From the NCBI GenBank assembly GCA_017465605.1, contig JAFTVW010000024.1:1-45526 (forward strand): a stretch of 45,526 nt of DNA. The letters are read 5' to 3'. This DNA is from Alistipes sp. (GTDB lineage: Bacteria; Bacteroidota; Bacteroidia; Bacteroidales; Rikenellaceae). Positions within the stretch are counted from its first letter, which is position 1, and every line of letters starts with the position of its first letter. Position numbers and translations under genes: made by a program. This document shows positions 1 to 45,526 of the stretch, one piece after another. A model generated the notes under the pieces. It saw only the letters and a program-made list of their open reading frames with translations, ran no database searches and was not told the origin of the DNA.

Positions 1-19
1 CGGACAACCACATCTATCT

Positions 20-143
20 CAGAAGTTGTATAACAAGAGCTATTTTTAGGCCCTCGAAGCCCGAAAAACCGCAGCATACTCTGGGTATGTGAGCATTTTG
101 AGGGCAAGAGAAACAACAAAAGAGCCTTGTTAGACAGCTTCTA
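20..143 (-). repeat. Structured 3'-UTR element, copy A
   Basis: This is a palindromic element just downstream of the minus-strand oxidoreductase gene that ends at 172. Its outer arms (21-37 and 126-142) pair over about 17 bases with one mismatch and one G-U. An inner GCCC/GGGC helix and an apical hairpin (GCATAC/GTATGT around 71-92) follow. The core GTATGTGAGCATTTT is shared with copies near 3.9, 9.9, 10.0 and 14.8 kb. Orientation relative to the upstream gene is the same as in the other copies. No function is known to me. Confidence 0.75.
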
Positions 144-171
144 TCTTATTTATTACACTATACTACCACCT

Positions 172-1566
172 CTACTTGCGGGCTAACTCCACAGCCTTTG
201 TAGTGGTATAATACTTCGCCTTCATATGCGAACGTTCCCACGCTGGAATCTCTCCCTCGGTAAGATATTTCAAATAGACCTCCATCACCGAGCTGAAACG
301 CTGCTCGTGAGTCTTGGCTACCGTTGTAGGGATAATCACCTGCCACTCCTTATCGCCCGAAGCCTTGATATCGAGACCCGAATAACGATTTGCAATCTTT
401 GCAAGAGACTCTCGCAAGGTCTTCTCGAAAGCCGCCACATCATCACCCTTGCAAGCCACATAAAGCATAGGTTTGTAGCCCTGCTTAGCACCCTGACGGA
501 TAATCACATCGGCCTTTGAACCCTTCACTGTTGAGTAGTGAGTATCACCCGTACCTTCGGTGCCAACCTCTGCCATAAAGTTCCAGATAACACTCACACG
601 GCAGTTGACACCATTCAATTTGTAGTTCAGCTCGCCGTTTGAATATACCTGCAAGGTGTCGTTCACAATATCCTTTTTCAAGAATTCGGGATAGACCTGT
701 TTACCCGACACCAACTGATACTTATCAAGCGGAATAGCCGTAGCCCAACGCTTTGCCGAGGTGAACTCAATATCGCGCTTATAATCAATCTCCTGCTCAG
801 GCATTACGGTACACTGCACCAAATCCACGAGGTGGGTCGTAACATCGACAATACCCTCGCCCTGCTGCTCCACATCGAAATACCACTCGGGGCGACGCAA
901 AGGCTGACCCGACACATACTTGAAGAAGTGGTGAACACTCTCTTTTGTGATGGCAGGCTCTTCGGGTGTACCCTTCTGCATCTGGCCAAAAAGCTCAGGC
1001 ATAGCCACCAACACGCGCTGCAACTCGTTGTTAATCTCGCTGCGCTCGGTCATAATATCGTAAACCATCACACCCTTTGCCGCAGCATCATCGAGAGTCT
1101 TTTCCAACACTGCAAAACGCTCGGCATCAATAGCCATAGGTTTATCCGACAAGACATTGATTCCCGCGTCAACGGCAGCCTTTACATAGCCTGTCTTCTT
1201 GCCATTGTTACCAGCCAACACCACGACATTTCCCTTCTTCTCGGCAATCATCTTCTCCAAAAAATCATCACCTTCGTAGAGTTGCTCTTGCCACGTTGTA
1301 GGATTCTTCTCACGCTTGTTGTAATTTGCAATACGGTCGAGGTGCATCTTCGCATCATCACCCGCAGGAGCATAGACATTAACTACGGGGTCAACTTGGT
1401 CGTACATATACATCTGCACCAATGCAGCGTGGAAATGGCCTGGATCGAGCGTAAGGAGTTTCACCTCGCCCTTTGTACCGTTGAATTTGTTATCGGCTGC
1501 GGGATTTTGACACCCCACCATCATAGCCGATGCCGATAGAATCATAATTGCAAATAATTTTTTCAT
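172..1566 (-). CDS. Gfo/Idh/MocA-family oxidoreductase-like lipoprotein
   Basis: This 464-residue protein starts with a lipoprotein signal ending at Cys19 (MMVGC), so it is predicted to be exported and lipid-anchored. The N-terminal half resembles the Rossmann domain of Gfo/Idh/MocA oxidoreductases: a beta-strand start (VKLLTLDPGHFHAALV), a VVVLAGNNG segment, and the DKPMAID motif near residue 142, which matches the family's conserved EKP/DKP. The C-terminal half (about 200-460) resembles the oxidoreductase C-terminal domain found in Bacteroidota lipoproteins of this group, including a HHFFKYVSGQPLRRPEWYFD-type stretch. The family generally uses NAD(P) and acts on sugars or related compounds; the substrate cannot be read here, and an exported cofactor-dependent enzyme is odd in itself. 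A TATCTTTG box at 1655-1662 on the minus strand is a likely promoter. The gene is monocistronic and followed by structured element A. Confidence 0.8.
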   Translation of the reverse strand: MKKLFAIMILSASAMMVGCQNPAADNKFNGTKGEVKLLTLDPGHFHAALVQMYMYDQVDPVVNVYAPAGDDAKMHLDRIANYNKREKNPTTWQEQLYEGDDFLEKMIAEKKGNVVVLAGNNGKKTGYVKAAVDAGINVLSDKPMAIDAERFAVLEKTLDDAAAKGVMVYDIMTERSEINNELQRVLVAMPELFGQMQKGTPEEPAITKESVHHFFKYVSGQPLRRPEWYFDVEQQGEGIVDVTTHLVDLVQCTVMPEQEIDYKRDIEFTSAKRWATAIPLDKYQLVSGKQVYPEFLKKDIVNDTLQVYSNGELNYKLNGVNCRVSVIWNFMAEVGTEGTGDTHYSTVKGSKADVIIRQGAKQGYKPMLYVACKGDDVAAFEKTLRESLAKIANRYSGLDIKASGDKEWQVIIPTTVAKTHEQRFSSVMEVYLKYLTEGEIPAWERSHMKAKYYTTTKAVELARK

Positions 1567-1654
1567 AATATCGTTTTTTGTTACATTTTACTGTTTTATG
1601 CCGTTTTTGCAACCTTACAGGCAGCAATCTTTGCCTTAATAGCCTTTGGTCAGA

Positions 1655-1662
1655 CAAAGATA
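1655..1662 (-). promoter_or_regulatory. Putative promoter -7 box for the oxidoreductase lipoprotein
   Basis: The minus strand reads TATCTTTG, matching the Bacteroidota TAnnTTTG -7 element, about 90 bases upstream of the start at 1566. No clear -33 TTTG is seen at the right spacing. Confidence 0.5.
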
Positions 1663-1727
1663 CTGTTAATTTATTGTTTTTCTGCGAAAAAAAAGCGGTA
1701 AAAAGTTTTCAATTGTCAATTTTAGCG

Positions 1728-1735
1728 TATCTTTG
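1728..1735 (+). promoter_or_regulatory. Putative rpsA promoter -7 box
   Basis: TATCTTTG matches TAnnTTTG and lies about 105 bases upstream of the rpsA ATG. The leader that follows contains a GC-rich hairpin (GCTCG 1748-1752 with CGAGC 1768-1772). Ribosomal protein S1 commonly regulates its own translation in other bacteria, so a regulatory leader is possible but not shown. Confidence 0.5.
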
Positions 1736-1840
1736 CAGTCGCTTATGGCTCGTGCGCGCGTAAAAGGCGAGCGCAGGCACAGGCAAAAACATTTATTATT
1801 AACCATTTAACGAGCGATTGTATCGCAAAACATTTTCCAG

Positions 1841-3631
1841 ATGGAAGTATTGAACAATGTAGCAAACGAGAGTTTCGATTGGAACGCGTTTGAGAATGAT
1901 TTGGACCTCTATGGTGGTCAGTCTAAGGAGCAGGTAGCTGAGGCTTACGGCCAGACACTCTCTAACATTGCTGTTGGTGAGGTAGTAGAGGGTACAGTTA
2001 GCGAAATCAACAAGCGCGAGGTAACCGTAAACATCGGCTACAAGAGCGAGGGTATGATTCAGGCAACTGAGTTCCGTTACAACCCTGAGTTGACAGTAGG
2101 CGACAAGGTAGAGGTTTACGTTGAGTCTGTTGAGGACAAGGGTGGTGCGTTGGTTCTCTCGCACAAGAAGGCACGTCAGCTCAAGAGCTGGGATCGTGTA
2201 AACGAGGCTTTGAACAACGACGAGATTATCAAGGGTTACGTTAAGTGCCGCACTAAGGGTGGTATGATTGTTGACGTATTCGGCATCGAGGCATTCTTGC
2301 CCGGTTCGCAGATTGACGTTAAGCCTATCCGTGACTACGATATCTACGTTGACAAGACTATGGAGTTCAAGGTTGTTAAGATCAACCAGGAGTTCCGCAA
2401 CGTTGTTGTATCTCACAAGGCTCTTATCGAGGCAGAGCTCGAAGCTCAGAAGCAGGTTATTATGTCTAAGCTTGAGAAGGGCCAGATTCTTGAAGGTACA
2501 GTTAAGAACATCACCAACTACGGTGTATTTATCGACTTGGGCGGTGTGGACGGTCTTATCCACATCACAGACCTCTCTTGGGGCCGCGTAAATCACCCTG
2601 AGGAGATCGTTAAGCTCGACCAGAAGTTGAACGTTGTTATCATCGACTTCGATGAGCAGAAGAAGCGTATCGCTCTTGGTTTGAAGCAGCTCACAGCTCA
2701 CCCCTGGGAGGCTTTGGATTCAGAGCTCAAAGTTGGTGACAAGGTTAAGGGTAAGGTAGTGGTTATGGCTGACTACGGTGCATTCGTTGAGATTGCAGCT
2801 GGTGTTGAAGGTCTTATCCACGTATCAGAGATGTCTTGGAGCCAGCACTTGCGTTCAGCTCAGGAGTTCTTGAAGGTTGGCGACGAGGTAGAGGCAGTTA
2901 TCCTCACTTTGGACCGCGACGAGCGCAAGATGTCACTCGGTATCAAGCAGCTTACTCCCGATCCTTGGGAGGGCATCGATGCTAAGTACCCAGTAGGTGC
3001 AAAGTGCACTGCAAAGGTTCGCAACTTCACTAACTTCGGTGTATTCGTAGAGATCGAGGAGGGTATCGACGGTCTTATCCACATCTCAGATTTGAGCTGG
3101 ACTAAGAAGGTTAAGCACCCCAGCGAGTTCACTCAGATTGGTGCTGAGATCGAGGTTATCGTACTCGAAATCGACAAGGACAACCGCCGTTTGAGCCTCG
3201 GTCACAAGCAGTTGGAGGAGAATCCTTGGAACGAGATTGAGACTAAGTTTGCTGTTGACACAGTTCACACTGCAACAATCAGCGAGCTTACAGACAAGGG
3301 TGCTATCGTAGTATTGGGCGAGAATGTAACAGGTTTCGTACCTGCTAAGCAGCTCGTTAAGGAGGACAACACAACTTTGAAGGCTGGCGAGACAGCTGAG
3401 TTCAAGGTTATCGAGTTCTCTAAGGCTACAAAGCGTATCACTTTGTCTCACTCACGCATCTTCGAGGAGGCTAAGCGTGCTGAGATCGCAGCTGAGAAGG
3501 CTGAGAAGAAGGCAGCTGCTGATGCAACTAAGTCGTCTGTAAAGAAGATTAACGCTTCTATCGAGAAGACAACTTTGGGTGACATCGCAGGCTTGGCAGA
3601 GTTGAAGGCTGCAATGGAGAAGAGCAAGTAA
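1841..3631 (+). CDS. rpsA: 30S ribosomal protein S1
   Basis: The 596-residue product is built of six S1 (OB-fold) RNA-binding repeats, beginning near residues 45, 130, 210, 295, 380 and 470. Repeats 3-5 are the most canonical, each with a GxVxxxxxYGxFV(D/E)-type core, GL(I/V)H(I/V)S and an SLGxKQL ending. S1 binds mRNA on the small subunit and helps unwind structured leaders; that role matters in Bacteroidota, where Shine-Dalgarno sequences are weak. The length is usual for the phylum. The ATG at 1841 is chosen because no in-frame upstream start fits and the N-terminus (MEVLNNVANESFDWNAFE) looks natural. The C-terminal tail is Lys/Ala/Glu-rich. It has its own promoter and a strong terminator at 3654. 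Codon use is strongly biased, as expected for a highly expressed gene. Confidence 0.97.
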   Translation: MEVLNNVANESFDWNAFENDLDLYGGQSKEQVAEAYGQTLSNIAVGEVVEGTVSEINKREVTVNIGYKSEGMIQATEFRYNPELTVGDKVEVYVESVEDKGGALVLSHKKARQLKSWDRVNEALNNDEIIKGYVKCRTKGGMIVDVFGIEAFLPGSQIDVKPIRDYDIYVDKTMEFKVVKINQEFRNVVVSHKALIEAELEAQKQVIMSKLEKGQILEGTVKNITNYGVFIDLGGVDGLIHITDLSWGRVNHPEEIVKLDQKLNVVIIDFDEQKKRIALGLKQLTAHPWEALDSELKVGDKVKGKVVVMADYGAFVEIAAGVEGLIHVSEMSWSQHLRSAQEFLKVGDEVEAVILTLDRDERKMSLGIKQLTPDPWEGIDAKYPVGAKCTAKVRNFTNFGVFVEIEEGIDGLIHISDLSWTKKVKHPSEFTQIGAEIEVIVLEIDKDNRRLSLGHKQLEENPWNEIETKFAVDTVHTATISELTDKGAIVVLGENVTGFVPAKQLVKEDNTTLKAGETAEFKVIEFSKATKRITLSHSRIFEEAKRAEIAAEKAEKKAAADATKSSVKKINASIEKTTLGDIAGLAELKAAMEKSK

Positions 3632-3653
3632 TTTGGTCGAATCCCAATAAATG

Positions 3654-3685
3654 AAAATCCCGAGCTCAGCGGCTCGGGATTTTTT
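3654..3685. terminator. Bidirectional intrinsic terminator after rpsA
   Basis: A perfect 12-bp stem (3654-3665 with 3672-3683; core AATCCCGAGC) has a 6-base loop and is followed by a T run on the plus strand. The minus strand has TTTTCATTTATT after the stem, so it could also end the transcript of the convergent phosphodiesterase gene and its element array. Confidence 0.9.
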
Positions 3686-3716
3686 ATTAGTAACCTATAT
3701 AGCTTATATGCTGTAA

Positions 3717-3770
3717 ATTCATATCGTGTGAGGTTTTTGAAGTCAAGGCAGATGCCAAACAACCCTACAT
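3717..3770 (-). repeat. Structured 3'-UTR element, copy B1 (deleted core)
   Basis: Both outer arms of the element are recognisable (attcatat...gaggtttttgaag on the left, gcagatgccaaacaaccctacat on the right), but the central apical hairpin with the GCATAC/GTATGT core is absent. This looks like an internal-deletion derivative of the neighbouring copies. Confidence 0.55.
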
Positions 3771-3795
3771 CTCTCGCATATAAAAATTCATATAA
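3748..3795. repeat. 48-bp exact direct repeat, first copy
   Basis: The bases from gcagatgccaaac to aattcatataa are identical to 3872-3919, 124 bases further on. The repeat spans the end of one structured element and the start of the next, so the array has grown by tandem duplication or recombination. Confidence 0.9.
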
Positions 3796-3895
3796 TGTAG
3801 GCTGTTTTGAGACTGCTCGAAGGCAAGAGAATCCGCAGCATACCAACGTATGTGAGCATTTTCACGACCCAGCAGATGCCAAACAACCCTACATC
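3789..3895 (-). repeat. Structured 3'-UTR element, copy B2
   Basis: The left arm (3789-3809, TAATGTAGGCTGTTTTG) pairs imperfectly with the right arm (3880-3894, CAAACAACCCTACAT). The core has GCAGCATAC near 3835 and GTATGTGAGCATTTT near 3848-3862. The middle helix is poor here, as though the two halves come from different copies. Confidence 0.7.
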
Positions 3896-3919
3896 TCTCG
3901 CATATAAAAATTCATATAA
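3872..3919. repeat. 48-bp exact direct repeat, second copy
   Basis: This is identical to 3748-3795. Only two copies are present, with no regular spacer, so it is not a CRISPR array. Confidence 0.9.
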
Positions 3920-4031
3920 CGGAGGTGTTTTGAAGATGCGATTGAGTGAAAAGCGCAGCATACTTGGCGTATGTGAGCATTTTCACGATTGAGCAGATGC
4001 CAAAACAACCCGTTAGATGGATTTTTATCGG
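3913..4031 (-). repeat. Structured 3'-UTR element, copy B3
   Basis: The left arm TAACGGAGGTGTTTTG (about 3917-3932) pairs with CAAAACAACCCGTTA (4001-4015). The pairing extends outward through ATGAATTTTTAT-like sequence against ATAAAAATCCAT. The middle helix is GTGAAAA/TTTTCAC and the apical hairpin GCATAC/GTATGT. It abuts the stop codon of the phosphodiesterase gene at 4032. Confidence 0.8.
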
Positions 4032-4943
4032 TTACTCGAATATCTCAACAATAGCCCTTCCTCGCCACACATCGGGAGTCTTTGCACCAAAAATATAGGC
4101 AATGGTAGGAGCTGTGTCGTAACGAACAACAGGCTGCTCAATCTTGTAACCCTTCTTTACACCGGGGCCAAAGAATATGAGCGGAGCTTCCATCTCGTCC
4201 ATTGTTGTTCCTCCGTGACCCTTATTGATACCACCGTGATCCGACACAATCATAAAGATTGTATTGTCGTACATTCCAGCCTGCTTTGTCGCCTCGACAA
4301 TCTTTGCAATGTGAGCATCGAGTTCGGGCAGACGATTCATATAAGGCTCTGAGCCCCAGCCGTGACCGTGACCTTCGGCATCGGGCGAATCGAATATACA
4401 GATAGAGAATTGAGGCTTGTTCTCCTTCAAATATGAGATGTATGCCTCGGTGATATCGGCACTGCGGCTCTCACCCATAGGAACGTGCTTGTGATAGCTG
4501 ACAGCCTTGTTGTCAATCAAATCACCCTGAGTTGCCCACTCATACAAGGCGCAGGTGTTGATTTCGGGATTATGCTCACGAAGTACGGTGAAGATTGTGG
4601 GGAATATGCCATTCTTACCCAGTGCAATAGACGGGAAATCGGGTTTACGACTACCCCAAGTGTTGTATCCGTGCATCTCTGGACCGACACCCATATACAT
4701 TGAAGCCCAATTACAAGCACTCGACGAAGGGAGAATACTACGCGCTTGGAGTGTCCACGCTCCATTCTCCATCATCATCTTTACGGTAGGCATATTGGCC
4801 GCCTCAACGGTGTTGCCAGCCAAGCCATCAAGGCCAATCATCACAACGTGCTTCACGCCACGCACGCCACCATTCTCATTCGTACAACTGCTCACACCTG
4901 CAAGCAGGATAAGAGAAGATACTAATAGTAAAATCTGTTTCAT
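4032..4943 (-). CDS. Type I phosphodiesterase/alkaline phosphatase-fold lipoprotein
   Basis: The 303-residue product starts at ATG 4943; a longer reading to 5009 adds 22 residues before a clean lipoprotein signal (MKQILLLVSSLILLAGVSSC), so the internal ATG is preferred. It belongs to the type I phosphodiesterase/nucleotide pyrophosphatase branch of the alkaline phosphatase superfamily. The visible metal and nucleophile motifs are VVMIGLDGL at the N-terminus, the Ser/Thr nucleophile segment SILPSSSACNWASM, FDSPDAEGHGHG, and the late SDHGG...GHGG metal site. Such enzymes hydrolyse phosphodiester or pyrophosphate bonds using two metals, here outside the inner membrane. The natural substrate is not readable. 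A TAAATTTG box on the minus strand at 4970-4977 may be the promoter. Its TAA stop lies in the edge of structured element B3. Confidence 0.85.
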   Translation of the reverse strand: MKQILLLVSSLILLAGVSSCTNENGGVRGVKHVVMIGLDGLAGNTVEAANMPTVKMMMENGAWTLQARSILPSSSACNWASMYMGVGPEMHGYNTWGSRKPDFPSIALGKNGIFPTIFTVLREHNPEINTCALYEWATQGDLIDNKAVSYHKHVPMGESRSADITEAYISYLKENKPQFSICIFDSPDAEGHGHGWGSEPYMNRLPELDAHIAKIVEATKQAGMYDNTIFMIVSDHGGINKGHGGTTMDEMEAPLIFFGPGVKKGYKIEQPVVRYDTAPTIAYIFGAKTPDVWRGRAIVEIFE

Positions 4944-4969
4944 ATAAATAAGTATTTTGGTTTCTATCA

Positions 4970-4977
4970 CAAATTTA
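4970..4977 (-). promoter_or_regulatory. Putative promoter for the phosphodiesterase gene
   Basis: The minus strand reads TAAATTTG, matching TAnnTTTG, about 27 bases upstream of the chosen start at 4943. This also supports that start over the one at 5009, which lies upstream of the box. Confidence 0.45.
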
Positions 4978-5052
4978 AGAAAAATAATGCACAACGCATA
5001 AAATATCACATTGCAGATTTTGCCAAAGTGTAATTCCTACACAAAAATTCAC

Positions 5053-5060
5053 TATATTTG
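5053..5060 (+). promoter_or_regulatory. Putative promoter for the DUF2264 gene
   Basis: TATATTTG matches the Bacteroidota -7 element, 23 bases upstream of the ATG at 5084. No well-spaced -33 TTTG is visible. Confidence 0.5.
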
Positions 5061-5083
5061 TTATGCAATACAAATCGTAAGTT

Positions 5084-6328
5084 ATGGGAAAGCGAATATT
5101 TATTTTGGCAATGCTTTTATGCATAATGAGCAGTGGCTCATATCTCAATGCTGCATCACCCAAAGCAACTCGACAATATTGGGTAAATACAATGCTACGC
5201 ATTGTCACACCTGTTTATGAGAATCTTGCAAACGAGACTCTTCGTAAAAATATGCCCGTTGAGGTTAACGACGGGTCGAATACGGGCAAGCGTGCCGACG
5301 TAAGCCATTTGGAAGCTCTTGGCCGCTCCTTCAATGGAATTGCACCGTGGCTCAAATTGGGTGACGATACGAGCCGCGAGGGTGAACAACGTCGAGCAAT
5401 GACGCAGTTGGTTGTAAAGGCTATAACCAATGCAGTCAACCCATCAAGCCCCGACTATATGCCATTTGATGGCCCGGGCACACAACCTCTTGTCGATGCA
5501 GCGTTCTTCGCAGAGGGGTTGCTTCGCTCGAAAGATGTAATTTGGCCTATGCTCGATTCCCAAACTCGCCAAAGAATCATCGACGAGCTCAAACGCTCAC
5601 GCAAGATTCGCGCGTGGGAAAATAACTGGTTACTGTTTTCTGCCACCGTTGAAGCCGCTCTGTTGCAATTTACGGGAGAGTGTGATTTCTCGAAGATAAA
5701 ATATGCACTCGACCGTCACAACGAGTGGTACAAAGGCGATGGCTGGTATGGCGATGGTCCATCGTTTCATCTCGACTACTATAATAGCTATGTAATACAA
5801 CCTATGTTGGTCGATGTAACCGCAGTAGTAAAGCAGAACGCAGATAAGGGAGAGGAGTATGCGACCTATGGTGCTATGTACGATAAATATGTAAAGCGTA
5901 TGGCTCGCTTTGCAGCTCAACAGGAGATGTTGATTTCGCCCGAGGGTACATTCCCAATGTTGGGACGTTCTTGCGGATACCGTTATGGCGCATTCCAAGC
6001 ACTTGCCCACACTTCGCTGCTCGGCACACTACCCAAAGGTGTATCGCCCGCGCAAGTTCGCTCGGCCTTAACGGCTGTGATTAAACGCCAGACCGTGAAA
6101 TCGATGTTCGACGCCGAAGGTTGGTTGACGCTTGGCTTCTGTGGCCATCAGCCCGATGTTGCAGAGAATTATGTCTCAACAGGAAGTGCTTATCTCTGCT
6201 GCTTTGTGTTTCTGCCTTTGGGATTGCCTGCCGACGCTGAGTTTTGGAGTGGCAAAGATGAGAAATGGTCTTCACAACGGGTATGGGCGGGTGAAGCGGT
6301 TATGCGCGATGCGGCCATCAAGTATTAG
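5084..6328 (+). CDS. DUF2264 family protein, secreted
   Basis: The 414-residue product has a cleavable signal peptide (about residues 1-24, ending SYLNAASP). The rest matches the DUF2264 family: NDGSN...SHLEALGRSFNGIAPWL near residue 65-95, YMPFDGPGTQPLVDAAF, RAWENNWLLFSATVE and GDGWYGDGPSFHLDYYNSYV. The aromatic-rich, alpha-helical pattern fits an (alpha/alpha)-barrel related to polysaccharide lyases and unsaturated glucuronyl hydrolases, so a role in glycan breakdown is plausible but unproven. The length is typical. It is transcribed alone, with its own promoter and a terminator shared with rpsT. Confidence 0.85.
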   Translation: MGKRIFILAMLLCIMSSGSYLNAASPKATRQYWVNTMLRIVTPVYENLANETLRKNMPVEVNDGSNTGKRADVSHLEALGRSFNGIAPWLKLGDDTSREGEQRRAMTQLVVKAITNAVNPSSPDYMPFDGPGTQPLVDAAFFAEGLLRSKDVIWPMLDSQTRQRIIDELKRSRKIRAWENNWLLFSATVEAALLQFTGECDFSKIKYALDRHNEWYKGDGWYGDGPSFHLDYYNSYVIQPMLVDVTAVVKQNADKGEEYATYGAMYDKYVKRMARFAAQQEMLISPEGTFPMLGRSCGYRYGAFQALAHTSLLGTLPKGVSPAQVRSALTAVIKRQTVKSMFDAEGWLTLGFCGHQPDVAENYVSTGSAYLCCFVFLPLGLPADAEFWSGKDEKWSSQRVWAGEAVMRDAAIKY

Positions 6329-6342
6329 AAGTTAGGAAACAA

Positions 6343-6372
6343 AAAAGGTTTCGAGAAATCTCGAAACCTTTT
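6343..6372. terminator. Bidirectional terminator between DUF2264 gene and rpsT
   Basis: The stem AAAAGGTTTCGAG pairs with CTCGAAACCTTTT around a 4-base loop, with A's on one flank and T's on the other. It can serve the convergent genes on both strands. Confidence 0.85.
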
Positions 6373-6397
6373 GTTCTATTGCAAACTACGCTATTGC

Positions 6398-6649
6398 TTA
6401 GAGTGAGTTTACATACAATGCCAAAGAGCTCTTCAAGTTAGCAGCCTTATTCTTGTGAATAATACCGTGCTTAGCAAGCTTATCGAGCATAGATGAAACC
6501 TCTGGCAACAATGCCAAAGCTGCCTCCTTCTCTGTTGTGTTACGCAACTTCTTAACGGCGTTACGAGCAGTCTTGTGGAAAAGACGGTTGTGAGCGCGCT
6601 TTGTTACTGTCTGACGAATTCTCTTCTTTGATGACTTATGATTTGCCAT
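6398..6649 (-). CDS. rpsT: 30S ribosomal protein S20
   Basis: The 83-residue, highly basic protein has the S20 signature: [21 protein letters not shown] at the N-terminus, then [10 protein letters not shown] and, near the end, [16 protein letters not shown]20 is a primary binder of 16S rRNA helices in the small subunit body. The length matches the family. It lies downstream of tRNA-Glu on the same strand, about 210 bases away. No good promoter was seen directly in front of it, so it may be read from the tRNA promoter at 6972. Its leader holds a run of nine C (nine G in the transcript) at 6741-6749. Confidence 0.96.
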
Positions 6650-6764
6650 AATCTTAAATTGTTTTATTTTTACTTTTTTTATGTTTCTTCTATTTTGGCG
6701 AGGTCAGAATTCACAAAAATCCTGCATACTTTCTTTCTCTCCCCCCCCCACCACTTCTAAGCTG

Positions 6765-6778
6765 AGGTCTTGCGACCT
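6765..6778 (-). other. Small hairpin between tRNA-Glu and rpsT
   Basis: AGGTC and GACCT pair around a TTGC loop. There is no T run, so it is not a convincing terminator; it may mark the tRNA trailer. Apart from this and the nine-C run, the stretch 6650-6858 holds nothing I can name. Confidence 0.35.
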
Positions 6779-6858
6779 AATGACACCGCGTAGGCATCTG
6801 TTAATTAATCACCCTGTCAAGTAAGCCTCAAAATAAAACTCTTGGCTCACAAGTCTTG

Positions 6859-6930
6859 TAGTCCATAGGAGAGTCGAACTCCTCTTTCAAGAATGAAAAT
6901 CTTGCGTCCTAACCGATAGACGAATGGACC
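6859..6930 (-). tRNA. tRNA-Glu (anticodon TTC)
   Basis: The 72-base minus-strand gene folds as a full cloverleaf. The acceptor is GGTCCAT/ATGGACT, the D stem GTCT/GGAC, the anticodon stem CAAGA/TCTTG with loop TTTTCAT, and the T stem AGGAG/CTCCT with loop TTCGACT. The first acceptor pair is G-U, the discriminator base is A, and CCA is not encoded. The anticodon TTC reads Glu codons GAA and GAG. Confidence 0.96.
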
Positions 6931-6971
6931 CTACCGCTATCTCACACAACGAATTGGGCGATTTAGCGTGG

Positions 6972-7005
6972 CAAAGGTAGTAAAAAAAATGTTATCTGCA
7001 ACAAG
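6972..7005 (-). promoter_or_regulatory. Putative promoter for tRNA-Glu (and perhaps rpsT)
   Basis: The minus strand carries TACCTTTG (6972-6979), with a TTG-containing segment about 20 bases upstream (near 6999-7005). It lies about 40 bases before the tRNA 5' end. Confidence 0.6.
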
Positions 7006-7100
7006 AAACTGTCTAAAATTCATTTTGTTTTGCTCTTTTATGATGTTTACAGCTCATTTGCGCGTGATTCCTATTGCATTTTTTCACGATAAAAGGCATA

Positions 7101-8426
7101 TCAACCCTGTCCTTGCGAGCGATACTCTATGCGTTGTGCCGAATTTGGGTGAGCCTTAGTCTTAACCCGACGTGAGTATGCTTTGCCGCCAGCCTTGATA
7201 TATATTGTATTACCCTCGAAAGCAAACTCCTCGATTGCAGTTGAAGGTGAGCGAAGTATGGCCCTCACTCGGCCATTATGGTCGCACACCTGAATCCCCG
7301 ACACTGTTGCAACATACAAACACCCATCTGTGGCATATACCATACCCACCACATCGTTGTATTGGTGCAGAGGATTATGCAACCAATAGAATTGCTGACC
7401 GTTACGCTTGCGGCCTTTCTCGTCGATGGTAAAACTCACAAGCCAATCCGAAGCTCGCTCTGCCTGAGTCAAGACCTTTCCATCGGGCGACAGTGCCTTC
7501 TTGGGAGAGCGTTTTGGGAATTTACCCTCATAGGGCTGCCACCCCTGGTCATTGTCGGGAAGCATAGTTGCAAGCATATCGTTTTTGCTATGCCCTGCAT
7601 TGATGGGCTGGCCGTAATCTTTCCACAGATAGCGCATCGCATCGGGGAAGACCCGATTGGCGGTTTGGTTGCTATGAACGCAATCGTCCCAATATGGCAG
7701 AAAGTCGTATCCTGCAAACTCCAACGCTGTACCCATCAATCGGTTATACTCGTACCAATGACCAAAGATTGGATTCCACACATCGCGGCTACCATCGTGG
7801 ATATATATACGCAACGGTAGCGGCTCGGTCTTGCGCACTAGAGCTGGGAGCTCATTTCCTCCTCGCATTGCAACAAACGTTCCGACCGTTGTGAATACTC
7901 GCCTAAACAAATCGGGGCGAAACCACGCTGCCGAGAAGGCAGCAATACCGCCACTGCTCGAACCTGCAATGGCGTGGTCGTCGGCATCAGGCGAGATTCG
8001 TATTTCACCACCATCGGCGAGCCTATGCGCCACGACGTGCGGCAGCAATTCGTCGATTAGAAACGCAGCAAACCGACCATCGGTACGGTCGAACTCATTG
8101 CTGCGATTGTATCGCACAACTTTACCTTTGGCATCATACACGCGGCCGGGCTCCAAAAACAGACCTATCGTCACAGGCATCTGCCCCTCGGCTATCAATT
8201 TATCCATTACCGCAGGTGCATTGTAAGCAATGCCGTCGAGGCCGACATAAAGACAAGCCTCGCTTCGGCCATCGTACTCACGCGGGATATAAATTTTGTA
8301 GCGATGCAACGTACCCGGGTAGAGTTTTGAATTGGTCAAACTATCGCTAATAATCGTACCCCGATACTGCGCAGATGCGGTTGTGCAGAATAAAACAAGA
8401 GTAAATAGAAGGAATATGCGCTTCAT
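7101..8426 (-). CDS. Secreted esterase (esterase D/enterochelin esterase family) with C-terminal propeller-like region
   Basis: The 441-residue protein has a signal peptide (1-19, cut after ASA). Residues about 35-275 resemble the putative esterase family of alpha/beta hydrolases: HRYKIYIPREYDG, LYVGLDG, FLIDELLPHV and the nucleophile elbow GSSSGG at 155-160 with Ser157 as probable nucleophile. A downstream HDGSRDVWN is a plausible Asp site and a later DDCVHSNQ a plausible His. Residues about 300-420 (DGKVLTQAE, YATDGCLYVATVSGIQVCDHNGRV) look like SMP-30/gluconolactonase-type beta-propeller repeats, a combination known from Bacteroidota carbohydrate-ester enzymes. An ester of a plant glycan is a reasonable but inferred substrate. 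The promoter at 8452 is consistent with single-gene transcription. Confidence 0.8.
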   Translation of the reverse strand: MKRIFLLFTLVLFCTTASAQYRGTIISDSLTNSKLYPGTLHRYKIYIPREYDGRSEACLYVGLDGIAYNAPAVMDKLIAEGQMPVTIGLFLEPGRVYDAKGKVVRYNRSNEFDRTDGRFAAFLIDELLPHVVAHRLADGGEIRISPDADDHAIAGSSSGGIAAFSAAWFRPDLFRRVFTTVGTFVAMRGGNELPALVRKTEPLPLRIYIHDGSRDVWNPIFGHWYEYNRLMGTALEFAGYDFLPYWDDCVHSNQTANRVFPDAMRYLWKDYGQPINAGHSKNDMLATMLPDNDQGWQPYEGKFPKRSPKKALSPDGKVLTQAERASDWLVSFTIDEKGRKRNGQQFYWLHNPLHQYNDVVGMVYATDGCLYVATVSGIQVCDHNGRVRAILRSPSTAIEEFAFEGNTIYIKAGGKAYSRRVKTKAHPNSAQRIEYRSQGQG

Positions 8427-8451
8427 AGTCTGTTGTGTTTAGGTATAAAAA

Positions 8452-8482
8452 CAAAGTTACTACAAACAATGCGAACTGACAA
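8452..8482 (-). promoter_or_regulatory. Putative promoter for the esterase gene
   Basis: The minus strand has TAACTTTG (8452-8459) with TTG about 20 bases upstream (8480-8482). It is 26 bases before the ATG at 8426. Confidence 0.6.
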
Positions 8483-8490
8483 CTATCACC

Positions 8491-8518
8491 ACAAAAAAAG
8501 AGCCCCGAAGGACTCTTA
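8491..8518 (-). terminator. Terminator of the 6-bladed propeller gene
   Basis: On the minus strand, AAGAGTCC pairs with GGGCTCTT (one G-U) around a TTCG tetraloop and is followed by seven T's. It lies 18-45 bases after the stop at 8536. Confidence 0.9.
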
Positions 8519-8535
8519 ATTCAGACTGACTTTGG

Positions 8536-9606
8536 CTATTTCAGTAAATCGCCCACATTCTCGATAATGCACATATTTGTCCAATCGTCACCCTCGTTGA
8601 AGAAATACATCTTGTCGCCCTCATAAAGAATTCCTAAAACTACGGAGCTACTTTGTGTATTATATACCTTGCTTTTGCCACTCTTCAAATTGCATACGGC
8701 AAGATAATCCTTCCTTTTATGACGATATGTGAATGTAAGGTAATTCTTTGTAAGATTTATATTTCGAATATAGCGACCTTCTGATTTTGCTCTATTAATC
8801 AAAGCCTTCTCTTCGGCTACTGTGGAAAATTCATCATAGAACATTCCGTCAAAACCTATTTTAAGTGCATTTGTCACCTTGAACCTTGAATCTATATTAT
8901 ATATATAGCCAAATTGCTCCAAATTGGCACTATTACCAAAAGTAAAATAAAAACATGTACCCCACAAAGAGGTCTTGATCACATCTTCTCCAACATACTC
9001 CACAAACTTGAAATTCTTATCATAACGGGCAAGTATGGGCAGAAATTCATCTTCATTATCAGTAATAGTTGCCAATTGTGCAAGATAGCCATCACCGAGA
9101 GGATCTATATTCAAAAGAGAAGATTTTTCACTTGGTTTCTTAATCTCATACTCGGCTACAAACTTTCCTTCGGGAGTGAATTTCAAAATCCTGAGTCTAG
9201 AATCCAAGACATAGATATAACCATCTTTAACCCAAACATTACGATGAGTACCACCAGAAAGCTCATACTGGGCATTACCCGTTTGGGTAATGGTATTTAC
9301 ATATTCGCCCTTGCGATTATAAACCATAATTTTATTAAGTCCAGCCTGTGCAAGATATGAACCGATAAGGAATTTATCTCCAAACGGATATGGAGGTGTA
9401 GGCATATACCCCACCAGATTTTTCATATCTTCACCCGGATCGAATTTAATCTTCGGGAGATTGTCAATATTCAAAATCTCGATATTGTCGGTTTTAATAT
9501 CAATCGTCATTAATTTGTCTGACTTTGCTTGGGCATATACGTCTGAAATCGCACAAATCATCATTCCAGCAAAGATTGTGGTTGTAAGCAAAAATAGTCT
9601 TTTCAT
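8536..9606 (-). CDS. 6-bladed beta-propeller family secreted protein
   Basis: ATG 9606 is chosen because it begins a normal signal peptide (MKRLFLLTTTIFAGMMICAI...AQA); a reading to 9657 adds 17 residues without purpose. The mature protein (about 320 residues) shows repeated four-stranded blade patterns such as NKIMVYNRKGEYVNTI, DGYIYVLDSRLRILKFTPEGKFV and LAVCNLKSGKSKVY. These are typical of the Bacteroidota 6-bladed propeller (NHL-like) family. Members are often encoded near SusC/D or in isolation and their ligands are mostly unknown. Base composition is more AT-rich than the neighbouring genes. It is transcribed alone from a strong promoter at 9698 to a terminator at 8491. The leader contains a run of nine C (9675-9683). 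Confidence 0.75.
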   Translation of the reverse strand: MKRLFLLTTTIFAGMMICAISDVYAQAKSDKLMTIDIKTDNIEILNIDNLPKIKFDPGEDMKNLVGYMPTPPYPFGDKFLIGSYLAQAGLNKIMVYNRKGEYVNTITQTGNAQYELSGGTHRNVWVKDGYIYVLDSRLRILKFTPEGKFVAEYEIKKPSEKSSLLNIDPLGDGYLAQLATITDNEDEFLPILARYDKNFKFVEYVGEDVIKTSLWGTCFYFTFGNSANLEQFGYIYNIDSRFKVTNALKIGFDGMFYDEFSTVAEEKALINRAKSEGRYIRNINLTKNYLTFTYRHKRKDYLAVCNLKSGKSKVYNTQSSSVVLGILYEGDKMYFFNEGDDWTNMCIIENVGDLLK

Positions 9607-9697
9607 AATTACAGGTTTTAAGTTTGTCATTACATTAGTATTCAAAGGGGATAACACTAATTCTCACCGAATTACCCCCCCCCGCTCTTTCATATGA

Positions 9698-9729
9698 CAA
9701 AGTTAATATTGTTGTACGAAATTTCCAAA
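9698..9729 (-). promoter_or_regulatory. Promoter for the 6-bladed propeller gene
   Basis: The minus strand has TTTG (9726-9729), 20 bases, then TAACTTTG (9698-9705). This is a near-perfect Bacteroidota housekeeping promoter, about 92 bases before the ATG. Confidence 0.8.
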
Positions 9730-9794
9730 TATTTTATCAGAAAATTTTAGCATTTTTTTTTGATGCGTACAACGGGAGCCTATAAACGAATAAA

Positions 9795-9840
9795 AAAGAT
9801 GGGAGTGTCTAACAAGTTTTTTAGACACTCCCTTTTTGTT
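9795..9840. terminator. Bidirectional terminator downstream of adk 3' UTR
   Basis: GGGAGTGTCT (9801-9810) pairs with AGACACTCCC (9823-9832). T runs flank it on both strands. On the minus strand it would end the adk transcript after structured elements C2 and C1. Confidence 0.85.
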
Positions 9841-9841
9841 A

Positions 9842-9961
9842 GGAGTTGTATAACATGAGGGATTTCAAGACTTGCGTAGCCCGAAAAAGCGCAGTTTACT
9901 CGGTGTAAATGAGCATTTTGAGGGCAAGTGTAACGTAGAAATCACCTTGTTAGACAACTTC
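9842..9961 (-). repeat. Structured 3'-UTR element, copy C1
   Basis: The left arm TTGTATAACATGAGGGATTTC (about 9846-9866) pairs with GAAATCACCTTGTTAGACAA on the right. The middle helix is ACTTGC/GCAAGT plus GCCC/GGGC. The apical hairpin is GTTTAC/GTAAAT, replacing GCATAC/GTATGT of copies A, B and C2 while keeping the pairing. Confidence 0.8.
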
Positions 9962-9992
9962 AATTCTCGTAAAATCTCCAACTGATGGAGGT

Positions 9993-10107
9993 CATATAAT
10001 GTAGGCTATTTTGGGGCTGCTCGAAGGCAAGAGAATCCGCAGCATACCAACGTATGTGAGGATTCGAGAACAAGGCAGACGCCAAAAGAGCCACATTAGA
10101 TGAATTT
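9993..10107 (-). repeat. Structured 3'-UTR element, copy C2
   Basis: The left arm TAATGTAGGCTATTTTGG pairs with CCAAAAGAGCCACATTA. The middle helix is GAATCC/GGATTC and the apical hairpin GCATAC/GTATGT. Its edge overlaps the last codons of adk. Confidence 0.8.
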
Positions 10108-10683
10108 TTATCGGTTAGCGTCAATAGCCGCACATATACGCTCAAACACCTCGTCCATAGTACCCACTCCATCAATAGCAACATACTTACCTTGCTTTGA
10201 ATAGTGGTCAGCTACGATGGCTGTCTGCTCGCGATAAACAGAGATACGGTTGCGGATAACATCTTCCGATGCATCGTCGGCACGACCCGAATCCTTACCA
10301 CGCAACAAGATACGCTTCACCAACTCCTCCTCTGGTACGTCCATATAGACCATCACGTTCACGCTCTCGCCACTCTCGGCCAAGATGCGGTCGAACTCCT
10401 CGGCCTGAGCTGTTGTACGGGGGAAACCATCGAAGATATTACCAGCAGTATCTTTATGCTCGGCCATATAGTTGCGAATCATTCCGATTACGATTGAATC
10501 GGGAGCCAACTTACCAGCCTCGATATACTCCTGCATACTCTTACCAAGCTCCGTACCGCGTGAAATCTCACCACGAATTACCTCGCCCGTAGAGATGTGA
10601 TTGATGTTATACTTCTCCTTGATGCGCACAGCCTGAGTACCCTTACCGCAGCCGGGTGCGCCAAACAAAATAATATTAAGCAT
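10108..10683 (-). CDS. adk: Adenylate kinase
   Basis: The 191-residue enzyme catalyses ATP + AMP to 2 ADP in the cytoplasm. It shows the Walker A loop GAPGCGKGT (residues 8-16), the AMP-binding STGE and GFPRT motifs, and RADDASEDVIRNR in the position of the LID arginines. It is the short-LID type without zinc-binding cysteines, as usual in Bacteroidota. A TAATTTTG box at 10718-10725 is the probable promoter. The last two codons and the TAA stop fall inside the conserved edge of structured element C2, so the final residues may have been set by insertion of that element. Two elements and then a terminator form the 3' UTR. Confidence 0.97.
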   Translation of the reverse strand: MLNIILFGAPGCGKGTQAVRIKEKYNINHISTGEVIRGEISRGTELGKSMQEYIEAGKLAPDSIVIGMIRNYMAEHKDTAGNIFDGFPRTTAQAEEFDRILAESGESVNVMVYMDVPEEELVKRILLRGKDSGRADDASEDVIRNRISVYREQTAIVADHYSKQGKYVAIDGVGTMDEVFERICAAIDANR

Positions 10684-10717
10684 AATTATTGTGTTTATTA
10701 TTTAACCTAACCAATGC

Positions 10718-10725
10718 CAAAATTA
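10718..10725 (-). promoter_or_regulatory. adk: Putative adk promoter
   Basis: The minus strand reads TAATTTTG, matching TAnnTTTG, about 35 bases upstream of the ATG. No clear -33 element was found. Confidence 0.45.
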
Positions 10726-10831
10726 CAAAATCTTACTTGAAAATAACTCTTTTCCAGCAACATTTTTTCAAGTATTCTGCCACAAAGGTAGCATTTTCGC
10801 CACATAAGGCTCAATAGCCACAACTTTTTGC

Positions 10832-10839
10832 TAACTTTG
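10832..10839 (+). promoter_or_regulatory. Putative promoter for the lipoprotein at 10862
   Basis: TAACTTTG matches the -7 consensus, 22 bases before the ATG. Confidence 0.55.
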
Positions 10840-10861
10840 CATCAAACAAAAGAGATTTTCT

Positions 10862-11548
10862 ATGAGACAACATATATTTTTCGCCGCCACACTTTTGCTT
10901 TTGCTATGCCCATCGTGCAATAGAGAACTCCCCACGCAGAGCGTTGCAGGATATATCGTAAGAGCTGACTTGGAGCAAGCGATTGTGGTCGAGGTGACCG
11001 ACTCGGCCTCGGTGAAATTACCCTCGCCCCGCAAGATGAATTTTGCGATTGACGACAACACAATCTACGAGAGCAATGGCGTTATCGAAGGCAACATCGT
11101 AGAAGTGGTATATCAACCCGCACACCAGCAGACAACATTCACGGCACTCGAAATCACCACCGACGACACCTTTCCGCGAGCATTGGGTCGTTGGAGCAAC
11201 GGTGAACACAACAGATTCAAAATCGACATCGAGCTACTGCCAAACGGCAAGATAGCCCAGCATCTACCCTCACAGACCGTAGAGTTCAAGCAATGGCAAC
11301 TCTCGGAGCGAGAGGATACCATCACAATATCGGGCGAGGTATCGTTGCCACCCATCATCGAAGAGCGTTCCAAAAAGACGGCATCGAAACCCGACAGCAA
11401 AAACGCCGACGAGCAGGAGTCTCTGCCCCCTGCCCGACGCAAAATGGAATTTACAACAACGGCCGCCATTGGAATTGATGGCGACCGCAGAACCCTTACC
11501 ATTCTGACCGACAAAAAAGGTCAATCGGTATTATATCGCAACGAGTAG
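10862..11548 (+). CDS. Lipoprotein of unknown function
   Basis: The 228-residue protein has a lipoprotein signal ending LLCPSC (Cys19). I do not recognise the family with certainty. The middle part (DTFPRALGRWSNGEHNRFKIDIELLPNGKIAQH) resembles lipocalin-like domains of Bacteroidota lipoproteins, with WxxxEHNRF and a later KQWQLSEREDTITI beta-hairpin. A charged Lys/Ser/Glu linker lies near residues 165-190. It is transcribed alone, with a heptamer repeat just after its stop, and is convergent with thiL. Confidence 0.65.
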   Translation: MRQHIFFAATLLLLLCPSCNRELPTQSVAGYIVRADLEQAIVVEVTDSASVKLPSPRKMNFAIDDNTIYESNGVIEGNIVEVVYQPAHQQTTFTALEITTDDTFPRALGRWSNGEHNRFKIDIELLPNGKIAQHLPSQTVEFKQWQLSEREDTITISGEVSLPPIIEERSKKTASKPDSKNADEQESLPPARRKMEFTTTAAIGIDGDRRTLTILTDKKGQSVLYRNE

Positions 11549-11553
11549 AGCTC

Positions 11554-11595
11554 GGCACTCGGCAATAGGCAATAGGCAATAGGCACTCGGCACCC
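11554..11595. repeat. Heptamer tandem repeat (GGCAATA/GGCACTC)
   Basis: Six consecutive 7-base units are present: GGCACTC, three of GGCAATA, GGCACTC and GGCACCC, with degenerate units continuing to about 11613. It lies between the convergent lipoprotein and thiL genes. No terminator was recognised in this gap. Confidence 0.85.
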
Positions 11596-11648
11596 TGTAC
11601 CCTGCACCCAGCACTAACGGCCTTACTCCGCATTGCCAAAGTTTGGAT

Positions 11649-12680
11649 TTAATCCTTAAATCCTTGCGCGCGAAGTTTGATGTCGCTACCATCGGGAGTA
11701 ACCAAATAGGCTCCCGTTGATTCGCGTGTGATGTGACCCACAACATCAACCACACCCAAACGCATCACCTGCTCCTGCATTGCAAGCGGCACGGTGAACA
11801 TCAACTCGTAATCCTCGCCACCATTCAAAGCCGCCACCACAGGGTCTATATGCATCTCCTCGGCAAGCTGGGTTGTCTGCTTGGCAATGGGTATGCGGTC
11901 AAGGTAGATTCTCGCACCACATTTAGAAGCCTTACAAATCTGCAATACCTCGCTGGCCAAGCCGTCCGAGAGGTCAATCATCGAGGTCGGCACAATCTTC
12001 TCCTCGGCCAACAAATCTATGATATCCTTGCGGGCACGGGGTTTCAGATAGCTCTGCAACAGATATTCATACCCCTTGAACTGCGGCTCGGGATTCTCAA
12101 CATTCGATAGCACGCGCTTCTCGCGCTCCAAGAGTTGCAGGCCCATATACGCAGCACCCAAATTGCCCGTAATACAAATCAAGTCGTTGAACTGCGCACC
12201 GCTGCGATAGCTTATCTGCTTACGCTTGGCGCGACCTATGGCCGTAATGTTAATCACAAGGCCCGTCATCGATGCCGACGTATCGCCACCCACCAAATCT
12301 ACACCCAGCTCCTTGCAGGCAAAGGCCATACCCTCGTACAAATCCTCCAACGCCTCAACGGGTATCTTCGACGATACGCCGAGCGAAAGGATAATCTGTT
12401 CAGGGCGGGCGTTCATTGCCAATATATCGCTCACGCCGACCGTCGCGGCCTTATATCCGAGGTGCTTCAACGGAAAGTAGGTTAAATCGAAATCGATTCC
12501 CTCCAACAACGAATCGGTCGAGATAACTATTCCATCATCACGACCTGCGGCCACCACAGCGGCATCGTCGCCCACACCTCGGAGGGTGGTTTTGTTTGCA
12601 GGTGAAAAATCCTTTGTAAGATGGTCAATCAATCCGAACTCTCCCAGCTCGGCAATCTCGGTACGCTTTCTCTGGCTCAT
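11649..12680 (-). CDS. thiL: Thiamine-monophosphate kinase
   Basis: The 343-residue enzyme phosphorylates thiamine monophosphate to thiamine diphosphate with ATP, the last step of cofactor synthesis. The family motifs are visible: GEFGLIDHL near the start, GVGDDAAVV (about 36-44), STDSLLEGIDF with the metal aspartates, GGDTS (about 131) and, towards the C-terminus, IDLSDGLASE and GGEDYEL. The length is usual. No other thiamine gene is nearby, so ThiL acts from a separate locus. A TATCTTTG box lies about 20 bases upstream of its ATG, with heptamer repeats behind it. Confidence 0.95.
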   Translation of the reverse strand: MSQRKRTEIAELGEFGLIDHLTKDFSPANKTTLRGVGDDAAVVAAGRDDGIVISTDSLLEGIDFDLTYFPLKHLGYKAATVGVSDILAMNARPEQIILSLGVSSKIPVEALEDLYEGMAFACKELGVDLVGGDTSASMTGLVINITAIGRAKRKQISYRSGAQFNDLICITGNLGAAYMGLQLLEREKRVLSNVENPEPQFKGYEYLLQSYLKPRARKDIIDLLAEEKIVPTSMIDLSDGLASEVLQICKASKCGARIYLDRIPIAKQTTQLAEEMHIDPVVAALNGGEDYELMFTVPLAMQEQVMRLGVVDVVGHITRESTGAYLVTPDGSDIKLRAQGFKD

Positions 12681-12700
12681 AGAATAGAAATTATTTTACG

Positions 12701-12748
12701 CAAAGATACAGATTAATTCAAAAATCAAAATTCAAAATTCAAAATTGT
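12701..12748 (-). promoter_or_regulatory. thiL: thiL promoter with AATTTTG heptamer repeat over the -33 region
   Basis: On the minus strand a -7 box TATCTTTG (12701-12708) is preceded by repeated AATTTTG/ATTTTGA units (about 12718-12748). These place a TTTG every seven bases across the -33 region. The same arrangement occurs at 16855-16908. Confidence 0.65.
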
Positions 12749-12886
12749 TGCCCTTATTCTCACGATTTCAGCCATAGCGATATCGAAAAGTCTATTTTTC
12801 AAAAAAATCTGCACCCGATTTCGTCTTTTTTGCTAATTTCACGTCATATAGTCAAACGCAGCGTTTGAAATATAAACATTTACATT

Positions 12887-13372
12887 ATGAAACTTAACTC
12901 AAACAACAATATCGAACAACTTGCCGAGTGGATAGATGAGTGGCAGGAGCAGCTATTTCGCTACGCCTTCTATCGCGTGGGTAATCGTAGCGATGCCGAA
13001 GATGTTGTACAAGATGCCCTTCTGAAAATAGCATCTACCACAACACCCATCAGCAATCCAAAGGCATATCTTTTCCGCATAGTCGCGAATGGTTGTGTGG
13101 ATTCTCTGCGACAAAAATCTCTATTGCAACCTCTGCAAGAGAGAATCCCTGCCACTTCATATAGCGAAGAGATGGAGGCCCAAGAGGAGTTCAAGCGCAT
13201 CGAGCGACTGCTATCCCGCCTACCCGAGCAACAAAGCGAGGTAATCCGCCTGCACATACACGCAGGATTAAAGTTTACCGAGATTGCCGAGACGTTGGAG
13301 CAACCCGTAACAACTATCAAAAGCCGATTTGCGAGCGGCATAGAGAAATTAAAACAACAATTTATCAATTAA
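12887..13372 (+). CDS. ECF-type RNA polymerase sigma factor
   Basis: The 161-residue protein has both ECF regions. Region 2 spans about residues 18-85 (LFRYAFYRVGNRSDAEDVVQDALLKI, PKAYLFRIVANGCVD). Region 4 spans about 105-158 (LLSRLPEQQSEVIRLHI, LKFTEIAETLEQPVTTIKSR). Such factors redirect RNA polymerase to a small regulon and are usually held by a membrane anti-sigma factor. The gene 20 bases downstream encodes a single-pass membrane protein and is the likely partner. Neither a FecR-like sensor nor a SusC/D pair is adjacent, so this is not the common glycan-uptake arrangement. Confidence 0.93.
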   Translation: MKLNSNNNIEQLAEWIDEWQEQLFRYAFYRVGNRSDAEDVVQDALLKIASTTTPISNPKAYLFRIVANGCVDSLRQKSLLQPLQERIPATSYSEEMEAQEEFKRIERLLSRLPEQQSEVIRLHIHAGLKFTEIAETLEQPVTTIKSRFASGIEKLKQQFIN

Positions 13373-13391
13373 ACCCCAAAACACGCGCCTT

Positions 13392-14639
13392 ATGAAAAAG
13401 CAAGAATATTCAACCTCAGATGAGCAGATTATCCAGATGCTCACACCGAAAGTAGAAGTAACTCCGTCGGCAGACCTGCGCGAGAGAATTCTCAATGCGG
13501 CACAAGCCGCTGGCCAGCAGACATCTGCGCCACAAAAGCGACACACAAGACCTCGCATTAGCTATTGGTTGGGAGCTATCGGCTCGGTCGCAGCAGTTGT
13601 TGCAGTAGCGATAACAATGACGCTGAACACCCCAGCTTACGCAGCACGCAAGTATTTTTCAAATGCCTTAATCGCAGTACAAGATGCAAAGACAATGGTA
13701 ATGAAATTAAAGGTGCGCACCGAGTCCGACGAGCCAATAGATTACATCAATCCCTCGCTCGGCTTCACCCCCGCAACTGTCAAAGTAATATACGGTGAGC
13801 CAATGCTGTGGTGCATCGAAAAAGAGAATGGCCGCACATTACTATATAAAGGAGCCGACAAGGCTGGCGATTATGTATATCAATGGATAGGAGGCAAAGA
13901 TGGGAATATGGGTTGGAAACAAAATCCCGAAGGATATGTTAACGGAGATTTGGCAATTATGCTTGACCCTCGTCTGCTGCTTAACGCCGAGAGCCGCCTT
14001 GCAGAAGATCGCAAAGGAACAAAATACGAGATTCTCGACAATGGAGAGTTGGTTATCGTCAGAGCCTCGACAACAGCACAAGGCAACTACTCTCAGAGCG
14101 ATTATATGATGAACACATCTTTGGCCGAGGCCAACACGATTAGAGTATATTCGTTTGCAAAGAGAACAGGAGAGCTTGTGCAGATGCGAATCGACTTTGT
14201 GGTTGACGACAAGCCTATCACGGTTATCGAAACCCAAAGCATCGCCTACGATGAACCGCTGACTCCCAATGATTTGTCGAACAAAGACCTCAGCACGATT
14301 TCGTTCCAGCAGTTAGATATTGCTAAATCTGCTTCGTCACCACTTGCAGGCATCACCGCCGATGAGGCTGCCAAGATAATTTTGCAGGCAATGAAGAGTT
14401 GGGACAAAGAGATTTTAGGAACTGCAATGGCCTACTACGGGGATTATATACCTAAATTGGAATCTATCTATAAAGGATTAGAGGTAAAATCGATAGGAAA
14501 GTCATTCTCATCGGGATTGTACCCGGGCAAATTCGTAAAGTGTAAGGTTATCTTGGCCGATGGTCGCAAAGAGACCTTGACACTCGCACTCCGCAACGAC
14601 AATAAGAATAAGGTATGGCTTCTTGACGGAGGTCTATAA
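13392..14639 (+). CDS. Putative anti-sigma factor with large periplasmic domain
   Basis: The 415-residue protein has a cytoplasmic N-terminal segment of about 55 residues, one transmembrane helix (about 57-77) and a long exported part. The N-terminal segment (EQIIQMLTPKVEVTPSADLRERIL) lacks the His/Cys residues of zinc-binding anti-sigma domains. The exported part (about 80-310) has the beta-rich pattern of LolA/MucB-like folds (YFSNALIAVQDAKTMVMKLKV, MLDPRLLLNAESR). The last 100 residues (ITADEAAKIILQAMKSWDKEIL...KVWLLDGGL) look like an NTF2-like DUF4878-type domain. Gene order and topology make it the probable antagonist of the sigma factor upstream. The signal it senses is unknown. Confidence 0.65.
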   Translation: MKKQEYSTSDEQIIQMLTPKVEVTPSADLRERILNAAQAAGQQTSAPQKRHTRPRISYWLGAIGSVAAVVAVAITMTLNTPAYAARKYFSNALIAVQDAKTMVMKLKVRTESDEPIDYINPSLGFTPATVKVIYGEPMLWCIEKENGRTLLYKGADKAGDYVYQWIGGKDGNMGWKQNPEGYVNGDLAIMLDPRLLLNAESRLAEDRKGTKYEILDNGELVIVRASTTAQGNYSQSDYMMNTSLAEANTIRVYSFAKRTGELVQMRIDFVVDDKPITVIETQSIAYDEPLTPNDLSNKDLSTISFQQLDIAKSASSPLAGITADEAAKIILQAMKSWDKEILGTAMAYYGDYIPKLESIYKGLEVKSIGKSFSSGLYPGKFVKCKVILADGRKETLTLALRNDNKNKVWLLDGGL

Positions 14640-14661
14640 TAGAAGTTACATAACAACAAAG

Positions 14662-14690
14662 TAGGGCAAGCAGACAACTTGCCCTATATT
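14662..14690 (+). terminator. Terminator of the ECF sigma operon
   Basis: TAGGGCAAG (14662-14670) pairs with CTTGCCCTA (14678-14686) and is followed by a short T-rich stretch. Confidence 0.75.
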
Positions 14691-14710
14691 TTATGCAGAA
14701 ATAACCACAC

Positions 14711-14749
14711 ACAAAAAAAAGCAAGACCCCTGTAAAGGAATCTTGCTCT
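14711..14749 (-). terminator. Terminator of the rpsF-rpsR-rplI operon
   Basis: On the minus strand AGCAAGA pairs with TCTTGCT across a 14-base loop with further pairing, followed by eight T's. It lies just after structured element D. Confidence 0.8.
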
Positions 14750-14761
14750 AAACATATTTTG

Positions 14762-14877
14762 CTTGTATTAAAGTGGCTTTTCAAGGCTTGCGAAGATTTC
14801 AAAAGCGGAGTTTACTCGTCGTAAATGAGCATTTTGAAATTGAGCGTAACGCCGAAAAGACCTTTAAGACAACAAAA
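14762..14877 (-). repeat. Structured 3'-UTR element, copy D
   Basis: TTGTATTAAAGTGGCTTTTC pairs with GAAAAGACCTTTAAGACAA. The middle helix is GATTTCAAAA/TTTTGAAATT and the apical hairpin GTTTAC/GTAAAT. It fills the space between the rplI stop and the operon terminator. Confidence 0.8.
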
Positions 14878-15315
14878 TTACTCTGCTACTACTGACAACG
14901 CAACAGTAGCCTTAACCTCGCGGTGAAGCTTAACAGTTGCAGTGTACTCGCCAACAGTCTTGATAGGGTCAACTGTGATAGCCTTGCGGTCAACTGTGAC
15001 CTCCTTAGCTGCCAAAGCCTCAGCAACGTCAGCTGATGTTACAGAACCGAAGATCTTACCCTCCTCAGCCTTAACTGTGATAACCAAAGGCAAGTTAGCA
15101 ATCTTCTCAGCCAATGCCTGAGCGTCAGCCAAAATCTTAGCGTCCTTGTGAGCACGCTGGCGCAAGTTCTCAGCCAATACCTTCTTAGCAGAAGCTGTTG
15201 CAGCCTTAGCGAAACCCTGAGGAATCAAGTAATTGTTTGCGTAACCGGGCTTTACATTAACGATGTCGTTAGCATAACCCAAGTTCTCTACGTCTTTGAT
15301 AAGAATAACTTCCAT
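14878..15315 (-). CDS. rplI: 50S ribosomal protein L9
   Basis: The 145-residue protein begins MEVILIKDVENLGYANDIVNV and PGYANNYLIP, the N-terminal RNA-binding signature of L9. A helical connector (about 45-75, KKVLAENLRQRAHKD) and the C-terminal domain with GKIFGSVTSADVAEAL follow. L9 sits at the base of the L1 stalk. It is the last gene of the rpsF-rpsR-rplI operon, 19 bases after rpsR. Its 3' UTR holds structured element D. Confidence 0.97.
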   Translation of the reverse strand: MEVILIKDVENLGYANDIVNVKPGYANNYLIPQGFAKAATASAKKVLAENLRQRAHKDAKILADAQALAEKIANLPLVITVKAEEGKIFGSVTSADVAEALAAKEVTVDRKAITVDPIKTVGEYTATVKLHREVKATVALSVVAE

Positions 15316-15334
15316 ATTGCTCTCCTCCTCTTTA

Positions 15335-15613
15335 TTATTTCATACAATCGGTTACGAATGGCAGAATAGCAAGGTGACGCGCACGCTTAACAGCCTGAGC
15401 TACCTTCTTCTGGAACTTCTGAGAAGTACCTGTGAGGCGACGAGGCAAAATCTTACCCTGCTCGTTGAGGAACTTCTTCAAGAACTCACCGTCCTTATAA
15501 TCTACGTACTTGATGCCGAGCTTCTTGAAACGGCAGTACTTCTTCTTCTTTACATCTACTGATACGGGATTCAAATAGCGAATCTCACCGCCCTTTACAT
15601 TCTCCTGTGCCAT
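15335..15613 (-). CDS. rpsR: 30S ribosomal protein S18
   Basis: The 92-residue basic protein contains the S18 signature [19 protein letters not shown], then [16 protein letters not shown] and the end [13 protein letters not shown]18 binds next to S6 in the platform of the small subunit, matching its position directly after rpsF with only a few bases between. The length is typical for Bacteroidota. Confidence 0.97.
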
Positions 15614-15616
15614 AGT

Positions 15617-15964
15617 TTACTCCTCCTGTGATTTGTTAGCAAGCTTGGCGCGACGCTTTGCAGAGTACTCCACAGCGAACTTGTCCTGCTTGAAAGTTAA
15701 GAAACGAATGATGCGCTCGTCACGACGATAATTAGTTTCGAGCTTCTCGATGAGCTGACCCTCAGCCTCGAACTCTACAAGGAAGTAGAAACCGGTAGTC
15801 TTCTTCTGAATAGGATAAGCAAGCTTCTTCAAGCCCCAATTCTCCACATTCACGATCTGACCGCCGTTCTCGGTGATGATGCCCTGGAATTTGTCAGCAA
15901 CCTCCTTTACCTGTGCGTCTGAAAGGACAGGAGTGACAATGAAAACGGTTTCGTAATTGTTCAT
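15617..15964 (-). CDS. rpsF: 30S ribosomal protein S6
   Basis: The 115-residue protein begins [15 protein letters not shown] and carries [20 protein letters not shown] and [14 protein letters not shown], all typical of S6. It pairs with S18. It is the first gene of the operon, with a consensus promoter at 16004-16033. The ssb gene that lies between rpsF and rpsR in many Firmicutes is absent, as is usual in Bacteroidota. Confidence 0.97.
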
Positions 15965-16003
15965 AATTGTTTTAATTAAATGTTTTTATGCTATTTAGCG
16001 GTG

Positions 16004-16033
16004 CAAAGGTACAACTTTTTCGTGGAAAACAAA
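16004..16033 (-). promoter_or_regulatory. Promoter of the rpsF-rpsR-rplI operon
   Basis: The minus strand shows TTTG (16030-16033), 18 bases, then TACCTTTG (16004-16011), about 40 bases before the rpsF ATG. Confidence 0.75.
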
Positions 16034-16116
16034 ATTTTTCCCAACTTTTTCACCATTTCACTCCCCACAACCACCGCCAACCGCTACATTTAACGGCCAA
16101 AACCCATTCTTCGCCA

Positions 16117-16147
16117 CAAAAAAACCGCCACCCCAGCGGGGCGGCGG
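16117..16147 (-). terminator. GC-rich terminator of the lipoprotein at 16169
   Basis: CCGCC-A-CCCC pairs with GGGG-C-GGCGG around an AGC loop. On the minus strand it is followed by seven T's. It starts about 20 bases after the stop. Confidence 0.9.
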
Positions 16148-16168
16148 CTAAAATCTAAATTCGCTAAA

Positions 16169-16684
16169 TTATTCCGTTTCAGAATCGTTAGGCAAATTAG
16201 CAATCATCTCATCGAGGATTTGCTGCGTTCCGACACTTAATGGATAGACATCAATTATCGCGCCCTCCTTGACTTGACTTCTGTCACGCACAAAGCCAAG
16301 AACACCACCATCAAAGCCCAAAAAACAAGTTATTGACCACTCGATTTTCTGACGCCCATAACTTGTCGGAAAGGTTGGTCGCATATAGTAGTAATCACAA
16401 TCGACCTCATTGAATTTGAATGTACTACGACCAACACCTCCGAGGGGAACATCACCCTTGTTTACGATAATAACTTTACCATTCTCAACGCGTCCAATGT
16501 GAGCATCTCCAACCCAACAAGGCTCCTTAATCAAAGTTTCCTCGAAGTTATCGGGCAACTGCGCATCAAAACTCCATTCTTTCCAATTAGTAGATACCGG
16601 TGGCTCAGGTGTTGGCACTGAGTCATCTTTTGTGCAAGCCACTAAAAGCATCGCGGCTACAAGATAATAAAAAATTTTCTTCAT
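16169..16684 (-). CDS. Lipoprotein of unknown function
   Basis: The 171-residue protein has a lipoprotein signal ending MLLVAC (Cys17) followed by an acidic and Pro-rich linker (TKDDSVPTPEPPVS), as in surface-exposed Bacteroidota lipoproteins. The mature part is beta-rich with several aromatic residues (CDYYYMRPTFPTSYGRQ) and two internal Cys. I do not recognise the domain. It is transcribed alone and ends at a strong terminator. Confidence 0.6.
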   Translation of the reverse strand: MKKIFYYLVAAMLLVACTKDDSVPTPEPPVSTNWKEWSFDAQLPDNFEETLIKEPCWVGDAHIGRVENGKVIIVNKGDVPLGGVGRSTFKFNEVDCDYYYMRPTFPTSYGRQKIEWSITCFLGFDGGVLGFVRDRSQVKEGAIIDVYPLSVGTQQILDEMIANLPNDSETE

Positions 16685-16854
16685 AGTCGTATGTTTTAAG
16701 GTTAAACAAAATACTTCTCAATTGCAAGTTACAAATTTTTCTCACCCTCCCAAAATATTTTCGCAAAAAAACAAAAGTCATTCCTCATTTCTTTATTTAT
16801 GAGGGTCGAAGATATGGAATGACGATAGATATTAACCATAAAAAGGTTTTCAAA

Positions 16855-16908
16855 ACCTAATTTTTAATTTTGAATTTTGAATTTTGAATTACAATTTGCC
16901 TATCTTTG
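16855..16908 (+). promoter_or_regulatory. Promoter of the sulfatase/ABC operon with AATTTTG heptamer repeat
   Basis: TATCTTTG (16901-16908) lies about 28 bases before the ATG at 16937. It is preceded by three or four AATTTTG units (about 16864-16890), one of which puts TTTG (16876-16879) 21 bases upstream of the -7 box. Confidence 0.7.
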
Positions 16909-16936
16909 CAGAGTGTTTAATTAATTTAAGGTAGTT

Positions 16937-18790
16937 ATGCTCCGCAGAATTCTCTTTGTCGTAGCCACATATATCACCTCAACGCTGCTTATGGCGTTGC
17001 AAAAACCACTCTTTCTTGTGTGGTACGCTTCGCGTGCAACCGAGGCAACACCCGCCGATATTTGGGGAGTGGTATGGCACGGCCTGCTGCTCGACTCCAC
17101 TACGGCAGGATACATAAGCGTCATTCCCTGGCTTCTGACACTCTCTTCGGTGTGGATTACAATTCCCGAGCGCATTATGCGAGGCCTGCTCAAAGGCTAC
17201 TTTGTGATAATCGCGCTTGTAGCATCGCTACTTGTTGCAGTTGATATGGGTCTTTTCCGCTATTGGGATTTTCGCCTCGACAGCACCATAATCCCCTATC
17301 TTCGCACTCCTAAGGAGGCTGCGGCAAGTGTAACGTGGGGTGATTTATGGCCTACGCTACTATTGTTTGCCGCATACGCTGCGCTGATGATTTACGCTTT
17401 GTGGCCCGCAACAAAAATCTATCGTGCCGTAAAGCTATCCATCACAACCCGCCTGATAGGCACGCTGGCCCTCCTCCTTACGGGAGGTCTGCTCTTCTTG
17501 GCTATCAGAGGAGGCGCAGGCACTGCCCCTGCCAATGTGAGCAAGGTCTATTTCAGCGACAATATGTTCCTGAATCACGCGGCCACCAATCCTATCTTCT
17601 CGTTCCTTTCGTCGGCATCACGCTCCGAGCTAAAAGAGAACGACTACAACTACTTCTCCGAGGCAGAGTGCAACGAGATAATCCAAAAGCTCTACCCCGA
17701 AAAGAACACCTCCGAGCAAACATCACTGCGGCTCACGACCACTCGCCCAAACGTCGTGCTGATTATTCTCGAAAGTTTCGGTCGCACCATCACCGACGAG
17801 CACATCGAGGGTAAGGCCGTAACGCCCTATCTCAATGCGATGAAGAGCGAGGGCATTTGGTTTGAGAATATAATCGCCAACTCATACCGTACCGACCGAG
17901 GCACTGTGGCTATTATGAGTGGTTACCCCACCCACCCGATTGTCTCGATAATGAAGTATCCGCAAAAAGCACAGTCGCTACCCTCAATAGCCCGCTCGCT
18001 CAAAGAGCAAGGCTACACCACCACATTTACCTATGGTGGCGATGCCAACTTCACCAACACAATATCATATCTCTACGGCACAGGCATTGAGCGGGTAACC
18101 GACCAGCGCAACCTCTCATTCGATGCTGCGCCAGCACAGTGGGGATACGACGACAGGCTTGTCTGCGACTACTTCGCCCGCGAGGTATTGGAGCTTGGAC
18201 AGAGTGGCAAGCCATTCTTCTCTACCCTGCTGACACTCAGCTCACACGAGCCTTTTGAAGTTCCACATACGGCATTCGAGCATAAGATTCTCAATGCTGC
18301 ATCGTTCACCGATGAGTGCGTCGGCAAGATGATAGAGAAGTGGAGAGCGAGCAAATTGTGGGACAATCTGCTTGTGGTGCTTATTGCCGACCACGGATTG
18401 GCCTATCCCGAAGAGTTACAGACGGGCGATTTGCCCCGCCAGCGAATACCTATGCTTTGGACGGGAGGTGCAGTAAAGCAACCTGCCATAATCGAACACT
18501 ATGCCTCACAGAGCGATATGGCCGCCACGCTGCTTGCTCAGATGCAAATCGACGTGAGCGAGTTCCAATTCAGCCGCAATATCTTTGCCGAGGGGCAACC
18601 TCGCTTTGGATTTTGGAGCTACAACAACGGCTTCGGCTTAATTTCGGCAGGAGGAGAGTATTTACGTTATAATCTAACCAGCAACTCGATAACCGAAAGC
18701 AACGCAGACGATGAAGCCTCACATAGCGAAACCATACGCAATGGAAAGGCCATAGTTCAGGCTCTCCATCAAGATTTAATCAAGCGATAG
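16937..18790 (+). CDS. LtaS-like sulfatase-fold membrane phosphotransferase
   Basis: The 617-residue protein has about five transmembrane helices in residues 1-200 and then an extracellular sulfatase/alkaline-phosphatase-type domain (about 265-560). The visible motifs are NVVLIILESFGR (metal Glu), SYRTDRGT with Thr319 as the probable nucleophile, a central LLTLSSHEPFEVP, and LIADHGL with late metal Asp/His. This is the layout of the lipoteichoic-acid synthase family. In Gram-negative bacteria, relatives transfer phosphoethanolamine or phosphoglycerol to envelope glycans, so a lipid A or periplasmic glycan modifier is the likely role. It is the first gene of an operon with an ABC importer; the next ORF starts right after its stop. 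Confidence 0.85.
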   Translation: MLRRILFVVATYITSTLLMALQKPLFLVWYASRATEATPADIWGVVWHGLLLDSTTAGYISVIPWLLTLSSVWITIPERIMRGLLKGYFVIIALVASLLVAVDMGLFRYWDFRLDSTIIPYLRTPKEAAASVTWGDLWPTLLLFAAYAALMIYALWPATKIYRAVKLSITTRLIGTLALLLTGGLLFLAIRGGAGTAPANVSKVYFSDNMFLNHAATNPIFSFLSSASRSELKENDYNYFSEAECNEIIQKLYPEKNTSEQTSLRLTTTRPNVVLIILESFGRTITDEHIEGKAVTPYLNAMKSEGIWFENIIANSYRTDRGTVAIMSGYPTHPIVSIMKYPQKAQSLPSIARSLKEQGYTTTFTYGGDANFTNTISYLYGTGIERVTDQRNLSFDAAPAQWGYDDRLVCDYFAREVLELGQSGKPFFSTLLTLSSHEPFEVPHTAFEHKILNAASFTDECVGKMIEKWRASKLWDNLLVVLIADHGLAYPEELQTGDLPRQRIPMLWTGGAVKQPAIIEHYASQSDMAATLLAQMQIDVSEFQFSRNIFAEGQPRFGFWSYNNGFGLISAGGEYLRYNLTSNSITESNADDEASHSETIRNGKAIVQALHQDLIKR

Positions 18791-18791
18791 A

Positions 18792-20009
18792 ATGAGACAG
18801 CTGACAACACATATACTCCTGATATGCCTTGCAATAGGGTGCATAATCGGGTTTGCAATAGGGTGCGCACCAAGCAGCCAGCAATTTGATGCGAGCCTAT
18901 TCGACAAGTCGCTCTACACGCCACAGTATGCCACAGGATTTGAAATCCGCCATAGCGACGAACTATCGGCTTCGATAATCACCATAAAAAATCCCTGGCA
19001 GGGAGCCGACGACGTGGAGCAGACGCTGCTTATCGACCCCGAAAATAGGTTTCGCAACCTCTCGGCCAATATCAGGCGTATCACTGGGCCCGCTCGACGC
19101 ATCGTGTGTATGTCATCGAGCTATGTGGCTATGTTATCGGCTCTTGACTGCGAAGAGTGCATTGTGGGAGTGTCGGGAATAGATTTCATCTCCGACAAAT
19201 ACGTCAACGATAACCGCCAGAGGATTGGCGACGTGGGCTACGACAACAACATCAATTACGAACTCCTCGTTGCACTCAATCCCGACCTTGTGCTGCTTTA
19301 TGGAGTAACGGGAGCAAGCTCTATGGAATCGAAGTTGCAGGAGTTGGGAATCCCATATATCTATTTGGGAGAATATGTCGAGTCATCGCCTTTGGGTAAG
19401 GCCGAGTGGCTAATGGTCATAGGTGAGATTGTGGGACAACGCGACAAGGCGCAGCAATGTTTTGCAGATATCGCCACCAACTATCTGCAAATCAAAGAGC
19501 GTAGCCAGCACGCCACAAAGAGACCTCGCGTGATGCTCAACACGCCATATCGTGATTCGTGGTTTATACCATCGCAACAGAGCTATATGGTGCAGCTAAT
19601 CAACGATGCGGGAGCCGAGTGTTACACCTGCTCGGCCGAGGGCAACACCTCGCAACCAATCGATATGGAACAGGCTTACACTTGGGCCGCAGCTGCTGAT
19701 TATTGGCTAAATGTCGGGCCCTGCAACTCGCTATCGGACCTCACCCGCCAAAATCCCAAATTTGCCAACATACAAGCTGTAACAAAGCAACGTGTATATA
19801 ACAACAATGCACGTCAGACCGCCAAAGGCGGGTCGGATTTTTGGGAGTCGGGGGTTATCCGCCCCGACCTAATTCTGCGCGATTTGACAACCATATTCCA
19901 CCCCGAATTACAAATCGGGCAAATCGGGCAAACCGAGCAAACCGAGCAAATCGGGCAAACCTCGCAGACCTCGCAACACGAACTTTACTACTACAAGCAA
20001 CTGAAATAA
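18792..20009 (+). CDS. Iron/cobalamin-type ABC transporter substrate-binding lipoprotein
   Basis: The 405-residue protein has a lipoprotein signal ending FAIGC (Cys25). The mature part matches the FecB/BtuF family of helical-backbone binding proteins: ARRIVCMSSSYVAMLSALDCEECIVGVS near the start, then NYELLVALNPDLVLLYG and ELGIPYIYLGEYVESSPLGKAEW. These bind siderophore-iron, haem or cobalamin, and the ligand cannot be decided here. The C-terminus carries an odd tail of Gln-Ile/Thr-Gly/Glu tripeptides (about 374-395) from a nonamer DNA repeat. The gene begins one base after the sulfatase stop and precedes the permease and ATPase, completing an importer. Confidence 0.9.
   Translation: MRQLTTHILLICLAIGCIIGFAIGCAPSSQQFDASLFDKSLYTPQYATGFEIRHSDELSASIITIKNPWQGADDVEQTLLIDPENRFRNLSANIRRITGPARRIVCMSSSYVAMLSALDCEECIVGVSGIDFISDKYVNDNRQRIGDVGYDNNINYELLVALNPDLVLLYGVTGASSMESKLQELGIPYIYLGEYVESSPLGKAEWLMVIGEIVGQRDKAQQCFADIATNYLQIKERSQHATKRPRVMLNTPYRDSWFIPSQQSYMVQLINDAGAECYTCSAEGNTSQPIDMEQAYTWAAAADYWLNVGPCNSLSDLTRQNPKFANIQAVTKQRVYNNNARQTAKGGSDFWESGVIRPDLILRDLTTIFHPELQIGQIGQTEQTEQIGQTSQTSQHELYYYKQLK
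19911..19976 (+). repeat. In-frame nonamer tandem repeat in the binding-protein gene
   Basis: Seven 9-base units (CAAATCGGG, CAAACCGAG, CAAACCTCG and variants) followed by CAA encode Q-(I/T)-(G/E/S) tripeptides. The unit length is a multiple of three, so copy-number change keeps the frame. Confidence 0.9.
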
Positions 20010-20031
20010 ATCCATTTACACCCGAACAAAA

Positions 20032-21030
20032 ATGCGCCAAAACATACTATTCATACTACTTTCGCTACTCTGCGCCACTCTCTTCGCCGTTGATATGATG
20101 GTGGGGTCGGTAGGCATTGCCGCCAGCGATGTATGGGCTGCACTTACAGGAGGAGAGTGCGACCCCATAAAGGCAAAAATCATTATCGACATACGACTCA
20201 TCAAGGCTCTGATGGCAATATTTGCAGGTGCCGCACTATCGGTGAGTGGATTGCAGATGCAGACTCTGTTCCGTAACCCATTGGCTGGCCCATATGTGCT
20301 GGGAGTGAGTTCGGGTGCAAGCTTGGGAGTTGCGCTCTTTATTTTGGGTGCGCCATTATTTGGGCTGTCGGGCTCTGGAATGCTCTCTACGTTGGGTATA
20401 GCAGGAGCAGCGTGGATTGGAGCAGCAGCTATCTTGGTGGTAGTGGCAAGCGTAAGCCGACGAATCAAGGATATTATGGTAATTCTGATTTTGGGTATGA
20501 TGATAGGCTCGGCCGTAAGTGCCATCGTGCAGATTCTGCAATATATGAGCAACGAGGAGTCGTTAAAGAGTTTCGTGGTGTGGACTATGGGCTCGTTAGG
20601 CGACATAACGAAGGGGCAACTTTGGCTGGTCGCACCCGCCATCGTGGCAGGTTTAGCCATAGCGGTTGCCGTTATCAAACCTATGAATCTACTTCTGCTC
20701 GGTGAGCCGTATGCCCGCACAATGGGGCTTAACATCACCCGCACACGAGGGCTTATCCTTCTCTCGACCACCCTACTTGCGGGTACGATAACAGCCTTCT
20801 GCGGCCCAATCGGATTTGTAGGTTTGGCAATGCCTCACCTAAGCCGCATCTTATTGCGCGATGCCGACCACCGCAAACTGATGCCTGCGGCAGCTCTTAC
20901 GGGAGCCGTATCGCTTCTATTGTGCGATATACTCTCGAAGATGCTCACCCTGCCCATCAACACCATAACTGCACTACTCGGAATCCCTATCGTTATATGG
21001 GTTGTAATCAGGAATAAGAATATTGCATAA
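20032..21030 (+). CDS. FecCD/BtuC-family ABC permease
   Basis: The 332-residue membrane protein has about nine to ten hydrophobic helices and the hallmarks of the iron-siderophore/cobalamin permease family: RLIKALMAIFAGAALSVSGLQMQ, NPLAGPYVLGVSSGASLGV, and later FCGPIGFVGLAMPHLSR with its GPIGFVGL coupling motif. It would form a homodimer in the inner membrane that works with the ATPase encoded next. It starts 22 bases after the binding-protein gene. Confidence 0.95.
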   Translation: MRQNILFILLSLLCATLFAVDMMVGSVGIAASDVWAALTGGECDPIKAKIIIDIRLIKALMAIFAGAALSVSGLQMQTLFRNPLAGPYVLGVSSGASLGVALFILGAPLFGLSGSGMLSTLGIAGAAWIGAAAILVVVASVSRRIKDIMVILILGMMIGSAVSAIVQILQYMSNEESLKSFVVWTMGSLGDITKGQLWLVAPAIVAGLAIAVAVIKPMNLLLLGEPYARTMGLNITRTRGLILLSTTLLAGTITAFCGPIGFVGLAMPHLSRILLRDADHRKLMPAAALTGAVSLLLCDILSKMLTLPINTITALLGIPIVIWVVIRNKNIA

Positions 21031-21031
21031 G

Positions 21032-21796
21032 ATGATACGTTTAGACAATATATCGCTCGGCTACTCCAACCGCACGCTTATCGAGAATCTCACCATCAAT
21101 ATCAAACGAGGTGAGCTCACAGCCCTTGTAGGACGAAACGGCACAGGCAAAAGCACATTGCTGCGCGCCATAGCTGGCTTGGGAACACCACTTGGTGGAG
21201 AAATTTTATTAGATGGCAAAAAGTTATCTTCGCTCACTTCGGCCGAGCTTGCAACGACCATATCATTCGTAACGACAGACAAAGTTCGCATCGCAAACCT
21301 TCGTTGCCGCGATGTTGTGGCACTCGGTCGCGCTCCCTATACCAATTGGATTGGCCGAATGCAGGAGGGCGACAAAGCGATTGTCGAAGAGTCGCTCGCA
21401 GCCGTTGGAATGAGCAGTTATGCCGACAAGACTATGGACAAAATGTCGGACGGTGAGTGCCAACGAATAATGATTGCTCGCGCACTTGCCCAACAGACGC
21501 CCATCATTCTACTCGACGAGCCTACCGCATTTCTCGATATGCCCAACCGCTACGAGTTATGCGACTTGCTCCGACAGCTCGCCCACAACGAGAATAAGTG
21601 CATACTCTTCTCAACGCACGAGTTGGATATTGCCGTATCGCTCTGCGACTCGATAGCACTTATCGCTCCTCCACAGCTCCACCTACTCCCCACCGAGGAG
21701 ATGATTCGCAGTGGCTACATCGAAAAACTCTTTGCTGGCAGCCACGCCGAATCTCATTTCAATATCGAGAACTATCTGAAATTAGGGCAGAAATAA
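21032..21796 (+). CDS. FecE/BtuD-family ABC transporter ATPase
   Basis: The ATG at 21032 is chosen, giving 254 residues beginning MIRLDNISLGYSN; a TTG start at 21023 overlapping the permease is possible. All ATPase motifs are present: Walker A GRNGTGKS, Q-loop region replaced by SFVTTD, signature MSDGECQR, Walker B IILLDEP and switch His in STHELD. The conserved Q-loop Gln is not obvious, since Thr-Thr-Asp occupies the place, as in some siderophore-type ATPases. It energises import by the preceding permease and closes the operon. Confidence 0.93.
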   Translation: MIRLDNISLGYSNRTLIENLTINIKRGELTALVGRNGTGKSTLLRAIAGLGTPLGGEILLDGKKLSSLTSAELATTISFVTTDKVRIANLRCRDVVALGRAPYTNWIGRMQEGDKAIVEESLAAVGMSSYADKTMDKMSDGECQRIMIARALAQQTPIILLDEPTAFLDMPNRYELCDLLRQLAHNENKCILFSTHELDIAVSLCDSIALIAPPQLHLLPTEEMIRSGYIEKLFAGSHAESHFNIENYLKLGQK

Positions 21797-21861
21797 CCTT
21801 TGCACAAACAACAATAATTCGGGCCTGATAGTATTGGTAATGGTAATGGCATCAAAACAAT

Positions 21862-21903
21862 AGAGATGTGACTATTCCAAAACTCATTGGAAATCACATC
21901 TCT
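21862..21903 (-). terminator. Hairpin between convergent genes, probable minus-strand terminator
   Basis: AGAGATGTGA (21862-21871) pairs with TCACATCTCT (21894-21903) across a 22-base loop that has its own CCA/TGG pairing. On the minus strand ATTGTTTTGATG follows, a weak T tract. Confidence 0.5.
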
Positions 21904-21960
21904 ATAAAAAGTTGCATATAATATTATATACTCATTTTTCTATATTGCGCAGAATCACTA

Positions 21961-23958
21961 TTAAGAAGCTTCATTACTTGCAATTAGCTCTGCCTTCTTC
22001 GCATCGACATCTTCGATAATCTCCCAAGTGCCATCGTGAATATAAAGACCCACTTTGAGGTGCTTATCGACATCATACCCCAACGCTATAATATAATCAT
22101 ATGAGGTGTCTATGCCTGTATATCCTGCAATAAGGCTCGTCATTGCCTCTCGCCACGCTGCCTCTGCTACACTATTAAGCCCCTCCTCAGTAACCGACCG
22201 TATCTCGGCATTTGAATCAAAAGTTGCATAGTAGCTATTATCAAGCAACATTGTTTCGAGCTGCGCCCAACCAGTAGCCCCATCTGCTGCGCCTTGTGTA
22301 TAAAGACAGATAGGATTGTAATCCTTAAAATAACGTGCTACGGCAGGCATCTGTTGCATAGGGAATCTATAATTATGGCTTACCAATTCCTGATAATGGT
22401 CGCCGCACTCCTTGTGAATTATGTTTTCACTTTCAATCTCAGCGCGTGCAAGTTCGTGATAGGTCTTGAAATTTACATTGTAATCTACATATACTGGCTC
22501 CTGACCCAATGACTTACTATTTCTTACGCCAAATGATACAGCCTGGTCGGTAAGACAATTACTGTATGTTACCTGCGGAGGAGTATTGAAATCAGGATTT
22601 TTACCCCAATGTACATCGTGCAATACCCAATCGGTCTGATACCTCCACTCGATAGCATTATGATTCGGAGTATAGTAGAGAGGCATCTCCTTTTGGGGAG
22701 TCGTTACACTTGTTGAAGGAAGTGTAAAGCTAAAACCAAAACTACCCGACAAACTACCCGACAATCCCGAAGAACTCAACGAAGCTCCACCAATAACACC
22801 ACCATTGAACGACGTAGTTGCAGGGTTATGCGTAACGGTATAACTATCGGCCGTAGGAGTGGGGGCTGGCGCATAAATATCTGTATTATCGTAAAACGAG
22901 AAAGAGCTACCCTCGCCACCATCGATGCTTATATTTACGGTAGGGCCATAATAGTAACCACCTGAATATCGCCAGTTATAGGCAAGGTGCTCGTGAATAA
23001 GATAGTTAGCCAAGTGGGTGTTGGCGGCATTAAATTCCTGTGTTAAAACCAAGTCATAGATGTCAGAGTCTATCGTCTCACTATAACCTGCAATAGCATT
23101 GATACGCACCATAGCCTCTGTTGTGGACATAGGAGGTATCTCGTCCAAAGTACACCAATAATAGTCGTAACATAAACTGTGGCTTACCGTTATCGCGGTA
23201 TATATAGTACGTACCACTCGATTGCCCGCAAAGGGGTCATCTGCATCGCTACGAAACATCACACTTTGTGCCGTTTCAGATGACGTAATATTAGCATTAC
23301 ACCACTCACTCGCGCGCTCGGCAATACGCCCCACCTCATAGTCTGATGGGACATATGAAATATCGCTCTCTCTATCAGATGAATAAACATCAGCCTCCGC
23401 ACCCTCTTTATTTGAGGTTTTAACAATGGTTGAATGGTGCTTATGTTGTTTCGATATACGATTGTATATCATCTCATTACCATCTGCCTTTGTAATATAT
23501 ATATGAGCATTTGCAAAAGAGGCCGCAACGTCATCTGATAAAGCCTTGTATGTTTGTCCCGACATCGTAGCGCGAAGCTTTGCAATGAAATTCAAAGCAT
23601 TTATACCTGGATTGACAAATGCAAATGCTTTGTTTTTATACCACAAAGAAGAGACAATATCCATCTTTGCAGAATCACTGGTAATCTTCGCTACGTTGCT
23701 TTCGTCCAAAATAATTACCTCTGCATTTGCTGCAAGTTCTTGGCTGGTATTAACAAATCGTTTATAAAGATATGACATTAACTCATTTGAGTCTGACAAC
23801 ACAATCACCCGTCCATTGTATTTACTCGCCACAACATCTACAACAATTGCAGGCTTGTTGGGAACAGGTGTATCTGTTTCGAGAATGTTATCGTCCTCCT
23901 TCGAGCAACCTATCAAAAGGAATAAGGACAATAATAAATACAATATACTATTCTTCAT
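21961..23958 (-). CDS. Large lipoprotein with leukocidin/hemolysin-like region
   Basis: The 665-residue protein has a lipoprotein signal ending LLIGC (Cys18) and an acidic linker. Residues about 250-505 resemble the leukocidin/alpha-hemolysin fold. YTVTHNPATTSFNGG is followed by a Gly/Ser-rich amphipathic stretch (about 383-412: GGASLSSSGLSGSLSGSFGF) like a pore-forming stem. The closing segment VYVDYNVNFKTYHEL (489-503) matches the NYTVKYEVNWKTHEI-type end of alpha-hemolysin. The N-terminal part (35-245) is unlike any family I know. The C-terminal part (about 520-665) is also unassigned and contains WAQLETMLLDNSYYATFDSNAE. A lipid-anchored pore-former would be unusual, so this is pattern recognition only. 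It stands alone and is moderately AT-rich. Confidence 0.5.
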   Translation of the reverse strand: MKNSILYLLLSLFLLIGCSKEDDNILETDTPVPNKPAIVVDVVASKYNGRVIVLSDSNELMSYLYKRFVNTSQELAANAEVIILDESNVAKITSDSAKMDIVSSLWYKNKAFAFVNPGINALNFIAKLRATMSGQTYKALSDDVAASFANAHIYITKADGNEMIYNRISKQHKHHSTIVKTSNKEGAEADVYSSDRESDISYVPSDYEVGRIAERASEWCNANITSSETAQSVMFRSDADDPFAGNRVVRTIYTAITVSHSLCYDYYWCTLDEIPPMSTTEAMVRINAIAGYSETIDSDIYDLVLTQEFNAANTHLANYLIHEHLAYNWRYSGGYYYGPTVNISIDGGEGSSFSFYDNTDIYAPAPTPTADSYTVTHNPATTSFNGGVIGGASLSSSGLSGSLSGSFGFSFTLPSTSVTTPQKEMPLYYTPNHNAIEWRYQTDWVLHDVHWGKNPDFNTPPQVTYSNCLTDQAVSFGVRNSKSLGQEPVYVDYNVNFKTYHELARAEIESENIIHKECGDHYQELVSHNYRFPMQQMPAVARYFKDYNPICLYTQGAADGATGWAQLETMLLDNSYYATFDSNAEIRSVTEEGLNSVAEAAWREAMTSLIAGYTGIDTSYDYIIALGYDVDKHLKVGLYIHDGTWEIIEDVDAKKAELIASNEAS

Positions 23959-24118
23959 AATAGGTAATAAATAGGGCCTAAAATAAATTTAACCGCAAAC
24001 AACCTAAGCCCAATTATCGCTATTCACGGTATTACAACAGCACTCTCTATCAAGGTTAAGCTCTAAAACAGTAACAGAAATGAGTACTACTACCGTTTAA
24101 TATTTCACACCTCTACCA

Positions 24119-24772
24119 TTATAGCTTCTCGCCAAATGCAAGGTCTCCCGCATCGCCAATACCCGGCACAATATAAGCACGCGAGGTAAGCTCCTCATCA
24201 ACTGCTCCAACCCACAAGGTTGTACTTTTCGAGGGGAGATGCTTCATAGCATAGTCCACACCCTGCTCGCTCGCCACAACCGAAGCAATGTGGGTGTGTG
24301 ATGGTTTTCCGCACTTCTCTAACAACGCCTCATAGGTTAGGCAGAGCGATTGTCCAGTAGCCAACATCGGGTCAACCAACAACAACACTTTACCCTCCAA
24401 ATCGCAGCTCGACACATACTCCACCTTAACCTTGAAAGTACCATCTTTCGAGTTTTTACGATAAGCCGCGACAAAGGCACTCTGCGCATTATCAAAGTAG
24501 TTCAAGAAGCCCTGATGCAAGGGCAAACCCGCACGCAACACAGTTGCAATCACAATCTTATCGCTCACAAGCGACATCTGCGACTCACCAAGCGGGGTCT
24601 CAACCACACAAGTCGTATAACTAAGAGCTTTTGATATCTCATAGCTCATAATCTCGCCAATACGCTCCATATTACGACGAAAGCGCATCGAGTCTGTCTG
24701 CACCGATTTGTCACGCACCTGCGCCAAAAAGGTGTTAAAGATAGAATTCTGCTGACCTAAAATGTGAATCAT
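24119..24772 (-). CDS. upp: Uracil phosphoribosyltransferase
   Basis: ATG 24772 gives 217 residues beginning MIHILGQQNSIFN; a longer reading would run inside hflX and is rejected. The protein shows IATVLRAGLPLHQGF, the PRPP loop LLVDPMLATGQS and the uracil-site end SRAYIVPGIGDAGDLAFGE, all characteristic of Upp. It makes UMP from uracil and PRPP in pyrimidine salvage. It lies 19 bases downstream of hflX and is probably co-transcribed. No terminator was recognised after it. Confidence 0.93.
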   Translation of the reverse strand: MIHILGQQNSIFNTFLAQVRDKSVQTDSMRFRRNMERIGEIMSYEISKALSYTTCVVETPLGESQMSLVSDKIVIATVLRAGLPLHQGFLNYFDNAQSAFVAAYRKNSKDGTFKVKVEYVSSCDLEGKVLLLVDPMLATGQSLCLTYEALLEKCGKPSHTHIASVVASEQGVDYAMKHLPSKSTTLWVGAVDEELTSRAYIVPGIGDAGDLAFGEKL

Positions 24773-24791
24773 AGCTCTAACGAATTGAAGG

Positions 24792-26012
24792 TTAATACAA
24801 AAAGTTATTGAACGGATAGCGGCCTGCGTGAATCTCGCGTACCATACCATAAAGGTCCGTACGCAATTTATCAATATTGATTCGCTCGGCAGCCGAAATA
24901 AATATGCAAGGGGTATTGGCTTTGGCAATCCAACTCTTCTTCAAATCCTCCAACGACATATTACGACGTGTGGCAGGGGTCAAGTCGTCCTCCTCCTTTT
25001 TAATATATGTATAGGCATCAATCTTGTTGAACACCAAATATACGGGTTTATCACCCGCCCCAATATCCTGCAAAGTCTGCTTCACAACTGCAATCTGCTC
25101 CTCAAAACCGGGGTGCGATATATCGACAACGTGTACCAATAAATCGGCCTCACGCACCTCGTCAAGCGTAGATTTGAACGACTCGATAAGCTCCGTAGGC
25201 AACTTGCGGATAAATCCTACCGTATCTGACAACAAGAACGGGAGGTTATCAAAGACCACCTTGCGTACCGTAGTATCAAGCGTAGCAAAGAGTTTATTCT
25301 CGGCAAACACCTCGCTCTTCGATACAAGGTTCATCAACGTTGACTTTCCCACATTGGTATATCCCACCAAAGCCACTCGCACCATCGAGCCTCGATTAGA
25401 GCGTTGAACGGCCATCTGGCGGTCAATCTTCGCAAGCTCCTCTTTGAGTTTCGAGATTCGGTTACGCACAATACGACGGTCGGTCTCAATCTCACGCTCA
25501 CCCGCTCCGCCACGAGTACCCGTTCCACCACGCTGACGCTCCAAGTGGGTCCACATACCAGCCAAACGGGGCAACATATACTCATACTGCGCCAATTGCA
25601 CCTGTGTCTTAGCATAGGCTGTGCGAGCGCGCGACATAAATATATCCAAAATCAAACGTGTACGGTCAAGCAGACGGCAAGGCATCACCTTCTCGATATT
25701 GCGAGTCTGCGACGGTGAAAGCTCATCGTCAAAAATCACAACATCAATCTCATTCTCAGCACAATATGCGGCAATCTCGTCCAACTTACCCGGTCCCACA
25801 TATATTCGCGATGAGGGTTGTGGCAAACGCTGCGTAAAGCGGCGCACAGTCACAATATCAGCCGTCTCGGCCAAAAACTCCAACTCGGCCAAAAACTCTT
25901 CTGCCTGCTCAACACTCTGGCCATCGCGTATAACAGCCACCACAACGGCGCGTTCACGCAAATCCTGCTCTTCGGCCTGTTTTGTTTGATTCTCGCTATT
26001 CGGTTTTACCAT
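24792..26012 (-). CDS. hflX: Ribosome-associated GTPase HflX
   Basis: The 406-residue GTPase has the HflX N-terminal domain (about 20-200), including IYVGPGKLDEI, FDDELSPSQTRNIE and the RGGTGTRGGAGE linker. The G domain follows: G1 GYTNVGKST (217-225), G2 TLDTTVRKV, G3 DTVGFI and G4 NKID. HflX splits stalled 70S ribosomes in other bacteria. The gene starts only about 12 bases after the T tract of the tonB terminator, so its leader is essentially that terminator. Confidence 0.96.
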   Translation of the reverse strand: MVKPNSENQTKQAEEQDLRERAVVVAVIRDGQSVEQAEEFLAELEFLAETADIVTVRRFTQRLPQPSSRIYVGPGKLDEIAAYCAENEIDVVIFDDELSPSQTRNIEKVMPCRLLDRTRLILDIFMSRARTAYAKTQVQLAQYEYMLPRLAGMWTHLERQRGGTGTRGGAGEREIETDRRIVRNRISKLKEELAKIDRQMAVQRSNRGSMVRVALVGYTNVGKSTLMNLVSKSEVFAENKLFATLDTTVRKVVFDNLPFLLSDTVGFIRKLPTELIESFKSTLDEVREADLLVHVVDISHPGFEEQIAVVKQTLQDIGAGDKPVYLVFNKIDAYTYIKKEEDDLTPATRRNMSLEDLKKSWIAKANTPCIFISAAERINIDKLRTDLYGMVREIHAGRYPFNNFLY

Positions 26013-26023
26013 TACTTATGGGT

Positions 26024-26069
26024 AAAAAAAAAGTATCCCGCTAATTATTGCAAAAAGCGGGACACTTTT
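26024..26069 (-). terminator. Terminator/attenuator-like hairpin between tonB-family gene and hflX
   Basis: On the minus strand AAAAGTGTCCCGCT pairs with AGCGGGATACTTTT with one mismatch, followed by a long T run. It ends just before the hflX start codon. Confidence 0.85.
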
Positions 26070-26080
26070 ATTTATTAGTA

Positions 26081-26767
26081 TTAGTTTCTCAACTGGAAGT
26101 TTACGGGCAACTGGTAGCGCACGCGAACTGGCTGGTTACGCTGTGTACCAGGAGACCACTTCGGAGAGCTGCTCACTACACGGATAGCCTCCTCAGAGAG
26201 AGACTTATCAGGAGACTGCATCACCTGAATACCTGTAAGTGAACCGTCCTTCTCGATAACGAATGACAAAGTCACACGACCTGAGATACCGTTCTCCTGA
26301 GCAATCTTAGGATACTTCAACTTACCCTGTACCCAGTTACGGAATTTGTTAAGGTCACCGCCCTGGAATGAAGGCATCTTCTCGGCTTTGAGCAATGGAG
26401 CGTCCTCTTCGATCTCCTCCTCTTCTACCTCCATAACCTTTGTGGTAATCTCCAAGCCTGCCTCAAACTCCTCGAAAGAGAAATCGGTAGTTACCTTGGT
26501 GTCGTTTGTAACGATATCGAGGATATCATTATAAACCTTAATCTCGATCTTCTTGGGAGGCTCGGGTGGCTTCTGCTCGTTACGAGTAATCTCGGTAATC
26601 TCCTCCTCAACGGGACCATAGTTCATTTCGACTTGCTCAATACGATACTCCTTCGGTGCATAGAGGAATGCAGCGATTACGATAAGTAACGAAATAATCA
26701 AGCCAATCTCAAGGAACAGACCTTTTTTATTTTGAAGGTCTACCTTTGGTGATTTTTTAATTTCCAT
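26081..26767 (-). CDS. TonB-family energy-transducing protein
   Basis: The 228-residue protein has a short cytoplasmic start, one transmembrane helix (about 17-37), a Pro/Glu/Lys-rich periplasmic linker (KPPEPPKKIEIKV) and a C-terminal TonB domain (about 135-228). The domain shows the SFQGGDLNKFRNWVQGKLKYP, SGRVTLSFVIEKDGSL and EEAIRVVSSSPKWSPG motifs. It would link the ExbB/D proton motor to outer-membrane receptors. No ExbB/D or receptor gene is in the window. A weak TATATTTG box lies at 26947-26954 on the minus strand, which would leave a leader of about 180 bases. Confidence 0.93.
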   Translation of the reverse strand: MEIKKSPKVDLQNKKGLFLEIGLIISLLIVIAAFLYAPKEYRIEQVEMNYGPVEEEITEITRNEQKPPEPPKKIEIKVYNDILDIVTNDTKVTTDFSFEEFEAGLEITTKVMEVEEEEIEEDAPLLKAEKMPSFQGGDLNKFRNWVQGKLKYPKIAQENGISGRVTLSFVIEKDGSLTGIQVMQSPDKSLSEEAIRVVSSSPKWSPGTQRNQPVRVRYQLPVNFQLRN

Positions 26768-27008
26768 ACTTCAGTTTATCAATTTAAATTTTATAGTTTC
26801 TCGGTTGATGCGACAGCCAACACCATCGCCTCTTTATTCAACGGCAACGACCAAAACCCCGTAACACTCTAAGTTACAGAGCAATCACCCCATTGCAGCA
26901 CTTTGTGCGACCCAATCCCATAGGGATATATCCGCAGTTCTTTTGGCAAATATAATCATAAAATTCCAAAAAATAACGCTCCGCGAAGAAAAATCTGCAT
27001 TTTTTTTT

Positions 27009-27016
27009 TACTTTTG
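27009..27016 (+). promoter_or_regulatory. rlmN: Putative rlmN promoter
   Basis: TACTTTTG matches TAnnTTTG, 22 bases before the ATG at 27039. Because it lies inside the longer reading that begins at 26943, it supports the downstream start. Confidence 0.55.
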
Positions 27017-27038
27017 TTGTCGAAGTAAAAAATCTCCT

Positions 27039-28091
27039 ATGTCAGAAACTACCAAAAAGAGCCTATATGGAATGACTCTCGCTGAGCTTCAACAACTCTG
27101 CGACGAGATTCGTTTGCCACGTTTTACAGCCAAGCAGATTGCCCGATGGCTTTATGTTGCTCGTATCACCGACATATCGCAAATGACAAATCTCTCGCTT
27201 GCGGCACGCGAACTCCTCTCTCAGAACTACACCGCCAGCCACATCGAGCCAATCAAGGTCAGCACATCGGTTGATGGCACGAAAAAATACCTCTTTCCAA
27301 CCCTGCAAGGCCAATACATCGAGTCGGCATATATTCCCGATGGCGATAGAGCTACGCTATGCGTTTCGTCGCAAGCAGGATGTCGTATGGGGTGTAAATT
27401 CTGCGCTACGGCCCGACAAGGTTTGCAACACTCACTCTCGGCTGCCGAGATAATAAACCAGATACTCTCTATTCCCGAAAGCGAGAAGCTCACCAATTTG
27501 GTATTTATGGGTATGGGAGAGCCGCTCGACAATATGGATAATGTATTGGCAGCCATAGAGATAATCACCTCGTCGTGGGGTATGGCTTGGTCGCCCACAC
27601 GCATCACTCTCTCCACCGCAGGTGTAGCCCCGAATTTGGCTCGTCTGCTCGACTCCACAAAGGTACATTTGGCCGTCAGCCTGCACAATCCCTTCCACGA
27701 GGAGCGCGCCGAAATTATGCCTATCGAAAAGGCCTACCCGATAAAGGAAGTATGCGACATTTTGCGTCGCTACGACTTCACAGGTCAGCGTCGTGTATCA
27801 TTTGAATATATCGTAATGGAGGGACTCAACGACTCGCCAGCTCACATAAAAGAGCTATGCCGACTACTCAACGGAATAAAGTGCCGAATGAATCTTATAC
27901 GATTCCACAAGATTCCCGATTCGCCCTACTTCTCGCCCTCAAACGAGCGAATGATTGCCTTCCGAGATACCCTCACTGCAAAAGGTATTCAGACCACCAT
28001 ACGAGCCTCTCGTGGCGAGGATATTCAGGCGGCTTGCGGCTTGCTCTCAACAATCGAAAAGAACGCAAACATCAAGAATATAAGACATTAA
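27039..28091 (+). CDS. rlmN: Dual-specificity 23S rRNA/tRNA adenine-C2 methyltransferase
   Basis: The 350-residue radical-SAM enzyme starts at ATG 27039. It carries the CxxxCxxC cluster ligands C115, C119 and C122 (GCRMGCKFCATARQG). Further RlmN motifs follow: LVFMGMGEPLDN, RITLSTAGVAPN, the Cys-containing end GEDIQAACGLL, and IVMEGLND. It methylates A2503 of 23S rRNA and A37 of some tRNAs in characterised members, using a second Cys pair for the methyl carrier. It starts a run with rsmG 28 bases downstream, so a translation-related operon is likely. Confidence 0.96.
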   Translation: MSETTKKSLYGMTLAELQQLCDEIRLPRFTAKQIARWLYVARITDISQMTNLSLAARELLSQNYTASHIEPIKVSTSVDGTKKYLFPTLQGQYIESAYIPDGDRATLCVSSQAGCRMGCKFCATARQGLQHSLSAAEIINQILSIPESEKLTNLVFMGMGEPLDNMDNVLAAIEIITSSWGMAWSPTRITLSTAGVAPNLARLLDSTKVHLAVSLHNPFHEERAEIMPIEKAYPIKEVCDILRRYDFTGQRRVSFEYIVMEGLNDSPAHIKELCRLLNGIKCRMNLIRFHKIPDSPYFSPSNERMIAFRDTLTAKGIQTTIRASRGEDIQAACGLLSTIEKNANIKNIRH

Positions 28092-28119
28092 CAACCAAGC
28101 TTTTACACACCCCGAAAAA

Positions 28120-28743
28120 ATGATAAGCATCATCGAAAAATACTTTCCCGATTTAAGCGAGCAACAGAAGCAGCAATACCGCGCTCTATACGATCTCTAT
28201 GCCGATTGGAACTCAAAGATAAATGTCGTTTCGCGCAAGGATTTCGACCAGCTATACCTGCGCCACGTTCTTCACTCGTTGGCCATTGCCAAAGTGTGCA
28301 AGTTCGAGGCAGGAGCAAGGATTCTGGACGTAGGTTGCGGAGGGGGATTTCCGAGCGTTCCGCTTGCCATTATGTTCCCCGATGCAAAGTTTGTTTCGGC
28401 CGATTCTATTGGCAAAAAAATCACAGTTGTAAAGGGAGTATGCGAGGGCGCTGGTATCACCAACATTGATGCCCGCAATGTGCGCGTGGAGCAAATCAAC
28501 GAGCAATTCGACTATGTGATTTCGCGAGCCGTTACCGAGATGCCAACCTTTGTTAAATGGATTTGGGGCAAGATTGAACGAGGCCAGCGAGGCACACTCC
28601 CCAACGGCATATTATATCTGAAAGGAGGTGATTTGAGCGAGGAACTTGCCGCTACCCGAATGAAGTGGCAACAATACAATATCTCCGACCACTTCGAGGA
28701 GGAGTTTTTCGAAACCAAAAAGGTGGTTTACACCGCAAAATAG
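28120..28743 (+). CDS. rsmG: 16S rRNA (guanine-N7) methyltransferase
   Basis: The 207-residue protein has the RsmG features WNSKINVVSRKDFDQLYLRH near residue 30, the SAM-binding ILDVGCGGGFPSVPLAI (about 68-84), and FDYVISRAVTEMPTFV. It methylates G527 of 16S rRNA in known members. It follows rlmN by 28 bases and precedes the next gene by 3, so the three are probably one transcript. Confidence 0.95.
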   Translation: MISIIEKYFPDLSEQQKQQYRALYDLYADWNSKINVVSRKDFDQLYLRHVLHSLAIAKVCKFEAGARILDVGCGGGFPSVPLAIMFPDAKFVSADSIGKKITVVKGVCEGAGITNIDARNVRVEQINEQFDYVISRAVTEMPTFVKWIWGKIERGQRGTLPNGILYLKGGDLSEELAATRMKWQQYNISDHFEEEFFETKKVVYTAK

Positions 28744-28746
28744 ATT

Positions 28747-29574
28747 ATGCACAAACTCAGACTAACCTTCACGACCATCTTAACTATAATGCTATGCATC
28801 AACGCCATAGCACAACCCCGCATTGAGCAGGGGAAAACCCAGACGTGGTATGGCAGAGTTAATCGCTGGACTCTCTCAAAGCAGACGCTAAAAGATGAAT
28901 TAAATCTAATGCAAGAGTGCGGCGTAAGCGGTTATATGATTGAAATGGCCAGCTGGGGACGTTACTCCGATTGCGAGCTGTGGAGCGAGGAGTGGATTAA
29001 GCAAATCGAAGAGAGTTATCGCTATCTTGTAAAGGAGTGCCGCCGACGTAAGTTGTGGCTCTTCGTCTCGGTTGTCAACGACAATATGGGCAAGGGTAAA
29101 TATGGCGACAAAGGCCCAAAATTAGAAGCCGTTTACAATTCTGCCCTGCAACTTATCAAGATTATAAAAAAGTATGGCCATAAAGGAGTTATCATACAAC
29201 CCGTTGCCGAAACACAAACATCGGCAGGCCAACGTTTCGAGCAGGATTGCCTACGAGAATTAAAGGATTTTTTGCTCGTCTATAACGGCAACGGTGGCCA
29301 CCCCAGCCACACCCCCGATGGCTATCATTTCAGAGCCACCCACCCGTCACACATTGTATCGAGTGTGGACAACGACGCGTTGGTTATCTCCGACCACGGA
29401 ATTATAATAAGAGAGTTATCCGTTGACGGAGGTTTGGAATCGAAGGGCGACCCCGAGAAGATTCAAATGTGGGTAAATCGTCTTCAAAAACAAGGCATTG
29501 CAGTTGTCGGATACTACGCCTTCAAATATGCGGATTTCGACCCTGAGGCAATTCGTGCTTTGGGCAAAAAATAG
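28747..29574 (+). CDS. Secreted protein of unknown function, TIM-barrel-like
   Basis: The 275-residue protein has a signal peptide (1-22, ending INAIAQ). I do not recognise the family. The alternation VSGYMIEMASWG, LWLFVSVVNDNMG, HKGVIIQPVAETQT, ALVISDHG and GIAVVGYYAFKYADFD resembles the strand-end pattern of a (beta/alpha)8 barrel of a glycoside hydrolase or related protein. Glu/Asp residues at strand ends could be catalytic. It lies 3 bases after rsmG, an odd companion for an rRNA methyltransferase. A long perfect hairpin follows. Confidence 0.6.
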   Translation: MHKLRLTFTTILTIMLCINAIAQPRIEQGKTQTWYGRVNRWTLSKQTLKDELNLMQECGVSGYMIEMASWGRYSDCELWSEEWIKQIEESYRYLVKECRRRKLWLFVSVVNDNMGKGKYGDKGPKLEAVYNSALQLIKIIKKYGHKGVIIQPVAETQTSAGQRFEQDCLRELKDFLLVYNGNGGHPSHTPDGYHFRATHPSHIVSSVDNDALVISDHGIIIRELSVDGGLESKGDPEKIQMWVNRLQKQGIAVVGYYAFKYADFDPEAIRALGKK

Positions 29575-29598
29575 CTTCCTCAGAGAGTGAGAATGAGT

Positions 29599-29643
29599 GG
29601 AGTGACCCCAAAAGTTTTTTGTCCAAACTTTTGGGGTCACTCC
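29599..29643 (+). terminator. Long perfect hairpin after the rlmN-rsmG cluster
   Basis: A 19-bp perfect stem (29599-29617 with 29625-29643; GGAGTGACCCC arm) has a 7-base loop. Only ATTTCC follows, so the T tract is weak; it may stop transcription or protect the 3' end. Confidence 0.6.
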
Positions 29644-29827
29644 ATTTCCAACAAAGTCAACACAAAAAAAATTAACAAGCTATTCTTCATAAAAAGAATC
29701 AAAAACACAATAAATTACATTTCGCGCAGTTGAATTAAAAAATATATCCGCAGCTATTTTTTCGACAAAATCACATTTCCGCCATTAAATAATCATTTTA
29801 GGGTATCGCATTTCCGAATAAAATACC

Positions 29828-29835
29828 TATCTTTA
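29828..29835 (+). promoter_or_regulatory. Putative promoter for the nucleoside kinase gene
   Basis: TATCTTTA is one base off TAnnTTTG, 20 bases before the ATG at 29856. The rest of the 29644-29827 gap is AT-rich with nothing else recognised. Confidence 0.4.
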
Positions 29836-29855
29836 CACACCTAATATATGTAGCT

Positions 29856-31526
29856 ATGTCGAACACCGTAAAAGTAATTTGCCAAAACACCTCGACAACA
29901 TTAGATGTTGAGATGGGAACTTCGCTTCTCGAATTGCAAGAGCAACTCTCAATCGGAGGTGCTTATCCACTATTGGCGGCATACGTCAACAACCGCATCA
30001 AGGAGCTGAATTACAAAATCTACAAGCCTATTATGGTTCGATATATAGACATCACCCACTTCGAGGGTTATCGTGTCTATCAGCGTACCATATCATTCAT
30101 TCTGCAAAAGGCTGCACACGACATCTTCCCTGAACGCAAGCTACATATCCGCCACTCGCTGGGTCGCGGATTATACGGAGAGTTTGCCGATGGTGACGAA
30201 CTCTCGGTAGAGGATATTGAGGCATTGCGCCAAGCGATGCAGAGCATTATCGACAGCCGTCACACCATCACGCGCCAGCGTATGCTCTCGTCGGAAATCA
30301 ATACCATATTCGAGAAATACGGTTTCGACGACAAGATTGCTCTGCTCAACTCTCGCAAACGCCTTTATAGCAATATCCACACGATGGACGACACGGTGGG
30401 CTATTTCTATGGGGCTTTAACCCCAAATACGGGCTACATACATCTGTTTGATATCCGCCGCTACTACAACGGATTCTACATCGCTTTGCCGCTGCGTTCC
30501 GACCCCAGCAAGCTCGATTTGAATGTACATCTCGACAAGATGTTCGATGTATTCCGCGAGTATAGTATGTGGGTAAACATTATGGGTGTTCCCACCGTAG
30601 GACACCTCAACGAGAAGGTGTTAGCGGGCGATGCAAGCGAGCTAATCAAGGTTGCCGAGGCTTTCCACGAGAAAAAGATTGCCCGAATAGCCGACCAAAT
30701 CGAACAGGCCAACATATCGAAAGGCACTCGCGTAGTGCTTATCTCTGGCCCATCATCAAGCGGCAAGACCACTACGGCTAAACGTTTGGGTATTCAGCTG
30801 AGGATATTGGGACTCGACCCCGTTCTCATTTCGCTTGACGACTACTTTGTTGACCGCGAGCGCACTCCAAAAGATGAAAATGGCGACTACGACTATGAGG
30901 CATTGGAGGCTATTGACTTGAAGCTGCTCAACAGCGATTTGGAGCGATTGATAGCAGGTGAGAGTGTCGATGTGCCTCGCTACGACTTCATTACAGGTTC
31001 TCGTCAATGGCACGAGACCCCGCTCAAACTCAACGAGCGTTCAATACTTATTATGGAGGGTATTCACGGCCTTAACCCCAAACTCACGCCAAGCATTCCG
31101 CGCGACCAGAAGTTCTGCATCTACGTTTCGTGCCTTACGTCGGTTGCGATGGATAATCTTTCACGCATTCCCACCTCCGACAACCGTATGTTGCGCCGCA
31201 TAACTCGCGACTATGCCACACGAGGCAGCAATGCACTTGCCACTCTGCAACGCTGGCCGAGTGTCCGCCGAGGCGAAGAGAAACACATCTTCCCCTATCA
31301 GGAGAATGCCGATGTGATGTTCAACTCATCGCTATTCTACGAGATTTCTGTGCTGCGCCAAAAGGTAGAGCCTATCTTGCGTGAGGTAAACGACACCGAG
31401 CCCGAATATGGCGAAGTACGCCGTCTGCTTAAATTCTTGGATAATTTTATCCCTATCTCGCCCGACGAAATTCCTCCGACATCGGTTTTGCGCGAATTCA
31501 TCGGTGGCAGCAGTTTTAAGTATTGA
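29856..31526 (+). CDS. TGS-domain nucleoside kinase (uridine kinase-like)
   Basis: The 556-residue protein has an N-terminal TGS/threonyl-tRNA-synthetase-like region (about 1-230, VKVICQNTSTTLDVEMGTSL; HIRHSLGRGLYGEF resembles the catalytic second additional domain) and a C-terminal P-loop kinase domain (about 285-490). The kinase part shows Walker A GPSSSGKTT, SLDDYFVDRERTPKDE and later DVPRYDFITG and LIMEGIHGL, all typical of the uridine kinase/phosphoribulokinase family. This fusion is common in Bacteroidota and Firmicutes and is annotated as nucleoside kinase; the substrate is inferred. Its 3' end is followed 14 bases later by an AT-rich gene. Confidence 0.9.
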   Translation: MSNTVKVICQNTSTTLDVEMGTSLLELQEQLSIGGAYPLLAAYVNNRIKELNYKIYKPIMVRYIDITHFEGYRVYQRTISFILQKAAHDIFPERKLHIRHSLGRGLYGEFADGDELSVEDIEALRQAMQSIIDSRHTITRQRMLSSEINTIFEKYGFDDKIALLNSRKRLYSNIHTMDDTVGYFYGALTPNTGYIHLFDIRRYYNGFYIALPLRSDPSKLDLNVHLDKMFDVFREYSMWVNIMGVPTVGHLNEKVLAGDASELIKVAEAFHEKKIARIADQIEQANISKGTRVVLISGPSSSGKTTTAKRLGIQLRILGLDPVLISLDDYFVDRERTPKDENGDYDYEALEAIDLKLLNSDLERLIAGESVDVPRYDFITGSRQWHETPLKLNERSILIMEGIHGLNPKLTPSIPRDQKFCIYVSCLTSVAMDNLSRIPTSDNRMLRRITRDYATRGSNALATLQRWPSVRRGEEKHIFPYQENADVMFNSSLFYEISVLRQKVEPILREVNDTEPEYGEVRRLLKFLDNFIPISPDEIPPTSVLREFIGGSSFKY

Positions 31527-31540
31527 TTAGTATTTGTTTT

Positions 31541-32446
31541 ATGAATAATACTCTATTCTCAAAGAGACAACGCTTTGCTCTTGAAAACTTTGCTAATTGT
31601 AGTGATTTGCTACTTTCGTATGGGGTTATTTCCACAGACAGTTTTACGGGGGAAATAGGAGAATATATTGCGTGCCAATACTTTAATTTACAAAAGGCGC
31701 ATAGAGTTCAGAAAGATTTTGATGCAACCGATAGCTGCGGACGAAAATATCAAGTAAAGTCAAAAGTCTTGAAAGATTCTCAAAGAGAAAATTTTAATTA
31801 TAACATAACCGGATTACATCCAAAAGAATTTCAATATTTAATAGTCGTGTATTTTGATACACACTATAAACCAATAAGAATTCTTAAAATACCATCTAGC
31901 AGAATCACCAACAATTCTTATGCAATAAAGAGTTGTGACAACTGCAGTTATGCATGCGACTTAAAAAAATTAAAAATAAAAAAAGAGATAAAAATTGCAA
32001 TTAATGAATTTGCCAAAGCGTATATAGAGTTAGAAGAACTAAACATAATCAGAAGTCGCCGAATTGTAGGAGACATTGGAGAATATTATGCGAGTAAACA
32101 CCTATCTTTAACTTTGAGCAATAGTAATATTGAAAAAGGATGGGATGCAAAAGATAAAAACGGGATTAAGTTTGAAATCAAGACGAGAAGAGTTTACGAA
32201 AGCTATCGCCGTATTGGAAAGAGCAGACGATTAAATAATTTGAAAGGTAAAGATGCAAAATATTTAATTGTAGTTACTTTGGATAGAAATTTTCTATGCT
32301 CCGGTATGTGGATTATTCCAATGGCAAACATCACTAATCCTAAATCGGCTCATTTAGGAATTGTTAATACCCTAGATGGCGTTAGAAGCATAATCCCTAG
32401 CAATGTATCGTGGTTGTTAGATAGAGAACCATTTGTATCACTATAA
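31541..32446 (+). CDS. Tandem PD-(D/E)XK-like nuclease-fold protein
   Basis: ATG 31541 is chosen; a TTG at 31523 is also possible. The 301-residue protein consists of two copies of one module. Module 1 has GEIGEY (37-42), DATDSCGRKYQVKSK (61-75) and FQYLIVVYFD. Module 2 has GDIGEY (177-182), DAKDKNGIKFEIKTR (202-216) and AKYLIVVTLD. The E...D...(E/Q)xK pattern fits the restriction-endonuclease fold. Module 2 has a full D-ExK; module 1 has QxK in its place. GC is about one third against roughly half in the neighbours, which suggests horizontal acquisition. It sits alone between the nucleoside kinase and gcvP, with no methyltransferase or other defence gene beside it. I do not know the named family. 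Confidence 0.7.
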   Translation: MNNTLFSKRQRFALENFANCSDLLLSYGVISTDSFTGEIGEYIACQYFNLQKAHRVQKDFDATDSCGRKYQVKSKVLKDSQRENFNYNITGLHPKEFQYLIVVYFDTHYKPIRILKIPSSRITNNSYAIKSCDNCSYACDLKKLKIKKEIKIAINEFAKAYIELEELNIIRSRRIVGDIGEYYASKHLSLTLSNSNIEKGWDAKDKNGIKFEIKTRRVYESYRRIGKSRRLNNLKGKDAKYLIVVTLDRNFLCSGMWIIPMANITNPKSAHLGIVNTLDGVRSIIPSNVSWLLDREPFVSL

Positions 32447-32487
32447 CAAAAATAATTACAAAAATAGCAACAAATAAATTAGAGAAA

Positions 32488-35316
32488 ATGTTTGACAAAT
32501 TTATGAATCGCCACATCGGCGTAACTAACTCAAACGACCTCGCCGAGATGTTGAAAGTCATCGGCGTTGAGTCGGTTGAAGAGCTTATTTCGCAGGTTAT
32601 TCCTGCTTCAATCCGCTTGAAGAAACCTCTCGCATTGCCCGCAGGTATGAGCGAGTATGAGTTTACGGCACACGTTGCAGCACTCGCAGCAAAGAATCGC
32701 CAGTTCCGCTCATTTATTGGAATGGGTTACTACCCCACAGCCGTTCCCGCAGTTGTGAGCCGCAATGTGTTTGAGAATCCTGCTTGGTACACCTCATACA
32801 CTCCCTATCAGGCCGAGATTTCACAAGGTCGTTTGGAGGCATTGCTAAACTATCAGACCGCCATCACCTCGCTTACAGGTATGCAGATTGCCAACTGCTC
32901 ACTTCTTGACGAGGCAACTGCCGCAGCCGAGGCTATGCTTATGATGTTTGCCTTGCGTTCACGCGATGCAGTTAAGCAGGGTCGCAATCAACTCTTCGTT
33001 GACCGTCAGATTTTCCCTCAGACTCTCGACGTACTGTTGACTCGTAGCGAGCCATTTGGAATTGAGCTTATCATCGACGACTACGATGGCTATGAGTTCA
33101 CAGGCAAGGAGTTTGGCGCAATCGTGCAATATCCAGCCCTCTCAGGTGAGATACGCGACTACTCAGCCTTCGCTGCTAAGGCTCACGAGGCAGGAGCGTT
33201 GGTAGCTGCCGTTGCCGACATCTTGTCGCTGGCACTCTTGACACCTCCCGCAGAGTGGGGTGCCGACATTGCCGTAGGTTCTACTCAGCGTTTGGGTTGC
33301 CCAATGGGCTTTGGTGGTCCAAGTGCAGGTTATATGGCTTGTCGCGAGGCTTACAAGCGTAACATTCCGGGCCGTATCATCGGTGTATCGGTTGACCGCT
33401 TGGGCAATAAGGCTTTGCGTATGTCGTTGCAGATGCGTGAGCAGCACATAAAGCGCGAGAAGGCCACATCGAACATCTGTACTGCATCGGCTTTGATGGC
33501 ATCGATGGCTGGTTTCTACTGTATCTACAATGGCCCAGAGGGTCTGCGCCGTGCCGCTATGACAGCCCACACTTCGGCTGTTGCTGCGGCCGAGGCTTTG
33601 AAGGCTTTGGGTTACAAACTCGCAACAAATAACATCTTCGACACTTTGGAGGTCGAGGCTGAGGCTGCCGTTATTCAAGATATAGCATTGGAGGCTGGCT
33701 TCAACTTCTTCTATCCTTCGGAGGGTTGCGTACGCCTCTCATTCGACGAGGTTACAACTCCTGCCGAGGTTGAGGCAGTTGTGGCTATCTTCGCCGAGGC
33801 TAAGGTCAAGAAGGCTAAGGCCGTAAAGATTGCCCCCGAGCCCGCAATCGCCGAGTCGATGTTGCGCAAGTCGCCCATTTTGGCAGAGCCTATATTCAAC
33901 CGCTACCACTCGGAGAGCGATATGATGCGCTATATCAAGCAGTTGGAGTTGCGCGACATCTCACTTGCCAACTCTATGATTTCACTCGGCTCTTGCACAA
34001 TGAAACTCAACGCTGCGGCTATTATGCAACCATTGTCACTGAGCGGTTTCCAAAATATGCACCCCTTCGCTCCTGCCGATCAGACCGAGGGCTACACTCA
34101 GCTTATCTCAGAGTTGGAGCAGGATTTGGCCACTATTACAGGCTTCGCAGGTTGCTCATTGCAGCCCAACTCAGGTGCTGCGGGCGAGTACACAGGCTTG
34201 ATGGTTATCCGCGCATATCACCAAAGTCGCAATCAGGGCTATCGCAACATTATCCTCATTCCCGCATCAGCTCACGGTACAAATCCCGCATCGGCTGCGA
34301 TGGCAGGTATGAAGATTGTAACGGTTGCTTGCGACCAAAACGGAAATATCGACGTTGAGGATTTGAAGCAGAAGGCCGAGGAGCACTCATCAGAGTTGTG
34401 TGGCTTGATGGTTACATACCCATCGACACACGGTGTGTTCGAGAGCCGTATTCGCGAGATTGTAGATGCCGTTCACGATGCAGGTGGTCAGGTATATATG
34501 GACGGTGCGAATATGAACGCTCAGGTTGGTCTTACCAATCCGGGATACATCGGCGCCGACGTATGCCATTTGAACCTCCACAAGACCTTCGCAATGCCTC
34601 ACGGTGGCGGTGGTCCGGGCGTTGGCCCTATCTGCGTAGCAGAGCACTTGAAGCCATTCCTTCCTTCGCACTCGATTATGACAACAGGTGGCGAGGACGG
34701 CATCACCGCTGTCGCATCATCGCCTTGGGGCTCGGCAATGCTTTTGCCTATCACCTACGGCTATATCAAGATGTTGGGCGAGGAGGGCTTGCGTCACTCA
34801 ACCGAGATGGCTATCGTAAATGCCAACTATATGTCATCAGCCTTGAAGAATGAGTACCGCACTTACTACTCAGGCGAGACTGGCCGCGTAGGTCACGAGA
34901 TGATTCTCGACCTCACCCACTTCAAACACGACTTCGGCATCGACTGTGGCGATATCGCTCACCGTCTGATGGATTACGGTTTCCACGCCCCCACGCTCTC
35001 GTTCCCCGTTCACGAGACTTTGATGGTCGAGCCTACCGAGTCGGAGCCTAAGGCCGAGATGGATCGCTTTATGGAGGCTTTGATTCAGATTAAGCGCGAG
35101 TGCGAGGCTGCCGCAGCATCGGGCGAGAAGGATAACGTTGTGGTAAACGCTCCTCACACAGCCGTTGAGCTTGCGGGCGAGTGGTCACACCCCTACTCTC
35201 GCATGGAGGCTGCATTCCCACTCGATTGGGTACGCGCATCGAAGTTCTTCCCCTACGTCACCAAGATTGACAACGGCTACGGCGACCGCAATTTGGTCTG
35301 CTGCAATGTGGATTAA
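32488..35316 (+). CDS. gcvP: Glycine dehydrogenase (decarboxylating), single-chain P protein
   Basis: The 942-residue protein contains both halves of the P protein, N-terminal (1-440) and C-terminal (450-942), fused as in E. coli. The PLP lysine lies in CHLNLHKTFAMPHGGGGPG, near residue 699. Other signatures are FIGMGYYPTAVP, TPYQAEISQGRLE, MISLGSCTMKLN and SAHGTNPASA. With the H, T and L proteins it decarboxylates glycine in the cytoplasm; those partners are outside the window. The gene is GC-richer than the preceding AT-rich ORF and ends at a strong terminator. Confidence 0.97.
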   Translation: MFDKFMNRHIGVTNSNDLAEMLKVIGVESVEELISQVIPASIRLKKPLALPAGMSEYEFTAHVAALAAKNRQFRSFIGMGYYPTAVPAVVSRNVFENPAWYTSYTPYQAEISQGRLEALLNYQTAITSLTGMQIANCSLLDEATAAAEAMLMMFALRSRDAVKQGRNQLFVDRQIFPQTLDVLLTRSEPFGIELIIDDYDGYEFTGKEFGAIVQYPALSGEIRDYSAFAAKAHEAGALVAAVADILSLALLTPPAEWGADIAVGSTQRLGCPMGFGGPSAGYMACREAYKRNIPGRIIGVSVDRLGNKALRMSLQMREQHIKREKATSNICTASALMASMAGFYCIYNGPEGLRRAAMTAHTSAVAAAEALKALGYKLATNNIFDTLEVEAEAAVIQDIALEAGFNFFYPSEGCVRLSFDEVTTPAEVEAVVAIFAEAKVKKAKAVKIAPEPAIAESMLRKSPILAEPIFNRYHSESDMMRYIKQLELRDISLANSMISLGSCTMKLNAAAIMQPLSLSGFQNMHPFAPADQTEGYTQLISELEQDLATITGFAGCSLQPNSGAAGEYTGLMVIRAYHQSRNQGYRNIILIPASAHGTNPASAAMAGMKIVTVACDQNGNIDVEDLKQKAEEHSSELCGLMVTYPSTHGVFESRIREIVDAVHDAGGQVYMDGANMNAQVGLTNPGYIGADVCHLNLHKTFAMPHGGGGPGVGPICVAEHLKPFLPSHSIMTTGGEDGITAVASSPWGSAMLLPITYGYIKMLGEEGLRHSTEMAIVNANYMSSALKNEYRTYYSGETGRVGHEMILDLTHFKHDFGIDCGDIAHRLMDYGFHAPTLSFPVHETLMVEPTESEPKAEMDRFMEALIQIKRECEAAAASGEKDNVVVNAPHTAVELAGEWSHPYSRMEAAFPLDWVRASKFFPYVTKIDNGYGDRNLVCCNVD

Positions 35317-35340
35317 AAATTCACATAACACATATAAACA

Positions 35341-35374
35341 AAAAAATCCGCAAATTCAATTTTGCGGATTTTTT
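35341..35374. terminator. Bidirectional terminator after gcvP
   Basis: AAAAAATCCGCAAA (35341-35354) pairs perfectly with TTTGCGGATTTTTT (35361-35374). It serves gcvP and the convergent lipoprotein gene. Confidence 0.93.
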
Positions 35375-35391
35375 GTTACATTGTACAATTC

Positions 35392-35820
35392 CTACTTTCG
35401 TTTAAAATGTACCTCTTCCTCATATCCATCATCATAAGACAATACCAAATCCTTTTGAGTAAGTTTCTTCACTTTGTATACTTCTTCATAATCATCATCA
35501 TTTGGCCACATCAGATACAATTTTGAGCCTTTAAGCTCCCACTCAAAACGTTCCTCATCAAAATCATTTCCCCACGTAGAACCTGTTCCATTACTCTTAA
35601 AACGAATTGTAGATTCACCATCATCTGCATATTCAGTCTCGTCATCATCAACATTGTAATATTTGTACGCCTCCCACGTTCCTACTATAAGACTTTCATT
35701 ATCCGAGTTTGAGCCATTTTCAATTTCATTTTCCTTATCCTTGTCATCGTTATTTTCACTACAACCAACAAGAGCAACACAAAAAGTTGCAACAAACAAT
35801 AGATAAAATAATTTTTTCAT
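35392..35820 (-). CDS. Acidic lipoprotein, lipocalin-like
   Basis: ATG 35820 gives 142 residues beginning MKKLFYLLFVATF; an upstream TTG adds three residues. The lipobox is ALVGC (Cys20), followed by a very acidic Asn/Asp/Glu linker. The mature domain (LIVGTWEAYKYYNVDDD, IRFKSNGTGS, ERFEWELKGSKLYL, VLSYDDGYEEEVHF) has the pattern of the lipocalin-like domain widespread in Bacteroidota lipoproteins. It is the last of three minus-strand envelope genes, and is AT-rich. Confidence 0.75.
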   Translation of the reverse strand: MKKLFYLLFVATFCVALVGCSENNDDKDKENEIENGSNSDNESLIVGTWEAYKYYNVDDDETEYADDGESTIRFKSNGTGSTWGNDFDEERFEWELKGSKLYLMWPNDDDYEEVYKVKKLTQKDLVLSYDDGYEEEVHFKRK

Positions 35821-35847
35821 AATAATCAATATATTAAAGTTTATCCA

Positions 35848-36540
35848 TTAGAAATTAATACCAACAGTTAGTGTTACTGCGCCCATTTTACCCACATTAT
35901 CATCATCATTATTATCTATAAATTTCGAGAAGTCAGACAAATATCCAACACCAAGATAGATAGCTTTATAGCTCAATCCTACACCAAAATTAATACCTGC
36001 CTGAAAACGTTTTGCAGCATTATCGCCAGCCTCCTTGTCTGAATCATCAAAGATATTTGTATCTTCGTCATCATAAGTCAATGTTCCTGCCGCATTAACT
36101 CGGAAATTCACACCTAAATAAGGAGTTAACGACACATCGTTAAACTGTGCTTTGAACGCCAAACTGATAGGAACGTTTACAGAATACATGTTTACAGTGA
36201 GATCATCGCCATCATTACTCTCTTTACCAAAACTATACTGGAAATTTGCACCATATTCGAGAAAAAGAGGTACACTACTTGAAAGACTTGAAGCGTGCAA
36301 ATAACCTGCTGTTAAGCTTTGAGTAAGAGGGAAACCTTCTTCATTATCCTCTTGGTCATCTTCCCAATTAATCTTTGTTGGGTTATAGCCAACATAAAAA
36401 CGGTTGTAATCATCGGTACTCATTGAACTGAGTGAAGTACCCGACTTTGCTGCAACATTTGCATTACCCGAATTCACAAATTGCGCAGATGCTGTTGAAG
36501 CAACAACACACGCGATCACTAAAAAGAACAATTTTTTCAT
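35848..36540 (-). CDS. Outer-membrane beta-barrel protein
   Basis: The 230-residue protein has a signal peptide ending TASAQ. Alternating amphipathic strands and a terminal hydrophobic/aromatic strand (GAVTLTVGINF) indicate an eight-stranded barrel of the PorT/OMP_b-brl type. Predicted surface loops are rich in Asp/Glu/Asn (EDDQEDNEEG, YDDEDTNIFDDSDKE, DNNDDDN), which could bind cations. It lies 27 bases upstream of the acidic lipoprotein and 48 downstream of the PD40 protein. The three may form one envelope unit. Confidence 0.8.
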   Translation of the reverse strand: MKKLFFLVIACVVASTASAQFVNSGNANVAAKSGTSLSSMSTDDYNRFYVGYNPTKINWEDDQEDNEEGFPLTQSLTAGYLHASSLSSSVPLFLEYGANFQYSFGKESNDGDDLTVNMYSVNVPISLAFKAQFNDVSLTPYLGVNFRVNAAGTLTYDDEDTNIFDDSDKEAGDNAAKRFQAGINFGVGLSYKAIYLGVGYLSDFSKFIDNNDDDNVGKMGAVTLTVGINF

Positions 36541-36588
36541 AATAAATTTGTGTTTAGTTAATAATTTATTTCAGACGTATATCTGTCT

Positions 36589-37569
36589 CTAATAATATTG
36601 GAATGTTACTCGCCAAATATTTGCAGTAGCTTCGGCATTACCTCGTTGCGAAATAAAATATATATAACGGCCATCGCGACTCCACGTTGGACTCAAATCA
36701 TCGGCCGCGTGATAAGTAATCTGCATCATATTAGAGCCATCGCGCTTGCATACATAAATATCTGTATTACGATACGACACTTTTCCTCCATTTATAATTG
36801 ACTCCCCAACAAAAAGGACCCACTCACCATCAGGTGATATTACCGGTGTTGTGAAACTGCGCTCTGGATCTGACACAATACACTCTTCAACTCCCGTTGA
36901 ATAATTAATTCGCCATATTTCACTACGATTATTACTTCCTACGCGAGTACACAAAAAGCTATCTTTACTTGCAGGACAAGGATTCATTCCAGAAGCATAA
37001 CTTGATATATAATTATTGCTTGTGTTGTAACTCCAAATGCTTGTCCCATTGTTCTCCACACGAGTAAACAATATCTGTTGCATATCTATTGAATAGATAG
37101 GAGAATAATCAGAATTTGCCGAAGTTATTTGGCGACATACATAACCAGCGTTAGCATCAGTTATAAATATTTGCTGGTTTGTTCCGCGATTTTCAGAAAA
37201 ACATATATGTTTTCCATCAGGAGAATAGGAAAAGTCCAAAACTCCCTGCCGATTCGTTCGCTGGGTTGCTCCACCTTGTTTTCCCAATTCTTTAATAAAT
37301 ATATTGCTTTTGTCGTTGCGATATGATAAATAAGCAATGTATTTACCATCAATAGAAACATCAATAATCTTATTCGCAAACCAATTTAATGTATTGGACT
37401 GACGCTGCACAATTGGCATACACACATAATCATTTACTGATGTTACCTGTGTAATATCAAGCCCACTCTCCTCAGGTACAGACACAACAGAATAATCTAC
37501 TGTTTGAGAATATGCAGTCATAGCACTCCCAACAATAGCAATTGTCAAGAAAAGACCTCTTATGTTCAT
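36589..37569 (-). CDS. Secreted TolB-like PD40 beta-propeller protein
   Basis: The 326-residue protein has a signal peptide (ending TAYSQ) and repeated blades of the WD40-like/PD40 type: DVSIDGKYIAYLSYRNDKSNIFI, FSYSPDGKHICFSENRGTNQQIF, VISPDGEWVLFV and PTWSRDGRYIYFISQRG. This resembles the propeller of TolB and of PD40-containing OmpA proteins. It is the first of three minus-strand genes. The structured RNA at 37607-37853 lies just upstream; a terminator-like T run separates them, so the gene may have a separate weak promoter or depend on readthrough. Confidence 0.75.
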   Translation of the reverse strand: MNIRGLFLTIAIVGSAMTAYSQTVDYSVVSVPEESGLDITQVTSVNDYVCMPIVQRQSNTLNWFANKIIDVSIDGKYIAYLSYRNDKSNIFIKELGKQGGATQRTNRQGVLDFSYSPDGKHICFSENRGTNQQIFITDANAGYVCRQITSANSDYSPIYSIDMQQILFTRVENNGTSIWSYNTSNNYISSYASGMNPCPASKDSFLCTRVGSNNRSEIWRINYSTGVEECIVSDPERSFTTPVISPDGEWVLFVGESIINGGKVSYRNTDIYVCKRDGSNMMQITYHAADDLSPTWSRDGRYIYFISQRGNAEATANIWRVTFQYY

Positions 37570-37606
37570 AAGAAACTGTTAACACTGCCACGACCCCATT
37601 AGCAGA

Positions 37607-37853
37607 TTATAAAAAAGAAAGTGTGAGGTCGATTAGTTTATTCTTTTGGAGGTTCTGGAATACCTTGGCACAAATAAACAATACCCCACACCCGTATTGG
37701 GGTATGGGGCAAGAATGCCGCCATAGATATACCAATACAAGGTGACGAGTGTGTTGCTTTTCTTGTACCATAGAAATTTTCCAGATTTCCAAAAAGAAAA
37801 AAGCTAATACACTTTCACTTAATATGTAAATATGTTCGCTATCACAACGAACA
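37607..37853 (-). ncRNA. Probable structured small RNA (6S-like candidate)
   Basis: A consensus promoter (37860-37891) fires into this protein-free stretch. The predicted transcript closes on itself: GAAAGTGT (minus, 37809-37816) pairs with ACACTTTC (37617-37624), and ATTAG with CTAAT. Inside, CTTTTTGG pairs with CCAAAAG, TCTGGAA with TTCCAGA, and ACCTTG with CAAGGT. The apex is ATACCCCA/TGGGGTAT (37681-37705). A run of six T's follows the closing stem, as in a terminator. A promoter, a long rod with a central bubble and a terminator, at about 200-245 bases, fit 6S RNA or another abundant sRNA. The identity as 6S is a guess; the RNA gene itself is better supported. Confidence 0.6.
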
Positions 37854-37859
37854 GCATCA

Positions 37860-37891
37860 CAAAGGTAACACAAATTGCCCGAAAAAACAAA
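37860..37891 (-). promoter_or_regulatory. Promoter of the structured small RNA
   Basis: The minus strand has TTTG (37888-37891), exactly 20 bases, then TACCTTTG (37860-37867), a full consensus. The expected start is near 37853. Confidence 0.8.
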
Positions 37892-37906
37892 TTTTTCTTT
37901 TTGAAA

Positions 37907-37938
37907 TTTGGTAACTCTCTGCGAAGTGTGTATCTTTG
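37907..37938 (+). promoter_or_regulatory. Promoter of the SlyD-type gene
   Basis: TTTG (37907-37910), 20 bases, then TATCTTTG (37931-37938), 43 bases before the ATG. It is divergent from the small-RNA promoter, with about 15 bases between the two -33 elements. Confidence 0.8.
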
Positions 37939-37981
37939 TATGCTTCAAACGAAAAAGAATAATAACTAACAATTAGCAATA

Positions 37982-38521
37982 ATGAAAGTAGAAAATAGCA
38001 AAATGGTGTCGGTGAATTACACACTGACAGTTGATGGAGTAGTTGCCGACCAGTCACGCGAGGGTCAGCCTTTGCAGTTTATCTGCGGTACGGGTATGCT
38101 TCTCCCCAAGTTCGAGGGTGCAATCATGGGCAAGGAGCCCGGCGAGAAGGTATCGTTCACATTGGAGCCAAAGGACGGCTACGGCGAGATTGTCGAGGAG
38201 GCTGTTGTTGACCTCCCAAAGAATATCTTTATGGTTGATGGCAAGTTGGCCGAGGATATCCTCTTCGTTGGTAGCCAAGTACCTATGAGCGATGCTCAGG
38301 GCAATCGTATGTTGGGCGTTATCAAGGAGATTGGCGAGGAGACCGTTAAGATGGACTTCAACCACCCTATGGCTGGCAAGACTTTGAACTTCGATGTCGA
38401 GGTTGTTGAGGTACGCGACGTAACTCCTGAGGATTTGGCTGCACAGGGTGGCTGCAACTGCGGTTGTCACGGTGACTGCGAGAGCGGTTGCGATGGTGGC
38501 TGCGAGGGCGGTTGCCACTAA
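37982..38521 (+). CDS. slyD: FKBP-type peptidyl-prolyl isomerase, SlyD-like
   Basis: The 179-residue cytoplasmic protein has the SlyD layout: an FKBP half-domain (VSVNYTLTVDGVVADQSREGQPLQF), an inserted flap domain (about 70-130, ending HPMAGKTLNFDVEVVEVRD), and a Cys/His/Gly tail (from about residue 155: GGCNCGCHGDCESGC and on). The NHPMAGKTLNF segment is the SlyD signature. The tail binds nickel and other metals in known SlyD proteins. It isomerises prolyl bonds and acts as a chaperone. It has its own promoter and terminator. Confidence 0.93.
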   Translation: MKVENSKMVSVNYTLTVDGVVADQSREGQPLQFICGTGMLLPKFEGAIMGKEPGEKVSFTLEPKDGYGEIVEEAVVDLPKNIFMVDGKLAEDILFVGSQVPMSDAQGNRMLGVIKEIGEETVKMDFNHPMAGKTLNFDVEVVEVRDVTPEDLAAQGGCNCGCHGDCESGCDGGCEGGCH

Positions 38522-38541
38522 TCGTAGAATTCACTTATAGC

Positions 38542-38575
38542 AAAGGTTGCCCGCCCCGAGCGAGCAACCTTTCCT
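38542..38575 (+). terminator. Terminator of the SlyD-type gene
   Basis: AAAGGTTGC (38542-38550) pairs with GCAACCTTT (38564-38572), followed by CCTTTATA. It lies 12 bases before the kinase start, so the kinase has a separate promoter or uses readthrough. Confidence 0.75.
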
Positions 38576-38586
38576 TTATATATAGT

Positions 38587-39747
38587 ATGACCTCAATTGC
38601 CAACATAGTCGATGCCATCAGAAATCCGTTTTGCGTCTGGCGCACACTTCGCGGTGTGGAGCCCGTACTCTCAAACGGAGAGCCTCGCTATGTGGTTGGC
38701 AATGCGGCCGTCACATTTTTCGTGCACCACAATCAAGAGCCAAAAATCTTGAAGTGCTACACTCGCACTCATAAAAACCTGATTGCAATTTACGGCCGCG
38801 ATTTCCACGAGCGGGAGTTATGCGTTGCCGACCTTACGGGTCGCAAACTTTGGGTTGACTGCCTGCTGATGCCACTCATCGAAGGGCAGACATTAGACAA
38901 CTTGTTACGTCAAAATATCACGTCGCAAACAATGGCAACGGTAGCTGCGGCATTCGACAATATGGCTCGCGAGCTGCTCTCCTCGCCACGCGCTCACGGA
39001 GATTTGAAACCCGAAAATATAATCGTTTCTCCCGACCATCTCACAACCACTGCAATCGATTGGGACGCAGCCTATCTGCCACAATTTGCAGGCGAGAAAT
39101 CAAATGAGATTGGCACTGCGGCTTATCAACACCCCGCCCGCACGATGGAGATGTTCGACAAGCACATCGACGACTACTCCATCGCCACCATCTCCACACT
39201 GCTACACGCAGCATCTATCGACACAAGCATTACGGAGCACTACCGCACTCACTTTGAGCCACCTTTCTCGCCCAAACAAATCCTGCGTGGAGATACTGCA
39301 ACGCTTGACTCCATTATCGACTCCTTTGCACGCCGAGTAATGGCTCAGCAATACCACATCGCCAAGATGCTCACCTCACCCCTGCCGCGACTATTTCGAT
39401 TGCAAACAATCCTGCAACACGAAACAAATAATCTCGGCCCTGCAACCGAAGCCGAATTAAGAAATGCACAACTTGACGTTTGCGAAGGTCTTTGGGGCTA
39501 CCGCTCCGACTCACGATGGATTATTCCACCACTCTACGAGAGCGCATTCGAGCCTTCGGAGGGTACGATGTTGGTGAAATTAGGCCGCTACAAACACTTC
39601 ATCACACTTGACTCACGCCTGCTTGCCACTTTCGACGAAAACACCATTGTAAAACCCTTCCACAATGGCAAAACCTCTATTCGCCAAGCCGACGGCTCTA
39701 CCCTTACGCTATATTCAGAGCAGATTTTGCAAAATTCAGCGAAATAA
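38587..39747 (+). CDS. Atypical Ser/Thr protein kinase with C-terminal WG repeat
   Basis: ATG 38587 is chosen (386 residues); a longer reading overlaps slyD. The catalytic core is clear: the ATP-site Lys56 (EPKILKCY), alpha-C Glu near 75-77, the catalytic loop HGDLKPENIIV (137-147), a DWD (158-160) in place of DFG, and GTAAYQHPA in the place of the activation-segment end. The glycine-rich loop is not recognisable. Residues about 325-375 (GLWGYRSDSRWIIPPLYESAF) form a WG repeat, a small beta motif found in bacterial signalling proteins. It precedes a VWA protein and a second WG protein, suggesting a phospho-signalling unit. Not secreted. Confidence 0.8.
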   Translation: MTSIANIVDAIRNPFCVWRTLRGVEPVLSNGEPRYVVGNAAVTFFVHHNQEPKILKCYTRTHKNLIAIYGRDFHERELCVADLTGRKLWVDCLLMPLIEGQTLDNLLRQNITSQTMATVAAAFDNMARELLSSPRAHGDLKPENIIVSPDHLTTTAIDWDAAYLPQFAGEKSNEIGTAAYQHPARTMEMFDKHIDDYSIATISTLLHAASIDTSITEHYRTHFEPPFSPKQILRGDTATLDSIIDSFARRVMAQQYHIAKMLTSPLPRLFRLQTILQHETNNLGPATEAELRNAQLDVCEGLWGYRSDSRWIIPPLYESAFEPSEGTMLVKLGRYKHFITLDSRLLATFDENTIVKPFHNGKTSIRQADGSTLTLYSEQILQNSAK

Positions 39748-39757
39748 TGTATATTTG
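39726..39757 (+). promoter_or_regulatory. Promoter of the VWA/WG/trxB/rnz cluster
   Basis: TTTG (39726-39729), 20 bases, then TATATTTG (39750-39757), 29 bases before the VWA start. It lies across the end of the kinase gene, so the downstream genes can be expressed independently of the kinase. Confidence 0.75.
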
Positions 39758-39786
39758 TAGATAATTTACAAGTCAATTTATCGCAA

Positions 39787-40641
39787 ATGTATAGTCAGGA
39801 AATTACGCGACAACACCGCACTGCATTCGTCATCGCACTCGACCAATCGGGTTCGATGCAGGAGAGTGTGCGATTCGGCAAAAAGCTAATGAGCAAGGCC
39901 GAAGCTGTGGCCATCATTGCCAATGCGCTAATTACCGAACTTATCGACCGTTGCCGACGCACCGATTCGCTACGCAACTATTACGACATTGCTGTTGTAG
40001 GTTATGCCAACGATAGCGTGGAGATGCTACTTGGTCAAGATGGTATGCTCTCCATTGATGAGATCGCCAAAATGACCCCACAGCGCAGAGTTTTTTCCGA
40101 AGAGGAACAGTTCTCAGAGCAGAGTTCAGCCATATTCCAGCATACACTCAACGAGTGGTTCGCTCCTCGCGCCGAAGGTAATACGCCGATGTATGAAGCT
40201 CTCCTCCGAGTGCGCGATTTAGTGGCAGAGTGGTGCGCGCGAAGCGAGAATCACCAAAGTTTTCCACCCGTTGTAATCAATATCACCGATGGTGAGGCAT
40301 CGGATTGTGACGACAACGAGCTTCGCGATATTTGCTCACAAATCAAGCGCATAACCACCGACGATGGCAACGTGTTGCTTATCAACATTCACATCAGCAC
40401 CGACAGCCGTCTGCCTGCAATTATCTTCCCAATGCCTGATGAGCTTACAGGAGCAGGTCGTTATCTGCGCCTGCTGGCCGAGTGTTCGAGTATTATGCCT
40501 TCGGCCTTCGATGGGCCAATCCACGAATTGAAGGGGCAAGGAGCAACTCCCCCATTCTTCGGAGTGGGCTACAACGCCTCGATTATCGAACTACTATCGA
40601 TTGTAAACATAGGTTCACGCAGTGTAACAAATATGCAATAG
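39787..40641 (+). CDS. VWA-domain protein, TerY-like
   Basis: The 284-residue protein is a von Willebrand factor A domain with a complete MIDAS: DQSGS (D19, S21, S23), T133 in GNTPMYEAL and D168 in NITDGEASD. No signal peptide or membrane helix is seen, so it is cytoplasmic, unlike BatA-type VWA proteins. Cytosolic VWA proteins of this type partner kinases and phosphatases in the TerY-P triad and related systems. Here a kinase lies upstream and a degenerate kinase/WG protein starts 1 base after the stop, so a metal-dependent adaptor role is inferred. No PP2C phosphatase gene is in the window. Confidence 0.85.
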   Translation: MYSQEITRQHRTAFVIALDQSGSMQESVRFGKKLMSKAEAVAIIANALITELIDRCRRTDSLRNYYDIAVVGYANDSVEMLLGQDGMLSIDEIAKMTPQRRVFSEEEQFSEQSSAIFQHTLNEWFAPRAEGNTPMYEALLRVRDLVAEWCARSENHQSFPPVVINITDGEASDCDDNELRDICSQIKRITTDDGNVLLINIHISTDSRLPAIIFPMPDELTGAGRYLRLLAECSSIMPSAFDGPIHELKGQGATPPFFGVGYNASIIELLSIVNIGSRSVTNMQ

Positions 40642-40642
40642 T

Positions 40643-41650
40643 ATGGTTACCATCTCCAATCTACGCAATGCTTTGGCTACACCTGCCAAATCTTTCCGAC
40701 GACTCAAAGAGTTCAAGTGGGACAATGCCCCTATCGTAAGATCCACCTATTTTGCAGAGACCCGCATTAGAATAGGCAACTGCCCATATCTGCTCTCTAT
40801 GCCACTTTCATCGGTTGCAATACATCGCGTTGAGAGATTTTGCAATCTAAGATGCCACTTAAAGAGCGAGATTGCGCCACCACTACGCATTATGCGAGAT
40901 GAGATGCTCTACATCGACCCAACACAGAGAGAATTATATTGCGACATACTACTCGAACCTTTGCCCAATGCCCTACCTTATTGCGATGCGGTGGCAAATG
41001 CGGCAGATGACAAGGTCGAGGCCGAGAATCTGCTTGCCGCGCTTAACGAATTGGAGGAGGAGTTAAAATTAATTGACATTTCGCTCAACAATCTACGAAA
41101 GGAGAATCTCCTAATCGACCAGAGAGGATTGTTACGCCCCATCAGGTGGTATCACGCAACAAAACGAGCGGGTGGCGATAAAATGGCTTTTGAGCAACTT
41201 CGTAGCGAGATTACTCTCGAACGAGAGGCATTGGAACTCCACGACTCACAACACGCATACTCCGCCCCACCAATCATAGAGGGTCACATCTCGACTGGCC
41301 CGATGATTGAAGGTCTGATTGCAGTCAAAGATGAGTCGGGGTGGGGATTTGTTGATGGCAACAATCACCCAATCATCGAGAGCAAATTTGGTTGGGTATC
41401 CGATTTTCGGGAGGGCCGAGCCGAAGTGGAGTTTGAGGGTTTAATGGGATTAATCGACAAGAGTGGCAACTACATCATCGACCCCATATACGACGTACTC
41501 AATTACGATGAGGTTAGCGGCCAAAGCCGAGCAAAACGAAATGGCGAATGGCACACATTCGATTACTTAGGCGCAGAAATTCAAGACGCACAACAATTAA
41601 ACACTGAATATGAGGCCACAACCTCAACGCACAGGATTATAAACAAATAA
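40643..41650 (+). CDS. WG-repeat protein with degenerate kinase-like segment
   Basis: The 335-residue cytoplasmic protein has two clear WG repeats near the C-terminus (GWGFVDGNNHPIIESKF, then LMGLIDKSGNYIIDPIYD). Residues about 140-185 (IDISLNNLRKENLLIDQRGLLRPIRWY) read like a decayed HGDLKPENI catalytic loop plus the following strands: His and Asp are lost, while the Asn-Leu/Lys-Glu-Asn pattern remains. A Glu/Leu-rich helix precedes it. It is therefore probably a pseudokinase-type partner of the kinase upstream. It starts 1 base after the VWA gene and is followed 13 bases later by trxB. Confidence 0.65.
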   Translation: MVTISNLRNALATPAKSFRRLKEFKWDNAPIVRSTYFAETRIRIGNCPYLLSMPLSSVAIHRVERFCNLRCHLKSEIAPPLRIMRDEMLYIDPTQRELYCDILLEPLPNALPYCDAVANAADDKVEAENLLAALNELEEELKLIDISLNNLRKENLLIDQRGLLRPIRWYHATKRAGGDKMAFEQLRSEITLEREALELHDSQHAYSAPPIIEGHISTGPMIEGLIAVKDESGWGFVDGNNHPIIESKFGWVSDFREGRAEVEFEGLMGLIDKSGNYIIDPIYDVLNYDEVSGQSRAKRNGEWHTFDYLGAEIQDAQQLNTEYEATTSTHRIINK

Positions 41651-41663
41651 AGACAAATACACT

Positions 41664-42587
41664 ATGGAGCAGACTAAATGTCTAATTATCGGTAGCGGCC
41701 CAGCTGGATATACTGCGGCCATCTACACCTCACGAGCCAACCTCTCACCCATCGTTTACGAGGGGATAGAGCCCGGAGGCCAGCTCACAACAACCACCGA
41801 AATCGAGAACTTCCCGGGTTATCCCGAAGGAATCACAGGAACAGAGATGATGGGCGACTTGAAAAAGCAGGCTCAGCGATTTGGTGCTGATGTGCGCTTT
41901 GGCGTTGTGACCAATATCGACTTCGATGCTCGCCCATTTGTCGTCACAATCGATGGAGAGAAGCAAATCGAGGCCGAGACTATAATCGTAGCCACAGGTG
42001 CTTCGGCAAAATATCTTGGCTTGGAGTCTGAGTCGAAGTTCCGAGGTATGGGTGTGAGTGCTTGCGCCACTTGCGACGGATTCTTCTATCGCAAACAAGA
42101 TGTAGCAGTTGTGGGAGGTGGCGACACTGCCTGCGAGGAGGCTACATACCTTGCATCAATCTGCAAGCAGGTATATCTGATTGTAAGAAAGCCATTCCTC
42201 CGCGCATCGAAGGCTATGCAGGAGAGAGTATTCAACACCCCCAATATCAAAGTGATGTTCGAGTATAACACGGTTGAAGTTTTGGGCGATGATGATGGCG
42301 TGACAGGTGCACTCCTTCGCCACTCATCAGGCGAGGAGACCACAATCGACATTTCGGGTTTCTTCCTTGCCATCGGACACCACCCCAACACCGAGCTCTT
42401 CAAAGGTAAGTTGGAGCTCGACGAGGAGGGCTACATCAAAGTCATTCCCGGCACATCAAAGACCAACATTGAGGGTGTCTTTGCAGCTGGTGACGTAAAA
42501 GACCCCCACTACCGTCAGGCCATCACCGCCGCAGGTTCGGGTTGTATTGCAGCCCTAGACTGCGAGCGTTACTTGCTCAACAAATAA
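41664..42587 (+). CDS. trxB: Thioredoxin reductase
   Basis: The 307-residue flavoenzyme has the FAD motif GSGPAGYTAAIY near the N-terminus, the redox-active CATC (C134-C137, SACATCDGFF), the NADPH motif VAVVGGGDTACEEA and the closing FAD motif GVFAAGDVKD. It reduces thioredoxin with NADPH. It lies 13 bases after the WG gene and is probably on the same transcript. Length and motifs are standard. Confidence 0.97.
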   Translation: MEQTKCLIIGSGPAGYTAAIYTSRANLSPIVYEGIEPGGQLTTTTEIENFPGYPEGITGTEMMGDLKKQAQRFGADVRFGVVTNIDFDARPFVVTIDGEKQIEAETIIVATGASAKYLGLESESKFRGMGVSACATCDGFFYRKQDVAVVGGGDTACEEATYLASICKQVYLIVRKPFLRASKAMQERVFNTPNIKVMFEYNTVEVLGDDDGVTGALLRHSSGEETTIDISGFFLAIGHHPNTELFKGKLELDEEGYIKVIPGTSKTNIEGVFAAGDVKDPHYRQAITAAGSGCIAALDCERYLLNK

Positions 42588-42596
42588 GACCTATTA

Positions 42597-43529
42597 ATGG
42601 CCATATCGGTAACCATACTCGGTAACGCTTCGGCCAAGCCTACTGCTACGGCACACCCATCGGCACAAGTTGTCAACATCAACGAACAGCTATTCCTTAT
42701 GGACGCTGGCGAGGGAGTGCAAAGGCAGATGGCTCGGTGTGGAATTTCGCCTCTGAAACTAAAAGCTGTGTTTTTGTCGCACCTGCACGGAGACCACCTC
42801 TACGGATTATTCCCGTTGCTCTCGACATTGGGGCTTTACGGAAGGCGTACCCCTCTGCGCATATATGCTCCACGCCCATTTGGAGAGATGTTGGAGAGTT
42901 TCCTTACGCTCTTCGAGAGTGATTTGCCATACACCCCAGAGTGGATTGAGGTGGACACCACCAAGCATCAAATCATCTTCGAGAACGACACCACCGAGAT
43001 ATGGTCATTGCCTCTGCGCCATAGAGTTCCGACGGCTGGCTATCTGTTTCGACAAAAGCAGCCGCCACTCAACGTAAGCAAATATAGCATAGAGCGTTAC
43101 GGATTATCTATTGCGCAAATAGTAGCAGCCAAACGAGGTGAAGATATAACTTTGGAATCGGGCGAAGTCATCGCCAATGCCCAAATCACATATCGCCCTT
43201 ATGGGGCACTCTCGTATGCCTACTGCTCCGACACCAACTACTCGGCTCGATTGGCCAAAATGGTCGAGGGGGTGGATATGTTATACCACGAAGCCACCTA
43301 TGCCGCAGCCGAAAAGAAGTTAGCCAAAGAGAGAGGTCACTCATCAACGGTCGATGCTGCCAAAGTAGCCGATATGGCTAAGGCTGGCCGACTGCTCATA
43401 GGACACTTTTCGTCGCGTTACAAAGATTTGGAGGCACTCCGTGAGGAGTGTCGCGAAATTTTCCCCGCAACAGAAATTGCTCGCGAGCGAGAGACCTACC
43501 ACATTCAACCTAAAACTGTGAGATTATGA
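42597..43529 (+). CDS. rnz: Ribonuclease Z
   Basis: The 310-residue metallo-beta-lactamase-fold nuclease trims tRNA 3' ends. The zinc ligands are in SHLHGDH (about residue 61-67), with further ligands in LRHRVPTAGY, YCSDTNYS, YHEATY and IGHFSSRY, all typical of RNase Z. It starts 10 bases after trxB and its stop overlaps the next gene's start (ATGA). Because tRNA-Glu here has no encoded CCA, endonucleolytic 3' processing of this kind is expected. Confidence 0.95.
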   Translation: MAISVTILGNASAKPTATAHPSAQVVNINEQLFLMDAGEGVQRQMARCGISPLKLKAVFLSHLHGDHLYGLFPLLSTLGLYGRRTPLRIYAPRPFGEMLESFLTLFESDLPYTPEWIEVDTTKHQIIFENDTTEIWSLPLRHRVPTAGYLFRQKQPPLNVSKYSIERYGLSIAQIVAAKRGEDITLESGEVIANAQITYRPYGALSYAYCSDTNYSARLAKMVEGVDMLYHEATYAAAEKKLAKERGHSSTVDAAKVADMAKAGRLLIGHFSSRYKDLEALREECREIFPATEIARERETYHIQPKTVRL

Positions 43530-44263
43530 CCAAAGCCGAAATACAATTTGTCCGCTCACTTGCCGACAAACGCGCTCGCGACGAACACCGATGTTTCATC
43601 GCCGAGGGTGATAAATTGATTGGTGAGATTTTAGACTCCGCGCTACGAGTCAAACACCTCTACGCCATCGAAGGACATTTCGCAGGTCGTGCCGAGCAAG
43701 TCTCACCAAAAGAGATGGAGCGCATTTCGCAACTCAAAACAGCATCTACATCGCTGGCAGTTGTCGAGCAACCACTCCACCCCACTTCGGCATCAGCACC
43801 ATCAGACAAGCTGTCATTGGCTCTCGATGGAGTGCAGAATCCAGGTAATCTTGGCACCATAATCCGCTTGGCCGACTGGTTTGGAATCAGCGACATATAC
43901 TGCTCACCCGATACGGCCGATTGCTACAATCCCAAAGTTGTGCAGGCCACAATGGGTGCTATTCTAAGAGTTCGGGTTCACTACCTACCGCTGGCCGATT
44001 TTCTCGCCAAAACAGCGGCTGAAAAGACTCCTGTTTACGGCACAATGCTCGATGGCGAGAACATTTATTCAACCACCCTCTCTACAAATGGGGTGATTGT
44101 AATGGGCAACGAAGGCAAGGGCGTGAGCGAAGAGTGCGCTCGCAGTTTCACCCATCGTCTGCTAATCCCATCATATCCGCCAGAGCGTCAAGGCTCCGAG
44201 TCACTCAACGTGGCAATGGCTACGGGTATTGTCTGCGCCGAATTTCGTCGCCGAATGCCTTAA
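43526..44263 (+). CDS. SpoU/TrmH-family RNA 2'-O-methyltransferase
   Basis: The 245-residue protein has an N-terminal substrate-binding segment (FVRSLADKRARDEHRCFIAEGDKLI) and the trefoil-knot SPOUT domain: LALDGVQNPGNLGTIIRLADWFG, then VIVMGNEGKGVS and SESLNVAMATGIV. These are the three SpoU motifs. The target nucleotide, in tRNA or 23S rRNA, cannot be read. It overlaps rnz by 4 bases, so the two are translationally coupled. Confidence 0.92.
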   Translation: MTKAEIQFVRSLADKRARDEHRCFIAEGDKLIGEILDSALRVKHLYAIEGHFAGRAEQVSPKEMERISQLKTASTSLAVVEQPLHPTSASAPSDKLSLALDGVQNPGNLGTIIRLADWFGISDIYCSPDTADCYNPKVVQATMGAILRVRVHYLPLADFLAKTAAEKTPVYGTMLDGENIYSTTLSTNGVIVMGNEGKGVSEECARSFTHRLLIPSYPPERQGSESLNVAMATGIVCAEFRRRMP

Positions 44264-44293
44264 AGCAGGGCGCAAGGCTATAAATTTCAGCAT

Positions 44294-44320
44294 AAAACGG
44301 CCCGAAAAGGCCGTTTTTTC
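44294..44320 (+). terminator. Terminator of the VWA-to-methyltransferase transcript
   Basis: AAAACGGCC (44294-44302) pairs with GGCCGTTTT (44309-44317), followed by T's. Confidence 0.9.
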
Positions 44321-44373
44321 ATTCCATCAGCATCAATTACCGCATTAACAGCCTAATAATTGAAAATTATTAG

Positions 44374-44381
44374 TATATTTG
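44374..44381 (+). promoter_or_regulatory. pdxA: Putative pdxA promoter
   Basis: TATATTTG matches TAnnTTTG, 21 bases before the ATG at 44403. No good -33 element is seen. It overlaps the longer reading starting at 44379 and supports the later start. Confidence 0.55.
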
Positions 44382-44402
44382 TCGATTGAAAACATTGAAT
44401 TT

Positions 44403-45500
44403 ATGTCAGATAATAGACCAAAGATAGGAATCACACAAGGCGACATCAACGGTGTAGGTTGGGAGGTTATTCTCCGTACTCTCGCCGACAGCCGAATGAC
44501 GGAGCTTTTCACCCCCGTTGTTTATGGCTCATTGCAAGCCGCCAAAACATATATGCCACTGCTCGACAGCGAGGAGAACGAGAAGGTGGAATTCAATACC
44601 ATCGCATCAGCTCGCGAAGCGCGTCGTGGCAAAGTAAACCTCGTGGAGTGCGGCAACATAGCCCCACAACCCGGAGTTGCCTCAGCTGAGGCAGGTAAAG
44701 CAGCCGTAGAAGCACTCAACAAGGCGATGGCCGATTTGAACGATGGCGAGTTAGACGCTATGGTGACTGCTCCCATCAACAAAGAGACAGCCCAAAGCGA
44801 GGAGTTCCCCTACACGGGTCACACCGAGTTCGTAGCAGCCCACGCCGATGGAGAGCCAATGATGATTATGTGTAGCGACCGTCTCAGAGTGGGACTTGTT
44901 ACAATTCATATCCCCGTAGCAGAGGTTAGCCGCAACATCTCGAAAGAGAAGATTATGCAGTCGCTCACTACTCTACGCCAAACCTTGAAGGCCGATTTTG
45001 GTATCGTCGAGCCTCGTATTGCAGTGCTTGCCCTCAACCCCCACGCTGGCGAGGGTGGAATGCTCGGCTCGGAGGAGCAGGAGATTATCAAGCCCGCCAT
45101 CGAGGAGTCATTCGAGCAAGGAGTATTGGCTTTTGGACCATTCCCCGCTGATGGTCTGTTTGCATCGGGAGCCTACGCTAAATACGACGCAGTGCTTGCG
45201 ATGTACCACGATCAGGGACTCACTCCATTCAAGACACTTTCGCCCGATGGAGTAAACTTTACGGCAGGATTGTCTCTTGTGCGTACCTCACCCGACCACG
45301 GTACAGCCTACGATATTGCAGGCAAGGGAGTAGCCGATGCACAGTCGATGCGTAACGCCATCTACACTGCAATCGACATTGTCCGTAACCGTGACGAGTG
45401 GGACGAGTGGACAGCCAATCCATTGCAACGTTTTGAAAGAGAGAAGGGGCGCGACGTATCGGTGAAGGATTTGAAGCTGCCCGAACAGGAAGAAGAGTAG
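44403..45500 (+). CDS. pdxA: 4-hydroxythreonine-4-phosphate dehydrogenase
   Basis: ATG 44403 gives 365 residues beginning MSDNRPKIGITQGDINGVGWE. The family motifs are the N-terminal GDxxGxG-like start, MVTAPINKETAQ, FPYTGHTEF with a substrate-site His, ALNPHAGEGGMLG, MYHDQGLTPFK, and RTSPDHGTAYDIAGKG with late metal ligands. The enzyme makes the PLP precursor in the DXP-independent (PdxJ) branch of vitamin B6 synthesis, working with PdxJ, which is not in the window. A run of eight G's follows the stop at 45505-45512. Confidence 0.95.
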   Translation: MSDNRPKIGITQGDINGVGWEVILRTLADSRMTELFTPVVYGSLQAAKTYMPLLDSEENEKVEFNTIASAREARRGKVNLVECGNIAPQPGVASAEAGKAAVEALNKAMADLNDGELDAMVTAPINKETAQSEEFPYTGHTEFVAAHADGEPMMIMCSDRLRVGLVTIHIPVAEVSRNISKEKIMQSLTTLRQTLKADFGIVEPRIAVLALNPHAGEGGMLGSEEQEIIKPAIEESFEQGVLAFGPFPADGLFASGAYAKYDAVLAMYHDQGLTPFKTLSPDGVNFTAGLSLVRTSPDHGTAYDIAGKGVADAQSMRNAIYTAIDIVRNRDEWDEWTANPLQRFEREKGRDVSVKDLKLPEQEEE

Positions 45501-45526
45501 CAGAGGGGGGGGCGAAAAAAAAATTC

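Follow-up and report, generated by a model that had tools for sequence, protein, structure and literature searches.

Mobile palindromes behind gene ends of Alistipes and their possible kinship with the ERIC repeats of enterobacteria

The hairpin-forming elements that lie behind genes of Alistipes sp., a gut bacterium, are mobile and have spread recently; they are not a fixed family of 3'-UTR RNAs. Probably, they are non-autonomous mobile palindromes belonging to an ERIC-like family that crosses phyla, in which they form the branch found in Bacteroidota. The window, i.e., the whole stretch of DNA analysed here, comprises 45,526 nt of contig JAFTVW010000024.1 (assembly GCA_017465605.1).

Matches to a search model reveal six intact elements of 119–124 bp each in the window, all of them on the minus strand (Table 1). 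An earlier note had counted about seven copies; six are indeed intact, but the remaining one, B1, is only a truncated copy. B1 was not picked up by the model search of the window; its sequence resembles the 5' portion of B2 together with a short remnant. B2, in turn, is a chimera, as judged by its direct repeats: a 37-nt portion of its 5' half agrees to 92% with B3, and its 3' half agrees to 95% with C2 over 73 nt. Copy A starts 29 nt past the stop codon of the gene at 172–1566 (minus strand), and its right-hand terminator is interrupted by the contig start. B3 starts 6 nt past the stop codon of the gene at 4032–5009 (minus), C2, with the inner stem GAATCC/GGATTC, begins at the stop codon of adk (10108–10683, minus), and D begins immediately past that of rplI (14878–15315, minus). 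C1 is the second of a tandem, behind C2. The terminator-like hairpin next to it travels with the TTTAC subfamily. An apical pattern finds four matches in the window (≤3 mismatches) versus none in 100 dinucleotide shuffles, which proves only that the repeats are not due to chance, since the pattern was written after the copies had been seen. In Rfam, a tRNA is the sole match of the window at the gathering score; the four element loci searched gave one match, far below that score (E 0.41).

Table 1. Elements, kernels and terminator hairpins in the window
Feature	Positions	Strand	Evidence
Terminator hairpin remnant of the CATAC subfamily	1..20	-	letters run on into GTGGTTGTCCGACAAACTTGTTGGACAACCAC in other copies
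Copy A, intact	21..142	-	model match, 130.5 bits
Kernel of copy A, CATAC type	70-99	-	kernel pattern
B1, truncated and degenerate copy	3717..3790 (approximate)	-	direct repeats with B2
B2, intact	3783..3906	-	model match, 71.2 bits
B3, intact	3907..4025	-	model match, 95.4 bits
Terminator-like hairpin behind C1	9801..9832		same hairpin behind other TTTAC-subfamily copies
C1, intact, young	9841..9962	-	model match, 134.4 bits
Kernel of C1, TTTAC type	9890-9919	-	lies within C1
C2, intact	9987..10108	-	model match, 89.9 bits
Host terminator of rplI	14720..14747		sequence comparison with relatives, by eye
D, intact	14758..14877	-	model match, 105.3 bits

Each element is a single long hairpin of ~120 nt. 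At its centre sits a conserved kernel of ~35 nt. Its apical stem has 5 bp, its internal loop reads TCA / CT(G/C)C, and a short G-C stem closes it. Below the kernel follows a half-conserved collar, CGTTACGCT ... CGCAAGCC. The arms are free in sequence, with their complementarity maintained, and the outer ends vary from branch to branch, while the kernel is constant. The motif GAGCATTTT / GCAG, which had been noticed around the apex, is conserved, but it had been read on the plus strand. On the gene strand it becomes AAAATGCTCA ... CTGCG, and these are the flanks of the internal loop around the apical stem.

The genome to which the window belongs contains 94 copies according to the model search (107 matches, from which 10 antisense duplicates and 3 weak matches with E above 0.009 were subtracted). 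Among them are three subfamilies whose members are near-identical at separate loci, and every subfamily has a terminator of its own behind it. In genomes of the same genus, the number of matches ranges from 2 to 77 in 17 of 24, and in the other seven the search found none. Downstream of rplI, no element is present in four relatives (G009, G013, G014 and G015), the rplI of which is 95–97% identical; by eye, element-less relatives have a similar terminator at this position. Conservation of the element at orthologous rplI or adk sites was not found across the genus. The mobility is concluded from the near-identical subfamilies, from the 0 to 77 copies in species of one genus and from the lack of an element behind rplI in the four relatives. 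The same observations do not bear out the earlier note where it set the elements apart from mobile REP/MITE-type elements: they are short, occur in many copies, and a site occupied in one species lacks the element in close relatives. That all copies could be one recently mobile MITE had been considered there too. Recently mobile they are; one sequence family they are not, since their arms differ between branches.

The elements could be MITEs that depend on a DDE insertion sequence; a transposase of the own or a related genome would then cut at ordinary terminal inverted repeats, namely either the outer arms or the two ends of element plus terminator. In young units, the terminator's right arm (CTTGTTAGACA) and the element's 5' end (TGTCTAACAAG) are in fact inverted complements, and PMC2229807 presumes that RUP is mobilised by an IS630-type transposase. 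However, the terminal sequences vary between branches while the kernel stays, and no target duplication is seen by eye at the ends of the units. At the rplI site, inspection by eye yielded no clear TA duplication, and the exact empty site is present in no single relative. We consider a DDE transposase unlikely.

The elements are mostly in one orientation and often adjoin stop codons. A gene on the same strand lies upstream of all six intact copies in the window and of 78 of the 84 genome copies for which a gene was called no more than 700 nt upstream (calls by a simple ORF caller, one of the 94 copies being left out). Half of these same-strand copies (39/78) start between −5 and +10 nt from the stop codon. 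The placement downstream of genes in one orientation, which the earlier note had proposed, is thereby confirmed, and its position between stop codon and terminator was recognized by eye, without a count, in many genome flanks. The relatives conform to this picture with 22 of 27, and so do the loci of a genome scan with 49 of 65. For the latter count, 70 of 102 matches were chosen by hand, with omission of antisense, partial, contig-edge, most second tandem and non-Bacteroidota matches and a few more. Of the 78 copies, 57 lie between convergent genes; among 40 gene ends in the window, 14 do so.

The stems had been claimed to covary, and they do. In an alignment of 117 matches from Bacteroidota, among them two antisense duplicates and three partial rows, both sides have changed in 35 of 39 pairs. 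The cells are paired to 91.2%; sliding the partner by 1–3 columns reduces this value to 40.7–47.2%, and out of 500 column shuffles none matched any of five covariation measures. So strong a covariation, the location past stop codons with one orientation and the enrichment at convergent genes would suit a cis-acting 3'-UTR RNA element, i.e., a hairpin for stability, termination or protein binding that is selected on the mRNA strand and spread by recombination. It would also be in line with such an element that G-U pairs exceed A-C mismatches (212 versus 137) when all 39 pairs are counted. This excess, however, is largely due to two fixed collar positions, which contribute about 150 G-U; the collar alone has 169 G-U versus 62 A-C, the kernel alone 11 versus 5. 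In the arms of 53 representatives the relation is inverse, with 39 A-C mismatches versus 21 G-U pairs (five of the 117 rows dropped, i.e., 2 antisense and 3 partial), whereas the acceptor stems of tRNA, taken as control, have 9 G-U and no A-C. Since G-U pairs do not exceed A-C in the arms, the match between the two arms is not maintained by selection on the mRNA strand, and for the arms the earlier claim of selection at the RNA level is not sustained. Strong covariation alone is thus no proof that an RNA is functional: selection at the RNA level should favour G-U pairs, and the arms show no such preference.

The folding of the two strands points in the same direction. In 170 of 190 cases the better folder is the antisense strand, the mRNA strand being the weaker one; about half of this advantage is explained by composition, according to a shuffle control, and it is therefore used only as support. 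The sites behind rplI and adk, not conserved across the genus, and the seven same-genus genomes without a match also argue against an RNA element, which appears quite unlikely to us. A process at the DNA level explains the matched arms better than does selection on the mRNA strand. Arm-to-arm conversion, offered in the earlier note as the alternative, fits better at this level, where we infer rather than observe it.

For the non-autonomous mobile palindromes that we favour, a mechanism may be proposed. An enzyme acting in trans would recognise the kernel in its folded form, for which single-stranded or extruded DNA is the most likely substrate, and would insert the element near gene ends. The arms would be kept matched by copying from arm to arm (template switching), not by selection on the mRNA. 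Once inserted, the element would form a 3'-UTR hairpin in the transcript, and its insertion at gene ends would be tolerable, since young subfamilies bring their own terminator. ERIC has a reported effect on the stability of the upstream mRNA, and the present elements may act similarly. The genomes to be searched for the machinery are the carriers with recent activity, i.e., with near-identical copies and with sites that are empty in relatives.

The kernel is not confined to Bacteroidota. With a search model trained on these alone, the proteobacterial matches being absent from the training set, it was detected within unrelated complementary arms in Winslowiella (11 matches), Alteromonadaceae (15), Gallionellaceae (7) and Marinobacterium (2) at E ≤ 0.1; the kernel pattern used for the genome scan biases which loci could be returned. 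In the family of Winslowiella, 28 of 60 genomes (Winslowiella included) have matches with E ≤ 0.01, one of them 57. The orientation of the proteobacterial set is not significant (11 of 17 on the same strand, p 0.33; one Cryomorpha locus is included and L264 omitted, its coordinates being unsure); a second set gave 2 of 4. Two ERICs of E. coli were the top two of six matches in 80 kb of stretches picked for holding ERIC, and their kernels align with that of the model. These matches are weak (E 0.049 and 0.18), and an AT-rich chance match comes next with 17.2 bits. Of the two ERICs, one follows the stop codon of ybhI and the other that of cusC, both oriented like the Bacteroidota elements. By blastn (E ≤ 1), a pair of ERICs did not match any of 29 enterobacterial kernel loci; the link to ERIC thus rests on kernel, collar, size and placement. 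A small core is common to the Alistipes elements and to hairpins of distant bacteria, among these perhaps the ERIC of E. coli. More tentatively, one may think of an ancient class of hairpins that extends from Bacteroidota to Enterobacteriaceae, ERIC included, with a putative enzyme reading the folded kernel on one DNA strand, so that all parts outside the kernel would be free to change while the pairing holds; this is conceivable, yet we rather doubt it. A kernel shared across phyla and embedded in free arms tells what the putative machinery must recognise.

ERIC, also known as IRU or RU-1, is the closest known system. The enterobacterial repeat measures 127 bp and, like the elements of the window, is one long imperfect palindrome. 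On the gene strand its centre reads TCA-CTTAC-TTAT-GTAAG-CTC, and a CTGCGT..CGCT collar adds to the likeness, as does the location of the two E. coli copies directly past stop codons in the same orientation. It differs by its arms, which are unrelated to those of the Bacteroidota elements, and the sequence match is weak. De Gregorio in 2005 reportedly found ERIC near stop codons and in one orientation. In the literature covered, in parts, ERIC is described as mobile, with no proven enzyme named; TA at the ends and target duplication are given in Table 1 of PMC2229807, and its distribution in the covered part of PMC10969869 is Enterobacteriaceae plus Vibrionaceae. The same literature, which includes parts of PMC3733652, PMC2759123 and PMC2267715 and leaves most subscription journals outside the search, reports neither ERIC-like elements in Bacteroidota nor a shared kernel.

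Other palindromes of enterobacteria differ more, or in other respects. YPAL (RU-2), a palindrome of Yersinia, has 168 bp, a length unlike the ~120 nt of the present elements; its insertion in or beside dyad symmetries, with filled and empty sites, is reported in the covered part of PMC2229807. As relatives by kernel, YPAL and RU-3 were discarded: in their printed sequences (one for YPAL), neither strand contains even a loose version of the kernel pattern. The enterobacterial palindromes of Winslowiella's family are multicopy and have the same kernel and hairpin layout, but arms different from those in Bacteroidota, and they show no blastn match to ERIC. A candidate for their identity is the 142-bp 'Kristensenii39' repeat listed in the part of PMC2847712 covered.

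REP elements and BIMEs, which are associated with RAYT, are likewise palindromic, extragenic and multicopy. One could take the GCAG or GGAG that directly precedes the short stem on the antisense strand for a REP tag, and the elements for REPs moved by a Y1 transposase. Yet they are about three times longer and have free arms, unlike palindromes of 20–40 nt. A match to the Y1 domain (PF01797) was obtained in none of 26 genomes of the genus, the own genome included, while a control search was positive in 5 of 14, E. coli among them. The RAYT reading is thereby largely refuted, and we give it practically no credit.

Integron attC sites, finally, are recognised by the folded bottom strand instead of by sequence. 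They have a strand asymmetry and a conserved base with the R boxes RYYYAAC/GTTRRRY. As in attC, structure outlasts sequence in the present elements, which follow stop codons in one orientation and fold better as bottom strand; TCTAAC...GTTATA occurs in many of them. They are, however, conserved at the apex and free at the base, whereas attC shows the opposite; in the alignment, inspected by eye, the base arms vary and the R boxes are not kept between branches, and the window copies follow adk and rplI, outside any cassette array. An identity with attC was therefore rejected and is, in our opinion, very improbable. Should the ancient class of hairpins considered above exist, with its putative enzyme reading the folded kernel, it would amount to a mobile element recognised by structure and, in principle, comparable to the attC sites of integrons.

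The window is contig C20 in a draft assembly of 2.3 Mb and 64 contigs. A covariance model of 122 positions and 39 pairs, built from an alignment of 12 copies, yields 107 matches in this genome at E ≤ 0.1, of which 94 are kept once 10 antisense matches at the same places and 3 with E > 0.009 are left out. Six of the 94 lie in the window (A, B2, B3, C1, C2 and D). The copies listed in the earlier note are present; one of them, B1, is truncated and was missed by the model in this search. Among named records bearing the conserved kernel, Alistipes, Rikenellaceae and Bacteroidaceae are the prevailing labels; many stem from ruminant-gut samples.

Each copy is a single hairpin. An apical loop of about 4-6 nt sits on an apical stem of 5 bp, mostly TTTAC/GTAAA or CATAC/GTATG; below follow an internal loop, in which TCA faces CTGC or CTCC, and a G-C closing stem. 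Then come an inner stem of free sequence (around AAAATGC/GCTTTT, GAATCC/GGATTC, GACAAATCC/GGTTTGTC and others), next a collar that is half conserved (CGTTACGCT ... CGCAAGCC), and last the outer arms, again of free sequence. The kernel is likely the recognised part. The arms, free as they are, stay paired: in an alignment of 117 Bacteroidota matches, which was fitted to the structure and includes 2 antisense duplicates and 3 partial rows, 91.2% of the cells pair and 35 of the 39 pairs have changed on both sides, while sliding the 3' partner leaves a pairing of just 40.7-47.2%. The covarying stems described in the earlier note are borne out.

The same note had considered RNA-level selection on the arms. 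That we deal with an RNA element kept by selection on the mRNA strand is, however, unlikely. Selection for pairing on that strand should leave more G-U pairs than A-C mismatches. Over all 39 pairs this is so (212 vs 137), as it is in the collar (169 vs 62, some 150 of the G-U coming from two positions that have G-U as their standard pair) and in the kernel (11 vs 5), and collar and kernel are compatible with upkeep at either the RNA or the DNA level. The outer and inner arms behave in the opposite way: 21 G-U stand against 39 A-C in 53 representatives less than 75% identical (p 0.03), 32 against 70 in all 112 rows, and 31 against 50, then 28 against 36, in coarser clusters. Acceptor stems of 22 tRNAs from the fetched loci, a small control in which ARAGORN itself requires pairing, gave 9 G-U and no A-C (Fisher p 0.0003 versus the arms). 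The complementary strand is the better folder in 170 of 190 elements with RNA parameters and in 186 with DNA parameters; since, in shuffles of 32 representatives, composition by itself gives -2.9 kcal/mol, versus an observed -6.1 (p 9e-5), about half of this edge is composition. Among 19 proteobacterial and ERIC copies the sign is the same in 15, not significantly so against shuffles (p 0.10). We conclude that the arms are not kept matched by mRNA-strand selection. Two options are left, selection on the other strand and a process at the DNA level, for instance template switching; the arms might be matched by arm copying, and a folded DNA strand might be what is recognised.

Copies lie near stop codons. 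With genes called by our own ORF caller, 93 of the 94 copies were examined; for 8 the contig stretch held no gene upstream and for 1 the gene was more than 700 nt away, and in 78 of the other 84 the nearest upstream gene (≤700 nt) is on the same strand. Half of these (39/78) begin -5 to +10 nt from the stop codon, 17 at 11-40 nt and 16 at 41-150 nt, 11 of the latter, all at ≥119 nt, standing behind another copy. On the downstream side 57 of the 78 face a convergent gene; for the window's gene ends, element sites included, the figure is 14 of 40. The shared orientation claimed earlier holds for this genome, and the bias recurs in relatives (22 of 27 loci with an upstream gene; 28 given) and in hand-picked loci of the genome scan (49 of 65; 70 given), but in 17 proteobacterial and Cryomorpha copies it is not significant (11/17, p 0.33), and in four further proteobacterial loci it is not visible (2/4). 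In several relatives the element, judged by eye, is inserted just behind an existing terminator.

Copies have been gained at gene ends. Three subfamilies each occupy many loci in near-identical form; a short spacer links each to a terminator hairpin of its own, and only beyond that do the flanks diverge. Several contigs break off within a copy, which fits recent repeats. At E ≤ 0.01 and with strict filters, by which weak matches are lost, 17 of 24 same-genus genomes have 2-77 matches and 7 none; outside the family but in the same order, 1-8 matches are present in 6 of 16 genomes. Among 23 rplI loci searched with the model, one of which (L278) covers just 76 nt behind the stop codon, an element is found in the window's genome only; in the relative G005 a below-threshold piece resembling the element's 3' part lies further on. 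Four relatives with rplI 95-97% identical have just a short spacer and terminator there, without the element. Behind adk, among the 12 loci listed, it occurs in the window's genome and in the relative G010 only, the G010 copy being of a different subfamily and a few bases behind the stop codon. Elements are therefore not inherited in place but gained repeatedly at gene ends.

At rplI the left flank (TAATTTTG) is like that of the relatives G014 and G009 and the right flank (GCAAAATATGTTTA) like that of G013, which suggests, from this one place, that the target is a small palindrome such as TTTTG^CAAAA; the exact empty site is in no single relative compared. In L017, L019, L032 and other young copies the terminator's 3' arm (CTTGTTAGACA or CTTGTTGGACAA) and the element's 5' end (TGTCTAACAAG) are nearly complementary, which would allow an alternative structure with the element paired to its own terminator. 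One copy is apparently split at the apical stem-loop, both halves retaining TTTAC-N5-GTAAA; they resemble attL and attR, as if an integrative element had used the kernel as its attachment site.

Coordinates of element copies and other features, in the window or in fetched loci (L numbers)
Feature	Location	Strand	Remark
Copy B1	window 3717-3790	minus	truncated
Copy D	window 14758-14877	minus	at rplI
tRNA gene	window 6859-6930	minus	sole Rfam match at gathering score in the window
Tandem 9-bp repeats	window 19902-19981		CAAATCGGG-like; near 3' end of ORF 18792-20009
Tandem arrays, three copies each	L110:1501-1859; L100:1501-1869; L094:1501-1864		then, by eye, the apparent truncated beginning of another copy
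Short runs related to heptamer ATTCAAA	L079 after 1623; L110 after 1859; L043 and L046 before element		adjoin several copies (by eye)
Split copy, half on contig C19	L117:1501-1621		runs into tyrosine integrase gene (Phage_integrase)
Split copy, half on contig C58	L116:1501-1618		preceded by foreign sequence
Copy in record labelled Rickettsia endosymbiont	L139:1413-1532		84.0 bits
Second copy in the same record	L139:3005-3122		51.4 bits

Within the reach of a profile search REP/RAYT is ruled out (Y1 transposase in none of 26 genus genomes), nothing in Rfam fits, and the base boxes of attC are not kept in the alignment as read by eye.

Over bacterial and archaeal species genomes the kernel pattern occurs in at least 117 stretches, 80 of which were listed. 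Labels outside the Bacteroidota among the stretches listed include Gallionellaceae, Alteromonadaceae, Marinobacterium, Winslowiella, Rickettsia endosymbiont and Borreliella. The records under the Rickettsia and Borreliella labels may be misplaced contigs; the Rickettsia-labelled copies could stem from transfer or contamination, or be related to the Rickettsia palindromic elements. The first four of these labels show hairpins around the kernel with arms unlike the window's, and a model built solely on Bacteroidota rows matches them 7, 15, 2 and 11 times, respectively (E ≤ 0.1); it matches Cryomorpha 33 and Cryptobacteroides 34 times, each of them represented by a row among those used for training. 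Within Winslowiella's family, which we take to be Enterobacteriaceae, 28 of 60 genomes, Winslowiella included, have matches to this model at E ≤ 0.01. One genome of the family (G081, 3.2 Mb) has 57 and would be well suited to a search for recent activity.

By blastn, 29 loci from the Winslowiella family gave no match to two ERICs. When the Bacteroidota model was scored at every position of two E. coli stretches of 40 kb, each with one ERIC, six matches at E ≤ 10 appeared, and the ERICs ranked first and second, with weak scores (20.3 bits, E 0.049, and 18.0 bits, E 0.18; next an AT-rich match, 17.2 bits). The TCA-CTTAC-TTAT-GTAAG-CTC of ERIC aligns on the kernel and its CTGCGT..CGCT on the collar; both ERICs start a few bases past the stop codons of ybhI and cusC, oriented as here. 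Common descent of these elements and ERIC is likely, though not proved. The explanation that we consider best, and rather probable, is a Bacteroidota branch of an ERIC-like, cross-phylum family of miniature mobile palindromes. Its members would be transcribed and, by analogy, might act on the upstream mRNA, an effect reported for ERIC in Yersinia (PMC2229807).
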